Below, piece by piece: positions 1 to 44,518 of a DNA stretch of 44,518 nucleotides (position 1 is the stretch's first letter; every line of letters starts with the position of its first letter). The position numbers and the translations under genes were made by a program. This DNA comes from an uncultured Burkholderiales bacterium (GTDB lineage: Bacteria > Pseudomonadota > Gammaproteobacteria > Burkholderiales > Burkholderiaceae_C): contig CALMQI010000380.1 in NCBI GenBank assembly GCA_937871935.1, forward strand, positions 1 through 44,518, read 5' to 3'. The notes beneath the pieces are model-generated. The model saw only the letters and a program-made list of their open reading frames with translations, did not search any database and was not told the DNA's origin.

Positions 1-72
1 ATGGCCGGGCCCGATCGCGCACCCGACCCGACGGCCCCGGCCGCCGCCTCCAACTTCGAACACGCCGAATGA
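1..72 (+). CDS. 3' end of an upstream gene (partial)
   Basis: The first reading frame is open from base 1 and stops at TGA 70-72, giving a low-complexity Pro/Ala-rich tail ending in NFEHAE. The stop overlaps the next start codon as ATGA, which is typical of translational coupling, so this is read as the C-terminus of a gene that begins before the window. Too little is visible to name a family. Genes paired with RidA proteins are often PLP enzymes or amino-acid oxidoreductases, but that is only context. Confidence 0.45.
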   Translation: MAGPDRAPDPTAPAAASNFEHAE

Positions 73-428
73 ACACCCCGATCGAACGCCTGCACAGCGG
101 CGCCCGCATGAGCAAGATCGTGCGCCACGCCGGCACCGTCTATCTCTGCGGCCAGACCTCGAGCGGCAGCGCGGCGGGCGATGTGCGCGCGCAGACGAGC
201 GAGGTGCTGTCGCGTGTCGATGCCCTGCTGGCCGAGGCCGGCAGTGCACGCGAGCGCATCCTCTCGGCGACCGTGTACTTGCGCGACATCGCCGACTTCG
301 CAGCGATGAACGAGGTGTGGGAAGCGTGGCTGCCCGTCGGCGCCGCGCCGGCGCGCACCACCGTCGAGGCACGGCTGGCGGTACCCGAGCTGCGGGTGGA
401 GATCACGGTAGTGGCTGCGGCGGAATGA
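69..428 (+). CDS. RidA/YjgF-family enamine/imine deaminase
   Basis: A 119-residue protein, the usual length of RidA (YjgF/YER057c/UK114) proteins. These are cytosolic trimers that hydrolyse reactive enamine/imine intermediates released by PLP enzymes and amino-acid oxidases. Family features are the early G-x-VYLCGQT strand, the ERILSATVYLRDI segment with the substrate-carboxylate-binding arginine expected in 'YLRD', and the conserved tail APARTTVEARLAVPELRVEI. The start at ATG 69 overlaps the previous stop by four bases, so it is probably the last gene of an operon entering from the left. The family is confident. The specific substrate is not, because many paralogues exist. Confidence 0.9.
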   Translation: MNTPIERLHSGARMSKIVRHAGTVYLCGQTSSGSAAGDVRAQTSEVLSRVDALLAEAGSARERILSATVYLRDIADFAAMNEVWEAWLPVGAAPARTTVEARLAVPELRVEITVVAAAE

Positions 429-854
429 GCCAGTCGCGGATAGGAAGATCGGAGGATCGTCGTCCTCGGGAGTGGCGTGATCGACGGCCGCCTTCCGCCA
501 GAATCTCAGGCACGCTCCGTCCACGAGGTCATGGTGCCCACGCGCCCGAGCGGCCCCAAGCTGGACACCAGCTTCGCCAATGCGGGGCAGTCTCGCGGGG
601 CTTTCAGCACCCTGGTGAAGCCAGCTGAGTCCGCGCAGTGAGCGGCCGAACTCGGCCAGGTCGCCGACCTTCAACAAACGTCGATCGACGGTTCCTCCAT
701 GGCCGGGTGCGTGAATTCGCTGGGCATCCAGGGACCTGCCATTCGAAGGGCTTCGCCGCCCACCGCGGCGACGGCGGGCACGTTGACGCTCGGCAAGGCG
801 TTCGGGCGAGCGAAGGCTCATCGTCTTTGCCCCTCAACCCGACTGGAGACCGTC
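429..854 (+). other. non-coding stretch between ridA-like gene and recombinase
   Basis: No convincing gene was found here. Open frames in this stretch have no recognisable family features. The last ~30 bases before the recombinase start (about 826-854) resemble the sequence in front of the second recombinase copy, so the duplicated unit extends slightly upstream of the coding region. Confidence 0.4.
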
Positions 855-1478
855 ATGGAATCCAATGCCAGCACTGTTCACCGCGAACCCTGGAACAAGG
901 GCAAGATCGTTGGACAGAAGGCGCCGTTCAAGCTCAAGGACATCTGGGCCCTGCGCATCCGGCTGCAGATGGAGGGCCGTGTTCGAGAACTCGCGTTGTT
1001 CAACCTAGGCATCGACAGCAAGCTTCGGGGCTGCGATCTGGTGGCCTTGAAGGTCCGCGACATCTGCCATGGCGACCAAGTTGCGTCCCGCGCCACCGTG
1101 ATGCAGCACAAGACGCAGCGCCCGGTTCAGTTCGAGATCACCCCGGCAACGAGAGATGCCATCCAGGCCTGGATCAAGCTGGCCGGAGTGAGGGCGGACG
1201 ACTACCTTTTCCCTAGCCGCATCCACGAGTCGCCCCATCTCGGCACGCGGCGGTACGCTCGCATCCTCGGGGGCTGGGTCCACGATCTGAGCTTGGATCC
1301 GGCCGACTACGGCACCCACTCGATGCGGCGCACGAAGGCGACCCTGATCTACCGGCGCACGAAGAACCTGCGGGCCGTCCAGTTGTTGCTCGGCCACTCC
1401 AAGCTTGAGTCGACCGTTCGGTACCTAGGAATCGAGGTCGACGACGCTCTTGAGATATCAGAGCAAACGGAGATCTGA
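855..1478 (+). CDS. short tyrosine recombinase/integrase, intact copy
   Basis: A 207-residue tyrosine recombinase consisting almost only of the catalytic domain. Visible catalytic residues are the first Arg in KLRGCDLVALKVRDI, the HSMRR box (His-x-x-Arg), the second His in LLLGHSKLEST and the nucleophile Tyr in TVRYLGI. It lacks the separate N-terminal arm and core-binding domain of phage integrases. The start at ATG 855 is chosen because the second copy of this gene, at the far side of the hydrogenase region, begins at the same place and similarity fades upstream. A longer in-frame extension to 699 is open but has no family resemblance. The copy at 24847-25468 is inverted and frameshifted. 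DNA target and activity are unknown. Confidence 0.85.
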   Translation: MESNASTVHREPWNKGKIVGQKAPFKLKDIWALRIRLQMEGRVRELALFNLGIDSKLRGCDLVALKVRDICHGDQVASRATVMQHKTQRPVQFEITPATRDAIQAWIKLAGVRADDYLFPSRIHESPHLGTRRYARILGGWVHDLSLDPADYGTHSMRRTKATLIYRRTKNLRAVQLLLGHSKLESTVRYLGIEVDDALEISEQTEI

Positions 1479-1778
1479 GCGCGTGCCGAGGTCGGTCGCG
1501 CCGAACCTCCGAGCGTCTCGGCGCGGCCGGCCTTGTCCGGCTGCTTACTGGCGTTGCCGCGAACTGACTGACCCGGCCACTTCCGGTCATCCGATCGACC
1601 ACAAGTCGCTACGCCGACGACTGATCCAAGCAGTGCAGCCGCCGTAGGCTGCCGGCAGCGCTTGGCCACGGTCCACGCGATCGATGCGTGCACCGCCCCG
1701 ACCGCCGAACAGGGCACGCGGTGCCCGCGCTGCTAGCCCCATGCTTGGTGCTCAGCCCGTTACGAGCAGAATGCCGAC
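1479..1778 (+). other. intergenic, no gene seen
   Basis: About 300 bases between the recombinase and the serine hydrolase. It has several short GC-rich inverted repeats (for example GCCGG...CCGGC near 1530) but no clear terminator T-run and no credible coding frame. Confidence 0.35.
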
Positions 1779-3056
1779 GTGGCGGCCCTGGACCATTCGC
1801 GACCTGTGGAGAAGTCATTGCCCAACGCAGTTCGGTGGCTCGCCGGCCTGCTGGTCAGCGGCGTGGCCTTGGCAGCGCAAGCGCAGCAGGCGCCGGTCTA
1901 CCGCATACCGCCGGCGCTCGACGATAACTGGCGGGTGACCAGTGCAGAGACGCTCGGACTCGATCCGAAGCGCCTGGCTGCGCTCACCGCGATGCTTCGT
2001 GCGACGCCGCAGGCCAACGTGCATGCGCTGCTGATCGAGCGCGGCGGTCGCCTCGTCTACGAGGAATACTTCGACGGCAGGGATGAGCGCTGGGGTCGGC
2101 CACTCGGTCACGTGGTGATGGCACGCGACACGCTGCATGACCTGCGCTCGGTGAGCAAGAGCGTTGTCAGTGCACTGGTCGGCATTGCGCTCGCCGAGGG
2201 CGAGATCGGCTCGGTTGACCGGCCTGTACTGGACTGGTTCCCCGAGCTCAGCGAACTCGCCACACCCGAGCGGCGCCGCATCACGCTGGCCCATGTGCTG
2301 GGCATGACCGCGGGCCTCGAGTGGAACGAGGACATGCCCTATACCGACCCCCGCAACGACGAGATTGGAATGACCCGCGATCCACGGCCGCTGCACTACG
2401 TGCTGTCGCGCCCGCTCGTCGCCGTGCCGGGCGAACGCTTCAACTACAACGGTGGACTGACGCAGGTGCTGGCGGCGGTCCTCCAGCGATCAACCGGCGT
2501 GCCTCTGTCCGATTACGCGCGGCGCAAGCTGTTTGCGCCATTGGGCATCAGCGACTTCGAATGGCTTGGCAATCTCGATGGCTTGCCAGCTGCCGCCTCG
2601 GGGCTGCGCCTTCGAGCGCGTGACCTGGCCAAGTTCGGCTCGCTGTATCTGCATGGCGGGCGCTGGAACGGCATCGCGGTGCTGCCCGCCGAGTGGGTCG
2701 CGCAGTCGACCCGGCGCCATTTCGTCTTTACACCGCGCCCCGGCACCGTACCCCGCAGCGACGCTGGATATGCCTGGCAGTGGTGGTACAGCTGCTTGCA
2801 CACGCTGGCCGGTCCAATCGAAGCTCGAATCGCGGTGGGCAATGGCATGCAGCGGCTTATCGTTCTGCCCGGGCTCGACCTGGTGGTGACCTTGTTCGCC
2901 GGCCGCTACAACGATTTCGCCGACTCGATGGCACTGGCCAGTCGCATCCTGCGCGAGCAGGTGATCCCGGCGGTGATCGGCGGCGTGACGACAGGCTGCC
3001 CAGGCGCCAGCCGACCGCTTCCGGTGACGGACCGAACGACGGCACCAACACGCTGA
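1779..3056 (+). CDS. exported beta-lactamase-family (class C type) serine hydrolase
   Basis: A serine hydrolase of the class C beta-lactamase/penicillin-binding-protein fold (425 residues from the longest start). The SxxK nucleophile motif is in LRSVSKSVVSAL, and the second-motif tyrosine is in RFNYNGGLTQVL. A hydrophobic stretch WLAGLLVSGVALAAQAQ looks like a Sec signal peptide, so the product is probably periplasmic. The start is unresolved: GTG 1779 gives the longest frame, GTG 1806 shortens the n-region, and TTG 1818 follows a GGAGAAG ribosome site. The family includes esterases, peptidases and 6-aminohexanoate-dimer hydrolase-like enzymes, and the substrate cannot be assigned. It converges on the hydrogenase operon. 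Confidence 0.85.
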   Translation: MAALDHSRPVEKSLPNAVRWLAGLLVSGVALAAQAQQAPVYRIPPALDDNWRVTSAETLGLDPKRLAALTAMLRATPQANVHALLIERGGRLVYEEYFDGRDERWGRPLGHVVMARDTLHDLRSVSKSVVSALVGIALAEGEIGSVDRPVLDWFPELSELATPERRRITLAHVLGMTAGLEWNEDMPYTDPRNDEIGMTRDPRPLHYVLSRPLVAVPGERFNYNGGLTQVLAAVLQRSTGVPLSDYARRKLFAPLGISDFEWLGNLDGLPAAASGLRLRARDLAKFGSLYLHGGRWNGIAVLPAEWVAQSTRRHFVFTPRPGTVPRSDAGYAWQWWYSCLHTLAGPIEARIAVGNGMQRLIVLPGLDLVVTLFAGRYNDFADSMALASRILREQVIPAVIGGVTTGCPGASRPLPVTDRTTAPTR

Positions 3057-3165
3057 GTGTTCATTCTGTTCATTCCAACAACCAGGTGAATGGCGGCGGT
3101 GGGTCGACTCGCGCCTGCGGGCGTCGAGGGCAACAGCCGCTCGTTAACCTTTGATGGCCAGCGGC

Positions 3166-3185
3166 GGCTCCCAGGCGTGGGAGCC
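3166..3185. repeat. perfect 8-bp stem between convergent operons
   Basis: GGCTCCCA and TGGGAGCC are separated by GGCG. The stem lies between the 3' ends of the serine hydrolase (+) and hypB (-). There is no T-run on either strand, so it is only a possible bidirectional terminator or mRNA-stabilising hairpin. Confidence 0.4.
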
Positions 3186-3343
3186 AAATCGCGGTCCCGG
3201 CCAGTTCCGGGCATCCCAGCAGCCAGCGAATCGCCCAGCCGATGACCGGTTTCGAGGAGACATCGGATATAGCCGGAACGTTGCTCGAGTCGGCGCAGCA
3301 GGACACCGACCCATCGTGGTGAGGCGAATCGCCGGTGCGCCTT

Positions 3344-4264
3344 TCAGGAAGAGGTCTCGGCCAGACTCCCGCGAATCCAGCCATACCAGGCCTGCAAGCC
3401 CTCGCCGGTGTACGAGGAGACGGGGAAGATCTTCAAGCGCGGATTGATCTTCTGCGCGTTGTCCATCATGAGTCGCAGGTCCACCCGCAGGTGCGGCAGG
3501 AGGTCGACCTTGCTGAGCAGCAGCACGTCGGCTGCGCCGAACATGTGCGGATACTTCAGCGGCTTGTCTTCGCCCTCAGTCACCGAGAAGATCACCACGC
3601 GGGCCGTCTCGCCAAGATCAAACAGGGCCGGGCACACCAGGTTGCCGACGTTTTCGATCACCAGCAGCGAATGCGCCGGCGGATTCAGCAGTTTCATCGC
3701 ACGGCCGAGCATGTCGGCCTCGAGGTGGCAACCGGTGCCGGTATTGACCTGCACCGCCTGCGCGCCGGTGGCGCGTATGCGCTGCGCATCGTTCACCGTT
3801 GCCTGGTCGCCTTCGACCACGTTGATGACCACATCGCCCTTCAGGTCCGCAATGCAGCGCTCCAGCAGCGTGGTCTTGCCGGCCCCCGGGCTGCTCATCA
3901 GGTTCAGTGCCGTCACTTCGCGTGCGGCCAGCCAACCCCGGTTGCGCTCCGCCAGCACCTGGTTCTTGCCCAGGATGGCGGACTCCAGCGCGATGGTCTG
4001 GCTGTCGCGGCCCGGCACCTGCAGGTCGTGGCTGTGCCCGTGAGAAGGGTCATGGGCATGGTCGCGCCCGTGATCGTGAACGTGTGAGTGATCGTGTCCT
4101 TGTGAGTGGTCATGCCCGTGGTCCAGCGCATACGTATGCGCGTGAGCATGGTCGTGTGACGGCCCGTGCGCATGCGTGGTGCCGTCGGCATGCGTGTGCA
4201 CATGGCCGTCGTCGAAGGCGGTGATCGTGGTCTGGCTGTCGCCGCAGCCGCAGATTACGCACAT
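3344..4264 (-). CDS. hypB: hydrogenase maturation GTPase HypB, histidine-rich
   Basis: HypB (306 residues) is the SIMIBI-class GTPase that delivers nickel with HypA to the apo large subunit. The N-terminus starts MCVICGCGD, matching the high-affinity Ni-binding cysteine motif of E. coli HypB. Residues about 21-81 are an extreme His-rich tract (22 His among Asp, Gly, Ser and Ala), a nickel-storage feature. The G domain follows: P-loop SSPGAGKT, NVVEGD, GTGCHLE with the metal-site Cys/His, and SKVDLL. ATG 4264 is chosen because it yields the conserved N-terminal motif; the frame is open further upstream inside hypA. It overlaps the end of hypA by 10 bases and is the last gene of the long operon. 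Confidence 0.97.
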   Translation of the reverse strand: MCVICGCGDSQTTITAFDDGHVHTHADGTTHAHGPSHDHAHAHTYALDHGHDHSQGHDHSHVHDHGRDHAHDPSHGHSHDLQVPGRDSQTIALESAILGKNQVLAERNRGWLAAREVTALNLMSSPGAGKTTLLERCIADLKGDVVINVVEGDQATVNDAQRIRATGAQAVQVNTGTGCHLEADMLGRAMKLLNPPAHSLLVIENVGNLVCPALFDLGETARVVIFSVTEGEDKPLKYPHMFGAADVLLLSKVDLLPHLRVDLRLMMDNAQKINPRLKIFPVSSYTGEGLQAWYGWIRGSLAETSS

Positions 4265-4596
4265 GATTCGGTCTCCATTTGCTTGATCTTCAGTTCGGTG
4301 CCGGCCACCACCTGCAGTGTGGGTTCGCCGCATTGGGGGCAACGGCCCAGGGGGGCCGACAACTGCGTCTGCGCGCCGCACGCAGAACAGTGGCCGCGGC
4401 CAGCGGGTTCGATGATGTTCAACTGTGCGTCCTCCAGTACCGTGCCCTTGCTGCAGACGTCGAAACAAAAGCGGATCGCCTCGGGCAGCAGGCCCGACAG
4501 TTGGCCCACTTCCAATGTCACGCTCAGCACCTTGTGGCCGTTGGCATGCTCGGCCACGATGGCCACCACGCTACGGGTGATGCCCAGTTCGTGCAT
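4255..4596 (-). CDS. hypA: hydrogenase nickel-incorporation protein HypA
   Basis: HypA (113 residues, normal length) is the nickel metallochaperone partner of HypB. It begins MHELGITRSV, where His2 is the N-terminal nickel ligand in the family (usually MHE). The zinc site is two CxxC pairs, CSACG near residue 70 and CPQCG near residue 86. The start at 4596 overlaps the hypE stop (TGATG arrangement), indicating translational coupling. Confidence 0.97.
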   Translation of the reverse strand: MHELGITRSVVAIVAEHANGHKVLSVTLEVGQLSGLLPEAIRFCFDVCSKGTVLEDAQLNIIEPAGRGHCSACGAQTQLSAPLGRCPQCGEPTLQVVAGTELKIKQMETESCA

Positions 4597-5630
4597 CAGC
4601 AGATCCTTGGCAGTTGTTCACCCACCAGCATGTCCACCACCCGCTCGCCGCCAAAGGCGGTATTCAGCACGACATGGCCCGCGTGCTCGGCCAGGACCTC
4701 GCCCACGATCGCCGCGTCGTGGCCGGCCGGGTGCGCCCGCATCGCCGCCAGGACCCCATCCGCATGGCCGCGCGGCACCACGGCGACGAGCTTCCCTTCA
4801 TTGGCCATGTACAGCATGTCGAGCCCCAGCATCTCGCAGGCGCCGCGTACTTCGGGCTTGATCGGCAGCGCCTGCTCCTGCAGGCGGATGCCCACCTTGG
4901 AGCTGGCGGCGAATTCGTTGAGAACCGTGGCCAGCCCGCCGCGCGTGGCATCGCGCAGGCAGCGGATGTCGGGGCAGGCGGCCAGCATCGCCTGCACCAG
5001 GCCGTGCAGGGGCTGGCAGTCGCTGGCGATGGTGCTTTGCAACTCGAGCTCGTTGCGCGCCACAAGGATGGCCACGCCATGGTCGCCCAGGCTGCCGTTG
5101 ACGATGACCACGTCACCGGGTCGGGCGCGCGTGGCCGAGACGTTCACGCTGCGCGGCACCACGCCGATGCCGGCGGTGTTGATGAAGAGTTTGTCAGCTG
5201 CACCGCGGTTGACCACCTTGGTATCGCCCGTCACCACCTGCACACCGGCTGCGCGAGCCGTGGCCGACATGCTGTCCAGCACCCGCTGCAGCTCGACCGT
5301 GGGAAGACCCTCTTCGATGATGAGTCCGCAGGATAGGTACAGCGGCACAGCGCCCGACATCGCCAGATCGTTGACCGTGCCGCAGATGGCCAGCTTGCCG
5401 ATGTCGCCGCCGGCAAAGAACAGCGGCGCCACCACATAGCTGTCGGTGGTAAAGGCCAGGCGGTCGCCATGTTCGGCCAGGCTGCCCAGCGTCACGGTGG
5501 CCTGGTCTTCCAGCGCCGCCAGGCGCGGGTTGTCGAAGGCGGGCACGATGAGCTTCTCGATGAGTTCGCGCATGGCGCGCCCGCCACCGCCATGGGCCAT
5601 GGTCAAGGTCGTGTCGCGCAGGCTTGCCAT
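4596..5630 (-). CDS. hypE: hydrogenase maturation protein HypE
   Basis: HypE (344 residues) converts a carbamoylated C-terminal cysteine to a thiocyanate, which supplies the CN ligands of the active-site iron. Visible features are the N-terminal MAHGGGGRAM glycine-rich motif, the AIR-synthase/PurM-like ATP-binding fold (FTTDSYVV, GDIGKLAICGTVNDLA, VTGDTKVV), and the invariant C-terminus PRIC carrying the modified cysteine. The start lies 13 bases after the hypD stop. All key residues looked for are present. Confidence 0.97.
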   Translation of the reverse strand: MASLRDTTLTMAHGGGGRAMRELIEKLIVPAFDNPRLAALEDQATVTLGSLAEHGDRLAFTTDSYVVAPLFFAGGDIGKLAICGTVNDLAMSGAVPLYLSCGLIIEEGLPTVELQRVLDSMSATARAAGVQVVTGDTKVVNRGAADKLFINTAGIGVVPRSVNVSATRARPGDVVIVNGSLGDHGVAILVARNELELQSTIASDCQPLHGLVQAMLAACPDIRCLRDATRGGLATVLNEFAASSKVGIRLQEQALPIKPEVRGACEMLGLDMLYMANEGKLVAVVPRGHADGVLAAMRAHPAGHDAAIVGEVLAEHAGHVVLNTAFGGERVVDMLVGEQLPRIC

Positions 5631-5643
5631 CGGGTGCTGTGCT

Positions 5644-6786
5644 TCAGGCGGCGGCCATGGCGTCGCGCTTGACGAAGGCCATGCGCGAATACTGGTGGTA
5701 GGCCGCGCAGGCGCCTTCGCTGGACACCATCAGCGCGCCCATCGGTGTCTCCGGCGTGCACAGCGTGCCGAAGACCTTGCATTGGCTGGGCTTGATGACG
5801 CCCTTGAGCACCTCGCCACACTGGCAGCTCTTGGGATCGGCGATCTTCAGGTTGGGCACCGAGAACCTTTGTTCGGCGTCGAAGCGGGCATAGGCGCGGC
5901 GCATGCGCACGCCCGAATGGTCGATCGAGCCCAGGCCGCGCCACTCGAAGAACTCGCGCAACTCGAAGACCCTGGTGATGGCGTCCAGCGCAGCCGGGTT
6001 GCCGTCCTCGGGCGCGATGCGCTTGTACTGGTTCTCGACCTCGCAGCGGCCCTCGCTCATCTGCTTGAGCACCATCCACAGCGCCTGCAGGATGTCCAGC
6101 GGCTCGAAGCCGGCCACCACCAGCGGCCGGTGGTACTGCTTTGCAATGAAGTCGTACGGCCGGCTGCCGATGACCATGCTGACGTGGCCGGGGCCGAGGA
6201 AGCCGTCGATCTGCAAGTCGGGCGAATCAAGGATGGCCTTGACCGTGGGGATGATGGTGATGTGGTTGCAGAACAGCGAGAAGTTGCGCACGCCCTGCGC
6301 CTCGGCCTGCAGCACCGTCATCGCCGTGCTCGGCATCGTGGTCTCGAAGCCCAGGCCGAAGAACACGACCTCGCGGTCGGGGTGGCGCTGTGCCAGCTTC
6401 AGCGCGTCCAACGGCGAATACACCGTGCGCACGTCGGCGCCCTCGGCCTTGGCCCGCAAGAGGCTCTTCTTCGAGCCTGGAACGCGCATCGCATCGCCGA
6501 AGCTGGTCATGATGACCTGCGGATGCTCGGCGATGGCCACGCAATCGTCCACGCGGCCCATCGGCAGCACGCACACCGGGCAGCCCGGCCCGTGCACGAA
6601 CTCCAGGCTGGGCGGCATCAGGTCTTTCAGCCCGTAGCGGAAGATCGTGTGCGTGTGCCCGCCGCACACCTCCATCACTTGCAGCGGGCGCGGTTTGCCG
6701 GCGGCCAGCGCATCGGCCAGGCGCGAGATCTCGGCCACCAGCGACTTGGCGAGTTCGGGGTCGCGGAACTCGTCGGCGAACTTCAT
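5644..6786 (-). CDS. hypD: hydrogenase maturation protein HypD
   Basis: HypD (380 residues) is the [4Fe-4S] scaffold on which the Fe(CN)2CO unit is assembled with HypC. Diagnostic motifs are EVCGGHTHTIFRYG (about residues 39-52), GPGCPVCVLP (about 67-76), the GLGFETT motif and the C-terminal cluster-binding region with CQCGEVLKG, CKVFGTLC and SSEGACAAYHQY. The start at ATG 6786 overlaps the stop of the preceding SIS-domain gene as ATGA. An upstream in-frame extension inside that gene is rejected because it lacks conservation. Confidence 0.97.
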   Translation of the reverse strand: MKFADEFRDPELAKSLVAEISRLADALAAGKPRPLQVMEVCGGHTHTIFRYGLKDLMPPSLEFVHGPGCPVCVLPMGRVDDCVAIAEHPQVIMTSFGDAMRVPGSKKSLLRAKAEGADVRTVYSPLDALKLAQRHPDREVVFFGLGFETTMPSTAMTVLQAEAQGVRNFSLFCNHITIIPTVKAILDSPDLQIDGFLGPGHVSMVIGSRPYDFIAKQYHRPLVVAGFEPLDILQALWMVLKQMSEGRCEVENQYKRIAPEDGNPAALDAITRVFELREFFEWRGLGSIDHSGVRMRRAYARFDAEQRFSVPNLKIADPKSCQCGEVLKGVIKPSQCKVFGTLCTPETPMGALMVSSEGACAAYHQYSRMAFVKRDAMAAA

Positions 6787-7487
6787 TTCAGCGACCCCTT
6801 CGAAGCGCGGTCGGGCAGGCGGTAGTCGGCCAGCAGCGTGTGCGTCAGGTCCCACAGGATGTGGTAAAGCGCGACATGCGTCTCCTGCACGCGGTGGATG
6901 CTGTCGGTAGGCACCACGAGGCACAGGTCCAGGTCGGCACTGGCGGCCATGCGGCCACCATCGCCACCGGCCAGGCCCAGCGTCGCAGCGCCCCGGCGCT
7001 TGGCCGCGCCCAGGCCGGCCAGCAGGTTCTCGGAGTTGCCGCTGGTGGAGATGGCCACCACGCAGTCATGCTCGCCCACATGGGCCAGCACCTGGCGCGT
7101 GTAGACATGAACGAAGCCCACATCGTTGGCCACTGCGGTGATCATGGCCATGTCCTGGCTCAGGTTGACCGCCGGCAACGCCGGCCGGCCTGCCGTGACC
7201 GGGTGCTGGAACTCCACCGCCAGGTGCGCCGCATCGCAGCTGCTGCCGCCGTTGCCTAGCGTGTACAAGCGCCCACCGGCGCGAAAACTCTGCGCCAACA
7301 TGCGCGCGGCCTGCACGATGCGTGACGCCTCGCTGGCAAAGAAGCGCTGTTTCACGGCCACGCTGTCCTCGGCTTTCAGCCGCACCGCGTCCAGCAGGCC
7401 CGCGTGCAGCGCGGCGGGCTCCTGCGCGGGCGCGTCGGCCGGCGCCATGTGCGGGTACAGCCCGGAGAGTTGGGCGCGGGTGTTCAT
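6783..7487 (-). CDS. SIS-domain protein, GmhA-like, embedded in hyp operon
   Basis: A 234-residue sugar-isomerase (SIS) domain protein resembling sedoheptulose-7-phosphate isomerase GmhA. The phosphosugar-binding loops are LGNGGSSCDAAHLAVEF and ISTSGNSENLLAGL, and the C-terminal HILWDLTH helix is GmhA-like. It overlaps hypC and hypD by four bases each (ATGA), so it is made with the maturation proteins rather than with lipopolysaccharide genes. From general knowledge, GmhA-like genes recur in hyp clusters of several uptake hydrogenases, but no role in maturation is established. A cryptic role in ligand biosynthesis or nucleotide-sugar handling is possible; plain GmhA activity is the alternative. 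Confidence 0.85.
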   Translation of the reverse strand: MNTRAQLSGLYPHMAPADAPAQEPAALHAGLLDAVRLKAEDSVAVKQRFFASEASRIVQAARMLAQSFRAGGRLYTLGNGGSSCDAAHLAVEFQHPVTAGRPALPAVNLSQDMAMITAVANDVGFVHVYTRQVLAHVGEHDCVVAISTSGNSENLLAGLGAAKRRGAATLGLAGGDGGRMAASADLDLCLVVPTDSIHRVQETHVALYHILWDLTHTLLADYRLPDRASKGSLK

Positions 7488-7777
7488 CGCGCCGCAAGCG
7501 CCGCATCGCTTTGGCGCATAGCATCGATTTCGGTCTGCGCCTCACCCAGCATCTTCAACACGTCCAGCGTCAGCTGGGCCTCCTTCTCGTCGATGCGGCT
7601 CATCGCAAAGCCCACGTGCACCAGCACCCAGTCGCCGATGCAGGCGTCCACCGGGTGGGCCTCATCGACCACGCAGGCGATGTTGATTTCTCGCTGCACG
7701 CCCATCACGTCCACCAGGGCCAGCTTGTTGCCGGCATGGGTGATGGCGACGATGCGACCGGGGATGCCTAGGCACAT
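7484..7777 (-). CDS. hypC: hydrogenase assembly chaperone HypC/HupF
   Basis: HypC (97 residues) binds the large-subunit precursor and HypD and shuttles the Fe(CN)2CO moiety. The mature N-terminus MCLGIPGRIV carries the essential Cys2; GDWVLVHVGFAMSRID matches the conserved central region. ATG 7777 is required to place Cys2 correctly, although the frame is open upstream within hypF. Its start overlaps the hypF stop by 10 bases and its stop overlaps the SIS gene start. Confidence 0.96.
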   Translation of the reverse strand: MCLGIPGRIVAITHAGNKLALVDVMGVQREINIACVVDEAHPVDACIGDWVLVHVGFAMSRIDEKEAQLTLDVLKMLGEAQTEIDAMRQSDAALAAR

Positions 7778-10218
7778 GGTGTCGGGTCCTTTGTTCGGAG
7801 TTGGCGCGCCGCGGCCACGACGGCCTGCCCCAGGGCCAGGCCGCCGTCGTTGCAGGGCACCTGCCGGTGGGCCAGCATGGTGTAGCCGGCCTCGCGCAGT
7901 TGGGCGGTCACGCGCTCGTGCAGCACGCGGTTCTGGAACACGCCACCGCTGAGCGCCACGGTGCGCAGCGGGTGCTCGGGGTCGGGCGCCTGCGCGACCT
8001 TGTCGACCATCCGGCAAATGACCTGGGCCAGGCCCTTGTGGAAGCGTGCGGCCATGGTGGGAACCGGTGTCTTCAGCACCAGGTCGCCCAGCAGCGCGGT
8101 CCACATGGCGAGGGGTTCGATGTAGGGCAGGTTGCCCACCTTCAAACGCGGAATGGCGAAGGGGTAGCCGAGCTGGTCGTCCTCATGCAGCAGCACCTCG
8201 CGGTCGACCAGGGCTTCCATCTCGACCGCGCCCTGGCCTTCGTAGGCGGCACGATCGCGGCACAGGCCCATGGCGGCGGCCGCGGCATCGAACAGGCGCC
8301 CGCACGAGGTGGCCAGCGGCGAGTTCACGCCCCTGGCCAGCATGCCGTCCAGCAGCGCGCGCGGCTTGACGGCGAGAAAATCGTGCAGCTCGAGTTCGGC
8401 GTAGTTCATCGCGAACGTGGGCCACTTCAGCTCGGCCATCAGGTGCGCGTAGGTGTTGCGCCAAGGCTCACGCATGGCCTGTTCACCACCTAGCAAGGCT
8501 ACGGGCTTGAAGGTGCCACAGCGGCGGAAGCTGCGGTAGTCGGCCACGGCGAACTCGCCGCCCCACAGCGCCCCGGCTTCGCCGAAACCTAGGCCGTCGA
8601 GCGCCACGCCCACCACGGGCCCGGCGTCCAGCGGCCAGCCGTTGTCGGCCAGGCAAGACGCGATGTGGGCGTGGTGGTGCAGCACTTCCACCACCTCGGC
8701 AGCAGTGGAATGGGCCTGCTTGGTCGAGAGGTATTCGGGGTGGGCGTCGCAGGCATGCACGCGCGGCGTGAAGCCAAAGTAGCTTTGCAGGTCGACCAGC
8801 GCGCGTTGCCAGTCGGCGTGGGTGGCGGCATCTTCCAGGTCGCCGATGTGCTGCGACAGCAGGGCCTGGCCGCCACGCAGCAGGCAGAAGGTGTTCTTCA
8901 GCTCGCCGCCATAGGCCAGCACGGGCGGCGCCGACTCGAAGCCCGGCGGCAGCGCCAGCGGCGCCGGCGCGTGGCCGCGGGCGCGGCGCAGCAGCCGTGG
9001 GGCACCGTCGACCACCCGCAGCACCGAGTCGTCCACCCGGCGCGCGATGGCGCGCTCATGGTCGAGCACGTAGTCGATGCCCTGGCCGGTGTTCGAAGGA
9101 AAGCGCGCGGCGAGCCCTTCCACGCTGATGGCCTGCGGCTCGTCGCTCAGGTTGCCGCTGGTCAGCACGATCGGCCGCTTCATGCGCCGCAGCACCAGGT
9201 GGTGCACGCCGGTGCTGGGCAGCATGAAGCCCAGGGTGTTCAGACCCGGGGCGATGCCATCGGCCAGGCAAGGTGTCTTCGCTGATGCCAGCTCAAGTCG
9301 CCGCTGCAGCAGCACGATGGGAGCGGCCGGGCTTTGCAGCGCCTGGGCTTCCGCGTCGCTGACCTCGCACCAGGCGCGCACGGCCTCGACGCTGGCGGCC
9401 ATCAGCGCGAAGGGCTTGGCCTCGCGGCGCTTGAGCACGCGCAGGCGCGCCACCGCGGCCGGCTGTGTGGCGTCGCACGCCAGCTGGTAGCCGCCCAGGC
9501 CTTTGATGGCCACGACGTGGCCTTTGGCCAGCAGCGTGCCGGCGGCATCGCAGTCGTCGAGGAAGGTGTAGCTGTCGATGGTGAAGGCGCGCCCGTCCAT
9601 GCGCTTGAGCCTGAGCTTGGGGCCGCACACATGGCAGGCGATGGGCTGGGCATGAAAGCGCCGGTCGGCCGGTGAGGTGTACTCGACTTGGCAGTCGGCG
9701 CACAGCGCGTAGCCGGCCATCGTCGTGCGGGGCCGGTCGTAGGGCACGCCGGTGACGAAGCTCAGGCGCGGGCCGCAGTGAGTGCAGTTGGTGAGTGCGT
9801 AGCGGTAGCGGCGTGAGAACGGGTCGAAGATCTCGGCGACACAAGCAGCGCAGGTGGCGGCATCGGCGGCGACCGCGGCGAAAGACGCTTCGCCCCAACC
9901 TGTGCTGGTACCGATCACGAACGTGCGCGGCAGCGGCTGCGGCAAGCCCATGCGCTGACGCTCGAGTGCGCTGATGCGCGCCAGCGGCGGCGCCTCGGCC
10001 TGCACGCGCCGGGCGAGCTGGTCGAGCATTTCCTGCGTGGCCACGGCGCTGATGAGCACGCCCTGGACATCGTTGGTCACGGAGCCCAGTACGCCCAGTT
10101 CACTAGCCAGGCGCCACACCGTGGGCCTGAAGCCCACGCCTTGCACCGTGCCGCGCACGCGCATCTGCTCTGCAAGCAAAACCTGCGCCGGAGTAGTGGC
10201 GGGAGTCGCCAGACTCAT
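7768..10218 (-). CDS. hypF: carbamoyltransferase HypF
   Basis: HypF (816 residues, slightly long for the family) makes thiocarboxamide on HypE from carbamoyl phosphate. Domains in order: N-terminal acylphosphatase (VRGTVQGVGFRPTVWRLA, about 22-40); paired zinc fingers (CAACVAEI, CTHCGPRLS, CADCQVEY, CHVCGPKL, about 115-200); YrdC-like domain (KGLGGYQLACDA, KRREAKPFALM); Kae1-like C-terminal domain with the metal motif HHHAH in VLHHHAHIAS and SGGVFQN near the end. The start at 10218 overlaps the NHL gene stop (ATGA). All catalytic motifs are intact. Confidence 0.97.
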   Translation of the reverse strand: MSLATPATTPAQVLLAEQMRVRGTVQGVGFRPTVWRLASELGVLGSVTNDVQGVLISAVATQEMLDQLARRVQAEAPPLARISALERQRMGLPQPLPRTFVIGTSTGWGEASFAAVAADAATCAACVAEIFDPFSRRYRYALTNCTHCGPRLSFVTGVPYDRPRTTMAGYALCADCQVEYTSPADRRFHAQPIACHVCGPKLRLKRMDGRAFTIDSYTFLDDCDAAGTLLAKGHVVAIKGLGGYQLACDATQPAAVARLRVLKRREAKPFALMAASVEAVRAWCEVSDAEAQALQSPAAPIVLLQRRLELASAKTPCLADGIAPGLNTLGFMLPSTGVHHLVLRRMKRPIVLTSGNLSDEPQAISVEGLAARFPSNTGQGIDYVLDHERAIARRVDDSVLRVVDGAPRLLRRARGHAPAPLALPPGFESAPPVLAYGGELKNTFCLLRGGQALLSQHIGDLEDAATHADWQRALVDLQSYFGFTPRVHACDAHPEYLSTKQAHSTAAEVVEVLHHHAHIASCLADNGWPLDAGPVVGVALDGLGFGEAGALWGGEFAVADYRSFRRCGTFKPVALLGGEQAMREPWRNTYAHLMAELKWPTFAMNYAELELHDFLAVKPRALLDGMLARGVNSPLATSCGRLFDAAAAAMGLCRDRAAYEGQGAVEMEALVDREVLLHEDDQLGYPFAIPRLKVGNLPYIEPLAMWTALLGDLVLKTPVPTMAARFHKGLAQVICRMVDKVAQAPDPEHPLRTVALSGGVFQNRVLHERVTAQLREAGYTMLAHRQVPCNDGGLALGQAVVAAARQLRTKDPTPCA

Positions 10219-11453
10219 GGCACGACCTCATCTGCGGCCAGCGGCCACAGCAGCACGCGGTTGTTGCCCGAGTCGGCCACCAGCAGCGTGGGCGGCGCGC
10301 CGTCGATGGCGGCCACGCTGTAGGGCCAGCAGACGCTGTCGCGCGCCGCAGGCAGCCAGCGGTTGTCGCCCTTGCTGTTCCAGTCGTGCTGGGCCGCGAG
10401 CGCGCCGGCGTTGACGCCGTGGCGCGTGATGTCCTGCACGCGCCAGGCCAGCAGGCGCGAGTTGGCGGTGTCGGCAACGGCCAACAGCGAGCCCACCATC
10501 ACGGCGCCGTAGGGCATGTTCAGGCAGGCGGCGTCGGGGTAGTAGCTTGCCCGGTTGTGGTCGACCACGGCGTCGTTGGCCTGGCCCACGATCAAGTCGC
10601 AGCCGGTGTTGTGGGCCAGCGGTGCTCGGCGCCACAGCATCAGGCGGTTGTTGCCGGCATCGGCCACGCACAGGCCGCCGGCCGGGAACGTGATCGCGTG
10701 CGGCCAGCGCATGCTGCGTGCGGTAGGCGCGCCGCCGCCGTTTTCATCGCGCGTGGCAAAGCCAGCCTGACCCAATACGAGATCGGCCGCGGCGCCATGG
10801 TGTTGCGGCAGACCCTGCCACATCAGCACGCGGCGGTTGCCGGTATCGGCCACCCACAGGCGCTCACCGTCCCAGGCCACGCAGTACGGCCAGAACAAAG
10901 TGCCCGCATCGGGCTGGCTATGTCCGCGGTTGGACTGCCCGCCGTCGAAGTCGGACTGACCCACCACCACGTCAGGCCGCTGGTACGACTGCGTCGGGCG
11001 CCGGTGCCAGATCAACACCCGGTGGTTCCATGCATCGGCCACCGCCAGGCCCGCGCCGTCGCGCCCGCAGACGGCGATGCCCGTGGGCACGTTCATCGTG
11101 TCCTCGTTCGCATTGCCGCCGGCGTTGCGGCCCTCGCGGTCGAAGGCCGGCTGGCCGAGCAGGATATCGGCCGGCGTGCCGTCGGCCTCGGGCAGACGGC
11201 GCCAGCCCAGCACGCGGTGGTGGCCGGTGTCGGACACCCAAAAGGATCCGTCCGCCGCGGCGCACACGCCCCGCGGACCGAACATCGATTTGGCAGAAGG
11301 CACCACGGGTGCCGCCATGCCTAGCGCGTCGTCGGTGGCACCCAGGATCACCCGGGCGCCCGCCGGGTGCAGCAGGGGCGCGCAGGGCGCCGCGGCGGCC
11401 GGCGCTCTGCGCGCGACCGGGGCCAGCGAGACATGGGCGGTGATGGTGGCCAT
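10215..11453 (-). CDS. NHL-repeat beta-propeller protein of the hydrogenase operon
   Basis: About 412 residues with at least six NHL-type repeats, seen as recurring 'VADxxNxRVLxW' units (VSDTGHHRVLGW, VADAWNHRVLIW, VADTGNRRVLMW, VADAGNNRLMLW, VADTANSRLLAW, VADSGNNRVLLW), each followed by a 'GQ..FD' type loop. A six-bladed beta-propeller is expected. No signal peptide is evident from ATG 11453, which lies 7 bases after the Rieske gene stop; the open frame continues upstream but overlaps that gene. NHL proteins recur in group 2a hydrogenase operons; a scaffold or docking role is inferred, not shown. It overlaps hypF by four bases. Confidence 0.88.
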   Translation of the reverse strand: MATITAHVSLAPVARRAPAAAAPCAPLLHPAGARVILGATDDALGMAAPVVPSAKSMFGPRGVCAAADGSFWVSDTGHHRVLGWRRLPEADGTPADILLGQPAFDREGRNAGGNANEDTMNVPTGIAVCGRDGAGLAVADAWNHRVLIWHRRPTQSYQRPDVVVGQSDFDGGQSNRGHSQPDAGTLFWPYCVAWDGERLWVADTGNRRVLMWQGLPQHHGAAADLVLGQAGFATRDENGGGAPTARSMRWPHAITFPAGGLCVADAGNNRLMLWRRAPLAHNTGCDLIVGQANDAVVDHNRASYYPDAACLNMPYGAVMVGSLLAVADTANSRLLAWRVQDITRHGVNAGALAAQHDWNSKGDNRWLPAARDSVCWPYSVAAIDGAPPTLLVADSGNNRVLLWPLAADEVVP

Positions 11454-11460
11454 GCGTGCG

Positions 11461-12366
11461 TCAGCGCTGCAGCCGCACGGCCACGCGCTCACCGGCCACC
11501 TTGACGGCATGCACGGCGAGTTGCACCTCGGGCACGGTCAGGCATTCACCGGTTTCCAGCGCATAGACAAACCCGTGGTACGGGCAGCGCAGCGTGCCGT
11601 TGTCGAGCTGGCCGCCATCCAGCGGCATGCCCATGTGGGCGCAGGCGTTGTCCACGCAGGACACGGCCTGGCCATTGCGGTACAGCAGCACGTCGCGGCC
11701 ATTCACGGTGCGCACGGCGATGCCGCCCTCGGGCAGATCACCCAGCGCGCAGACATCGGCCCAGCCGGCGTCCTGCTGGCGCGCGAAGGGGCTGACGAAG
11801 TGGACCACCTGCGTGCCGTCGGCCGAGGTTTCGGACGCGCCGCGGCTGACGCGCTGCACCGTGGTGATCTCGGGGCACAAGGTCTTGATGGATTTCTCCA
11901 CGCCTTCGGTGAGGGTCTCGCCCGCAGAGGGGCAGGACTGGCAGGAACCGATCAGCCGCACTTCCACCGTGTCGGGCGGCTTCACGGCCACCAGTTCGAC
12001 ATCGCCGCCGTGCTCCTTGAGCGAGGGGCGCACCTCATCGAGCGCGCGGCGCACGCGGCTTTCCAGTGGCTCCTTCACCAGGCCATGGAACAGCAGCACC
12101 TGGTAGACCAGCGGGTCGCGCACCGCGCCGCGCAAAGCCTGAGCAGCCGCGGGGTCGGTCTTGAGGGCGCGGATCAGGCGCCTGAAGGCCTCGGCATTGA
12201 GCTCCTCGATGCCGGTCTTGATGGCCGAAAGCACGGCCTGCTGCGCCGGCTCCCAGCCGCTGGCCAAGCCCTGCAGCCGCACGATCTCGCCCGCCCGCCG
12301 GGTCACCTCGGCGGCAGCTTCGGCGTGCTGCGCCTGCTCGTCGAGCGCCGGGTCGCGTGCGGTCAC
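11461..12366 (-). CDS. NifU-domain/Rieske [2Fe-2S] fusion protein, probable electron-transfer partner
   Basis: A 301-residue fusion. The N-terminal ~95 residues are helical with no named family. A NifU C-terminal-type domain follows (about 95-175) with the CxxC of GSCQSCPSAGETL. A Rieske domain (about 200-300) has CAHMGMPLDGG and CPYHGFVY, giving the 2 Cys/2 His ligand set. GTG 12366 is preferred because the longer frame overlaps the upstream membrane gene and is not protein-like. In mycobacteria, Rieske-type proteins in uptake-hydrogenase operons are proposed to pass electrons from hydrogenase to the respiratory chain, and the same job is inferred here. The NifU part may hold or deliver an Fe-S cluster. 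Confidence 0.88.
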   Translation of the reverse strand: MTARDPALDEQAQHAEAAAEVTRRAGEIVRLQGLASGWEPAQQAVLSAIKTGIEELNAEAFRRLIRALKTDPAAAQALRGAVRDPLVYQVLLFHGLVKEPLESRVRRALDEVRPSLKEHGGDVELVAVKPPDTVEVRLIGSCQSCPSAGETLTEGVEKSIKTLCPEITTVQRVSRGASETSADGTQVVHFVSPFARQQDAGWADVCALGDLPEGGIAVRTVNGRDVLLYRNGQAVSCVDNACAHMGMPLDGGQLDNGTLRCPYHGFVYALETGECLTVPEVQLAVHAVKVAGERVAVRLQR

Positions 12367-12380
12367 GGTGCCTTGCCCGA

Positions 12381-12602
12381 TCAGTCGTACTTCAGGTTCT
12401 TGAACAGCAGCGGCTGTGCCACGCCGCCTGCAAGCGACGCCACCACCACGCCCACGAGCGGCGACACCAGCCAACCCACGGCCAGCAGCACGACGAAGGT
12501 CAGCAAGAAGCCCTTGAGCCACTGATGAAAGGCAGCGCGATGGTCTCGGAACAGCCGGCCCGCCAAGAACAGCTTCACCGAATTCATGAACATGTCGAAC
12601 AT
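12381..12602 (-). CDS. small membrane protein of hydrogenase operon (73 aa)
   Basis: A 73-residue protein with an amphipathic N-terminus (MFDMFMNSVKLFLAGRLF) and two hydrophobic segments, about 30-46 and 47-62 (FLLTFVVLLAVGWLVSPLVGV and VVASLAGGVAQPLLF). No family is recognised. It sits 9 bases after the 65-aa membrane gene and 14 bases before the Rieske fusion, in the same strand and register of short gaps, so it is very likely translated. A role anchoring soluble hydrogenase components at the membrane is inferred from context only. Confidence 0.7.
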   Translation of the reverse strand: MFDMFMNSVKLFLAGRLFRDHRAAFHQWLKGFLLTFVVLLAVGWLVSPLVGVVVASLAGGVAQPLLFKNLKYD

Positions 12603-12611
12603 GGCCGGCCC

Positions 12612-12809
12612 TCAGCGAGTGAAGTAGAGAACAGCCAGGCCGATGACAGCGGCCGGCAACACGGCGGTCGGGCCGTAGAAGGCGCCCATCAAGGCGGCCA
12701 GTTCCTTGCCCAGTGCGTCGGCGCCAATCTTCAGGCCGCTCACGGCACCCGCGGCCAGCGCAAGGACCAGTGCCAATACCAACAAACCCAATAGGCCAAG
12801 TGCCGTCAT
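12612..12809 (-). CDS. small membrane protein of hydrogenase operon (65 aa)
   Basis: A 65-residue protein with hydrophobic helices at about 3-24 and 43-62, separated by a short polar loop containing GLKIGADALGKEL. It is unrelated in sequence to its 73-residue neighbour. It lies 55 bases after the TPR gene. Function is not known. Two consecutive tiny membrane proteins directly before a Rieske protein suggest a membrane dock for electron output. Confidence 0.68.
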   Translation of the reverse strand: MTALGLLGLLVLALVLALAAGAVSGLKIGADALGKELAALMGAFYGPTAVLPAAVIGLAVLYFTR

Positions 12810-12864
12810 GCAGAGAGCTCCGTCGTGAAGTGAGAGATTGATGAACCTGGGAGGGCCGATCCGT

Positions 12865-13866
12865 TCAGTGCGACTGCACGCGCCGGTGCTCGAGTTCCGA
12901 CGAGATGTCGTTGACGACCTCGGCCATCATGGCCGCCTTCTGCGCATCGCCATGCTGCGCGAAGAGCACCTGCGCCTCGCGCGCCAGGGCCAGTGCATCA
13001 CCGAGCGGGTCGCCGCCCCGCGACGCTTGCGGGCCTTCGTTGCCGGCCTGCACCGGATCGGGCACCAGGCTGCGCAGCACATTGGCCTTGTTGGCGATGG
13101 TGTTGGCGTATTCCAGCGGCGTGTCGCGCGGATTACGCACCTTCAGCGCCTCGTCGTAGGCCGCCAGCGCGCGCAGGTTGTTCTCGAGCACATGGCTGCT
13201 GCTGGCGTATTGCAGGGCGTTGCCCAGGTTGTTGTTGATCATGGCGTACTCGCTCGGGTGGTCGATCAGGTTGATGACCTTGAGCACCTCTTCGAACGAC
13301 TGCACCGCCAGCGCCTCGCGCATGCGGCCGCGTTCGTCAGTCGCAGGCATCGACAGGTAGCAGATGGCCAGGTTGTTGTGCAGCACCGCGTACTCCTGCG
13401 CGAAGCGCTCGCGCGTGAAGGTGCGCAGCGAGCGGTGGTAGGCCGCAATGGCATCGGTGACGCGGCCACGGCCGAGGCCGGACAAGGCCTGCAGCACCAG
13501 GCCCAGGTTCAACTCGGCTTCCGCCACCTCTTCGGGTTGACCTTGCGCCTGCAACACGGGCAGCGCAGCCTCAAAGCACCCTTGCGCCCGGTCGAGTGCC
13601 GCAGGACCGCCATCGGGCAGCGCTTGCAAGGCGGTCCCCATGCGCGCCGTGATGCGCGCGCGTAGCACAGCAGCCTGCGCGGGGGCCGCCTCCATCGCGC
13701 GCTCATACAGCGCGACCGCGTCATGCACTTGCTTCGCGGACTTGGGCCGCTGCTGCATGCCCATGGCGATCTCCATGAGCATCTCCGCCCGCTCCTCGGG
13801 CGACGCCTCGGTGTCGTCGGCCGCGGCCAACGCGGCTTCGAACTGGGACTGCGAGAGGGTTTGCAC
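12865..13866 (-). CDS. TPR-repeat protein of hydrogenase operon
   Basis: A 333-residue all-helical protein with tetratricopeptide-like repeats: DAVALYERAMEAAPAQAA, AQGCFEAALPVLQAQGQP, DAIAAYHRSLRTFT, AVQSFEEVLKVINL and ALAAYDEALKVRNP. Asn/Ala-rich helix starts such as NNLAICYL and NNNLGNALQYA lie between them. GTG 13866 is preferred because GGAG lies six bases upstream; a TTG at 13929 would add an unconserved arginine-rich leader. TPR proteins are a recurring member of group 2a operons. A role as assembly platform or complex organiser is plausible but unproven. Confidence 0.82.
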   Translation of the reverse strand: MQTLSQSQFEAALAAADDTEASPEERAEMLMEIAMGMQQRPKSAKQVHDAVALYERAMEAAPAQAAVLRARITARMGTALQALPDGGPAALDRAQGCFEAALPVLQAQGQPEEVAEAELNLGLVLQALSGLGRGRVTDAIAAYHRSLRTFTRERFAQEYAVLHNNLAICYLSMPATDERGRMREALAVQSFEEVLKVINLIDHPSEYAMINNNLGNALQYASSSHVLENNLRALAAYDEALKVRNPRDTPLEYANTIANKANVLRSLVPDPVQAGNEGPQASRGGDPLGDALALAREAQVLFAQHGDAQKAAMMAEVVNDISSELEHRRVQSH

Positions 13867-13961
13867 GTGCGGCTCCGTGGGTGGCGATCGAGTCCGCCTC
13901 AATCTATCGAGCCGCCGTTGCGCCGTCAATCAGGTTTGCGAGCGAAAACTAAGTTTGCACT

Positions 13962-14315
13962 TCACGCCGAGCCTGTGCCGGCCACGGTCTGGCCCATGCC
14001 TTCGATCAACAAGGCACCGACCTCGTCGACCCAACGCAGATCGAAGCTGCGCTCGGTGGCGAAGCGCCCAAGCCCTCTTGCGGCGAGAAACTCCTCGGCC
14101 AACAGCACGCGGTCACCCTGCGCATTGCGCTGCTTGAGCAACATGCCACTCGCGCTGGGGCCGCCCAGCGGCACCAGAAAGACCAGGCCCTCGCGCTCGA
14201 GCAGGACGGCCGAGCCGGCACCGGCCAGGTAACGCTCGCAGGTCGCGCGCGACAGCAGCACCCGGCCGTCACCGATGCGAGCCTGGTGGACTATGGCGTC
14301 GTCGTCATCCGCCAT
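13962..14315 (-). CDS. conserved small protein of hydrogenase operon (117 aa)
   Basis: A 117-residue, probably cytosolic protein that starts MADDDDAIVHQARI and has alternating beta-strand-like segments (VLLSRATCERYL, AVLLEREGLVFLVPLGG, GDRVLLAEEFLAARGL). No family is recognised with confidence. The start codon lies 25 bases inside the maturation protease gene, consistent with coupling. Its place between protease and TPR genes suggests an assembly or partner role, but the sequence does not show which. Confidence 0.65.
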   Translation of the reverse strand: MADDDDAIVHQARIGDGRVLLSRATCERYLAGAGSAVLLEREGLVFLVPLGGPSASGMLLKQRNAQGDRVLLAEEFLAARGLGRFATERSFDLRWVDEVGALLIEGMGQTVAGTGSA

Positions 14316-14770
14316 TGGCGCACCTTGTCGCTGATCTGGGCGCAGACTTTGTGCGTTGCGGCTTCGACCGGCGCGGAGAGCTCGGTGCCCAGGTCCACCG
14401 TCTGCACTTCCACCAGGTACACCGTCAGGTCGGTGGGGAACTCGCTGCCGAAGATGCGCCGGCCCGCGTAGATCGCGTGGTCCCAGCGAAAGTCATGCAG
14501 GCTGTACGCGGGTTGGTGGGCGGTGTCGATCTCGCTGCCGGGTACGCGGAACACCGCCCCCGGCTCGGACCCCGAGCGGCAGGCGTCCACGACCACGAGT
14601 GCGCCCGCGCCGCGTGCCTGGAACATCACTTCCATGCCGCCCGTGCCGGCGTCAAATAGCTTCACATCGGGCGGCGGCTCGAAACGCCAGGCAGCCCGCA
14701 GCCGCTGGATCACGCGCACGCCCACGCCGTCATCGCAGCGGTTGAGGTTGCCGCAGCCGACGATGACCAT
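14291..14770 (-). CDS. hydrogenase-specific maturation endopeptidase (HupD/HyaD family)
   Basis: A 159-residue nickel-dependent protease that trims the C-terminal extension of the large subunit after metal insertion. Motifs are GCGNLNRCDDGVG (family GxGN..xxDDG with the first metal-sensing acidic residue), FDAGTGGME (second Asp), VVVDAC and a His in FRWDHAIY, the usual third ligand. ATG 14770 starts just before the first strand MVIVGCGN as expected. The upstream frame is open but unconserved. Its likely substrate is the large subunit in the same operon, where the last 16 residues after Cys-Leu-Val-Cys-Thr-Val-His would be removed. Confidence 0.92.
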   Translation of the reverse strand: MVIVGCGNLNRCDDGVGVRVIQRLRAAWRFEPPPDVKLFDAGTGGMEVMFQARGAGALVVVDACRSGSEPGAVFRVPGSEIDTAHQPAYSLHDFRWDHAIYAGRRIFGSEFPTDLTVYLVEVQTVDLGTELSAPVEAATHKVCAQISDKVRQWRMTTTP

Positions 14771-14808
14771 CGGCGACCGCGCCCGACGCGCGGACGCGCC
14801 AGCGGTGC

Positions 14809-15132
14809 TCAGATCCGCCACAGGATGCAGGACCATTGCGCCTTCACCGGCAGCATCAGCTCCGCCAGGTTGCACCAGCCGCGGTGGCGCTCGAAGTACA
14901 TGCAGGTAGCGCACGACTGCTCGATGCCGTCGGCGTCGTCGGGCGCGACGTAGGGCTTGTCCGTGAACCCTGCCGCCACCAGGCGGCCGGTCACGTCGCC
15001 ACTGTCGAGCGCCTGCAACCGCGCGGTGACGTCGTTGACCTGCTCCGAGGTGTAGGCGCGCTCGGCGTGGTGCGTGACCAGTCCGCCGGCCAGCAGCCGG
15101 CCGATGTGATCGAGCAGGGCCGACTCATGCAT
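14809..15132 (-). CDS. four-cysteine small protein B (paralogue of 15157-15471)
   Basis: A 107-residue protein whose second half contains SCATCMYFERHRGWCNLAEL followed by W-S-C-I-L-W-R-I at the C-terminus. Its neighbour at 15157-15471 has the same frame of conserved residues: C-x2-CMY-x3-HR-x-WC-x-L-x-EL-x-LP, a 5-6 residue gap, W-x-C-x-LWRI. The N-terminal half is helical and also paralogous (LVAAGFTDKPY versus MVLTGWIDKPY). Four spaced cysteines plus aromatic residues suggest a metal or Fe-S site. No named family is claimed. The gene lies between the large subunit and its protease. Confidence 0.78.
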   Translation of the reverse strand: MHESALLDHIGRLLAGGLVTHHAERAYTSEQVNDVTARLQALDSGDVTGRLVAAGFTDKPYVAPDDADGIEQSCATCMYFERHRGWCNLAELMLPVKAQWSCILWRI

Positions 15133-15156
15133 GAGGCGAGGCCCATGCCCGCGGCG

Positions 15157-15471
15157 TCAGATGCGCCACAGCCGGCACCACCACTCGGGTTCGGCTGGCA
15201 GGTCAAGTTCGGGGAGATCGCACCACTTACGGTGCACCAGGTAGTACATGCACTCCTGGCAGCGCATGCGGTCTTCGCCGTACGGCTTGTCGATCCAGCC
15301 GGTAAGCACCATCTTGCCGACCACATCCTGCGGGTCGAGTGCGCCGCACTTATCCACCAGCGTGGTGAACTCCTCGGTGCTGCCAGGAAACGGCTCGGTC
15401 TGTGTCTTCAAGCCTTCCGCCATGAGCTTGGTCATCCGTTCGCGGATGCTGCCATCGGGGTCAATGGGCAT
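15157..15471 (-). CDS. four-cysteine small protein A (paralogue of 14809-15132)
   Basis: A 104-residue protein with the motif C-Q-E-CMYYLVHRKWCDLPEL and C-terminus W-W-C-R-L-W-R-I. An additional cysteine (VDKCGALDPQDVV) is not conserved in the paralogue. It is the first gene after the large subunit, 88 bases downstream, and 24 bases precede the next gene. The pair arose by tandem duplication and then diverged. The conserved Cys/Trp pattern suggests a small cluster-binding or zinc protein; an electron-relay or assembly role is inference. Confidence 0.8.
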   Translation of the reverse strand: MPIDPDGSIRERMTKLMAEGLKTQTEPFPGSTEEFTTLVDKCGALDPQDVVGKMVLTGWIDKPYGEDRMRCQECMYYLVHRKWCDLPELDLPAEPEWWCRLWRI

Positions 15472-15559
15472 TGCGGGCTGCCTCCCGGTTCTCGATTGTC
15501 GTCGCGCGCTGCGGCGGCCGGCCGCAGCGCGCGAATGCCTTCTTCACATCTGCGTCGCC

Positions 15560-17155
15560 CTACGCGGTGCGGAAGCGCGCCAGTTCTTGCCCCGTCTTGG
15601 CATCGTGGGCATGCACCGTGCATACAAGGCAGGAGTCGAAGGAGCGCGCGACGTGGCCCACTTCCACGGGATCGCTGGTGTCCGCGATCGGCGTGCCGAT
15701 GAGTGCTTCCTCGATCGGTCCACGCACCTGCTGGCCGTCGCGTGGCCCGACGTTCCAGGTGGTGGGCGCGATGATCTGGTAGTTCTTGATCTTGCCGTCC
15801 TTGACCTCGATCCAGTGGCACAGCGCGCCGCGGATGGCTTCGGTGGCCCCCCAGCCCTGGCCGTCGCGCTCGCGCGGCTTGATGTACCACGCGTCGTTGA
15901 GCCTGAACTCGCGCAGGCAATGCTCGGCCTGGCGATACAGCTTGATGGTCTCGTGCATGCGCGCGATCTGCCGCAAGTGCACGCTGGCGCCGCCCATCTT
16001 CTTGAACATGTCGAGCACCAGCGGATCGTAGTGTTGCCAGGCTTCGCCATGCTTGCCGCCGGCGATGAGCTGGCGCGCGAAGGGACCGGCTTCCAGGCGG
16101 CCGAAGTCGGTGTGGCGCACCGCCGATGCCCACGAGTACTTGCCGTTGTGGTCGATGGTGTTCTTCTGGATCGGCTTGGTGGTGCGGTCGAAGGGATGGA
16201 AGTCGGCCGTGCCTTCGTCGTACCAGCCGTGCGAGAGGTTCTCGCGTGCGAACTTCTGGTCCATCACGACGTGCTTGTCGGTGGCCGCGTCGTACACGCC
16301 GCTCTTCATGATGACCGCTGCATTGCGCCCGTCGATGGTAGGCTTCTGGTACTTGTCCTCGTGCGGCAGATAGCCCCAGCTCACGTACCTGCCGACGCCG
16401 GCGCCATACTTGTCCAGGCCCACGTCCAGGCCCATCTTCCAGTAGAAGCCGAGGTCGGAGTTGGAATGTCTGGGCGACTCGGCCAGCCAGGCCATGAAGT
16501 CGTCGTAGGACTTGATCTGCTCGTAGCGTTCGAGCGAGCAACCCAGCCACATCGATTCGAGCCAGTTGACCTTGAAATACTCGAGGATGGCCCAGGCGCG
16601 AGTGATGTCGGTCAACGTCGGCGCGCACATCACGCCACCCGGCACCATGTAGCTCGAGTGCGGCCACTGGCCGCCCAGCAGCGCATAGATCTCCACCGGC
16701 TTGCCAGATATGGTGACGCCGTGCTCGTAGCTCGTGCCGGTGAAGGGCGCGAAGCGTCGGCAGGCCTCTTCGTAATACTTGCTGTGCTTGTACTTCTTGT
16801 TGGTCAGGTCGATGGCATAGAGGCCATAAAAATAGCGCGGCTGGCTTTGCAGGCTCTCCACCAACTGGCCCAGGTTGCGCGCGAGGATGGCGTTGCGCGG
16901 CACCTCGGTCTGCCAGGCAGTGTCCAGCGCCCACGCTGCGCAGGTCAGGTGCGACGCGCCGCAGATACCGCAGGCACGCGGCGTCACCACCAGGCCTGCC
17001 TGCGGATCCTTGTCGCGAAGAATCACTTCGAAGCCACGGAAGAGCTCGGCCTGCGTCCATGCGTTGACGACGTGGCCGTCCTTGATGTCGACGCGGATGT
17101 CCAGGTCGCCCTCGACGCGGCCGACCGGGGAGATGTCGAGTGTTTGTACGCTCAT
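15560..17155 (-). CDS. hupL: [NiFe]-hydrogenase large subunit, group 2a (Huc/HupL type)
   Basis: The 531-residue catalytic subunit carrying the Ni-Fe(CN)2CO centre that splits H2. The N-terminal Ni ligand pair is Cys62/Cys65 in RACGICGASH, and the C-terminal pair is Cys509/Cys512 in DSCLVCTVH. The family usually has DPCxxCxxH/R; here Asp-Ser-Cys-Leu-Val-Cys-Thr-Val-His is the variant typical of cyanobacterial and mycobacterial group 2a enzymes. Sixteen residues follow the His and should be cut off by the operon's protease. It has no signal peptide, as expected for a cytosolic or cytosol-facing enzyme. It lies 25 bases after the HupE-like gene. The symbol follows the cyanobacterial name; hucL is equally apt. 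Confidence 0.95.
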   Translation of the reverse strand: MSVQTLDISPVGRVEGDLDIRVDIKDGHVVNAWTQAELFRGFEVILRDKDPQAGLVVTPRACGICGASHLTCAAWALDTAWQTEVPRNAILARNLGQLVESLQSQPRYFYGLYAIDLTNKKYKHSKYYEEACRRFAPFTGTSYEHGVTISGKPVEIYALLGGQWPHSSYMVPGGVMCAPTLTDITRAWAILEYFKVNWLESMWLGCSLERYEQIKSYDDFMAWLAESPRHSNSDLGFYWKMGLDVGLDKYGAGVGRYVSWGYLPHEDKYQKPTIDGRNAAVIMKSGVYDAATDKHVVMDQKFARENLSHGWYDEGTADFHPFDRTTKPIQKNTIDHNGKYSWASAVRHTDFGRLEAGPFARQLIAGGKHGEAWQHYDPLVLDMFKKMGGASVHLRQIARMHETIKLYRQAEHCLREFRLNDAWYIKPRERDGQGWGATEAIRGALCHWIEVKDGKIKNYQIIAPTTWNVGPRDGQQVRGPIEEALIGTPIADTSDPVEVGHVARSFDSCLVCTVHAHDAKTGQELARFRTA

Positions 17156-17180
17156 GTTGAATCCTCGATGGACTGCGTTG

Positions 17181-17777
17181 TCACAGATGGCTGATCAGGA
17201 CCACGCCGGCGCCGCTGCACGCAAGCCCAATCGCGCCGACGATCTGCGAGGAGCGATTGGCAAACAAGCGGCGCACCGACAAGCCGACGCATATGCCGCC
17301 GAAGTGCAGTGCTGCGGTGGTGATCAGGAAGCCCGCGGCGTAGCCTGCGAAGCCCGCCGCGGCGGGCGCCTCGGCACCATGGGCCAGCCCGTGAAAGCCG
17401 GCAGCCAGGGCCACCAGCCACAGGCCTGACCCGCCCGGCGTGCGCCGGGTGGCCAGGACGATCATGGCGCCGAAGATCAGCACGCTGCCTGCGATGACGA
17501 CTTCCAGCAGCGGCAGCGTGAAGCCGCTGATCCCGAGGGCCGCGCTGGACACCAGCGCGGCCATGAAGGTCGCCGGCCCCATCCAAGCACGACCGTCGGG
17601 CAAGGCAAAGACGGACCAGAGGCCGACCGCTACCATCGCCAGCAGGTGATCAAGGCCAAAGGGATGCACGATGCCTTCGAAGAAGCTCTCGGTGCCATGG
17701 CCCGTGTGTGCGGCCGCCGCACCGGCAAAGCCGGCCAGCGCGATCGCGGCGATGCCGCGCAGATGAACTTGTTTCAT
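17181..17777 (-). CDS. hupE: HupE/UreJ-family nickel permease
   Basis: A 198-residue polytopic membrane protein with a cleavable-looking N-terminus (MKQVHLRGIAAIALAGFAGAAAA) and the family signature HPFGLDHLLAM near residue 38. A second His-rich helix is FHGLAHGAEAP and a later one contains TTAALHFGGI. HupE/UreJ proteins are thought to import or facilitate diffusion of nickel in organisms with hydrogenase or urease. It is inserted between the genes for the two structural subunits, which is unusual but fits a nickel-supply role. ATG 17777 gives the signal-like N-terminus; the frame is open further upstream without conservation. Confidence 0.9.
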   Translation of the reverse strand: MKQVHLRGIAAIALAGFAGAAAAHTGHGTESFFEGIVHPFGLDHLLAMVAVGLWSVFALPDGRAWMGPATFMAALVSSAALGISGFTLPLLEVVIAGSVLIFGAMIVLATRRTPGGSGLWLVALAAGFHGLAHGAEAPAAAGFAGYAAGFLITTAALHFGGICVGLSVRRLFANRSSQIVGAIGLACSGAGVVLISHL

Positions 17778-17806
17778 TCGCTGTCTCCTGGATTCCCTGC
17801 AAGGGG

Positions 17807-18769
17807 TCAAACGACGAAGATGTCTTCTTCCGCCCACTTCGGCGCCGCGTTCTTGGCTGCGCCGGTGAGCACGATGTAGCCCTTCTTGTCCACTCCCGCG
17901 GGCAGTTCCTTGGGCACGCCCATCACCGTCTGGGTCTTGAACACCGTACCGGGAGCGAGGTCGTGGAACGGGAACTCGGGCTCGGTGCAACCCATGCACG
18001 GCATACCCGCGCGCGTCTTGGACGACTGACGGTTCCAAAGAATGCGGTTGCAAGGCGAGTGCGTCATTGGGCCGCGACAGCCCAGGTCATAGAACAGGCA
18101 ACCCTTGCGCTGGCCGAAGGCCGTGGCCGACACCTTGTACGCGAAGTGCATGTTGCGGGTGCAACCGGTCTGCGTGAAGCTCTGGAAGAAGGTCTTGGGG
18201 CGCTGGAACTCGTCCAGGCCGATGTCTCCCGCGCGCCCGGTGGCCACGGCCACGACGATCTGGGTGATCCAGTCCGGGTGCGCCGGGCAGCCCGGCACGT
18301 TGATGACCGGCAGGCCCGACTTCGACACCCAGCTCTTGCCCAGGAAACCTCCATGGTCGCGCTTGAGGAACTGCAGGCCCTGCGACTGGCTGGGGTTCGG
18401 TGCCATTGCCGGAATGCCACCGTACGTGGCGCAGTCACCGATGGCCACCACGAACTTGGCCGCGTTGCACAGCTCCTTGACCCAGTCCTTCATCGGTCGA
18501 CCGGCGAAGCGGTTCCACTCGCCCGTTCCGCTGGGCGCATTCACCACGCTGCCCTCGAAGACGAAGATGTCCAGCGGCACGGCACCCGACACGCAGTCGC
18601 GCAGCATCTTCTGCAGGTTGTCGCCCAGTTCGACGCCCAGGGACGGATGCCACAGCACGTTGATACCGAAGTCAGTCACCAGGTCGCAAGCACTGGGCTC
18701 TTCGGCATTCAGGAACGACATGGTGTTGCCGGAACACGCGCCACCTTGCAGCCACAAGAGGTTGGCCAT
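17807..18769 (-). CDS. hupS: [NiFe]-hydrogenase small subunit, group 2a (HupS/HucS type)
   Basis: The 320-residue Fe-S subunit that carries electrons away from the active site. The N-terminus NLLWLQGGACSGNTMSFL matches the cyanobacterial HupS/mycobacterial HucS pattern; there is no Tat leader, unlike group 1 enzymes. The usual proximal-cluster CxGC motif is Cys12-Ser-Gly-Asn15, so one cysteine ligand is replaced by Asn. Other cluster cysteines are in GDCATYGG, PGCPAHPDW, TGCTRN, KGCLFYDLGCRGP, SPCNRILW and MPCMGCTEPEFPF. A strong ribosome site, AAAGGAG at 18783-18777, precedes ATG 18769 by seven bases. It is the first gene of the operon, about 80 bases from a sigma-54 promoter. Confidence 0.95.
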   Translation of the reverse strand: MANLLWLQGGACSGNTMSFLNAEEPSACDLVTDFGINVLWHPSLGVELGDNLQKMLRDCVSGAVPLDIFVFEGSVVNAPSGTGEWNRFAGRPMKDWVKELCNAAKFVVAIGDCATYGGIPAMAPNPSQSQGLQFLKRDHGGFLGKSWVSKSGLPVINVPGCPAHPDWITQIVVAVATGRAGDIGLDEFQRPKTFFQSFTQTGCTRNMHFAYKVSATAFGQRKGCLFYDLGCRGPMTHSPCNRILWNRQSSKTRAGMPCMGCTEPEFPFHDLAPGTVFKTQTVMGVPKELPAGVDKKGYIVLTGAAKNAAPKWAEEDIFVV

Positions 18770-18776
18770 CGAAAGT

Positions 18777-18783
18777 CTCCTTT
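18777..18783 (-). promoter_or_regulatory. strong ribosome binding site of hydrogenase small subunit
   Basis: AAAGGAG on the minus strand, seven bases before ATG 18769. It fixes the start of the small subunit. Confidence 0.8.
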
Positions 18784-18847
18784 GTCAAAGTCACACGGGC
18801 AGTGAACTGGCCACCGCATGGAAAGTGAGTAGTCGGTCGACCTTTCC

Positions 18848-18862
18848 GCATGTGCCGTGCCA
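18848..18862 (-). promoter_or_regulatory. sigma-54 (-24/-12) promoter for the hydrogenase operon
   Basis: On the minus strand the sequence is TGGCAC-GGCAC-ATGC, against the consensus TGGCAC-N5-TTGC. The invariant GG and GC doublets and their spacing are exact; only one base of the -12 box differs. It lies 78 bases before the small-subunit start, predicting transcription from near 18836. A sigma-54-dependent activator gene is encoded immediately upstream, which supports the call. Confidence 0.82.
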
Positions 18863-18865
18863 GAT

Positions 18866-18888
18866 TGACAAATGTCAGGGAATGTCCC
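18866..18888. promoter_or_regulatory. two adjacent short inverted repeats just upstream of the -24 box
   Basis: TGACA-AA-TGTCA (18866-18877) is followed directly by GGGA-ATG-TCCC (18878-18888). They lie only 3-26 bases upstream of the -24 element, closer than a normal sigma-54 enhancer. They could bind an accessory factor or a repressor, or be chance. Confidence 0.35.
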
Positions 18889-18984
18889 AAGGCTGCGGGG
18901 CGTAGAGGCGCTGCGGCGCGACTGTCGTCGACCGGCATGGCCCGCAAAGTTCGTTTGCACCCGGCCAGAACGCAAAGCTGCTTT

Positions 18985-19001
18985 CCATGCCGTGGGCATG
19001 G
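18985..19001. promoter_or_regulatory. perfect palindrome, candidate activator (UAS) site
   Basis: CCATGCC-GTG-GGCATGG, with 7-base perfect arms. It is centred about 140 bases upstream of the -24 box, a normal distance for NtrC/HoxA-type enhancer sites. A second short repeat AAAGC-T-GCTTT (18974-18984) abuts it. It also lies just after the zinc-ribbon gene stop, so a transcription-terminator role is possible, but no T-run follows. Confidence 0.5.
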
Positions 19002-19025
19002 TCATGAATCGTGCTGTCAGCCGGT

Positions 19026-19268
19026 TCAGCCGCGGCGGTTGCCGCATGCCGGGCATTGCACCTCGAGCGCGCAACCGTACCAGACGCCGTTGCAGCGGCT
19101 GCACCAATGGCCGCCGAGCTGGTCGTCCGGTAGACCGAGCCGACGCGCCAAAGCCGTGGTGCCGAGTTCGCGGTACCCACCCAGCGGCGTGGCGGGCGCG
19201 AGCAGGCTGCGCACGAACTCGTCCGGGTCGGCTGCGGCCTTCTCCGCGTCGTTGCTCGAACCGCTCAT
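19026..19268 (-). CDS. small zinc-ribbon protein co-transcribed with activator
   Basis: An 80-residue protein. The N-terminal half is acidic and helical; the C-terminus holds a zinc ribbon, HWCSRCNGVWYGCALEVQCPACG, with two CxxC pairs about 17 residues apart. The start overlaps the activator stop (ATGA), so the two are coupled. No family name is claimed. Position between the activator and the hydrogenase promoter suggests a regulatory or assembly function, for example in redox or metal sensing, but this is inference. Confidence 0.7.
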   Translation of the reverse strand: MSGSSNDAEKAAADPDEFVRSLLAPATPLGGYRELGTTALARRLGLPDDQLGGHWCSRCNGVWYGCALEVQCPACGNRRG

Positions 19269-20731
19269 GCCACTTCGGATTGATCGAGCCGGCCCAGGCC
19301 GTAGCGCTTGAGCTTGTTGTTGAGCCCCACACGCGACAAGCCCAACTCCTCGGCGGCGTGAGTGTGGTTGCCGCGGTGCCGCTCCAGCGCCGCACGCACC
19401 AGCGCTGCCTCGAGTTGCTCGACCCGGTCCTTAAGGGTGCGGCCATCTAGCTCCACCGCCGAGGCCACCGTGCGGTCGAGCCGGGGCTTGGCACGCGCGA
19501 TCTCCGGCGACAAATGATGCAGCGTGATGAACTCACCGTCTTCCACCGTGGCCACCGTGCGGCGAACCTCCCCTTCAAGCTCACGCACATTGCCAGGGAA
19601 CGCATAGGCACGCAGTTTCTGTTGGGCCTGGCTGGACACCCCCGGCACCTTGCGGCTGTACAAACTTGAGTACTTGGCGATCAGGAAGTCGATGAGCACG
19701 GGAATGTCTTCCGGGCGTTCACGCAGCGGAGGAATCTCAATTTCGAAGCCCTTCAACCGGTAGTACAGGTCGCGCCTGAACTTGCCCTCTTCCACCAGGC
19801 GCCGGATCGGTTGGTTGCTGGCGGCGATGATGCGTACATTGGTCTGCTTCGCGCGGTCGCTGCCGATCGCCTTGACCTCGCCGTTCTGCAAGAAGCGCAG
19901 CAGCGCCACTTGCACACCGGGCGAGATGTCGGCGATCTCGTCGAGAAAAACGGTGCCCCTGTCCGCGGCGACGAACAGCCCCAGCCGGTCGCTGATCGCA
20001 CCGGTGAACCCGCCGCGCTTGTGGCCGAAGAGCTCTGACAGCAGCAACTCATCGGCAATGGCGCCGCAGTTCTGCGCCAGAAAGATCTCGCCGTGACGAG
20101 GGCTGAACATGTGGATGGCCTTGGCCATCAACTCCTTGCCGGTGCCAGTCTCGCCCTCGATGAGCACCGGGAGATCGGTTGCCGCTGCCTTGCGCGCCAG
20201 GTTGCAGACGTCGGCCATCTTCTCGCTGACGAATACCAGCTTGTCGAAGTGGTAGGTCTCGCGCAACGTACGCGACATCGACTCGTTTTCCTGTCGGATC
20301 ACCTGGTCGGCGAACTTCAGCTCGCGGCTCAGGTAGCGGTGGATGCGCGAGAGCTCGCGGCTTTCGAGCGCGCGCTTGAGCACCAGCGCCAGCTGCTCGG
20401 GCTCGAAAGACGGCGAGACGACCTCGTAGACGGCGGCGTCGTTGATCGCGCGTACCACCTCATCGCGGCGAGCACTCTGCAGCGACAGCAGGCGCACGGC
20501 GTGCGGGTGCGAGAAGCGCAGGCGGTGCAGCAGGTCCACCCCGCGGCCGTCTTCCAACTGCTGCTCGCACACGATGGCATCGGGCGCCTGAACTTGGCAA
20601 AGACTCTGCACCTCGGCACCGCTGGCGACGCTTTGCACGGTGTAGTGCGAACTCAGGTGACGCACCAACGCAGGATTGGCGAGCTCAAGGGCTCCGACGA
20701 GGTAGACACACGGGCCAGGGGTCGAAGTCAT
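19265..20731 (-). CDS. sigma-54-dependent NtrC/HoxA-family activator with degenerate receiver
   Basis: A 488-residue activator in three domains. The receiver-like domain (about 1-125) lacks the usual DD pair (it starts CVYLVGALEL), and the phospho-acceptor position in DAIVCEQQLEDG holds Glu56 instead of Asp. The AAA+ domain (about 165-400) has Walker A GETGTGKE, the sigma-54 loop as GGFTGA (canonical GAFTGA), Walker B VFLDEIADI, and R-finger region FRRDLYYRLKGFEIEIPPLRERPEDIP. The C-terminal Fis-type HTH is NHTHAAEELGLSRVGLNNKL. It resembles HoxA/HupR hydrogenase regulators. No partner kinase gene is in the window. Target is inferred to be the sigma-54 promoter at 18848-18862. Glu56 suggests phosphorylation-independent activity. 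Confidence 0.9.
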   Translation of the reverse strand: MTSTPGPCVYLVGALELANPALVRHLSSHYTVQSVASGAEVQSLCQVQAPDAIVCEQQLEDGRGVDLLHRLRFSHPHAVRLLSLQSARRDEVVRAINDAAVYEVVSPSFEPEQLALVLKRALESRELSRIHRYLSRELKFADQVIRQENESMSRTLRETYHFDKLVFVSEKMADVCNLARKAAATDLPVLIEGETGTGKELMAKAIHMFSPRHGEIFLAQNCGAIADELLLSELFGHKRGGFTGAISDRLGLFVAADRGTVFLDEIADISPGVQVALLRFLQNGEVKAIGSDRAKQTNVRIIAASNQPIRRLVEEGKFRRDLYYRLKGFEIEIPPLRERPEDIPVLIDFLIAKYSSLYSRKVPGVSSQAQQKLRAYAFPGNVRELEGEVRRTVATVEDGEFITLHHLSPEIARAKPRLDRTVASAVELDGRTLKDRVEQLEAALVRAALERHRGNHTHAAEELGLSRVGLNNKLKRYGLGRLDQSEVA

Positions 20732-21165
20732 GACAACCTGCTATTCGGACTGAATACGAGGTTATCAGTTTGTTCGATGGCTGCCGAGGCTTGGGCGTGC
20801 TCGAAGGATGAGGTAATACCCTTTGTCATGCAGTGCAACTCGGCAAACCGAGTCACTCCCTCGGAGCCCGGCTGTCGCCTCCACTTGGGTCTTGGGCATC
20901 GATGCAGAGCCGCGCAGACGCTTTGGCACCACATGCAAGATTTGACCAATGTGCGGCAGGTTTCGGAGTGGAGCGGACCCTGCTTTCACCGTCATCGTTG
21001 GTCCGCCTCGGGTCGGGTGCACTCAGTCGCGACCGGCTCCTTCCGGGAAGTGCAGCGTCAAGGACCGCTTTTCGGCCATGAACCTGGGAAGGTGGCCGGC
21101 ATGTCCCGACCCACTGCAGTGTGTCGCAATTGATGGAAGCAGTCGCTCGCTAGAATCCGCGCAAC
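20732..21165. other. divergent intergenic region, with a 6-bp inverted repeat
   Basis: About 430 bases between the activator (-) and the metal-transport operon (+). It contains ACTCGG-CAAA-CCGAGT at 20838-20853. No convincing coding frame, sigma-54 box or Zur-like AT-rich palindrome was recognised. Confidence 0.4.
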
Positions 21166-21558
21166 ATGGTCCAGGCGAGTCGCGATCCGTTGCAGTGGCT
21201 TCGCAAAAGCAAGTCGCTGCGTGCCTGGCTGCTGCTCCTCGCGCTGGCGAGCGCGGCGGCCGGATTCCATGCCGCGTCGCACCTCGTCCAGGCCGCAAGC
21301 CACGGCGCGCTCACTGCGCCGCTGTCGCAGGACGATGACTCGGACGACGACGCAACCGCGCGCCATCTGGAGTGCCCGGCCTGCCGCATGGTCGGCGCAT
21401 GGTCCCTCGCGCTCGCGCCGAACGCGACCTGGGAGCTCTACGCGGTGGCCGACGAGCCGTCGGTGCATCGGCCCGGTCGCGCGACGGCTCCGGCCGCCGA
21501 TGCCGTTGCCCTCTGGCAGCAAGCGCTGAAACACGGCCCGCCAGAGCGCTCTCGCTGA
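21166..21558 (+). CDS. membrane-anchored Asp/Cys-containing protein, first gene of metal operon
   Basis: A 130-residue protein with one N-terminal hydrophobic segment (about 20-38, AWLLLLALASAAAGFHAASH), then an acidic run DDDSDDD and HLECPACRM with a CxxC. It resembles the small DUF2946-like proteins often found beside metal transport genes, but the match is only in outline. The acidic and Cys/His residues could bind metal. It starts a plus-strand run of four genes. No upstream metal-regulator site was recognised. Confidence 0.65.
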   Translation: MVQASRDPLQWLRKSKSLRAWLLLLALASAAAGFHAASHLVQAASHGALTAPLSQDDDSDDDATARHLECPACRMVGAWSLALAPNATWELYAVADEPSVHRPGRATAPAADAVALWQQALKHGPPERSR

Positions 21559-21619
21559 CGAAAACGTGGCGCGCTCGCCTCGAGCGCGCCGTGCCGTTTC
21601 ATTCATCGAGAGAGATGCC

Positions 21620-23020
21620 ATGTTCCTACGCGCCACCCTTGTCGCCGCGGCTGCGGCGGCTCACCTGTCGTCGTTCGCGCAAGCCGACAGCACCGCCGAC
21701 ATCCGACTGCAGCTGCAGCAGCTGCGCGTGCAGTACGAAGCCCGCATCAAGGCGCTCGAACAGCGCCTCGAGGCCGCCGAAAGGGCGCAGGCCGCGGCCA
21801 CCCCTGCGCCTGCAGCACCGTCTACAGCTGCAGCTCCGGCCAGAGTGCCGGCGGCCTCGCCCGCACCACAGGCTGCGCCAGGTCTCGCCTTGTCTACCGT
21901 GCTGACGGGTACCTATGCCCACCTGCGCAACGATCCCGAGACGTATCGAATCCAGGGATTCATTCCCGGAGGCGAAGAGCTGGGGCCGGGCAGTCGCAGC
22001 TTCAGCCTCGGCGAGACCGAACTCACGCTGGCGGCCAACATCGACCCCTACTTCGCTGGGCGCATGACCTTTGCCCTCACGCCCGAAGGCGAGGCCGAGG
22101 TCGAAGAGGCCTACTTCCGCACGACGGCGCTCGGCGGCGGCATCACGCTCACCGGCGGGCGCTTCCTGTCGTCGATCGGCTACCTCAACAACCAGCATGC
22201 CCACACCTGGGACTTCGTCGACGCGCCGCTGGCCTACAAGGCGTTCTTCGGCGGCCGGCACCGCACCGACGGCATGCAGCTCAAGTGGGTGGCGCCGATC
22301 GACACCTATTTCGAGCTGACTGCCGAGCTGGGGCGGGGCGACTCGTTCCCCGGCAGCGAGCGCAACCGCAACAGCCCGGGCAGCCTCTCGCTCGGAGCCC
22401 GCGTCGGCGGCGATCTCGGCACCAGCTCGAGTTGGCGCGCGGGTCTGAGCTACCTGCGCGCGAAGAGCGTCGACCGCGCGTACGAGGACACCGACAGCAG
22501 CGGCGCCGACGTCGTCAACGCGTTCACCGGCCACAGCGGCACCTACGTGCTCGACGGCGTCTACAAGTGGGCACCGGGCGGCAACCGCGGCGCCACAAGC
22601 TTCAAGCTGCAGGGCGAGCACGTCTGGCGCCGCGAGGGAGGCACACTGACCTACGACCTCGACAGCGCTGCGCTCGGTTCGGCGACCGGCGATTACCGCT
22701 CGCGCCAGTCGGGCTGGTACGTGCAAGGGGTCTACCAGTTCGCGCGCATCTGGCGTGTGGGCCTGCGCCAGGACCGCCTCAGCTCGGGCACTCCGATGAT
22801 CGGGTTGGTGACGGACGGCACGCTCACTCCGGCCGATTTCCCGCGCCTCGAGCGCTTCTCGCCGCGGCGAACGAGCGTCATGATCGACTACTCGCTCACC
22901 GAGTTCAGCCGCCTGCGCTTGCAATTGGCGAACGACCGCGCCCAGCCGGGACGCAGCGACCGCCAGCTCTTCGTCCAATACATCATGAGCCTCGGGGCTC
23001 ATGGTGCGCACAGCTACTGA
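21620..23020 (+). CDS. outer-membrane beta-barrel protein, porin-like
   Basis: A 466-residue exported protein. The signal peptide is MFLRATLVAAAAAAHLSSFAQA. A coiled-coil segment follows (about 27-58, LQLQQLRVQYEARIKALEQRLEAAERA), then an Ala/Pro linker. The barrel part has amphipathic strands such as ETELTLAANIDPYFAGRMTF, GGITLTGGRFLSSIGYLN and WYVQGVYQFARIWRVGL. The barrel has no plug-domain signs and no TonB box was identified, so it is called porin-like rather than TonB-dependent. The coiled coil may give trimers or span the periplasm. Placement before a ZnuA-like gene suggests metal uptake across the outer membrane. ATG 21620 fits the signal peptide; an open extension to 21566 does not. 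Confidence 0.75.
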   Translation: MFLRATLVAAAAAAHLSSFAQADSTADIRLQLQQLRVQYEARIKALEQRLEAAERAQAAATPAPAAPSTAAAPARVPAASPAPQAAPGLALSTVLTGTYAHLRNDPETYRIQGFIPGGEELGPGSRSFSLGETELTLAANIDPYFAGRMTFALTPEGEAEVEEAYFRTTALGGGITLTGGRFLSSIGYLNNQHAHTWDFVDAPLAYKAFFGGRHRTDGMQLKWVAPIDTYFELTAELGRGDSFPGSERNRNSPGSLSLGARVGGDLGTSSSWRAGLSYLRAKSVDRAYEDTDSSGADVVNAFTGHSGTYVLDGVYKWAPGGNRGATSFKLQGEHVWRREGGTLTYDLDSAALGSATGDYRSRQSGWYVQGVYQFARIWRVGLRQDRLSSGTPMIGLVTDGTLTPADFPRLERFSPRRTSVMIDYSLTEFSRLRLQLANDRAQPGRSDRQLFVQYIMSLGAHGAHSY

Positions 23021-23030
23021 GGAGACGGCC

Positions 23031-23933
23031 ATGAACCGATTCGTTCGATTCGTCTTCGTGCCGCTGCTCCTGGCTCCGCTGCTCGGTCATGCGGCGCTCA
23101 ACGTGCTGGCATGCGAGCCGGAGTGGGCCGACCTCGCCGTGCAACTCGGCGGCGACCGCGTCAGGGTGAGCAGCGCCACTACGGGGTTGCAGGACCCTCA
23201 CCATGTCGAGGCGAGGCCGAGCCTGATCGCGCGCACGCGCAACGCAGACTTGTTGTTGTGTACCGGAATGGAGCTCGAGACGGGCTGGCTGCCGCTGCTC
23301 GTCGAGCAGTCGGGCAATGGGCGCGTCGCGCCGGGCCGGCCCGGCTACTTCGAGGCTGGCCGGCAAGTGCCGGCGCTCGAAGTACCGGCCCGCGTCGATC
23401 GTGCCGACGGCGACGTGCATGCCCTGGGCAACCCGCACATCCACCTCGACCCGCGCAATATCGCGAAGGTGGCCAGTGCGCTGGCGCTGCGCCTGGCCGA
23501 GCTCGACCCGCCGGGCGCGAGTCACTACTCGGCGCGCCACGAGGCCTTTGCCGCGAAGTGGGGCGAGGCGCAGCGTAAGTGGCTCGAACAGGCCACGCCG
23601 CTCAAGGGTGTGGCGTTGATCGAGCACCACCGCAACCTGTCGTACCTCGTCGCCTGGCTCGGCATGCGCAGCGAAGGCTCGCTCGAGCCCAAGCCGGGCA
23701 TCGAGCCGAGCGCGGCGCATCTGAATGCGCTGCTCAAGACGATCGACAAACGGCCGATTCGCCTCGTCGTCCACATGACGTACCAGGACGCGCGGGCCGC
23801 ACAGTGGCTGGGCCAGAACGCGCGTGTCCCCGTGGTGGCGCTGCCCAACACCGTGGGCGGCAGCGACAAGGCGAAAGACCTGTTCAGCCTCTACGACGAC
23901 ATCGTCGCGCGACTGCTGGCGGCGGTGCGATGA
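23031..23933 (+). CDS. metal ABC transporter periplasmic binding protein (ZnuA-like)
   Basis: A 300-residue cluster A-I (ZnuA/TroA-type) solute-binding protein with signal peptide MNRFVRFVFVPLLLAPLLGHAAL. Metal-ligand candidates lie in QDPHHVEARPS, NPHIHLDPRN, and IEHHRNLSYL, with an acidic C-terminal site near SDKAKDLFSLYDD. The His-rich loop of many ZnuA proteins is absent. A GGAGACGGCC ribosome site precedes ATG 23031. It overlaps the permease gene start by four bases. The substrate is probably zinc, manganese or possibly nickel; nickel would be interesting next to a hydrogenase, but the sequence does not settle it. Confidence 0.88.
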   Translation: MNRFVRFVFVPLLLAPLLGHAALNVLACEPEWADLAVQLGGDRVRVSSATTGLQDPHHVEARPSLIARTRNADLLLCTGMELETGWLPLLVEQSGNGRVAPGRPGYFEAGRQVPALEVPARVDRADGDVHALGNPHIHLDPRNIAKVASALALRLAELDPPGASHYSARHEAFAAKWGEAQRKWLEQATPLKGVALIEHHRNLSYLVAWLGMRSEGSLEPKPGIEPSAAHLNALLKTIDKRPIRLVVHMTYQDARAAQWLGQNARVPVVALPNTVGGSDKAKDLFSLYDDIVARLLAAVR

Positions 23934-24709
23934 ACAATATTGACCTCTCGATCGTGCTGCCGGCATTCGTCGCCGGCCTGCTCGTGCTGGTGACGCATGT
24001 GCCGCTCGGCATCCAGGTGCTGCGCCGTGGCATCGTCTTCATCGATCTCGCGGTGGCGCAGATCGCGGGCCTCGGCGTCATCGTTGCCGGGTTTGCCGGC
24101 CGGGGCGAGAGCGGATGGGCGACGCAGCTCGCCGCCGGAGGCGCGGCCGTGTTCGGGGCCACCTTCCTCACCTGGACCGAGCGTCGCTGGCCCGACGTGC
24201 AGGAAGCTCAGATCGGTGTCGTGTTCGTGCTCGCCGCCACCGGCAGCCTGCTTCTGCTGGCGCACCACCCGCAGGGCGGCGAGCATTTGCGCGACCTGCT
24301 CGCCGGGCAGGTGCTGTGGGTGCGCTGGCCGCAGCTCGGTGTGATGGCCGGCTTCACGGCGGCGATCGCGCTGTTGTGGTGGCTGGTGCGCGGCGTGCAG
24401 TCGCGCCTGGTCTTCTACGTGGTCTTCGCGCTCGCGGTCACCGCGTCGGTGCAGGTGGTGGGCGTGTACCTGGTGTTCGCGAGCCTCATCGTGCCGGCGC
24501 TCGGCGCGCGCGCGTGGCCGGCGCGCTGGGTGCTCCCCGTCGCCTACTCGATCGGCCTAGTCGGCTACGCCGCCGGCCTCGTGGCGTCGACGTTGTGGGA
24601 CCTGCCTTCGGGCGCGCTGGTGGTCTGGCTGCTGGCGGCGGCCGCAGTGCTGTCGCACGCGGTGGCGCAGTCGCGATCGGTCGTTTCCTGTAACCCCGCA
24701 CGTTCTTAG
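23930..24709 (+). CDS. metal ABC transporter permease (ZnuB-like, ABC-3 family)
   Basis: A 259-residue integral membrane protein with about eight hydrophobic segments. It has the ABC-3 family features PLGIQVLRRGIVFIDLAVAQIAGLG near the N-terminus and VVGVYLVFASLIVPALGA late in the protein. ATG 23930 overlaps the ZnuA-like stop. Only 137 bases separate its stop from the second recombinase copy, and no ATPase gene (ZnuC) follows, so the transporter is incomplete in this window. It may share an ATPase encoded elsewhere or the operon may have been cut by the recombinase event. Confidence 0.88.
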   Translation: MNNIDLSIVLPAFVAGLLVLVTHVPLGIQVLRRGIVFIDLAVAQIAGLGVIVAGFAGRGESGWATQLAAGGAAVFGATFLTWTERRWPDVQEAQIGVVFVLAATGSLLLLAHHPQGGEHLRDLLAGQVLWVRWPQLGVMAGFTAAIALLWWLVRGVQSRLVFYVVFALAVTASVQVVGVYLVFASLIVPALGARAWPARWVLPVAYSIGLVGYAAGLVASTLWDLPSGALVVWLLAAAAVLSHAVAQSRSVVSCNPARS

Positions 24710-24846
24710 CCTGTGGCTGACTGCTTTCCTCCCAATAGCCGGGTGACCGGTTGTGGCCGAGACCACCAACCTGGCCCGCCGCCACTCAGCAGCCACTCGG
24801 GGCGACCGCGCCGGCAGGGCGCCGGCTTCGGCCGCCGCCGATCACC

Positions 24847-25468
24847 TCAGATTTCCGTCTGCTCGGAGATCTCGAGGGCGTCATCGACCTCGATGCCGAG
24901 ATACCTCACGGTCGACTCCAGCTTCGAGTGCCCGAGAAGCAGCTGCACGGCGCGCAGGTTCTTCGTGCGTCGATAGATCAGCGTCGCCTTCGTCCGTCGC
25001 ATTGAGTGCGTTCCATAGTCGGCACGGTCCAGTCCCAGTTCGTCTACCCAGTTCCCCAGGATCCGTGCGTACTGGCGCGTGCCGAGATGGGGTGAGTCGT
25101 GGAGGCGGCTGGGGAACAGGAAGTCCTCCGATTTCAGACCAGCGAGATTGATCCAAGCTTGCACGGCATCTCTGGCCGCGGGCGTGATCTCAAACTGAAC
25201 GGGGCGTTGGGTCTTGTGCTGGACGACGATGGCACGCGCCGCCACCTGATCCCCGTGGCACACATCCCGGACCTTCAGGCCGACCAGATCGCATCCACGC
25301 AGCTTTGTCGATGCCGAGGTTGAACAGGGCCAGCTCGCGAACCCGGCCTTCCATCTGCAGCCGAACGCGCAGGGCCCAGATGTCCTTGAGCTTGAACGGC
25401 GCCTTCTGCCCAACGAGCTTGCCCTTGTTCCACGGCTCGCGATGAACGGCATTGCTTGCGGTACCCAT
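24847..25468 (-). pseudogene. tyrosine recombinase, frameshifted second copy
   Basis: A near-copy of the recombinase at 855-1478, in opposite orientation. It starts MGTASNAVHREPWNKGK and stays parallel through LALFNLGID, where two bases are missing relative to the intact copy (near 25306). The downstream frame resumes with KLRGCDLVGLKVRDV and ends with the same EISEQTEI tail. The catalytic His-Arg, His and Tyr motifs are all still present in the second frame, so the inactivation looks recent. Upstream similarity to the intact copy continues ~30 bases. Unless a programmed frameshift occurs, the product is nonfunctional. Confidence 0.85.
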
Positions 25469-25701
25469 GATGGTCTCCCATCGAGTTGAGGGCCACGCAG
25501 AATGCGCCCGCCGCGATGGTCAGCTTCCGAGAATGTGAGCGAACTCACGGACTCGGCCAGGAGCAGTCATCCAGGCTTGCGCCACATTGCTGCCGGTCGA
25601 GCTGGGATTGACTTCAGCCGAAGTGGTGGCTGGTCGGGATTTGCTCCCAGAATCCGTTTGGAGGGCGGCGGACCGCAGGCGGCGCTATCCGTGGGTCCCG
25701 C

Positions 25702-25717
25702 CCAGCCGCTCGGCTGG
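25702..25717. repeat. 7-bp inverted repeat upstream of truncated ATPase gene
   Basis: CCAGCCG-CT-CGGCTGG, 29 bases before the ATG at 25747 and followed by a good AGGGAG ribosome site. It could be an operator or a leader hairpin of the former defence operon. Confidence 0.35.
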
Positions 25718-25746
25718 CATGGCAGGTGAGATGCGGAGGGAGAGCT

Positions 25747-26838
25747 ATGAGAATCGGACTGGTCGAGATCGGCAGTTTCCGTAAGCTGCAGGCGGTACGG
25801 ATTGATCTGGCCAGGGAGACGACGCTCCTGGTCGGAGCCAACAACAGCGGCAAGACATCTGCCATGGTGGCAATGCGCCACTTTCTCGTCGAGCGTGGAA
25901 ACTTCTCCATTCATGACTTCACGCTCTCCACCTGGCCGGGAATCGACGCGGTAGGACAAGCGTGGGAGGACGCGGAGGGACGCGAAGCAGAAATCGATTG
26001 GGACAAGCTGCTTCCCCATCTGGATCTTTGGCTGCAGGTCGATGCCCATGAGCTGCACCATGTGCTGAAGCTGCTTCCGAGCCTGGATTGGGCCGGTCAG
26101 CCTATCGGAGTGCGATTGCGCTTCGAGCCCAAGGATGTCGCCGCGCTCAGGCAGTCCTATCTGCAGGAGCGGGCGAAGGCGAAGGGGGTACTTGCGGCGC
26201 TGTCCGGCCCTGCGAAGCCTGCAGGCGCCGGCAAAGGCTTTGCACCGTGGCCCAGTAGCCTGACGGACTTCCTTTCGACCAAGCTGCGCTCGACCTTCGT
26301 CGTCCGGGTCTACCTGCTGGATCCTGCGGCTATACAGGAGCCGGTTGGGGGCACAGCCAAGCCCCAGCCCTTGCCGCAGGACAGTGAGCCGGTCGAAGGT
26401 GACCCGCTTGGCACGATCATCCGCATCGACGAAATCAGCGCGCAGCGCGGCTTCGGATTCTCGTCGTCGTCGCCAGCCGCCGCGGACGGTGCGGAGGCCG
26501 AGCCGATGCGTGGAGGAAAACGGCTTTCGAGCCAGCTCCGCAACTACTACACGCAACATCTGGACCCTTCCGACAGTCCCGAGCCCGAGGATGCGGACGC
26601 GCTGCTGGCGCTGCATGACGCTCAGGAGGCGTTCAGCAAACGCCTGGCGACGGGTTTCAAGGCCGCATTGGAAGAGCTCCGCGACATCGGCTATCCAGGT
26701 ATCACGGATCCCCGGTTAACGATCACTGCGAAGGTCAAGGCTGTGGACGGACTCAACTGCGCAATGTGGATGCGGCCGTCAACAGCTTGGCCACGCTCTG
26801 GAAGGATGGGGCTGATCCCGCTCTCCAGCAGGTACTAG
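25747..26838 (+). pseudogene. OLD-family AAA ATPase/nuclease, C-terminus lost (Gabija-like remnant)
   Basis: The N-terminal part of an overcoming-lysogenization-defect (OLD)-type ATPase. It begins MRIGLVEIGSFRKLQ, with P-loop LLVGANNSGKTS (about 31-42), followed by long ATPase-insert sequence up to ITAKVKAVDGLN near residue 340. There the reading frame breaks into unrelated residues and stops. The signature, Walker B and TOPRIM nuclease parts are missing. The same point is immediately followed, in another frame, by helicase C-terminal sequence. The layout fits an internal deletion joining the two genes of a Gabija-like (GajA-GajB) or related ATPase/helicase defence system. Confidence 0.75.
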
Positions 26839-27323
26839 CAGAAATCGTCCGCTCGGATTTGCTGGACCCGCCGGAGCTGCTCCGTGCGGCGGCAGCGGGC
26901 GCTGAAGCGGATCCCGATGAAGCCGATGATGCGGACCCGCCCGACGCGCGAGAAGTGGCGGTGCGCGAGTTCCTGAAGGCGCCCTTCTCGCAGATGACGC
27001 TCATGTCGGCGTATCTGTCAGGCAGAGAGCGGTTCGGCACCCACCAGGGAGTGAAGGGACTCGAGTTCGAGCGCGTCATGGTCATCATGGATGATTCAGA
27101 GGCTGGAGGGTTCCTGTTCAAATACGATGAACTGTTCGGTGTCGGATCGAGTGAAAAGCGGCTCGCGGCGACGAGGCGACTCTTCTATGTGACTACCAGC
27201 CGGGCTCGTAGCAGCCTGGCATTGGTTGCCTACGCGCAGCGGCCGGAAGAGGTCGCCAAGTTCGTCAGGGAGGCCGGCTGGTTCAGCGATGCGGAAGTCC
27301 GTATCGGTAGTCTCCGACACTGA
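26766..27323 (+). pseudogene. UvrD-like helicase, only the C-terminal part (GajB-like remnant)
   Basis: About 185 residues of a superfamily-1A (UvrD/Rep type) helicase C-terminus. Motif V is THQGVKGLEFERVMVIMDD, and motif VI is RRLFYVTTSRARSSLALVAYA with the arginine finger. Walker A and all N-terminal motifs are missing. The frame begins at the same place where the upstream ATPase frame is lost; codons for LRNVDAAV overlap the break. No function is expected without the ATPase core. It stays well conserved, so the deletion may be fairly recent. Confidence 0.78.
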
Positions 27324-27816
27324 CTAGATGTCTGATGGGCAATGAGGTCTGAGGTCAAGCCTCGCCTGAGTACCGTCGTCGCAGTTGAGCGGCACTGAGC
27401 GACGGGATCAAAGGAATGCTCCGAAGCTGTGAGCGGTCGAATGACGGCTTCGCTAGGACTTGGACGACCGCTCAGGGTCGGTACCGACACTTGGCGCCCG
27501 CAGAGAGCTGACGTAGCCGTCCCCCGACTATCAGCGCCACGACCGGCGTCGTGAACGGGACCGGCGTCAGCTTCCGATGCACAGCGGTCATGTACCTTGG
27601 CGGTAGGTGAACGGCCGGTTTTGGCGGCCGCAGCCATTCACCTTCGCGAAGCGACCGACCGCAGCCAGTCTGAAGCGGAAGTCAGCTCGCGGAAGACCGC
27701 TCAGCAGCGAATGTGGTCGGTGGCTGCAGGACGTCGAATTCACACGTCCTGCCGTCAAGCAGTCATGCGATGGCCCGATGCTCGCCCGAGCACTCAGGTC
27801 CGTTTCGCATGGAGTC
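27324..27816. other. intergenic, no intact gene
   Basis: About 490 bases after the helicase remnant. Open frames on both strands are arginine-rich and family-less. It holds a 14-base sequence, CAGTCTGAAGCGGA (27666-27679), repeated at 36351-36364, perhaps part of a degraded dispersed repeat. Confidence 0.4.
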
Positions 27817-28168
27817 CTAGAGCGGGTGAGGCTCGCGAGGCCGCCCGTCGAAGTGCCTGCGCGACACCCACAGGAACAGCATAAGCCCAGCCAGCGTCAG
27901 CCCAAACCCGGCCCACACCGCGGACAGCAACTCGTTTCCACGTGCGTTGGCCTGACCGCCGGCCCATGCGCCAATCGGAACTCGCGATGTCCAGTCCCAG
28001 GCCGGCTGCAAACAGTTCCAGGATCCCCATGCTGGCGAATTCGGACGTTCCGATGCAGAACGTTCCAAGTGCCAGCGCCAGCAGGGTCAGTGTCCTTCGG
28101 CTGACTTGCCGTGCATCGGCGCAATGTGTCGCACACCTGCACTGCGGCTCGTAGGCTTTCACCAGCAT
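27817..28168 (-). pseudogene. MFS transporter with central deletion
   Basis: From ATG 28168 (AGGAGA ribosome site) the frame encodes a major-facilitator N-terminus: RRTLTLLALALGTFCIGTSEF, then MGILELFAAGLGLDIA. Near 27980 this family resemblance switches to another frame with the end of an MFS protein, IGAWAGGQANARG then LLSAVWAGFGLTLAGLMLFLW, stopping at 27817. Ten or so transmembrane helices are missing. The original was probably an AraJ/YdhP-like sugar or drug efflux permease. It lies divergent from nothing obvious and just upstream of the aldo/keto reductase operon end. Confidence 0.72.
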
Positions 28169-28207
28169 GACGGTTCTCCTGATTCGTCTTTGCGCGGGAC
28201 CCCGGCG

Positions 28208-29224
28208 TCAGATCCCGAGCGGCATCGGCGCTTGCGGGTGCACCAGTCCCGCCTGGCGCAGCGAGCGCCAGAAGTCCGCCGGCACCGTGGCGTTCAATGC
28301 GGCGCGGTCCTCGGCGATGCGTTCGGGCCGACTGGCCCCGGGGATCACGGCGGCCACCGCCGGATGCGCCAGCACGAACTGCAGCCCGGCCGCCTTCATG
28401 GTCACGCCGTGGCGATCGGCAATCGACTTGATGGCCTGCACCCGGGTCAAGATCGCCGGTGTGGCGGGGGCGTATTCGAAGTTGGGCCCGCCCACCAGGG
28501 CACCCGAGCTGTACGGTCCGCCGACGACGATCACCAGGCCTTTGGTGGCGACCTTCGGCATGACCCGCTGCAGTGCGCTTTCGTGGTCCAGCAGCGTGTA
28601 GCGGCCTGCGAGCAGAAAGCCGTCCGGTCGCGGCTCCTGCAGGTCGAGCAGCAGCTCGATCGGCTCCACACGGTTCACGCCCAGCCCCCACGCTGCGATC
28701 ACCCCTTCGTCGCGCAGACGGTCCAGCGCCCTGAAAGCGCCCTTGCGCGCGGTCTCGAACACGCCGAGCCATTCATCGTCGTAGAAGTCTTGCGCCACGT
28801 CGTGCACCCAGACGATGTCGATGCGGTCGGTTCTCAGGCGCTTCAAGCTGTCCTCGATCGAGCGCAAGGTGGCGCTCTCGGAGTAGTCGTTCACGATCCG
28901 GTTGGGGCGGCCGTGCTTGAACACGTCACCCTTCTCGCCGAAATCGCGGGCGTCGACCTCTTCGACCTCGTCGAGGACCAGGCGACCGACCTTGGTCGCG
29001 ACGACGTAGCTGCCGCGATCGCGGCCGCTCAGGGCCTCTCCCAAGCGGCCTTCGGCCAGGCCCGCGCCGTAGAAAGGCGCGGTGTCGAAGAAACGGATGC
29101 CGTCGTTCCACGCGGCGGTGACGGTTGCCTGCGCTTCTGCGTCCGGGATGGCCCGGAACATGTTGCCCAGGGGCGCGGTGCCGAAGCCCAGCGGTCCGTG
29201 GCGAAGGTGTTCGCGGATGCTCAT
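28208..29224 (-). CDS. aldo/keto reductase (D-threo-aldose 1-dehydrogenase-like)
   Basis: A 338-residue NAD(P)H-dependent aldo/keto reductase. It has the (beta/alpha)8 barrel start GFGTAPLGNMF, catalytic Asp-Tyr region FFDTAPFYGAGLAEGRLGEAL, Lys in VVATKVGRLV, and His in DIVWVHDVAQD. The C-terminal cofactor motif is AVIPGASRPERIAEDRAAL. The subfamily resembles D-threo-aldose 1-dehydrogenase/pyridoxal dehydrogenase enzymes. ATG 29224 follows an AGGA site 16 bases after the alpha/beta hydrolase stop, placing it last in a five-gene operon. In context it may oxidise or reduce aldehydes or lactols formed by the oxygenase; this is inference. Confidence 0.9.
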   Translation of the reverse strand: MSIREHLRHGPLGFGTAPLGNMFRAIPDAEAQATVTAAWNDGIRFFDTAPFYGAGLAEGRLGEALSGRDRGSYVVATKVGRLVLDEVEEVDARDFGEKGDVFKHGRPNRIVNDYSESATLRSIEDSLKRLRTDRIDIVWVHDVAQDFYDDEWLGVFETARKGAFRALDRLRDEGVIAAWGLGVNRVEPIELLLDLQEPRPDGFLLAGRYTLLDHESALQRVMPKVATKGLVIVVGGPYSSGALVGGPNFEYAPATPAILTRVQAIKSIADRHGVTMKAAGLQFVLAHPAVAAVIPGASRPERIAEDRAALNATVPADFWRSLRQAGLVHPQAPMPLGI

Positions 29225-29240
29225 GTGAAGTCCTGGTGGG

Positions 29241-30056
29241 TCATCGAACCAATGCCTGCGCTGCCTCGTCGATGGCCTGGGCCACTGCGTCGGGCGCCGA
29301 GATGTAGACGGCGTGGCTCGCCCGCACTTCCCGGATCGTGGACTTCGCACGCCCGGCCATCTTGCGTTGTGCGGGTGGCGGAATGATGCGGTCTTCGGTG
29401 GTCAGCACGTACCAGCTGCTGTGGGTCTTCCAGGCGGGCTGCGATACCTTGGCCTCGAAGGCGGCGGCGGCCGGGGGCACCTGCGCTGTGGCCAGGAACC
29501 TGCCCAGCGCCGGGGGCAGGTCCTGCGCGAAGGCCTGCGGGAAAATGGCGGTGTCGAAGAAGAGGTAGCCGTCCGCAGAGGGCTGCACCGGTGGCGGGGC
29601 GCCACCATCGATCAGCGACGCCACCGACTCGCCTGCATCGGGCACGAACGCCGCCACGTAGACCAGTCCCGCCACGTTCGGGTCGTTGCCGGCCTCGGTG
29701 ATCACCACGCCGCCGTAGGAGTGGCCCACCAGCAGGGCCGGCCCGTTCTGCCGGGCCAGCACTCGCCGCACGGCGGCCACGTCCGCCGCCAACGAGGTCA
29801 GTGGGTTCTGCACGATGCTGACCGCGTAGCCCTTGGCCCGCAGCAGATCGTGCACGCGTTGCCAGCCCGAGCCGTCGGCCCAGGCGCCGTGCACGAGGAC
29901 GATGTTCTTCATGTGACTCTTCTCCGGCAGTAGAGGGGTCGCGCAGGCGCTCAGGCAGAGGGCCCACGCAGAGAGCAACGCGCTGACCAGAAGACGAGCA
30001 AGCGGTTGACGCTCCCTCGCGAATGGAACGAATCTGACCGTTGATGAACGACGCAT
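29241..30056 (-). CDS. alpha/beta hydrolase with lipoprotein-like leader
   Basis: A 271-residue alpha/beta-hydrolase of the EstC/salicylate-esterase-like group. It has IVLVHGAWADGSGW (oxyanion hole), nucleophile elbow LLVGHSYGGVV, and a late acid/His pair in LTTEDRIIPP and ASHAVYISAPD. ATG 30056 (AGGAG seven bases upstream) gives a leader ending LSACA, a good lipobox, so the product may be an outer-surface or periplasmic lipoprotein. A second good start, ATG 29912 with GGAGAAG, would give the usual cytosolic 223-residue enzyme. Both starts look usable. Ester or lactone hydrolysis is likely; the substrate is unknown. Confidence 0.87.
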   Translation of the reverse strand: MRRSSTVRFVPFARERQPLARLLVSALLSAWALCLSACATPLLPEKSHMKNIVLVHGAWADGSGWQRVHDLLRAKGYAVSIVQNPLTSLAADVAAVRRVLARQNGPALLVGHSYGGVVITEAGNDPNVAGLVYVAAFVPDAGESVASLIDGGAPPPVQPSADGYLFFDTAIFPQAFAQDLPPALGRFLATAQVPPAAAAFEAKVSQPAWKTHSSWYVLTTEDRIIPPPAQRKMAGRAKSTIREVRASHAVYISAPDAVAQAIDEAAQALVR

Positions 30057-30077
30057 GGCTTGTCTCCTGCGACGCGA

Positions 30078-31454
30078 TCAATTGAGGTCCCGGCCGTTGC
30101 CAAACCAGTTGCCGTGGAAACCGGGCGGCACGATGTGCGGGATGTGGATGCTGGCCTGCGGCACGCCCTCGAAGTTGCGGGCGTCGAGGATGACGAGATC
30201 CGTGGCCCCGGCTCCGGTGTCGATCACAAAGCCAATGAGCCAGCCCGCGTCCTCTTCGGCCTGCGCGTGCGCAGGCACGAACACGAACTCGCACGGCAGG
30301 CGATTGGGCCCGAAGTCATGCTCCTGCCGCGTGCGCGCTTGCATGTCGTGCTTGAACAGGCCGGTGCCCAGGAACGGGCCTGTCATGCCCATCGTGTAGG
30401 CGTAGCGATAGGGCTGCCCTAGGAGGCGCTCGTCCGGCCGCGGAAACTCCTGAGGCGTTGGGTCGATCGGGTCGCGCTCGACCCTCTGGGTCGCCGGATC
30501 GATGACCCAACGCTCCACGCCGCAGCGTTGCGAATCGGGTCCTGACTTGATTCTCGAGAACATCTGGTCGTGGACGATGACGTCGAGCACGACGCTGCCG
30601 TCCGCCGTGTCGTAGCTGTTGATGGCGTGGAAGACGTAGCACGGGTCGATCGGACACCAGATGATGTCGCGCGCTTCGCCCTCACGCGGCAACAGGCCCA
30701 CGCGCGCTGCGTGCCCCGGCCTCCAGCGATAGGGAAAGGTGTGGCCGCTGATGCCGGCCCTCAACGAGAACGTGACGGGCAGGTCGAGGATGATCGCGAA
30801 GCGCTGCGTGAAGGCACAGTCATGGATCATTGGACCGTGCTTGACCGGGATCTTCACCTCGCGGCGTACCCGGCCCTCGGGCGTGACGACCACGTAGCGC
30901 ACCGAGCCCGTGTGCGCGACGTCGTAGCAGATGCCATGCATCTCGCCGGTCAGCGGATCGACGTGCGGATGCGCCGTGAAGCTGCCATGCAACGTGCCGC
31001 CGAAGTCGGTGTACCGCAGCGTTTCGAGCGTCTCGCCGATCTCAATCGGCGTGCTGCCCGCCTCGACCAGCCCCAGGGTCCTTCCGGCGAAGGCCACGAC
31101 GTTGGTGTTGACCGTGTCGAATGTACCGCGCGGCCCATCGACGCGCTCTTCGCCGAGCGCCTTGCTGACCGCATTGGACCGGATCCAGCGGTTGCGATAC
31201 CAGAGCGCCCGACCGTCGTCGATGCGAAGGCCGTGGATCATGCCGTCGCCGGAGAACCAGTGGTACTTGTCAGGGTTGGGCGCCATCGGGTTCGGCCCCA
31301 TCCGCAGGTAGCGCCCGTTGAGGCCCGGCGGAATCATGCCGGTGACGGTCAGGTTCTCCATCGTCAGTTCGGTGCGCATCGGTGTGTGCACGCCGGACAG
31401 GTATGGGTTCGAGCGACTGGTGACGGGTTCGGTGTTCGACGCGTTGATGCTCAT
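30078..31454 (-). CDS. carotenoid oxygenase family (apocarotenoid/stilbene-cleaving) enzyme
   Basis: A 458-residue iron(II)-dependent oxygenase of the RPE65/CCD family, which cleaves C=C bonds of carotenoids or of lignin-derived stilbenes. The four His of the seven-bladed propeller are visible in TAHPHVD, MIHDCAFTQRF, VFHAINSYD and the C-terminal FHGNW. GRYLRMGPNPM, HWFSGDGMIHGL, and the acidic second-shell residues are family-typical. ATG 31454 has GAAGGAG seven bases upstream. The lignostilbene and apocarotenoid branches cannot be told apart here. It is the middle gene of the minus-strand operon. Confidence 0.92.
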   Translation of the reverse strand: MSINASNTEPVTSRSNPYLSGVHTPMRTELTMENLTVTGMIPPGLNGRYLRMGPNPMAPNPDKYHWFSGDGMIHGLRIDDGRALWYRNRWIRSNAVSKALGEERVDGPRGTFDTVNTNVVAFAGRTLGLVEAGSTPIEIGETLETLRYTDFGGTLHGSFTAHPHVDPLTGEMHGICYDVAHTGSVRYVVVTPEGRVRREVKIPVKHGPMIHDCAFTQRFAIILDLPVTFSLRAGISGHTFPYRWRPGHAARVGLLPREGEARDIIWCPIDPCYVFHAINSYDTADGSVVLDVIVHDQMFSRIKSGPDSQRCGVERWVIDPATQRVERDPIDPTPQEFPRPDERLLGQPYRYAYTMGMTGPFLGTGLFKHDMQARTRQEHDFGPNRLPCEFVFVPAHAQAEEDAGWLIGFVIDTGAGATDLVILDARNFEGVPQASIHIPHIVPPGFHGNWFGNGRDLN

Positions 31455-31480
31455 CTGTGCTCCTTCTCGTAGGGTGGTTG

Positions 31481-32116
31481 TCATGGGCCCGACCGCGCCT
31501 TCCACAAACGAAGCGTGGCGATCGAGGCTTGCGTGTATCCGGGAGGTTCGGTGGCGCCGCCGAAACGGGCACCACTCGCCATCGTGTTGGTCGTGAGAAG
31601 CCCGCCGCTGAACGGTGCAGGTAGTCCGCTCAGCACGAGCCGGCAGCCGACGGGGAACAGGCCAGGTTCTGGAAAGTCGGTCATCGCGGCGAGGCAATCC
31701 CCATGGCCGCGAAACGAGAGCGAGCCCAGCCGGATCTCCGCATAGAAGTTCTGCCGGGCGCGTTCCGCTGTCGGCCCGAAACAGGCGCGCAGTTCGGCCA
31801 CGCGCGCTTGCTTCGAATCGACAACCCGCCCGTCCTCGGGACGCGAGCGAATGCTCCAGAAGGAGAAATGACGCTCGGCGTCGGTCGGAAAGGGCTCGAA
31901 GCCGGTTCTCGATGCGGCGCACCAGCCGATCTCAGGTGTCTGTGACTCACGAATGCTGCGCAGCAAGTGGATGTCCTCGAGCGGGGGCTGATGCACCGAG
32001 AGGGCAACGGACGGCTCGGCACAACCCGACAGCGCAGCGGCAACGGCCGTCGAGAGCGCCGCGATCGACGTGGGCCCGAATGACAGCGTTCGTCGGAGCA
32101 GCATCTGGCGGCTCAT
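31481..32116 (-). CDS. putative lipoprotein, function unknown
   Basis: A 211-residue protein with an arginine-containing n-region, hydrophobic stretch and lipobox LSGCA (about residues 29-33). The mature part has several cysteines (EIGWCAAS, ELRACFG, GHGDCLAA, PVGCRLV), perhaps forming disulfides. No family is recognised. The start overlaps the stop of the upstream SMP-30-like gene (ATGA), and its stop is 26 bases before the oxygenase start, so it belongs to the catabolic operon. A periplasmic accessory or binding role is possible. Confidence 0.7.
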   Translation of the reverse strand: MSRQMLLRRTLSFGPTSIAALSTAVAAALSGCAEPSVALSVHQPPLEDIHLLRSIRESQTPEIGWCAASRTGFEPFPTDAERHFSFWSIRSRPEDGRVVDSKQARVAELRACFGPTAERARQNFYAEIRLGSLSFRGHGDCLAAMTDFPEPGLFPVGCRLVLSGLPAPFSGGLLTTNTMASGARFGGATEPPGYTQASIATLRLWKARSGP

Positions 32117-33243
32117 CGTGGGCTCCAGCCGATCGAGCGCGCGTGCAGGCTGTGGATGTAGAGGCGATCCGCCGACTCAGTCGCGCCAGTCGTTTCGGGA
32201 TAGGCGCCACTGGGGTCCTGCAGGTCTTCGGTGATGCGCCCTTCCTCGTCGATGGCGAAGACGTGCCCGTAGGGCTCACCGAGCGGCAGCAGCGAGCGCG
32301 GCAGCCGCAGCAACACCTTGCGCAGGAATGGCTTCCGGGCCAGAGTGTCGGCCGCTGGATTGCGCGGCTTGAATAGCCCGATCCAGATGCGGCCATCGCG
32401 CCCGCGCATCAGGTTGTCGGGATAGCCCGGCAGGTTGTCGAGCAACACGCGAGCCTGCGGCGACGCACTCTTCACGTCGAGCTCGTGCGCGCGGCTGTCG
32501 ATCTTCCACACCCGGTAGCGGCCGGTCTCGGCCACGAACAGTGCGTCTCCATCCGAAGACAAGGCGATGCCGTTGGCAAACGAAAGACCGTGCGCCACCA
32601 CGCGCGTGCTCGAGGAGGCCGGGTCATACGCCAGAACGCGACCCGTGGCGGCCTGCTCCAGAATGTCCAACACACTCGCTTCGTAGGTGCCGCCCCAATC
32701 CCGGGGCGCAAAGCGCGCTGATGCATCGGTGAAGTAGACCGTTCCGTCGGCTGCCACGACGACGGAGTTGGCATAACGAACCGGGTCACCGGAAGCCGCG
32801 TGGTCGGTCAGCACGCGCGTGCGGCCATCGGTGCCGACGGCAAGCAGCCCCTTCATCGCATCGGCGGCGATCATCTGGCCCGCGGCGTCGAAGGCGAAGC
32901 CGAGCACACGCCCACCGGTGTTGGCGAACACCTGCTGGTGGGAGCCATCGGGGTCCATGCGCAGCAGGCTGCCGCTGGTCATCGCCGCGTACAACTTGCT
33001 GTCCGGCCCGATCGCGATGTGCTCGGGGCCGAACTCGCTGCCGATGTCGATCGTCCGCAGACCCGACAAGCGGCTGTTCGGCGCGTGGGCTCCGGTGTAG
33101 CCGGGCGGGGTTGGGGCCGGCCATGACATGGGCTCCGCGGGCACGGGCCAGAGACAGAGATAGGCCAGACCTCCTGCCAATCCGAGCACAGCGGCGCCGG
33201 CGAGACGCCGTGCAAGGGTCGTGATCCGTTTCCGAGCTGGCAT
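32113..33243 (-). CDS. SMP-30/gluconolactonase/strictosidine-synthase-like beta-propeller protein
   Basis: A 376-residue six-bladed propeller of the SMP-30/LRE or strictosidine-synthase-like group. It has an N-terminal membrane anchor or signal (RLAGAAVLGLAGGLAYLCLW), then GPEHIAIGPDSKLYAA, MIAADAMKGLLAV, VYFTDASARF, SFANGIALSSDGDALFVAETGRYRVW and GYPDNLMRGRDGRIWIG. Family members are calcium-dependent lactonases or related hydrolases. Here the likely location is the periplasmic face of the membrane. It is the first gene of the operon, divergent from the regulator at 33409. Lactonase activity on a ring-cleavage product would suit the pathway but is not shown. Confidence 0.87.
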   Translation of the reverse strand: MPARKRITTLARRLAGAAVLGLAGGLAYLCLWPVPAEPMSWPAPTPPGYTGAHAPNSRLSGLRTIDIGSEFGPEHIAIGPDSKLYAAMTSGSLLRMDPDGSHQQVFANTGGRVLGFAFDAAGQMIAADAMKGLLAVGTDGRTRVLTDHAASGDPVRYANSVVVAADGTVYFTDASARFAPRDWGGTYEASVLDILEQAATGRVLAYDPASSSTRVVAHGLSFANGIALSSDGDALFVAETGRYRVWKIDSRAHELDVKSASPQARVLLDNLPGYPDNLMRGRDGRIWIGLFKPRNPAADTLARKPFLRKVLLRLPRSLLPLGEPYGHVFAIDEEGRITEDLQDPSGAYPETTGATESADRLYIHSLHARSIGWSPR

Positions 33244-33324
33244 GGCAGTCCGCCGAGCGAAGTGAAGACAGCGGGATTCTTTGGCCGCGCGGTCGGCCTG
33301 GGCTGAAAGTCGCCTGAAGGTTTC

Positions 33325-33353
33325 CTGATGCCGACACCGGCGGTCGGCATCAG
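33325..33353. promoter_or_regulatory. perfect 11-bp inverted repeat in divergent promoter
   Basis: CTGATGCCGAC, spacer ACCGGCG, GTCGGCATCAG. It lies between the SMP-30-like gene (-) and the regulator (+), 56 bases before the regulator's ATG at 33409. It is the obvious candidate operator for that regulator or for a co-regulator of both units; a leader hairpin is the alternative. Confidence 0.6.
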
Positions 33354-33408
33354 CCGGCTAGGCGGCCACTTAGACTTACGCTGTCCAGGCTTCGCCAGGG
33401 CGGCACCG

Positions 33409-35922
33409 ATGGCCTCTGCGGCGACATCCGTTCGCTATCGCTTCACGCGCTTCGAACTGCAGCTCGACGAGCACCGCCTGCTCGCCGATGGGAGTGAAGT
33501 ACGCCTGGGCGGCCACGCGTTCGACCTGCTGGCGGCGCTGGTGGAGCGCCCGGGGCATCTGGTGACCAAGGAGCAGCTGCTGCAACGCGTGTGGGGCAAG
33601 GTGGTGGTGGAAGAGAACACCGTGCAGGCCAACGTCTCGGCGCTGCGCAAGGTGCTCGGCGCCAGCGCGATCACCACGGTCCCCGGGCAAGGGTATCGGT
33701 TCGCGCTGCTCGTCCAGCCGGTGGACGGGCCCGTGGCGACGTTGCACGCTACGCACAACCTGCCTCAGCAGCTGACGAGATTCATCGGCCGCGAGCGGCA
33801 GATCAGCGAGATTCGCAGCGCGCTGTCCTCGACGCGGCTGCTCACGATCACCGGCGCCGGCGGCTGTGGCAAGACGCGGCTGGCGCAGCAAGTGGCCGCT
33901 GCGCTGCTGCAGGAGTTTGCGGACGGTGTGCGTCTGGTCGAGCTGGCGCCGCTGGCGCACCCGACGCTCGTCGCGCACGCCGTGGCCAAGGCGCTGGCCG
34001 TCGAGGCTCAGCCTGGCCGGGAACTGGACGACGCCATGGCCGAATGGCTCAGCTCGCGCCAGCTGTTGCTGGTGCTGGACAACGCCGAACACGTGCTCGA
34101 GGCCTGCGCGCGCCTGGCCGACGGCTTGCTGCGCCGGAGCGCCCAGCTGGTGATCCTGGCCACCAGCCGCGAGCGGCTCGGGATCGACGGTGAACTGACC
34201 TACCGCTTGCCACCACTGTCGGTGGACAGCGGCGCCGACGATGGCCTGGCCTCCGAGGCCGCGCGCCTGTTTGTCGATCGGGCGCGGCTGCACCGGCCTG
34301 ACTTCGAGGTCGCGGGCGTGGACGTTGACGCGCTGGTGTCGATCTGCCGCCGTCTGGACGGTATCGCGCTGGCGATCGAACTGGCCGCGTCGCAGATGCG
34401 GATGCTGTCGGTGGAGGCATTGAGCCAGCGGCTCGATGACCGCTTCCGGGTGTTGACCGGCGGGTCGCGCACGGCACTGCCACATCACCGCACGCTCCGT
34501 TCGCTGATCGACTGGAGCCACGAACTGCTGACCGAAGCGGAAAAGGTGGTGCTGTGGCGTGCGTCGGTCTTCGCTGGTGGCTGGACGCTGCAAGCCGCCG
34601 AGCGGGTGTGCGGCGGCGAGGGCATCGAACCGGGCGACATACTGGAGCTGCTGACTTCGTTGACGGACAAGAGCCTCGTCAGCACCGACACCAAGGGTGG
34701 ACGGACCCGCTTCGGGATGCTGGAGACCGTGCGTCACTACGCGCAGGAGCGCTTGCACGCCAGCGGCGCGGCCGGGGCAACCCGCAAGCGCCATGTGGCT
34801 CACCTGATCGAGATGGCCGCCGGGCTGGACGCACCGGAGGGCATCGCCGCGCTTCGGGCGCTGTCACAACTCGATCTCGAGCACGACAACCTGCGTGCCG
34901 CGCTGGCCTGGTGCGAACGCGAGCCGGCTCACAGCCTCAGCGGCCTGCGCCTGGCCGGGCTGCTGGGCTTGTACTGGGAACTCCGCGGGCTGCATGGCGA
35001 GGGGCGAGCCTGGCTGGCCAGGCTGCTGGCCGTCGCGCCCGCTGACGAGCAGTCCGAGGTCCGTGCAGTCGCGCTGCAGGTCAGCGGTCAATGTCTGAAC
35101 CGGGCGGGCGATGCGGCCGAGGCTGCGGTGGCCGTGCAGGAGGCGGTGGCCCTGTTGCGCCGGCTGGGTGAACGCCGGTGGCTCGGGCGCGCGCTCACCG
35201 TCCTGGGTGAAGTCCAGCAGTACCGCGGCCACATCGTGGAGGCCCGCGGACACTACGACGAAGCGTTGTCGCTGGCGCGCGAGGTGGGCGATCTGCGCGA
35301 CATCCTGTCGGCCATCAACGGGCAGGCGCGATCGGCGTTCCAACTCGGCGACCACGCAGCCGCACAGACGCTGGTGAACGAAGCCTTGAACCCCAGCCGC
35401 ACGGTCGGGCCCTGGATCGCGGCGGATCTGCTCGTGGTCTCGAGCATCGTCAGTCGGGATCGCGGCGACCTGACGGGGGCGCGTGCCGCGTTGCGCGAAA
35501 GCCTGGAGCACTACCGCGAGTGCGGGCAGAACACCGGCATGGCAAAGGTGCTGGTGCACCTGGCGAAAGTCTCGCAGGACGAGCCGGACATCCCGGCTGC
35601 ATGGTTCGAGCTGCGCCAGGCGTCGGACTGGTTGCCTGGAGGCTGCAACCTCTGGCTGGAGTGGCTGGAAACCGCAGCTGCCTTGTCGGCGGATTCGGGC
35701 CGAGCGATCGAGGCGGCGCAGGTATGGGGCTGCGTGCAACGCCATCGAGAGCAATGGTCGCTGTCGTGGCGCCCGCGTCGCCATGAGCGCCTGCAGGCCG
35801 CGGCGCAGCGCGCGCTGAGCGACGATGCGGCCTTCCAGCGTGCCTTGACCGAAGGACGTGCGTGGACGCTGGATGAGGGCACGCGGCACGCGTGGGTACT
35901 CGGCGACGCGCCAGAACCGTGA
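33409..35922 (+). CDS. large winged-helix regulator with ATPase (NB-ARC-like) and TPR-like domains
   Basis: An 837-residue regulator. The N-terminal OmpR/CadC-type winged helix (about 10-100) contains FELQLDEHRLLADG, AFDLLAALVERPGHLVTKEQL and TVQANVSALRKVLG. A STAND/NB-ARC-like ATPase follows (about 120-430): FIGRERQISEI, P-loop ITGAGGCGKTRLA, Walker B LLLVLDNAEHVLEA, sensor ILATSRERL and the GIALAIELAA motif. The C-terminal ~400 residues are TPR/solenoid-like (WLGRALTVLGEVQQYRGHIVEARGHYDEAL). Such proteins respond to a ligand or protein signal bound by the solenoid. ATG 33409 is preferred because the open frame from 33328 runs through the inverted repeat. Its targets probably include the divergent oxygenase operon. 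Confidence 0.9.
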   Translation: MASAATSVRYRFTRFELQLDEHRLLADGSEVRLGGHAFDLLAALVERPGHLVTKEQLLQRVWGKVVVEENTVQANVSALRKVLGASAITTVPGQGYRFALLVQPVDGPVATLHATHNLPQQLTRFIGRERQISEIRSALSSTRLLTITGAGGCGKTRLAQQVAAALLQEFADGVRLVELAPLAHPTLVAHAVAKALAVEAQPGRELDDAMAEWLSSRQLLLVLDNAEHVLEACARLADGLLRRSAQLVILATSRERLGIDGELTYRLPPLSVDSGADDGLASEAARLFVDRARLHRPDFEVAGVDVDALVSICRRLDGIALAIELAASQMRMLSVEALSQRLDDRFRVLTGGSRTALPHHRTLRSLIDWSHELLTEAEKVVLWRASVFAGGWTLQAAERVCGGEGIEPGDILELLTSLTDKSLVSTDTKGGRTRFGMLETVRHYAQERLHASGAAGATRKRHVAHLIEMAAGLDAPEGIAALRALSQLDLEHDNLRAALAWCEREPAHSLSGLRLAGLLGLYWELRGLHGEGRAWLARLLAVAPADEQSEVRAVALQVSGQCLNRAGDAAEAAVAVQEAVALLRRLGERRWLGRALTVLGEVQQYRGHIVEARGHYDEALSLAREVGDLRDILSAINGQARSAFQLGDHAAAQTLVNEALNPSRTVGPWIAADLLVVSSIVSRDRGDLTGARAALRESLEHYRECGQNTGMAKVLVHLAKVSQDEPDIPAAWFELRQASDWLPGGCNLWLEWLETAAALSADSGRAIEAAQVWGCVQRHREQWSLSWRPRRHERLQAAAQRALSDDAAFQRALTEGRAWTLDEGTRHAWVLGDAPEP

Positions 35923-35929
35923 TCCACAG

Positions 35930-36319
35930 CTAAGCGGGGAGTTCCTGCCCTTCGGTTCTCGCGCCGAACGCCAAGCCGGACCCCGGAGCGCCGGCGAACA
36001 GCGCGCGCGCATACGTGTGGTGCGGCGACCCGAACACCTGTTGGGTCGGACCCGACTCGACAACCGCGCCGCGGCTCATCACGGCCAGCGTGTCGCACAC
36101 CTGCGACGCAACGCGCAGGTCGTACGTAGTGAACAGCATCGCCAAGTTTAAGCGCCGGCGAATCTCGCCAAGGAGCGACGGCACCTGCGCCTGCACCGAC
36201 ACGTGGAGCGCGCTGACCGCCTCGTCGGCCACCAGCAACTCCGGCTCCATCATCGGGGCGCGAGCGATGCAGATGCGCTGGCGCTGCCCGGCGAATGTCC
36301 CGTGACGATAGCAGCGGTC
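35930..36319 (-). pseudogene. oligopeptide ABC transporter ATPase, C-terminal fragment (Opp/DppF-like)
   Basis: The reading frame resembles the tail of an Opp/Dpp ATP-binding subunit: [19 protein letters not shown] (signature), then [11 protein letters not shown] (Walker B), H-loop region degraded to FTTYDLRVA, and YARALFAG near the end. Walker A and the N-terminal half are absent. Conserved residues are eroded: the signature SGGQ is FAGQ, ADEPVSALD is ADEAVSALH, and the switch His is missing. It abuts the regulator's end by 8 bases. It is a decayed remnant, probably not expressed as a working protein. Confidence 0.78.
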
Positions 36320-36594
36320 GTTCGGGCCGCCAACGGCGAATGACTCAGGTCAGTCTGAAGCGGAGCCGAACCCCGCACTTGCGCTCTTGCATGGTGTCCA
36401 CCTATACACCTTGGTGGACACCATCGTCTCGGACTCCTGCCGTCTCCTCAAGACGGGTTCACCGGACGCTTACGCCGCTTGGCAGCGATTGCAGACTCTC
36501 GAGATACTCCAGCTGACTGCAATCGGCCAGCACTCAGACGCTCGCGGGAGCTACTGAAGCGGTCTTTGCGCAGCGGGTGGATAGAGGGTTGGTT
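36320..36594. other. junction region holding a perfect 12-bp inverted repeat
   Basis: A stretch between the ABC-ATPase fragment and the ubiquitin-like operon. It carries the repeated 14-mer (36351-36364) and a striking inverted repeat (36391-36424). No gene is supported; small open frames have no family features. Confidence 0.45.
36391..36424. repeat. perfect 12-bp inverted repeat, possible element end or operator
   Basis: ATGGTGTCCACC, spacer TATACACCTT, GGTGGACACCAT. Arms are perfect. No transposase frame is recognised next to it. It could be two abutting element ends, an operator or a hairpin. On the minus strand ATG-GTG-TCC would start a 24-codon frame after a GGAG, but no gene is claimed. 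Confidence 0.5.
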
Positions 36595-36990
36595 TCACGA
36601 ACGCCGCTTCAGCCAATCCTTCAATTGTGACCACCACCCGCCGCGGTGAGGTTCGAAGTACTCATCGCGCCGCCTCTCCTCGGCGCGCCTCCCTTGGTGA
36701 ACTTCTTGGTCGGTCCAGTCCTCCATCCAGAGTACACGACCATTCCTGATGTAGTAATGAGAGCGGCACGGCTTCTGCCAGTTGCCGATGGACGGATTGA
36801 GGGTAGGGCATGCGCGTCCCTTGGTAAGGCGCCATCCGAGCTGGCCGAGCTGCGTACGAACCTTCTCACCGCAGCCGCAGGCGCACAGGTGCGCGGCCGT
36901 GCGGTATTTCTGCGAGGCGTACAAGACTCCCGGCTGCAGCGCCGAAGGCATGAGCTCTAGCTCTTCGAGGCGGAAGTACTCAATCTTCAT
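36595..36990 (-). CDS. DUF6527-family protein of ubiquitin-like operon
   Basis: A 131-residue protein with the DUF6527 core: HLCACGCGEKVRTQL, LNPSIGNWQKPCRSHYYI and RVLWMEDW. The Cys cluster (C-A-C-G-C), the further Cys and the Ser-His pair in PCRSHY are the invariant residues and could form a metal or catalytic site. Such proteins occur almost only with bacterial ubiquitin-like conjugation genes; as I recall, recent work on type II Bil ('Bub') pathways describes them as processing peptidases, which would need checking. The C-terminus is basic. The start overlaps the E1 gene end by 11 bases; last gene of the three-gene operon. Confidence 0.85.
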   Translation of the reverse strand: MKIEYFRLEELELMPSALQPGVLYASQKYRTAAHLCACGCGEKVRTQLGQLGWRLTKGRACPTLNPSIGNWQKPCRSHYYIRNGRVLWMEDWTDQEVHQGRRAEERRRDEYFEPHRGGWWSQLKDWLKRRS

Positions 36991-38182
36991 CCGGGTCCAA
37001 CAGCGAGAGGTTGTCTAGCGTCAGTAGCAGCTGGTTGGAAGAGGCCGGGCCCACGTAGAATCCTCGCAGCTGCTTGAATCGCAAGACCGCGAACGCGGCG
37101 TTCAGCGCATTTACTTCCGCGATCTGAATGTTCGTCTTGTAGACGTCATCCACCGGATCGGTCTCGGGAGCGTAGCCCTTGTCACGCACTGACTGCCCGG
37201 AGCCTTGTGGGAAGTACGTGGTGCGCACCGTTCCACTGATCAGGCCGGCCTTGCGATTGAGCCCCATGCCGACGTCGATGAACGGAATGTTCATCGCGAT
37301 CAGCAAGTCGAAGATTCGTTTGCGCGAGCTGCCCTTGTCGACACAAACGAATGCGAAGGTCACGGCCTCTAGCTCCGCGGTCGACGACTCGTCGATGAAC
37401 AGCGGCTTGATGGTGAGACCATTCCTGAAGTTCTCGTAGCGCTTCAGATAGACCTCTGCCTTCGGTCGCCGCAGCTCAACCTCTTTGCCTACGTCCAAGC
37501 GCCCGGGAGAGCGGAAGGCGTTGTGCACGAAGAAGTTGTCCGCATCAAAGCCGCGGATCTCGCGGACCGGCGTCTTGACCATGAAGTCGAGCACGTAGGC
37601 ACCGGTCCCGCCTAGGCCAATGACGGCAACGACGTCGTTCTCAAAGCGCTTAGCTAGGTCGGTGATCTCGGCGCGGCTCGTCAATGTGTCTCGGAGCTTG
37701 AAGACCGTGTTCGGGTTCTCTTCCTCGCAGTCCCGAAAGGTGTACGGGTCGACGCCGAACCGTTCCATTGCCGGCCCGGAGATCATCGACACGTAGCTGT
37801 CGATCTTCTCGACGTGGTCAACGTAGGCGCGGAATTCGCCCTTCGTCTTGAGCTTGTGTGAGAAGCGATGCTGTACCGCGACATCGCTGCTTTTGTCGCT
37901 CAATACGAGATTCGCGGCGCCCGCGCCGAGGCCACGAATGGCCTGCCCGTCAAGGCCGAATGGGTGGGAGCCCGACCAGAACATTGTGTGGTCATCCGGA
38001 CGGACTCGCTCCTGATCCTCGAGCACAAGCTTCCCCACCAGCGCGGCCCGCTGCACTTGCCCGGCCGCATCAAGGTATGGGATGTCTCGAACGACGAGGT
38101 AGTTGCTGTCGATGGCCAGGGCGAAGCCCCGCTCGAGCAGCGCCTTCAGGTCCAGATTACGACTCGCCAGTGTCTTTAACAA
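36980..38182 (-). CDS. ThiF-family E1-like adenylyltransferase with DUF6791 N-terminus
   Basis: A 400-residue protein. The N-terminal DUF6791 part (about 1-170) contains RGFALAIDSNYLVVRDIPYL and ISGPAMERFGVDPYTF. An E1/ThiF domain follows (about 180-360): Rossmann motif VVAVIGLGGTGAYVLDFMVKT, then RGFDADNFFVHNAFRSPG with the acidic ribose-binding Asp and the Arg/Asn typical of E1s, and a later FVCVDKGSSRKRI. The N-terminal domain is of the E2-like or adaptor kind seen fused to bacterial E1s. TTG 38182 is used; it overlaps the Ubl gene by 26 bases and has GGAG just upstream. It is expected to adenylate the C-terminus of the adjacent Ubl. Confidence 0.88.
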   Translation of the reverse strand: MLKTLASRNLDLKALLERGFALAIDSNYLVVRDIPYLDAAGQVQRAALVGKLVLEDQERVRPDDHTMFWSGSHPFGLDGQAIRGLGAGAANLVLSDKSSDVAVQHRFSHKLKTKGEFRAYVDHVEKIDSYVSMISGPAMERFGVDPYTFRDCEEENPNTVFKLRDTLTSRAEITDLAKRFENDVVAVIGLGGTGAYVLDFMVKTPVREIRGFDADNFFVHNAFRSPGRLDVGKEVELRRPKAEVYLKRYENFRNGLTIKPLFIDESSTAELEAVTFAFVCVDKGSSRKRIFDLLIAMNIPFIDVGMGLNRKAGLISGTVRTTYFPQGSGQSVRDKGYAPETDPVDDVYKTNIQIAEVNALNAAFAVLRFKQLRGFYVGPASSNQLLLTLDNLSLLDPDED

Positions 38183-38408
38183 AGAACTCCATCCCTTCTT
38201 TGACCTTGACCGAGCCGCCCTTTGAGAGCACGCCCTTCTTGTTGCCGTGGCCTCGCTCGTAGGTGACCGAGTAGACCCGGTCCGGGTGTTGCGGGTACTG
38301 CGGGTCCTCGAGCGTCACGACTTCCGCGTACGTGATCTCGTCCTTGGGCCACTCGTGCGCGATGCCCTCAACGATGATGGTGACCGACTTCTTTGGGTGA
38401 TCCGTCAT
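38157..38408 (-). CDS. ubiquitin-like protein (multi-ubiquitin family, single domain)
   Basis: An 83-residue protein with one multi-ubiquitin (Multi_ubiq) domain: VTIIVEGIAHEWPKDEITY, EVVTLEDPQYPQHPDRVYSVTY, KGGSVKVKEGMEFFV, ending KDTGES. Such beta-grasp proteins occur next to E1/E2-like genes in bacterial ubiquitin-like systems. There is no C-terminal diglycine; the short tail after EFFV, as in relatives, would be the processed or conjugated end. Homologues often contain two or more repeats, so the single copy here is worth noting. It is first in the operon. Confidence 0.9.
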   Translation of the reverse strand: MTDHPKKSVTIIVEGIAHEWPKDEITYAEVVTLEDPQYPQHPDRVYSVTYERGHGNKKGVLSKGGSVKVKEGMEFFVKDTGES

Positions 38409-38543
38409 GGATGAGCCTCCAATGAGTTGATGCAGGCCGCGTCAACAGCCAACTCAAATAGATTACCCGATAGGTAAACAAAATTCAAGACAGTCGCCAA
38501 AATGTTGTGCACCTGGCAGGTAAATGGTATTGTTGCGACATGT
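38409..38543. promoter_or_regulatory. divergent promoter region with two related operator-like repeats
   Basis: Between the Ubl gene (-) and the toxin gene (+). Site 1 is TTACC-CGATA-GGTAA (38463-38477); site 2 is ACCTG-G-CAGGT (38511-38521). Both end in AGGTAAA. They could be binding sites for the HTH antitoxin, giving shared control of both units. No clear -35/-10 pair was fixed by eye. Confidence 0.5.
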
Positions 38544-38867
38544 ATGCCCCTCGACCTGCGCTTCGCATCGGCTGAGCTGCGTGCCCTCTGCGAATGCAGA
38601 ACTGCAGCCGAGCAGCTTCTGGGGGAAGCGGCGGCGCGCAAGCTGCGCGCGCGACTTTCCGACATCCTGGCAGCCTCAGACATTCGTCAGGTGGTCCTCG
38701 GCCACCCTTCGCTTTCCCAGCGAGGACGCGTCGCCTTCCTTCTGTCCACCACGCGTCCCACGCGCCGACTGGTCGTGGCCGTGGCAGTCTCACCGATCCC
38801 GCGCCAGTCGAACAAGCAGGTCGATTGGGCACAGATCAGTGCTTTTGAAGTAGTCGAGATCTCGTGA
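38544..38867 (+). CDS. HigB-like toxin (RelE superfamily)
   Basis: A 107-residue protein beginning MPLDLRFASAELRALCE, the typical start of HigB/killer-type toxins, with RKLRARLSDILAA and a C-terminal basic region. These toxins are ribosome-dependent endoribonucleases. The match is to the family outline; key catalytic residues are not assigned. ATG 38544 is preferred over the upstream in-frame 38502, which would run through the operator. The stop TGA overlaps the antitoxin start as GTGA. Confidence 0.75.
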   Translation: MPLDLRFASAELRALCECRTAAEQLLGEAAARKLRARLSDILAASDIRQVVLGHPSLSQRGRVAFLLSTTRPTRRLVVAVAVSPIPRQSNKQVDWAQISAFEVVEIS

Positions 38868-39982
38868 CCGCCATGTCATTCAGCCAATCCCTCGAGGACC
38901 TTCGTCCTGACTGGGTATCCCCGCCCGGTGACTCGATCGCTGACCTTCTCGAAGAACGCGGCTGGAATCAGACGTCCTTCGCTGAGCGGATGGAGTACAC
39001 GGAGAAGCACATCAGTCTGCTCATCAATGGCAAGGCCGCGCTCACGGAAGAGACCGCGTTCCGGTTGGAGAAGGTTACCGGGATCAAGGCGGGCTTTTGG
39101 CTCACCCGAGAAGCACAGCATCGAGAAGCGGTGGGGCGCATCGAAGAGGAGAAGGTTCTCGCTAGAGAGAGCGATTGGCTGAAGGAGTTGCCACTCCGCC
39201 ACATGCTCGATCATCGCTGGATCGACCGACACTCAGATCCAGGTGCCCAGGTGGCCGAGTGCCTGCGTTTCTTTGGGGTCGCTTCACCCAACGCTTGGCG
39301 GACGAGCTACATGGAACCGGTCGCGGCGTTTCGAGCTTCCAAGCGATTTGCCATTGACCCTGCTGCGACATCCACATGGTTGCGCCAGGGGGAGAGAGAA
39401 GCCGCCGGCATTGACACGCAGCCCTTTGACAGGGCCGCGTTTAAGGCGTCGCTCACATCCATGAGGTCACTCGCAAGTGAGGCGGACCCCGACGTTTTTG
39501 TTCCGAAGCTGACCCAGGCATGCGCGGCGGTGGGTGTGGCCGTCGTCTTGGCGGGCGCCCCCAAGGGATGTCCAGTGAGTGGCGCAACAAAGTGGCTTTC
39601 ACCCACCAAAGCCCTTCTGATGCTCAGTCTGCGTCACAGGACGAATGATCATCTGTGGTTTTCCTTCTTCCATGAAGCGGGGCATCTGCTGCTGCATGGA
39701 AAGCGCATGCTTTTCATCGATGGAGAAGGAGCTCTTGATGACGAGCAGGAAGAAGAGGCCAACAGATTCGCGCGGGATGTACTCATCCCTTCAAGCCACA
39801 GTGGTGCATTGAGAACTCTTCCCAAGACCGAGCATGAAGTTGTTCGCTTTGCGCACACCGTCGGGATAGCTCCGGGAATCGTAGTGGGACGGATGCAGAA
39901 GGAAGGGTTTCTCGAGTGGAAGACGCGCCTCAATCACCTCAAAGAGAAGTACAGGTTCAAGGTTGCAGATTCCGAGGAGTAG
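38864..39982 (+). CDS. HTH antitoxin fused to ImmA/IrrE metallopeptidase
   Basis: A 372-residue fusion. The XRE-type HTH (about 20-85) includes DLLEERGWNQTSFAERM and KHISLLINGKAALTEETAFRLEKVTG, as in HigA antitoxins. A helical linker follows, then an ImmA/IrrE-type zinc peptidase (about 240-345) with HEAGH in SFFHEAGHLLLHG and the third ligand region EEEANRFARDVLIP. Such two-part proteins combine operator binding with proteolysis of a repressor or partner. GTG 38864 overlaps the toxin stop. It may repress both itself and the divergent ubiquitin-like operon and release it when the peptidase is activated; this is inference. Confidence 0.88.
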   Translation: MTAMSFSQSLEDLRPDWVSPPGDSIADLLEERGWNQTSFAERMEYTEKHISLLINGKAALTEETAFRLEKVTGIKAGFWLTREAQHREAVGRIEEEKVLARESDWLKELPLRHMLDHRWIDRHSDPGAQVAECLRFFGVASPNAWRTSYMEPVAAFRASKRFAIDPAATSTWLRQGEREAAGIDTQPFDRAAFKASLTSMRSLASEADPDVFVPKLTQACAAVGVAVVLAGAPKGCPVSGATKWLSPTKALLMLSLRHRTNDHLWFSFFHEAGHLLLHGKRMLFIDGEGALDDEQEEEANRFARDVLIPSSHSGALRTLPKTEHEVVRFAHTVGIAPGIVVGRMQKEGFLEWKTRLNHLKEKYRFKVADSEE

Positions 39983-40148
39983 TGGCGGATAACCCTGCCC
40001 TAGGGTCACTTCGAGCGTCCGCTCACTGCGTCCGCTGACATTCAAGGGTCTTGCGCTGACAAAGCCTGCATTCAGTTTCGAACGGACGGTGGACCAACCA
40101 CACGCTCCGTCCGCCCAGTAGCCTTTGCGGCCCTTCGCTGACCTCAGC
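39983..40148. other. intergenic between convergent genes
   Basis: Lies between the HTH-peptidase (+) and the DUF1173 gene (-). Contains ACCCT-GCCCT-AGGGT just after the former's stop, a weak hairpin. Nothing else seen. Confidence 0.3.
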
Positions 40149-41387
40149 TCAAGCCCTTGCGACCACACTCGGTCCCCGCGCTGGCCGCGGCAGGCGTGGC
40201 ATTGCCTCCAACGCAATGCGCCAAGTCCAGGCTGACGATTCGGTTGCCGCGGCTGCGCCGCGTATGGCGTCCAACATGTCGGTCCCATCGAGACCAGGTG
40301 GCACGACGAACATCAGTGATCCGGCGTCACCCGTGTCCGTCAACGTGGCGTTGGCGAGGCACTGGCCGCGAGGCAGGTTGTAGCGCAGCCCCTTGATGAA
40401 CGCTCGCCCGTCGGCCACGAGGCGCTCGACGAGCTGACGCTCGAATGAGTCGTCGATTGGCAGCCACTGCGGCGTCGCCGGCATCAGCGACATCTCACCG
40501 ATCGTCGGGATGCCGGCCTCGCTCACCCCGAACGTCGCAATCACGATCATGTGCACGGTATCGCCGGACGCCCACAACGCCAGCTCCGAGTCGAAGTGCC
40601 TGCCCAGGCGCCGGTAGAGCTGCTCGTCGAGCGCAAAGGCCTGGTCGGGCACGTGCTTGATCACCGCCTTGTAGCCGTAGCGCGCCGGCACGAGCTCCTT
40701 CACCTCGCCGATCAGCAGCATCAGGTGCTGCGGCTTGCCGGGCGTCGCGACGGCGTGGCTCCACTGCGCGACGCGGCGGGCGTTGAGCGCGCCGCGCTGC
40801 TCGATGGAGAACGGCTCCGGGATGTAGAGCCGGCTGCGCAGCGCCTCGCCGCGCGCGACCTTGTTCTCTGCGGCCAGCAGAAGGTGCTTGCGCACCGTGC
40901 CCCAGCTGCGCTTGCCGGCAAAACCCGGCTGCCAGCGGGTCAGTTCAGCCTGGTCCCAGAGGTAGTGCAGCAGCCCGCGCAGCGATAGCTTGCTGCCGTC
41001 CGAGGCCACGCTGTCCGATGGCGTGCCGGGAGCCGGCATCGTTGTTCGGCCGCCGAGTTTCGACATCGAGAACCCGAGCCTGAGCGCCGTCTCGCCGGTC
41101 GCCGGGTCTTCCTTGATCGCCGTGCCGAGCACCTGGCCGAGGCCCGACACTTCCAGCGGCGGCTCGTACGACGCGCAGTCCGGCGCGTGCCGGCTGCCGG
41201 TGCCGGGCATGCGCTTGACGATGAAGCCCTCATCAGTGCCCGCCAGGCGGGCGACGTACATCTCGATGCCCCGGACGAGGCACAGGCACATCGGCCGTAG
41301 GCGATCGGCGTGTGCCGCAGCCAGCGCGTCTGTGAAGACCCCCTCCTCGGACGACAGTCGCGTGCTGCCGAAGAGGTAGGTGCCCAC
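40149..41387 (-). CDS. DUF1173-family protein of conjugative element
   Basis: A 412-residue protein matching the DUF1173 family carried by conjugative elements and plasmids. It shows IEMYVARLAGTDEGFIVKRMPGTGSRHAPDC, the SLRGLLHYLWDQAELTRW motif and AIDDSFERQLVERL-like C-terminal segments. Function is unknown; the CLCLVRG and HAPDC cysteine/His residues could bind zinc. It starts at GTG 41387, 22 bases after the LPD7 gene stop, last in the transfer operon seen here. Confidence 0.85.
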   Translation of the reverse strand: MGTYLFGSTRLSSEEGVFTDALAAAHADRLRPMCLCLVRGIEMYVARLAGTDEGFIVKRMPGTGSRHAPDCASYEPPLEVSGLGQVLGTAIKEDPATGETALRLGFSMSKLGGRTTMPAPGTPSDSVASDGSKLSLRGLLHYLWDQAELTRWQPGFAGKRSWGTVRKHLLLAAENKVARGEALRSRLYIPEPFSIEQRGALNARRVAQWSHAVATPGKPQHLMLLIGEVKELVPARYGYKAVIKHVPDQAFALDEQLYRRLGRHFDSELALWASGDTVHMIVIATFGVSEAGIPTIGEMSLMPATPQWLPIDDSFERQLVERLVADGRAFIKGLRYNLPRGQCLANATLTDTGDAGSLMFVVPPGLDGTDMLDAIRGAAAATESSAWTWRIALEAMPRLPRPARGPSVVARA

Positions 41388-41409
41388 CGGACGCTGCTTT
41401 CAGCCGCGG

Positions 41410-42534
41410 CTACCGGACATGCGCCGTGCGCTCGCGGGCCCGCTGCTGCTCTGGCACCGGGCGCAGTGCCTTCACAAGGGGCTGCTGCTGCGGCGCCGCC
41501 TTGTCGTACACCTTGACCTTGTGCACCTCGCCGGCAGCCAGGCGCTTGGCCAGGTTGTCGGCTGCGGCGGCCATGATCGCCTCGCGCCGCTTCTCGGGCA
41601 CACGCTGCGCGACGAGGACGGCCTCGATCGCCGCGAGCACTGTCTTGCGGCTGCCGCTGCCGCGGGCCGATGCCTTGTTTGTCGCTGCGGGCGCCTCTGC
41701 TTGCGCCGTGGGCTCGATGCGGTTGATCTGCCGTGCCTCGCGCTCGCTGCGCAGCCAGGCCATGTCGCTCGGCATCGGTTCGTACCCGATTGTCTTTACG
41801 CCACGCAACGAGGCCTCAAACCACACTAAGCGCCGGAACTCCTCGTGACCCGACACGCGCAGCGCCTTCCAGTCGCGCGCCTCGGCGACGTCGACCATCG
41901 ATCGCGCGACCGACGGGCTGTTGGTGTCGGTGGCGAGGCGGAAGGTCGACTCGGTGAACGCCACGCGCGAGGTGTCGCCGCGGAACCGATACTCGGTCTG
42001 GCCGACCGGCTTGTCGCCGATCGAGACCCTCGCGCGCTTGATCACGTAGCGTTCGTTCAGCGCTGCTTCCAGCCGGGCCACCAATGCGCCTCGCTCGGCC
42101 TCGGCGTCGATGCGCGCCACGACGGCTTCGGCTCGCACCACCGGCGCGGAAGGCGTCAGGGGTACGACCCTTGCGGTTCCCCTGGTGGCTTCCTTGTCCC
42201 GGGCTGCCGGCGCATTGCGGTCGTGGGCCGGCTCCGCGGGCTCCAACCACAACGGACGCTGCCAGGCGCCGTCGGCCTTGTGCACGAAGCTGCGCTCGCC
42301 TTGCGCGTCGATAGCGGTAAGACGAAGCGCGCCAACGCGGTCGGCCTTGACGACCATGTCGTCGAAGCTCTTTGCGTGATACAGGAGGTCGGTCGTCGCG
42401 TCGCGCAGTTCAAAGCGCGGGCCCTCAGTCGGGTCAGGCGTCTGGAAGGTCGCCTTGGCGACCGCCGCGCGGTCGCCCGGCTCGACGGTGCCGCCCTTGC
42501 CGGGCCAGTGCCGCGATTCGCGATAGTCATCCAT
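41410..42534 (-). CDS. LPD7-domain protein of conjugative element
   Basis: A 374-residue protein. The centre (about 190-260) matches the large polyvalent-protein-associated domain LPD7: VAFTESTFRLATDTNSPSVARSMVDVAEARDWKALRVSGHEEFRR, then FEASLRGVKTIGYEP. These domains occur in relaxase-like and effector-like proteins of integrative elements. The rest is charged and poorly conserved, with a basic C-terminus. Expected role: DNA-processing or transferred accessory protein; no catalytic motif is visible. It is placed between an OmpA-like gene and the DUF1173 gene. Confidence 0.8.
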   Translation of the reverse strand: MDDYRESRHWPGKGGTVEPGDRAAVAKATFQTPDPTEGPRFELRDATTDLLYHAKSFDDMVVKADRVGALRLTAIDAQGERSFVHKADGAWQRPLWLEPAEPAHDRNAPAARDKEATRGTARVVPLTPSAPVVRAEAVVARIDAEAERGALVARLEAALNERYVIKRARVSIGDKPVGQTEYRFRGDTSRVAFTESTFRLATDTNSPSVARSMVDVAEARDWKALRVSGHEEFRRLVWFEASLRGVKTIGYEPMPSDMAWLRSEREARQINRIEPTAQAEAPAATNKASARGSGSRKTVLAAIEAVLVAQRVPEKRREAIMAAAADNLAKRLAAGEVHKVKVYDKAAPQQQPLVKALRPVPEQQRARERTAHVR

Positions 42535-42570
42535 GATTGCCTCCGTTACGTGGCTGGGTCAATCGCTCAA

Positions 42571-43245
42571 TCAGTCGATCAAAGGCCGCTGCGCGAGCGT
42601 CGTGTCGACAGCACCCGCGGCCGTGACGATCGGCGCCGCGCGGTAGATCTCGATCTCGACGCGGCGATTGAGCGTTCGACCGCCGGGTGTCGAGTTGTCG
42701 GCGGCGTGGTCGCCGATGGGCTGCCAGGTCGTGCGGACGCGCGCGCGATCGACGCCGGACTGCACCAGCCACGCTTCGACCGCCGCGGCGCGCTGGCGGG
42801 CGATGGCGCTCTCCGCCGGAGACTCTGCAGTGCCGTCAGTGCGACCGCGCAGCACGACCAGCGGAGCCGTGCGCGCTTCCTCGACGACACGCGTGGCATC
42901 CGCGTCCGGCACGCTGACGTGCGTGCTGCCGAACGCGAACAGCACTGGCACGAGCAGGTTTCGCTGTGCGGCCGCGTTCGCCTCGATGCCGCGGACCAGC
43001 AGTTGCTGCTGCTGGACCATGCGCGCCACCGCCTGGCTGCTGGCTTCTGCGCTGCGGACACTCTCCTTCGCAAGGATGCGGGTGTTCTCGAGATCGTTGC
43101 GGCACGACTGCAGTTCAACCGCCATAGCGGCGTTCACCGGCCGTCGGCGCGACTCATCGACGGTCGGCGGCTTCGGCGGCGAGCTGCACGACGTGACGAG
43201 CAGCAGCCATGGCAGCCAGGGCAGCAGCGGGAAGGGTCGGGTCAT
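42571..43245 (-). CDS. OmpA-like lipoprotein of conjugative operon
   Basis: A 224-residue lipoprotein with lipobox VTSCSS near residue 20. A helical/coiled-coil central part (SCRNDLENTRILAKES, QAVARMVQQQQLLVRG) precedes an OmpA-type peptidoglycan-binding domain: VLRGRTDGTAESP, ARQRAAAVEAWLVQSGV, NRRVEIEIYR. The Asp and Arg of the diaminopimelate-binding site are present. ATG 43245 overlaps the coupling protein stop. In conjugation clusters such proteins may link the mating apparatus to the cell wall. Confidence 0.88.
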   Translation of the reverse strand: MTRPFPLLPWLPWLLLVTSCSSPPKPPTVDESRRRPVNAAMAVELQSCRNDLENTRILAKESVRSAEASSQAVARMVQQQQLLVRGIEANAAAQRNLLVPVLFAFGSTHVSVPDADATRVVEEARTAPLVVLRGRTDGTAESPAESAIARQRAAAVEAWLVQSGVDRARVRTTWQPIGDHAADNSTPGGRTLNRRVEIEIYRAAPIVTAAGAVDTTLAQRPLID

Positions 43246-44518
43246 GGGGTCACCTCTTCGGTTGGTCGAGGTTCGGGGTCTGGCTCGCGTTCCGGTAGCT
43301 GATCGAGCGCTTCGACACGCACCTCTTCGACGACACCGCCGGCAGGCCCTGAGACGAGCGTTCTGACGAAGAACTGGTCGACCACCGACTTGATATCGAG
43401 GTCGCATTGCGCGGTCGCGAAGTCCGGTAGGTTCGGCATGTCCAGCGCAAGCCGTTCGAGCCGCAGTTCCTGATCGGCGCCGATCTCGTCGGGTGCCCAG
43501 GTCCATCGGCGCTGCACCTTCGCGAAGTGCAGGTCCATGTCCATCACCGGCACCTTGGGCGGCGGCAGCAGCCGGGCCTTGAACACCTTCTCGCGGTGGT
43601 AGCGGATCTTCTCGCCGAGGATCGGCTTGCAGTTCTCCAGCACGATCACCAGGCGCTCTGAGCCGAGTTCCTTGAACTCCTGCGGCAGCAGCAGCGCGCG
43701 GCGCTGCTCCGACTCATTGCGGCTGAGCGTCGTATGCCCGTGCCCGCTGAACGAGCGACTACGCCCGCGCGAGGTGGCGCGCTCGGTGAAGTGCCCGAGC
43801 ATCGCGCTGTACTCGTCGGCGTCGCGCTGCTCGCGCGGCGCGTACAGTATCTGCAGCCCGTGATTCGTCGCGAAGGTCCGGGCTTCCTTCTCGCCATAGA
43901 CCGCGTCGAGCTGCGACATCGCCTGCACGACAGTGAGCAGCCGCAGGTTGTAGCCGGCGAGGAAGGCGGCGGCCGAGCTAATGATGCCGACGCGGCCCAT
44001 CGCCGCGAACTCGTCGTTGACGAGCAGACACTGCACCGACAACGACTTATCCTGCGCCGGCAGCGTGCGCGTGTTCAGACTGACGAGCTGCGAGAAGAAC
44101 AAATTCAGCAGCGGCCGGGCGTTGGCCAGCCGGTTCGGCGGGATTCGCACGTAAATCGACATGCGCCGTCGTCGCACGTCCTCGAGCCGGAAGTCGTCGG
44201 CGGAGGTCGCCGCATCGACCACCGCATCCGCAAAGATCACCAGCGGCGCGTTGAAGGTCGAGACGATGCTCGACAGCGTGTTCTCGGAGTTCGAGAGCAG
44301 CCGCTGCAGCGCATCGATGCACTCCTCGGACAGCGACTTGCCATCCTCGGCGCGCTGCTTGATCGCGGCCGTGAAGTGGTCCTTCAGCGGTTGCCCCTTG
44401 CCCGACGACTGGCGCAGCATTTCGCCGATCGTGCGCGGCAGCTCCGGCGTCTCCAGCAGGTACTGACCTGCCCCCTTCAGCCATACCACTTGTTTGGCAG
44501 GAGTCCAGGTTGCAAGGT
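43242..44518 (-). CDS. type IV coupling protein, TraG/TraD/VirD4-like (5' end outside window)
   Basis: The C-terminal 425 residues of a coupling ATPase that feeds the relaxase-DNA complex into the type IV secretion channel. The frame is open to the window edge with no start. Visible motifs include VFVRIPPNRL-like SIYVRIPPNRLANARPLLN, the Walker B-type LLVNDEFAAMGRVG, the sensor-like VVQAMSQLDAVYG and NHGLQILYAPREQ. The extreme C-terminus is acidic and proline-rich. The upstream Walker A lies outside. It is the first gene seen of the minus-strand transfer operon. Confidence 0.88.
   Translation of the reverse strand, partial: LATWTPAKQVVWLKGAGQYLLETPELPRTIGEMLRQSSGKGQPLKDHFTAAIKQRAEDGKSLSEECIDALQRLLSNSENTLSSIVSTFNAPLVIFADAVVDAATSADDFRLEDVRRRRMSIYVRIPPNRLANARPLLNLFFSQLVSLNTRTLPAQDKSLSVQCLLVNDEFAAMGRVGIISSAAAFLAGYNLRLLTVVQAMSQLDAVYGEKEARTFATNHGLQILYAPREQRDADEYSAMLGHFTERATSRGRSRSFSGHGHTTLSRNESEQRRALLLPQEFKELGSERLVIVLENCKPILGEKIRYHREKVFKARLLPPPKVPVMDMDLHFAKVQRRWTWAPDEIGADQELRLERLALDMPNLPDFATAQCDLDIKSVVDQFFVRTLVSGPAGGVVEEVRVEALDQLPEREPDPEPRPTEEVTP

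Follow-up and report, generated by a model that had tools for sequence, protein, structure and literature searches.

The hydrogenase genes of an uncultured Burkholderiales bacterium raise two questions: by what route electrons would leave a cytoplasmic group 2a [NiFe]-hydrogenase, and which H2 such an enzyme would serve to consume. We addressed both in a 44,518-nucleotide stretch of DNA, contig CALMQI010000380.1, referred to here as the window.

Organization of the predicted operon

The minus strand of the window carries a run of 19 genes, from hucS (18769) to the stop codon of hypB (3344), with gene starts picked by position and ribosome-binding-like sequence (Table 1). A first-pass annotation had described a single run of structural, accessory and maturation genes at 3344-18862, on one strand and with gaps mostly under 100 bases. 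This description holds from the first T of a sigma-54-like site (18862) through the hypB stop: the spacing at each of the 18 junctions is from -28 to +95 bases, and hucS, hucL and the genes through the hyp set are mostly named by Pfam. Its count of about 18 genes was one short, the extra gene being the 65-residue hydrophobic ORF at 12809-12612. The NHL and NifU-Rieske proteins that it named are confirmed by Pfam, and the available part of PMC7784904 lists hucE (Rieske-type) and NHL genes as features of group 2a loci. The TPR label comes from homologues annotated as tetratricopeptide proteins in Thermus and Sulfobacillus plasmids; the protein itself (13866-12865) has no Pfam match.

Table 1. 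Features of the predicted huc operon and its upstream neighbors in the window.
Feature	Position	Strand	Evidence or remark
Sigma-54-dependent activator, HupR/NtrC type	19265..20731	-	Pfam Sigma54_activat 205.9 bits, HTH_8
80-residue protein, CxxC...CPxCG ending	19026..19268	-	Overlaps end of activator gene
Sigma-54-like -24/-12 site, TGGCAC-N5-ATGC	18848..18862	-	First base 93 bases before hucS start
HucS, small subunit, without export leader	17807..18769	-	Pfam; PDB match 535.6 bits
HupE/UreJ-family membrane protein, between hucS and hucL	17181..17777	-	PF04955 151.7 bits
HucL, large subunit, 531 residues	15560..17155	-	PF00374 253.5 bits; PDB match; tree
hip1, HiPIP-like, 104 residues	15157..15471	-	AlphaFold2; structure matches; profile comparison
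hip2, 107-residue hip1 paralogue	14809..15132	-	37% identity to hip1; AlphaFold2
Hydrogenase maturation protease, HycI-type	14291..14836	-	PF01750 and TIGR00072
117-residue accessory protein	13962..14315	-	No family (Pfam, NCBIfam); BLAST match in 17/80 loci
TPR-type accessory protein	12865..13866	-	Match in 58/80 loci
Small hydrophobic protein 1, 65 residues, two hydrophobic stretches	12612..12809	-	No Pfam match
Small hydrophobic protein 2, 73 residues	12381..12602	-	No Pfam/NCBIfam match
HucE, NifU and Rieske domains	11461..12366	-	PF01106 and PF00355
NHL-repeat protein	10215..11453	-	PF01436
HypF	7768..10218	-	Pfam
HypC	7484..7777	-	Pfam
SIS-domain protein, GmhA-like	6783..7487	-	PF13580; BLAST match in 10/80 loci
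HypD	5644..6786	-	Pfam
HypE	4596..5630	-	Pfam
HypA	4255..4596	-	Pfam
HypB, CobW/HypB-type, His-rich N-terminus	3344..4264	-	PF02492

The sigma-54 promoter proposed earlier corresponds to a putative site before hucS that matches 9 of 10 fixed positions. Because four sites of such quality occur over both strands of the whole window, a single match is weak evidence alone. Sites of at least 9/10 recur, however, within 300 bases upstream of hucS in 15 of 24 related loci, several of whose upstream regions are near-copies of one another, compared with 3.25% of 2000 random 300-base stretches; none was found upstream of hucS in nine HucM-type or cyanobacterial loci. Seven terminator-like sites were found against 7.1 expected from shuffles, and the six on the minus strand all lie inside genes. 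One sigma-70-like site (1.3 expected) is located at 13929-13901, in the widest gap and ahead of the TPR gene, so a second transcription start within the run is possible.

The Response_reg domain of the adjacent activator scores 28.5 bits, under its Pfam cut-off of 30.2. Receiver domains in general carry Asp at a column where this protein has Glu; among the 19 rows compared, nine have Glu, eight Asp and two another residue. Scored as NifA, the regulator reached 283.7 bits against an NCBIfam cut-off of 528.85.

The hydrogenase belongs to group 2a

The first-pass annotation had assigned the enzyme to group 2a from the motifs GACSGNTMSFL (small subunit) and DSCLVCTVH (large subunit), both of which are present, and comparison with solved structures, cluster ligands and a large-subunit tree all agree. 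The closest solved relative of both subunits is Mycobacterium smegmatis Huc (PDB 7UTD, 7UUS; PMC10017518), with which they share the cluster-ligand pattern and quinone-site residues: it is the best PDB match of HucL at 645 bits (next 206) and of HucS at 535.6 bits (next 130). HucL extends 16 residues beyond DSCLVCTVH, while the M. smegmatis large-subunit chain in the PDB stops at the motif.

In HucS, Asn15 and Gln200 replace fourth cluster ligands, and the medial cluster has three Cys; the pairing of ligands with clusters is the one that we presume. The Asn15/Gln200 pattern is kept in 24/24 other HiPIP-type, 3/3 HucM-type and 2/2 Bacteroidota rows. Cyanobacterial rows have Asn15 in 59/61 cases, the two exceptions being misaligned or cut at the start, and Gln200 in 61/61. 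All six rows that we label group-2b-like carry Cys and His at these positions. Three [3Fe-4S] clusters are reported for the M. smegmatis small subunit, and judging from the ligands, the three clusters of HucS should all be of this kind.

A HucL tree of 49 rows, with 10 of 63 cyanobacterial loci included, places the window in a 37-row clade of proteobacterial, Nitrospira, Acidobacteria and cyanobacterial sequences (support 100/100), in which the cyanobacterial HupL are nested. HucM-type and Bacteroidota group 2a rows lie next to this clade and seven distant rows outside it; the tree has long outgroup branches, and its bootstrap is unsettled. Membership in group 2a is thus supported by the tree, the PDB comparison and the ligand pattern.

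Quinone site and HucM

Lys212, Tyr229 and Tyr301 (M. smegmatis numbering), the published menaquinone-site residues, are identical in 91/91 group 2a rows. In the six group-2b-like rows, Glu and Phe stand where the site has its two Tyr; one other distant row, L006, retains both Tyr. Burkholderiales, the likely relatives of the host, generally use ubiquinone, while the site was defined with menaquinone. We infer that the enzyme is active, high-affinity and O2-tolerant, with quinone as acceptor.

Menaquinone is brought to mycobacterial Huc by the published scaffold HucM (DUF1641). The HucM profile PF07849 matched in Mycobacterium, Thermus and Sulfobacillus records and found nothing in the host, 13 other HiPIP-type genomes or six cyanobacterial genomes; an HMM built from three HucM proteins matched those three genes only (next E 0.3 and 0.97), although a very divergent HucM could escape both. 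Electron exit from proteobacterial and cyanobacterial group 2a enzymes is called open in the available parts of PMC6883350 and PMC7735108.

A HiPIP-like gene pair follows hucL

Directly after hucL lie two adjacent, unannotated genes, hip1 and hip2, whose products have four Cys each, invariant in hip1. Neither matched any Pfam family at E 0.001, the HiPIP family PF01355 included. Their AlphaFold2 models have pLDDT values of 90.4 and 88.2. In a plain Foldseek search, the nearest HiPIP to hip1 appeared at E 0.44 and the hip2 list contained none. On a second look, every entry listed was a HiPIP, 15 for hip1 (Z 3.1-5.3) and 12 for hip2 (Z 4.3-5.6), counting PioC, which we take to be one; a Z below 8, however, may reflect no more than a common arrangement. 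Aligned to PF01355 with hhalign, the hip profile scored 28.4 (probability 57.7%) with its four Cys in HiPIP register; the maximum was 18.0 over 40 column shuffles and 22.3 over 120 shuffles with fixed Cys columns. Models and alignments together suggest HiPIP-like proteins, which differ from HiPIPs proper in lacking the Pfam match and an export signal, in the three helices that precede the cluster part, and in their linkage to hucL. No signal peptide was found in hip1, and in the first 35 residues of either protein there is no RR of a twin-Arg signal (top 19-residue hydropathy 0.64 and 0.88).

The hip genes were found in 17/17 non-cyanobacterial and 0/63 cyanobacterial loci, and also in Nitrospira and Acidobacteria. 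Of 398 Pseudomonadota genomes, the four that have hucL are also the four that have hip. Profile searches of 10 whole cyanobacterial genomes and of the Mycobacterium, Thermus and Sulfobacillus records did not find them. The motif of the 80-residue protein, for which there was no Pfam or NCBIfam match and a PDB match at chance level only (E 1.3), occurs in 12 ORFs (11 distinct genes), every one in HiPIP-type loci.

Related loci

The mycobacterial huc locus, as seen in an M. intracellulare plasmid, has NifU-type HucE, NHL and Hyp genes in common with the window, which differs in having hip1/hip2, the small hydrophobic proteins, the sigma-54 activator and, separating hucS from hucL, HupE; HucM was not found in the host assembly. 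A HiPIP beside hup is not new. For the group 2a Hup of Acidithiobacillus ferrooxidans, the available part of PMC7735108 describes HupR, NifU-Rieske, GmhA and Hyp proteins close to hupLS, together with DN052_04130, a putative HiPIP that unknown genes adjoin; by position and annotation, DN052_04130/04125 would correspond to hip1/hip2. A Sphingopyxis alaskensis RB2256 plasmid (NC_008036.1) has the same order, sigma-54 activator, hucS, hucL, hip, hip (both identified by profile), protease ... hypE, with a HucL 75.5% identical to that of the window but no HupE between hucS and hucL. Among the fetched loci, BLAST found hupE in L017, L018 and the host only. The order minus hupE recurs on plasmids of Sphingopyxis, Bradyrhizobium, Mesorhizobium, Novosphingobium, Octadecabacter and Roseovarius, in the last two also without the SIS gene. 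Many cyanobacterial HupL are 78-81% identical to the HucL of the window, and each of the six cyanobacterial loci that were drawn out has part or all of its accessory gene set on the other strand.

Which H2 does the enzyme consume?

We consider it likely that one operon in the window, complete and self-contained, encodes a cytoplasmic uptake [NiFe]-hydrogenase of group 2a (Huc/Hup type) with a quinone exit and a role in trace-H2 use. Atmospheric H2 oxidation, earlier called a real possibility, was a fair suggestion: the available parts of PMC7784904 and PMC10305171 report it for group 2a proteobacteria, one of them with the same gene order minus hupE, and the latter describes uptake to sub-atmospheric levels by S. 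alaskensis. The operon is probably one more H2 scavenger.

The host assembly (463 contigs, 91.7% completeness, 3.1% contamination) also contains nifH, nifD, nifK, nifE and nifN, all over NCBIfam cut-offs, and the host probably fixes nitrogen as well. Recycling of nitrogenase H2 is therefore a live alternative, in which the main job of the enzyme would be to recapture that gas, the role suggested for HupSL in cyanobacteria, rather than to scavenge from air. The close identity of HucL to cyanobacterial HupL fits this proposal, which we keep as a tentative second reading, at clearly less than an even chance; however, nif sits on a different contig and the assembly is incomplete, the huc-adjacent regulator is not NifA by NCBIfam, and a second, membrane-linked hydrogenase in the assembly could serve equally. 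Recycling and air scavenging are compatible, not mutually exclusive. Given that HucM was not found, and given the HiPIP-like pair, the nitrogenase and the second hydrogenase, the physiological role cannot be read from the operon by itself.

Proposed route of the electrons

In the uptake reading that we prefer, the adjacent sigma-54 activator would switch the operon on, HucL would split H2, and electrons would pass through the three HucS clusters and leave to quinone at the conserved HucS site. In place of HucM, operon products would make the contact with the membrane: HucE, hip1/hip2 and the pair of small hydrophobic proteins. Energy would most likely come from trace H2, both external and from the host's own nitrogenase. 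The hip proteins would probably serve as docking partners or as small electron carriers with a [4Fe-4S] cluster.

A stronger version, in which HucS electrons go to hip1/hip2 as obligate carriers that replaced HucM and not directly to quinone, seems to us unlikely. The HiPIP-like fold and cluster motif, the close hucL linkage and the presence of hip where HucM was not found argue for it, as does an earlier proposal that the A. ferrooxidans HiPIP beside hupLS links to ubiquinone (available part of PMC7735108). Yet the quinone-site residues are the same with or without hip, the plain Foldseek lists speak against it, and neither HucM nor hip was found in the cyanobacteria searched, so a group 2a enzyme can work without either. 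Nitrospira and Acidobacteria, which generally use menaquinone, also have hip, which therefore does not track ubiquinone.

It is similarly doubtful that hip1/hip2 are HucSL assembly or structural factors, binding a cluster or zinc, and not carriers. Their genes do have hucL on one side and the maturation protease gene on the other, and the available part of PMC6883350 leaves an assembly or scaffold role open for the mycobacterial iron-sulfur protein HucE. Still, hip was not found in the searched cyanobacteria, Mycobacterium, Thermus or Sulfobacillus, despite homologous hydrogenases with proteases. That the enzyme is a group 2b H2 sensor for the adjoining sigma-54 activator is highly improbable, given 34-38% identity to group-2b-like large subunits of relatives, different cluster ligands, and a HucL tail past the last metal-ligand motif with a protease gene alongside, a tail that sensor hydrogenases are not known to have.

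We tentatively suggest, with less than even confidence, that group 2a has two exit designs for electrons. The older would be the HucM tube, used by mycobacteria, Thermus and Sulfobacillus and, according to published work, by the archaeal sister group 2e. The branch of proteobacteria, Nitrospira and Acidobacteria may have lost HucM and gained a dedicated cytoplasmic pair of HiPIP-like [4Fe-4S] proteins, encoded directly behind hucL, which the nested cyanobacteria may then have lost. The searched members of the window's branch yielded no HucM, the structural answer available so far, and the hip pair, nearly always linked to hucL, offers a small, testable candidate for electron exit. S. alaskensis, a sequenced, culturable and published H2 consumer, carries this pair.

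Organization and regulation of the operon

The first-pass annotation had described a single ~15-kb group 2a [NiFe]-hydrogenase operon behind a sigma-54 promoter, and this description held: the complete operon forms one run of 19 genes on one strand. The order is hucS, hupE, hucL, hip1, hip2, protease, p117, TPR, two small hydrophobic ORFs, hucE, NHL, hypF, hypC, SIS, hypD, hypE, hypA and hypB, where hip1 and hip2 are our labels for two small four-Cys, HiPIP-like proteins and p117 is a 117-residue accessory protein. With start codons picked by position and a ribosome-binding-like sequence, the 18 junctions measure -28 to +95 bases. Terminator-like sites were no more numerous than in shuffled sequence, and the widest gap of the run, ahead of the TPR gene, contains a single sigma-70-like site.

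Of 24 related loci, 15 also have a sigma-54-like site before hucS, which supports the one in the window (L023 and L088, without a usable hucS, were excluded from the HucS and promoter counts). At the receiver position of the activator, 9 of 19 rows carry Glu, 8 Asp and 2 another residue; the window is among the first, and its Glu makes phosphorylation control of this activator doubtful. The 80-residue protein encoded next to the activator is kept in a number of hip-type loci (group 2a loci that carry hip) and is possibly a regulatory partner. Among the fetched loci, a HupE/UreJ gene between hucS and hucL was found elsewhere only in L017 and L018; nickel transport is the task generally ascribed to HupE-family proteins. 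The two small hydrophobic proteins, candidate membrane anchors, had matches in 63 and 50 loci, hip-type and cyanobacterial, by a loose BLAST search.

Features of the operon and its surroundings in the window
Feature	Position	Orientation or context
Operon, hucS to hypB stop	18769-3344	minus strand
Sigma-54 activator gene	upstream of hucS	same orientation as operon
80-residue protein, CxxC...CPxCGN ending	19268-19026	same orientation as operon; overlaps end of activator gene
HupE/UreJ gene	17777-17181	between hucS and hucL
Small hydrophobic protein, first	12809-12612	consecutive with second
Small hydrophobic protein, second	12602-12381	consecutive with first
Phage-type integrase gene	699-1478	near left end of window
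DUF6527, DUF6791-ThiF (E1-like) and multiubiquitin genes	36595-38408	in a row; lower-GC stretch
DUF1173, LPD7 and TraG/VirD4-like genes	40149-44516	right end of window

Classification and distribution of the hydrogenase

Large-subunit phylogeny placed the window's HucL inside group 2a, in agreement with the earlier assignment, and its best PDB relatives are the M. smegmatis Huc subunits, which scored far above all other PDB chains (phmmer, all chains). The operon is confirmed as complete and as group 2a, and belongs to the proteobacterial type known from A. ferrooxidans and from S. alaskensis RB2256, a published H2 consumer. A group 2b sensor hydrogenase was ruled out by identity and cluster ligands: HucS has Asn15 and Gln200 at the positions of Cys and His in distant sensor-type (group-2b-like) rows, with three Cys at its medial cluster. 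A PF00374 scan of the host showed no large subunit of group 2b; it matched two hydrogenases and, below cut-off, one sequence on contig C68. In another genome of the same family, a hydrogenase with 38% identity (L006, G018:C2) has Asp and His at the two ligand positions and forms a lone long branch outside group 2a.

A scan for HucL with one genome per species gave 215 relatives. The best 80 of these, at 78-95% identity, comprise 63 cyanobacterial and 17 non-cyanobacterial loci by record title, the latter from betaproteobacteria, gammaproteobacteria, Hyphomicrobiales, Nitrospirales and Acidobacteria; they leave out more distant group 2a loci, e.g. on Chloroflexota, Actinomycetota and Bacillota chromosomes, of which plasmid records represent a few. 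Seventeen plasmid records hold a HucL relative at E 1e-100. Since no match spanning most of HucL exceeded 38% identity in 59 relatives of the host, and only 4 of 398 sampled Pseudomonadota genomes (host included) had a match at E 1e-120, the huc gene set is rare and patchy.

Several loci showed further features. HucL proteins are identical in three MAGs filed under Burkholderiales, Hydrogenophaga and Lysobacteraceae (L020, L021, L027), by either recent transfer or misbinning. In Sinimarinibacterium flocculans (L025), another hucS/hucL-like pair (41% and 36% identical) lies a few kb ahead of the group 2a genes. Calvin-type genes adjoin huc in Mesorhizobium huakuii (L131; phosphoribulokinase, transketolase, bisphosphatase) and on Mycobacterium intracellulare plasmids (L111; bisphosphatase, aldolase, gap, pgk).

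Genomic surroundings and host

The integrase gene at one end of the window and the DUF1173, LPD7 and TraG/VirD4-like genes at the other suggest that the operon may be carried by a mobile element. Composition gave no sign of recent transfer (in tetranucleotides the operon correlates at 0.955 with a different part of the window), and the window from 36 to 44.5 kb had no match in a plasmid collection. The genes at 36595-38408 form a cassette of ubiquitin-like type that may act in defence.

The host assembly also carries nifHDKEN (contig C445) and a second, membrane-linked hydrogenase (contig C310). Among PDB entries, 3MYR is nearest to the large subunit of this second enzyme, which has TmcC- and TmcB-like neighbours, an arrangement we take to be Isp-type, group 1e. 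Both contigs resemble the window in composition (correlations 0.956-0.978). In this host huc may serve to recycle H2 from nitrogenase, to scavenge H2 from outside, or both; sub-atmospheric H2 uptake is supported for group 2a enzymes of other proteobacteria by two reports (PMC7784904, PMC10305171).

hip is linked to hucL

Among the best 80 of 215 loci, hip1 had matches in 17/17 non-cyanobacterial and 0/63 cyanobacterial loci, one of the latter (L068) holding only 105 bases past hucL, too short to judge hip. All 13 genomes behind hip-type loci contain hip, as do 3/3 alphaproteobacterial plasmids, compared with 0/10 cyanobacterial genomes and 0/4 other plasmids. The four of 398 Pseudomonadota genomes with hip are the same four with hucL, and in the three besides the host the first copy lies 92-155 bases after hucL. 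In a Nitrospira sample searched for hip alone, 2/148 genomes had it. Many hip genes are tandem pairs; a single copy was found beside hucL in L019, L022, L024, L025 and L058. One copy lies away from hucL, ahead of the TPR gene of an accessory operon (genome G452, L145), as does a partial match in genome G451 (L146), so that the linkage is strong but not absolute.

We calculated a HucL tree of 49 rows, including 10 of the 63 cyanobacterial loci and leaving out L010; it is midpoint-rooted, with bootstrap not fully settled and long outgroup branches flagged. The window grouped with L017 and L018 (100/96), and every hip-bearing row fell with the cyanobacteria in a 37-row group (100/100), outside which lie the HucM-bearing and Bacteroidota rows. 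The cyanobacteria branch from within the hip rows (97/89 and 98/97). Two changes in hip are then required, and the simplest account is a single gain plus a loss in the cyanobacteria.

hip1 and hip2 resemble HiPIPs

Both proteins end in the pattern C-x2-C ... C ... W-x-C-x-L-W-R, whose four Cys are kept without exception in 24 rows. AlphaFold2 models (pLDDT 90.4 for hip1 and 88.2 for hip2) were compared with known structures. The best Foldseek PDB match of hip1 was a HiPIP (probability 0.77, E 0.44; TM 0.60 on HiPIP length, 0.38 on hip1 length). With a second aligner all listed entries were HiPIPs, both for hip1 (15/15, Z 3.1-5.3, 29 chains aligned) and for hip2 (12/12, Z 4.3-5.6, 33 chains aligned), where Z below 8 may mean only a common arrangement. 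Plain Foldseek with hip2 listed 12 structures with E-values up to 10 and no HiPIP among them, which speaks against a HiPIP fold for hip2, and a PDB sequence search with hip1 gave chance matches only (best E 0.46). The 24 hip rows, taken as a profile, aligned to 8 HiPIP sequences from Pseudomonadota genomes (loci L119 and L125 gave no ORF by the search pattern) with all four Cys in register and a score of 28.4, compared with at most 18.0 in 40 column shuffles and at most 22.3 in 120 shuffles that kept the Cys columns.

Neither protein had a Pfam match, PF01355 included, or an export signal, while a twin Arg stands near the start of 8/8 HiPIP ORFs compared. On these sequences and models, we consider hip1 and hip2 HiPIP-like proteins that are not PF01355 members; the likeness may reflect either a common ancestor or just the cluster motif that they share.

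Electron exit in the hip-type branch

HucS of the window begins MANLLWLQGGACSGN, without an export leader. Lack of such a leader generally points to a cytoplasmic location, where this enzyme should therefore reside. According to the paper on the M. smegmatis Huc structure, that enzyme has three [3Fe-4S] clusters and holds menaquinone by Tyr301, Lys212 and Tyr229 (PMC10017518). This site is identical in 91/91 group 2a rows (61 cyanobacterial, two of the 63 loci yielding no HucS row; 25 hip-type, window included; 3 HucM-type; 2 Bacteroidota), the window's residues being Lys212, Tyr227 and Tyr298. Such conservation makes direct quinone reduction on HucS the best-supported exit for the hip-type and cyanobacterial branch too. 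The route by which quinone reaches HucS would then be the point of difference from enzymes with HucM, the mycobacterial quinone-feeding scaffold (DUF1641).

The DUF1641 profile PF07849 had no match in 20 whole genomes, some of them incomplete (the host, 13 hip-type-locus genomes and 6 cyanobacterial genomes), nor in 3 alphaproteobacterial plasmids or the Runella plasmid; hip-bearing genomes G280, G419 and G421 were outside this search. It matched 3/7 plasmid records (Mycobacterium, Thermus, Sulfobacillus), each with the DUF1641 gene within about 1.7 kb of hucS. We identify this gene as HucM because it precedes hucS in Mycobacterium and on the strength of the structure paper. A profile built from these three proteins gave no other hit in the loci with an E-value below 0.3. 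Runella had neither HucM nor hip by profile, and the Hymenobacter locus (L130) had no match with the HucM HMM. The 80-residue upstream protein was ruled out as HucM, its motif being different and the host lacking a DUF1641 match. Archaeal group 2e, a sister lineage, is reported to have a HucM-like protein, HysM (PMC11018855), which makes HucM the probable older state. HysM shares only 18% identity with HucM, so a very divergent HucM could escape PF07849.

The HiPIP idea is already in print for one species: in A. ferrooxidans, the likely links to ubiquinone are given as the NifU-Rieske protein and a putative HiPIP encoded near hupLS (PMC7735108). The literature within our search, mostly without subscription papers, held no statement of the hip pairing, its cross-phylum spread or the absence of HucM in this branch. 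What is added to the known operon type is the hip pair as a testable candidate for connecting group 2a enzymes without HucM to the respiratory chain.
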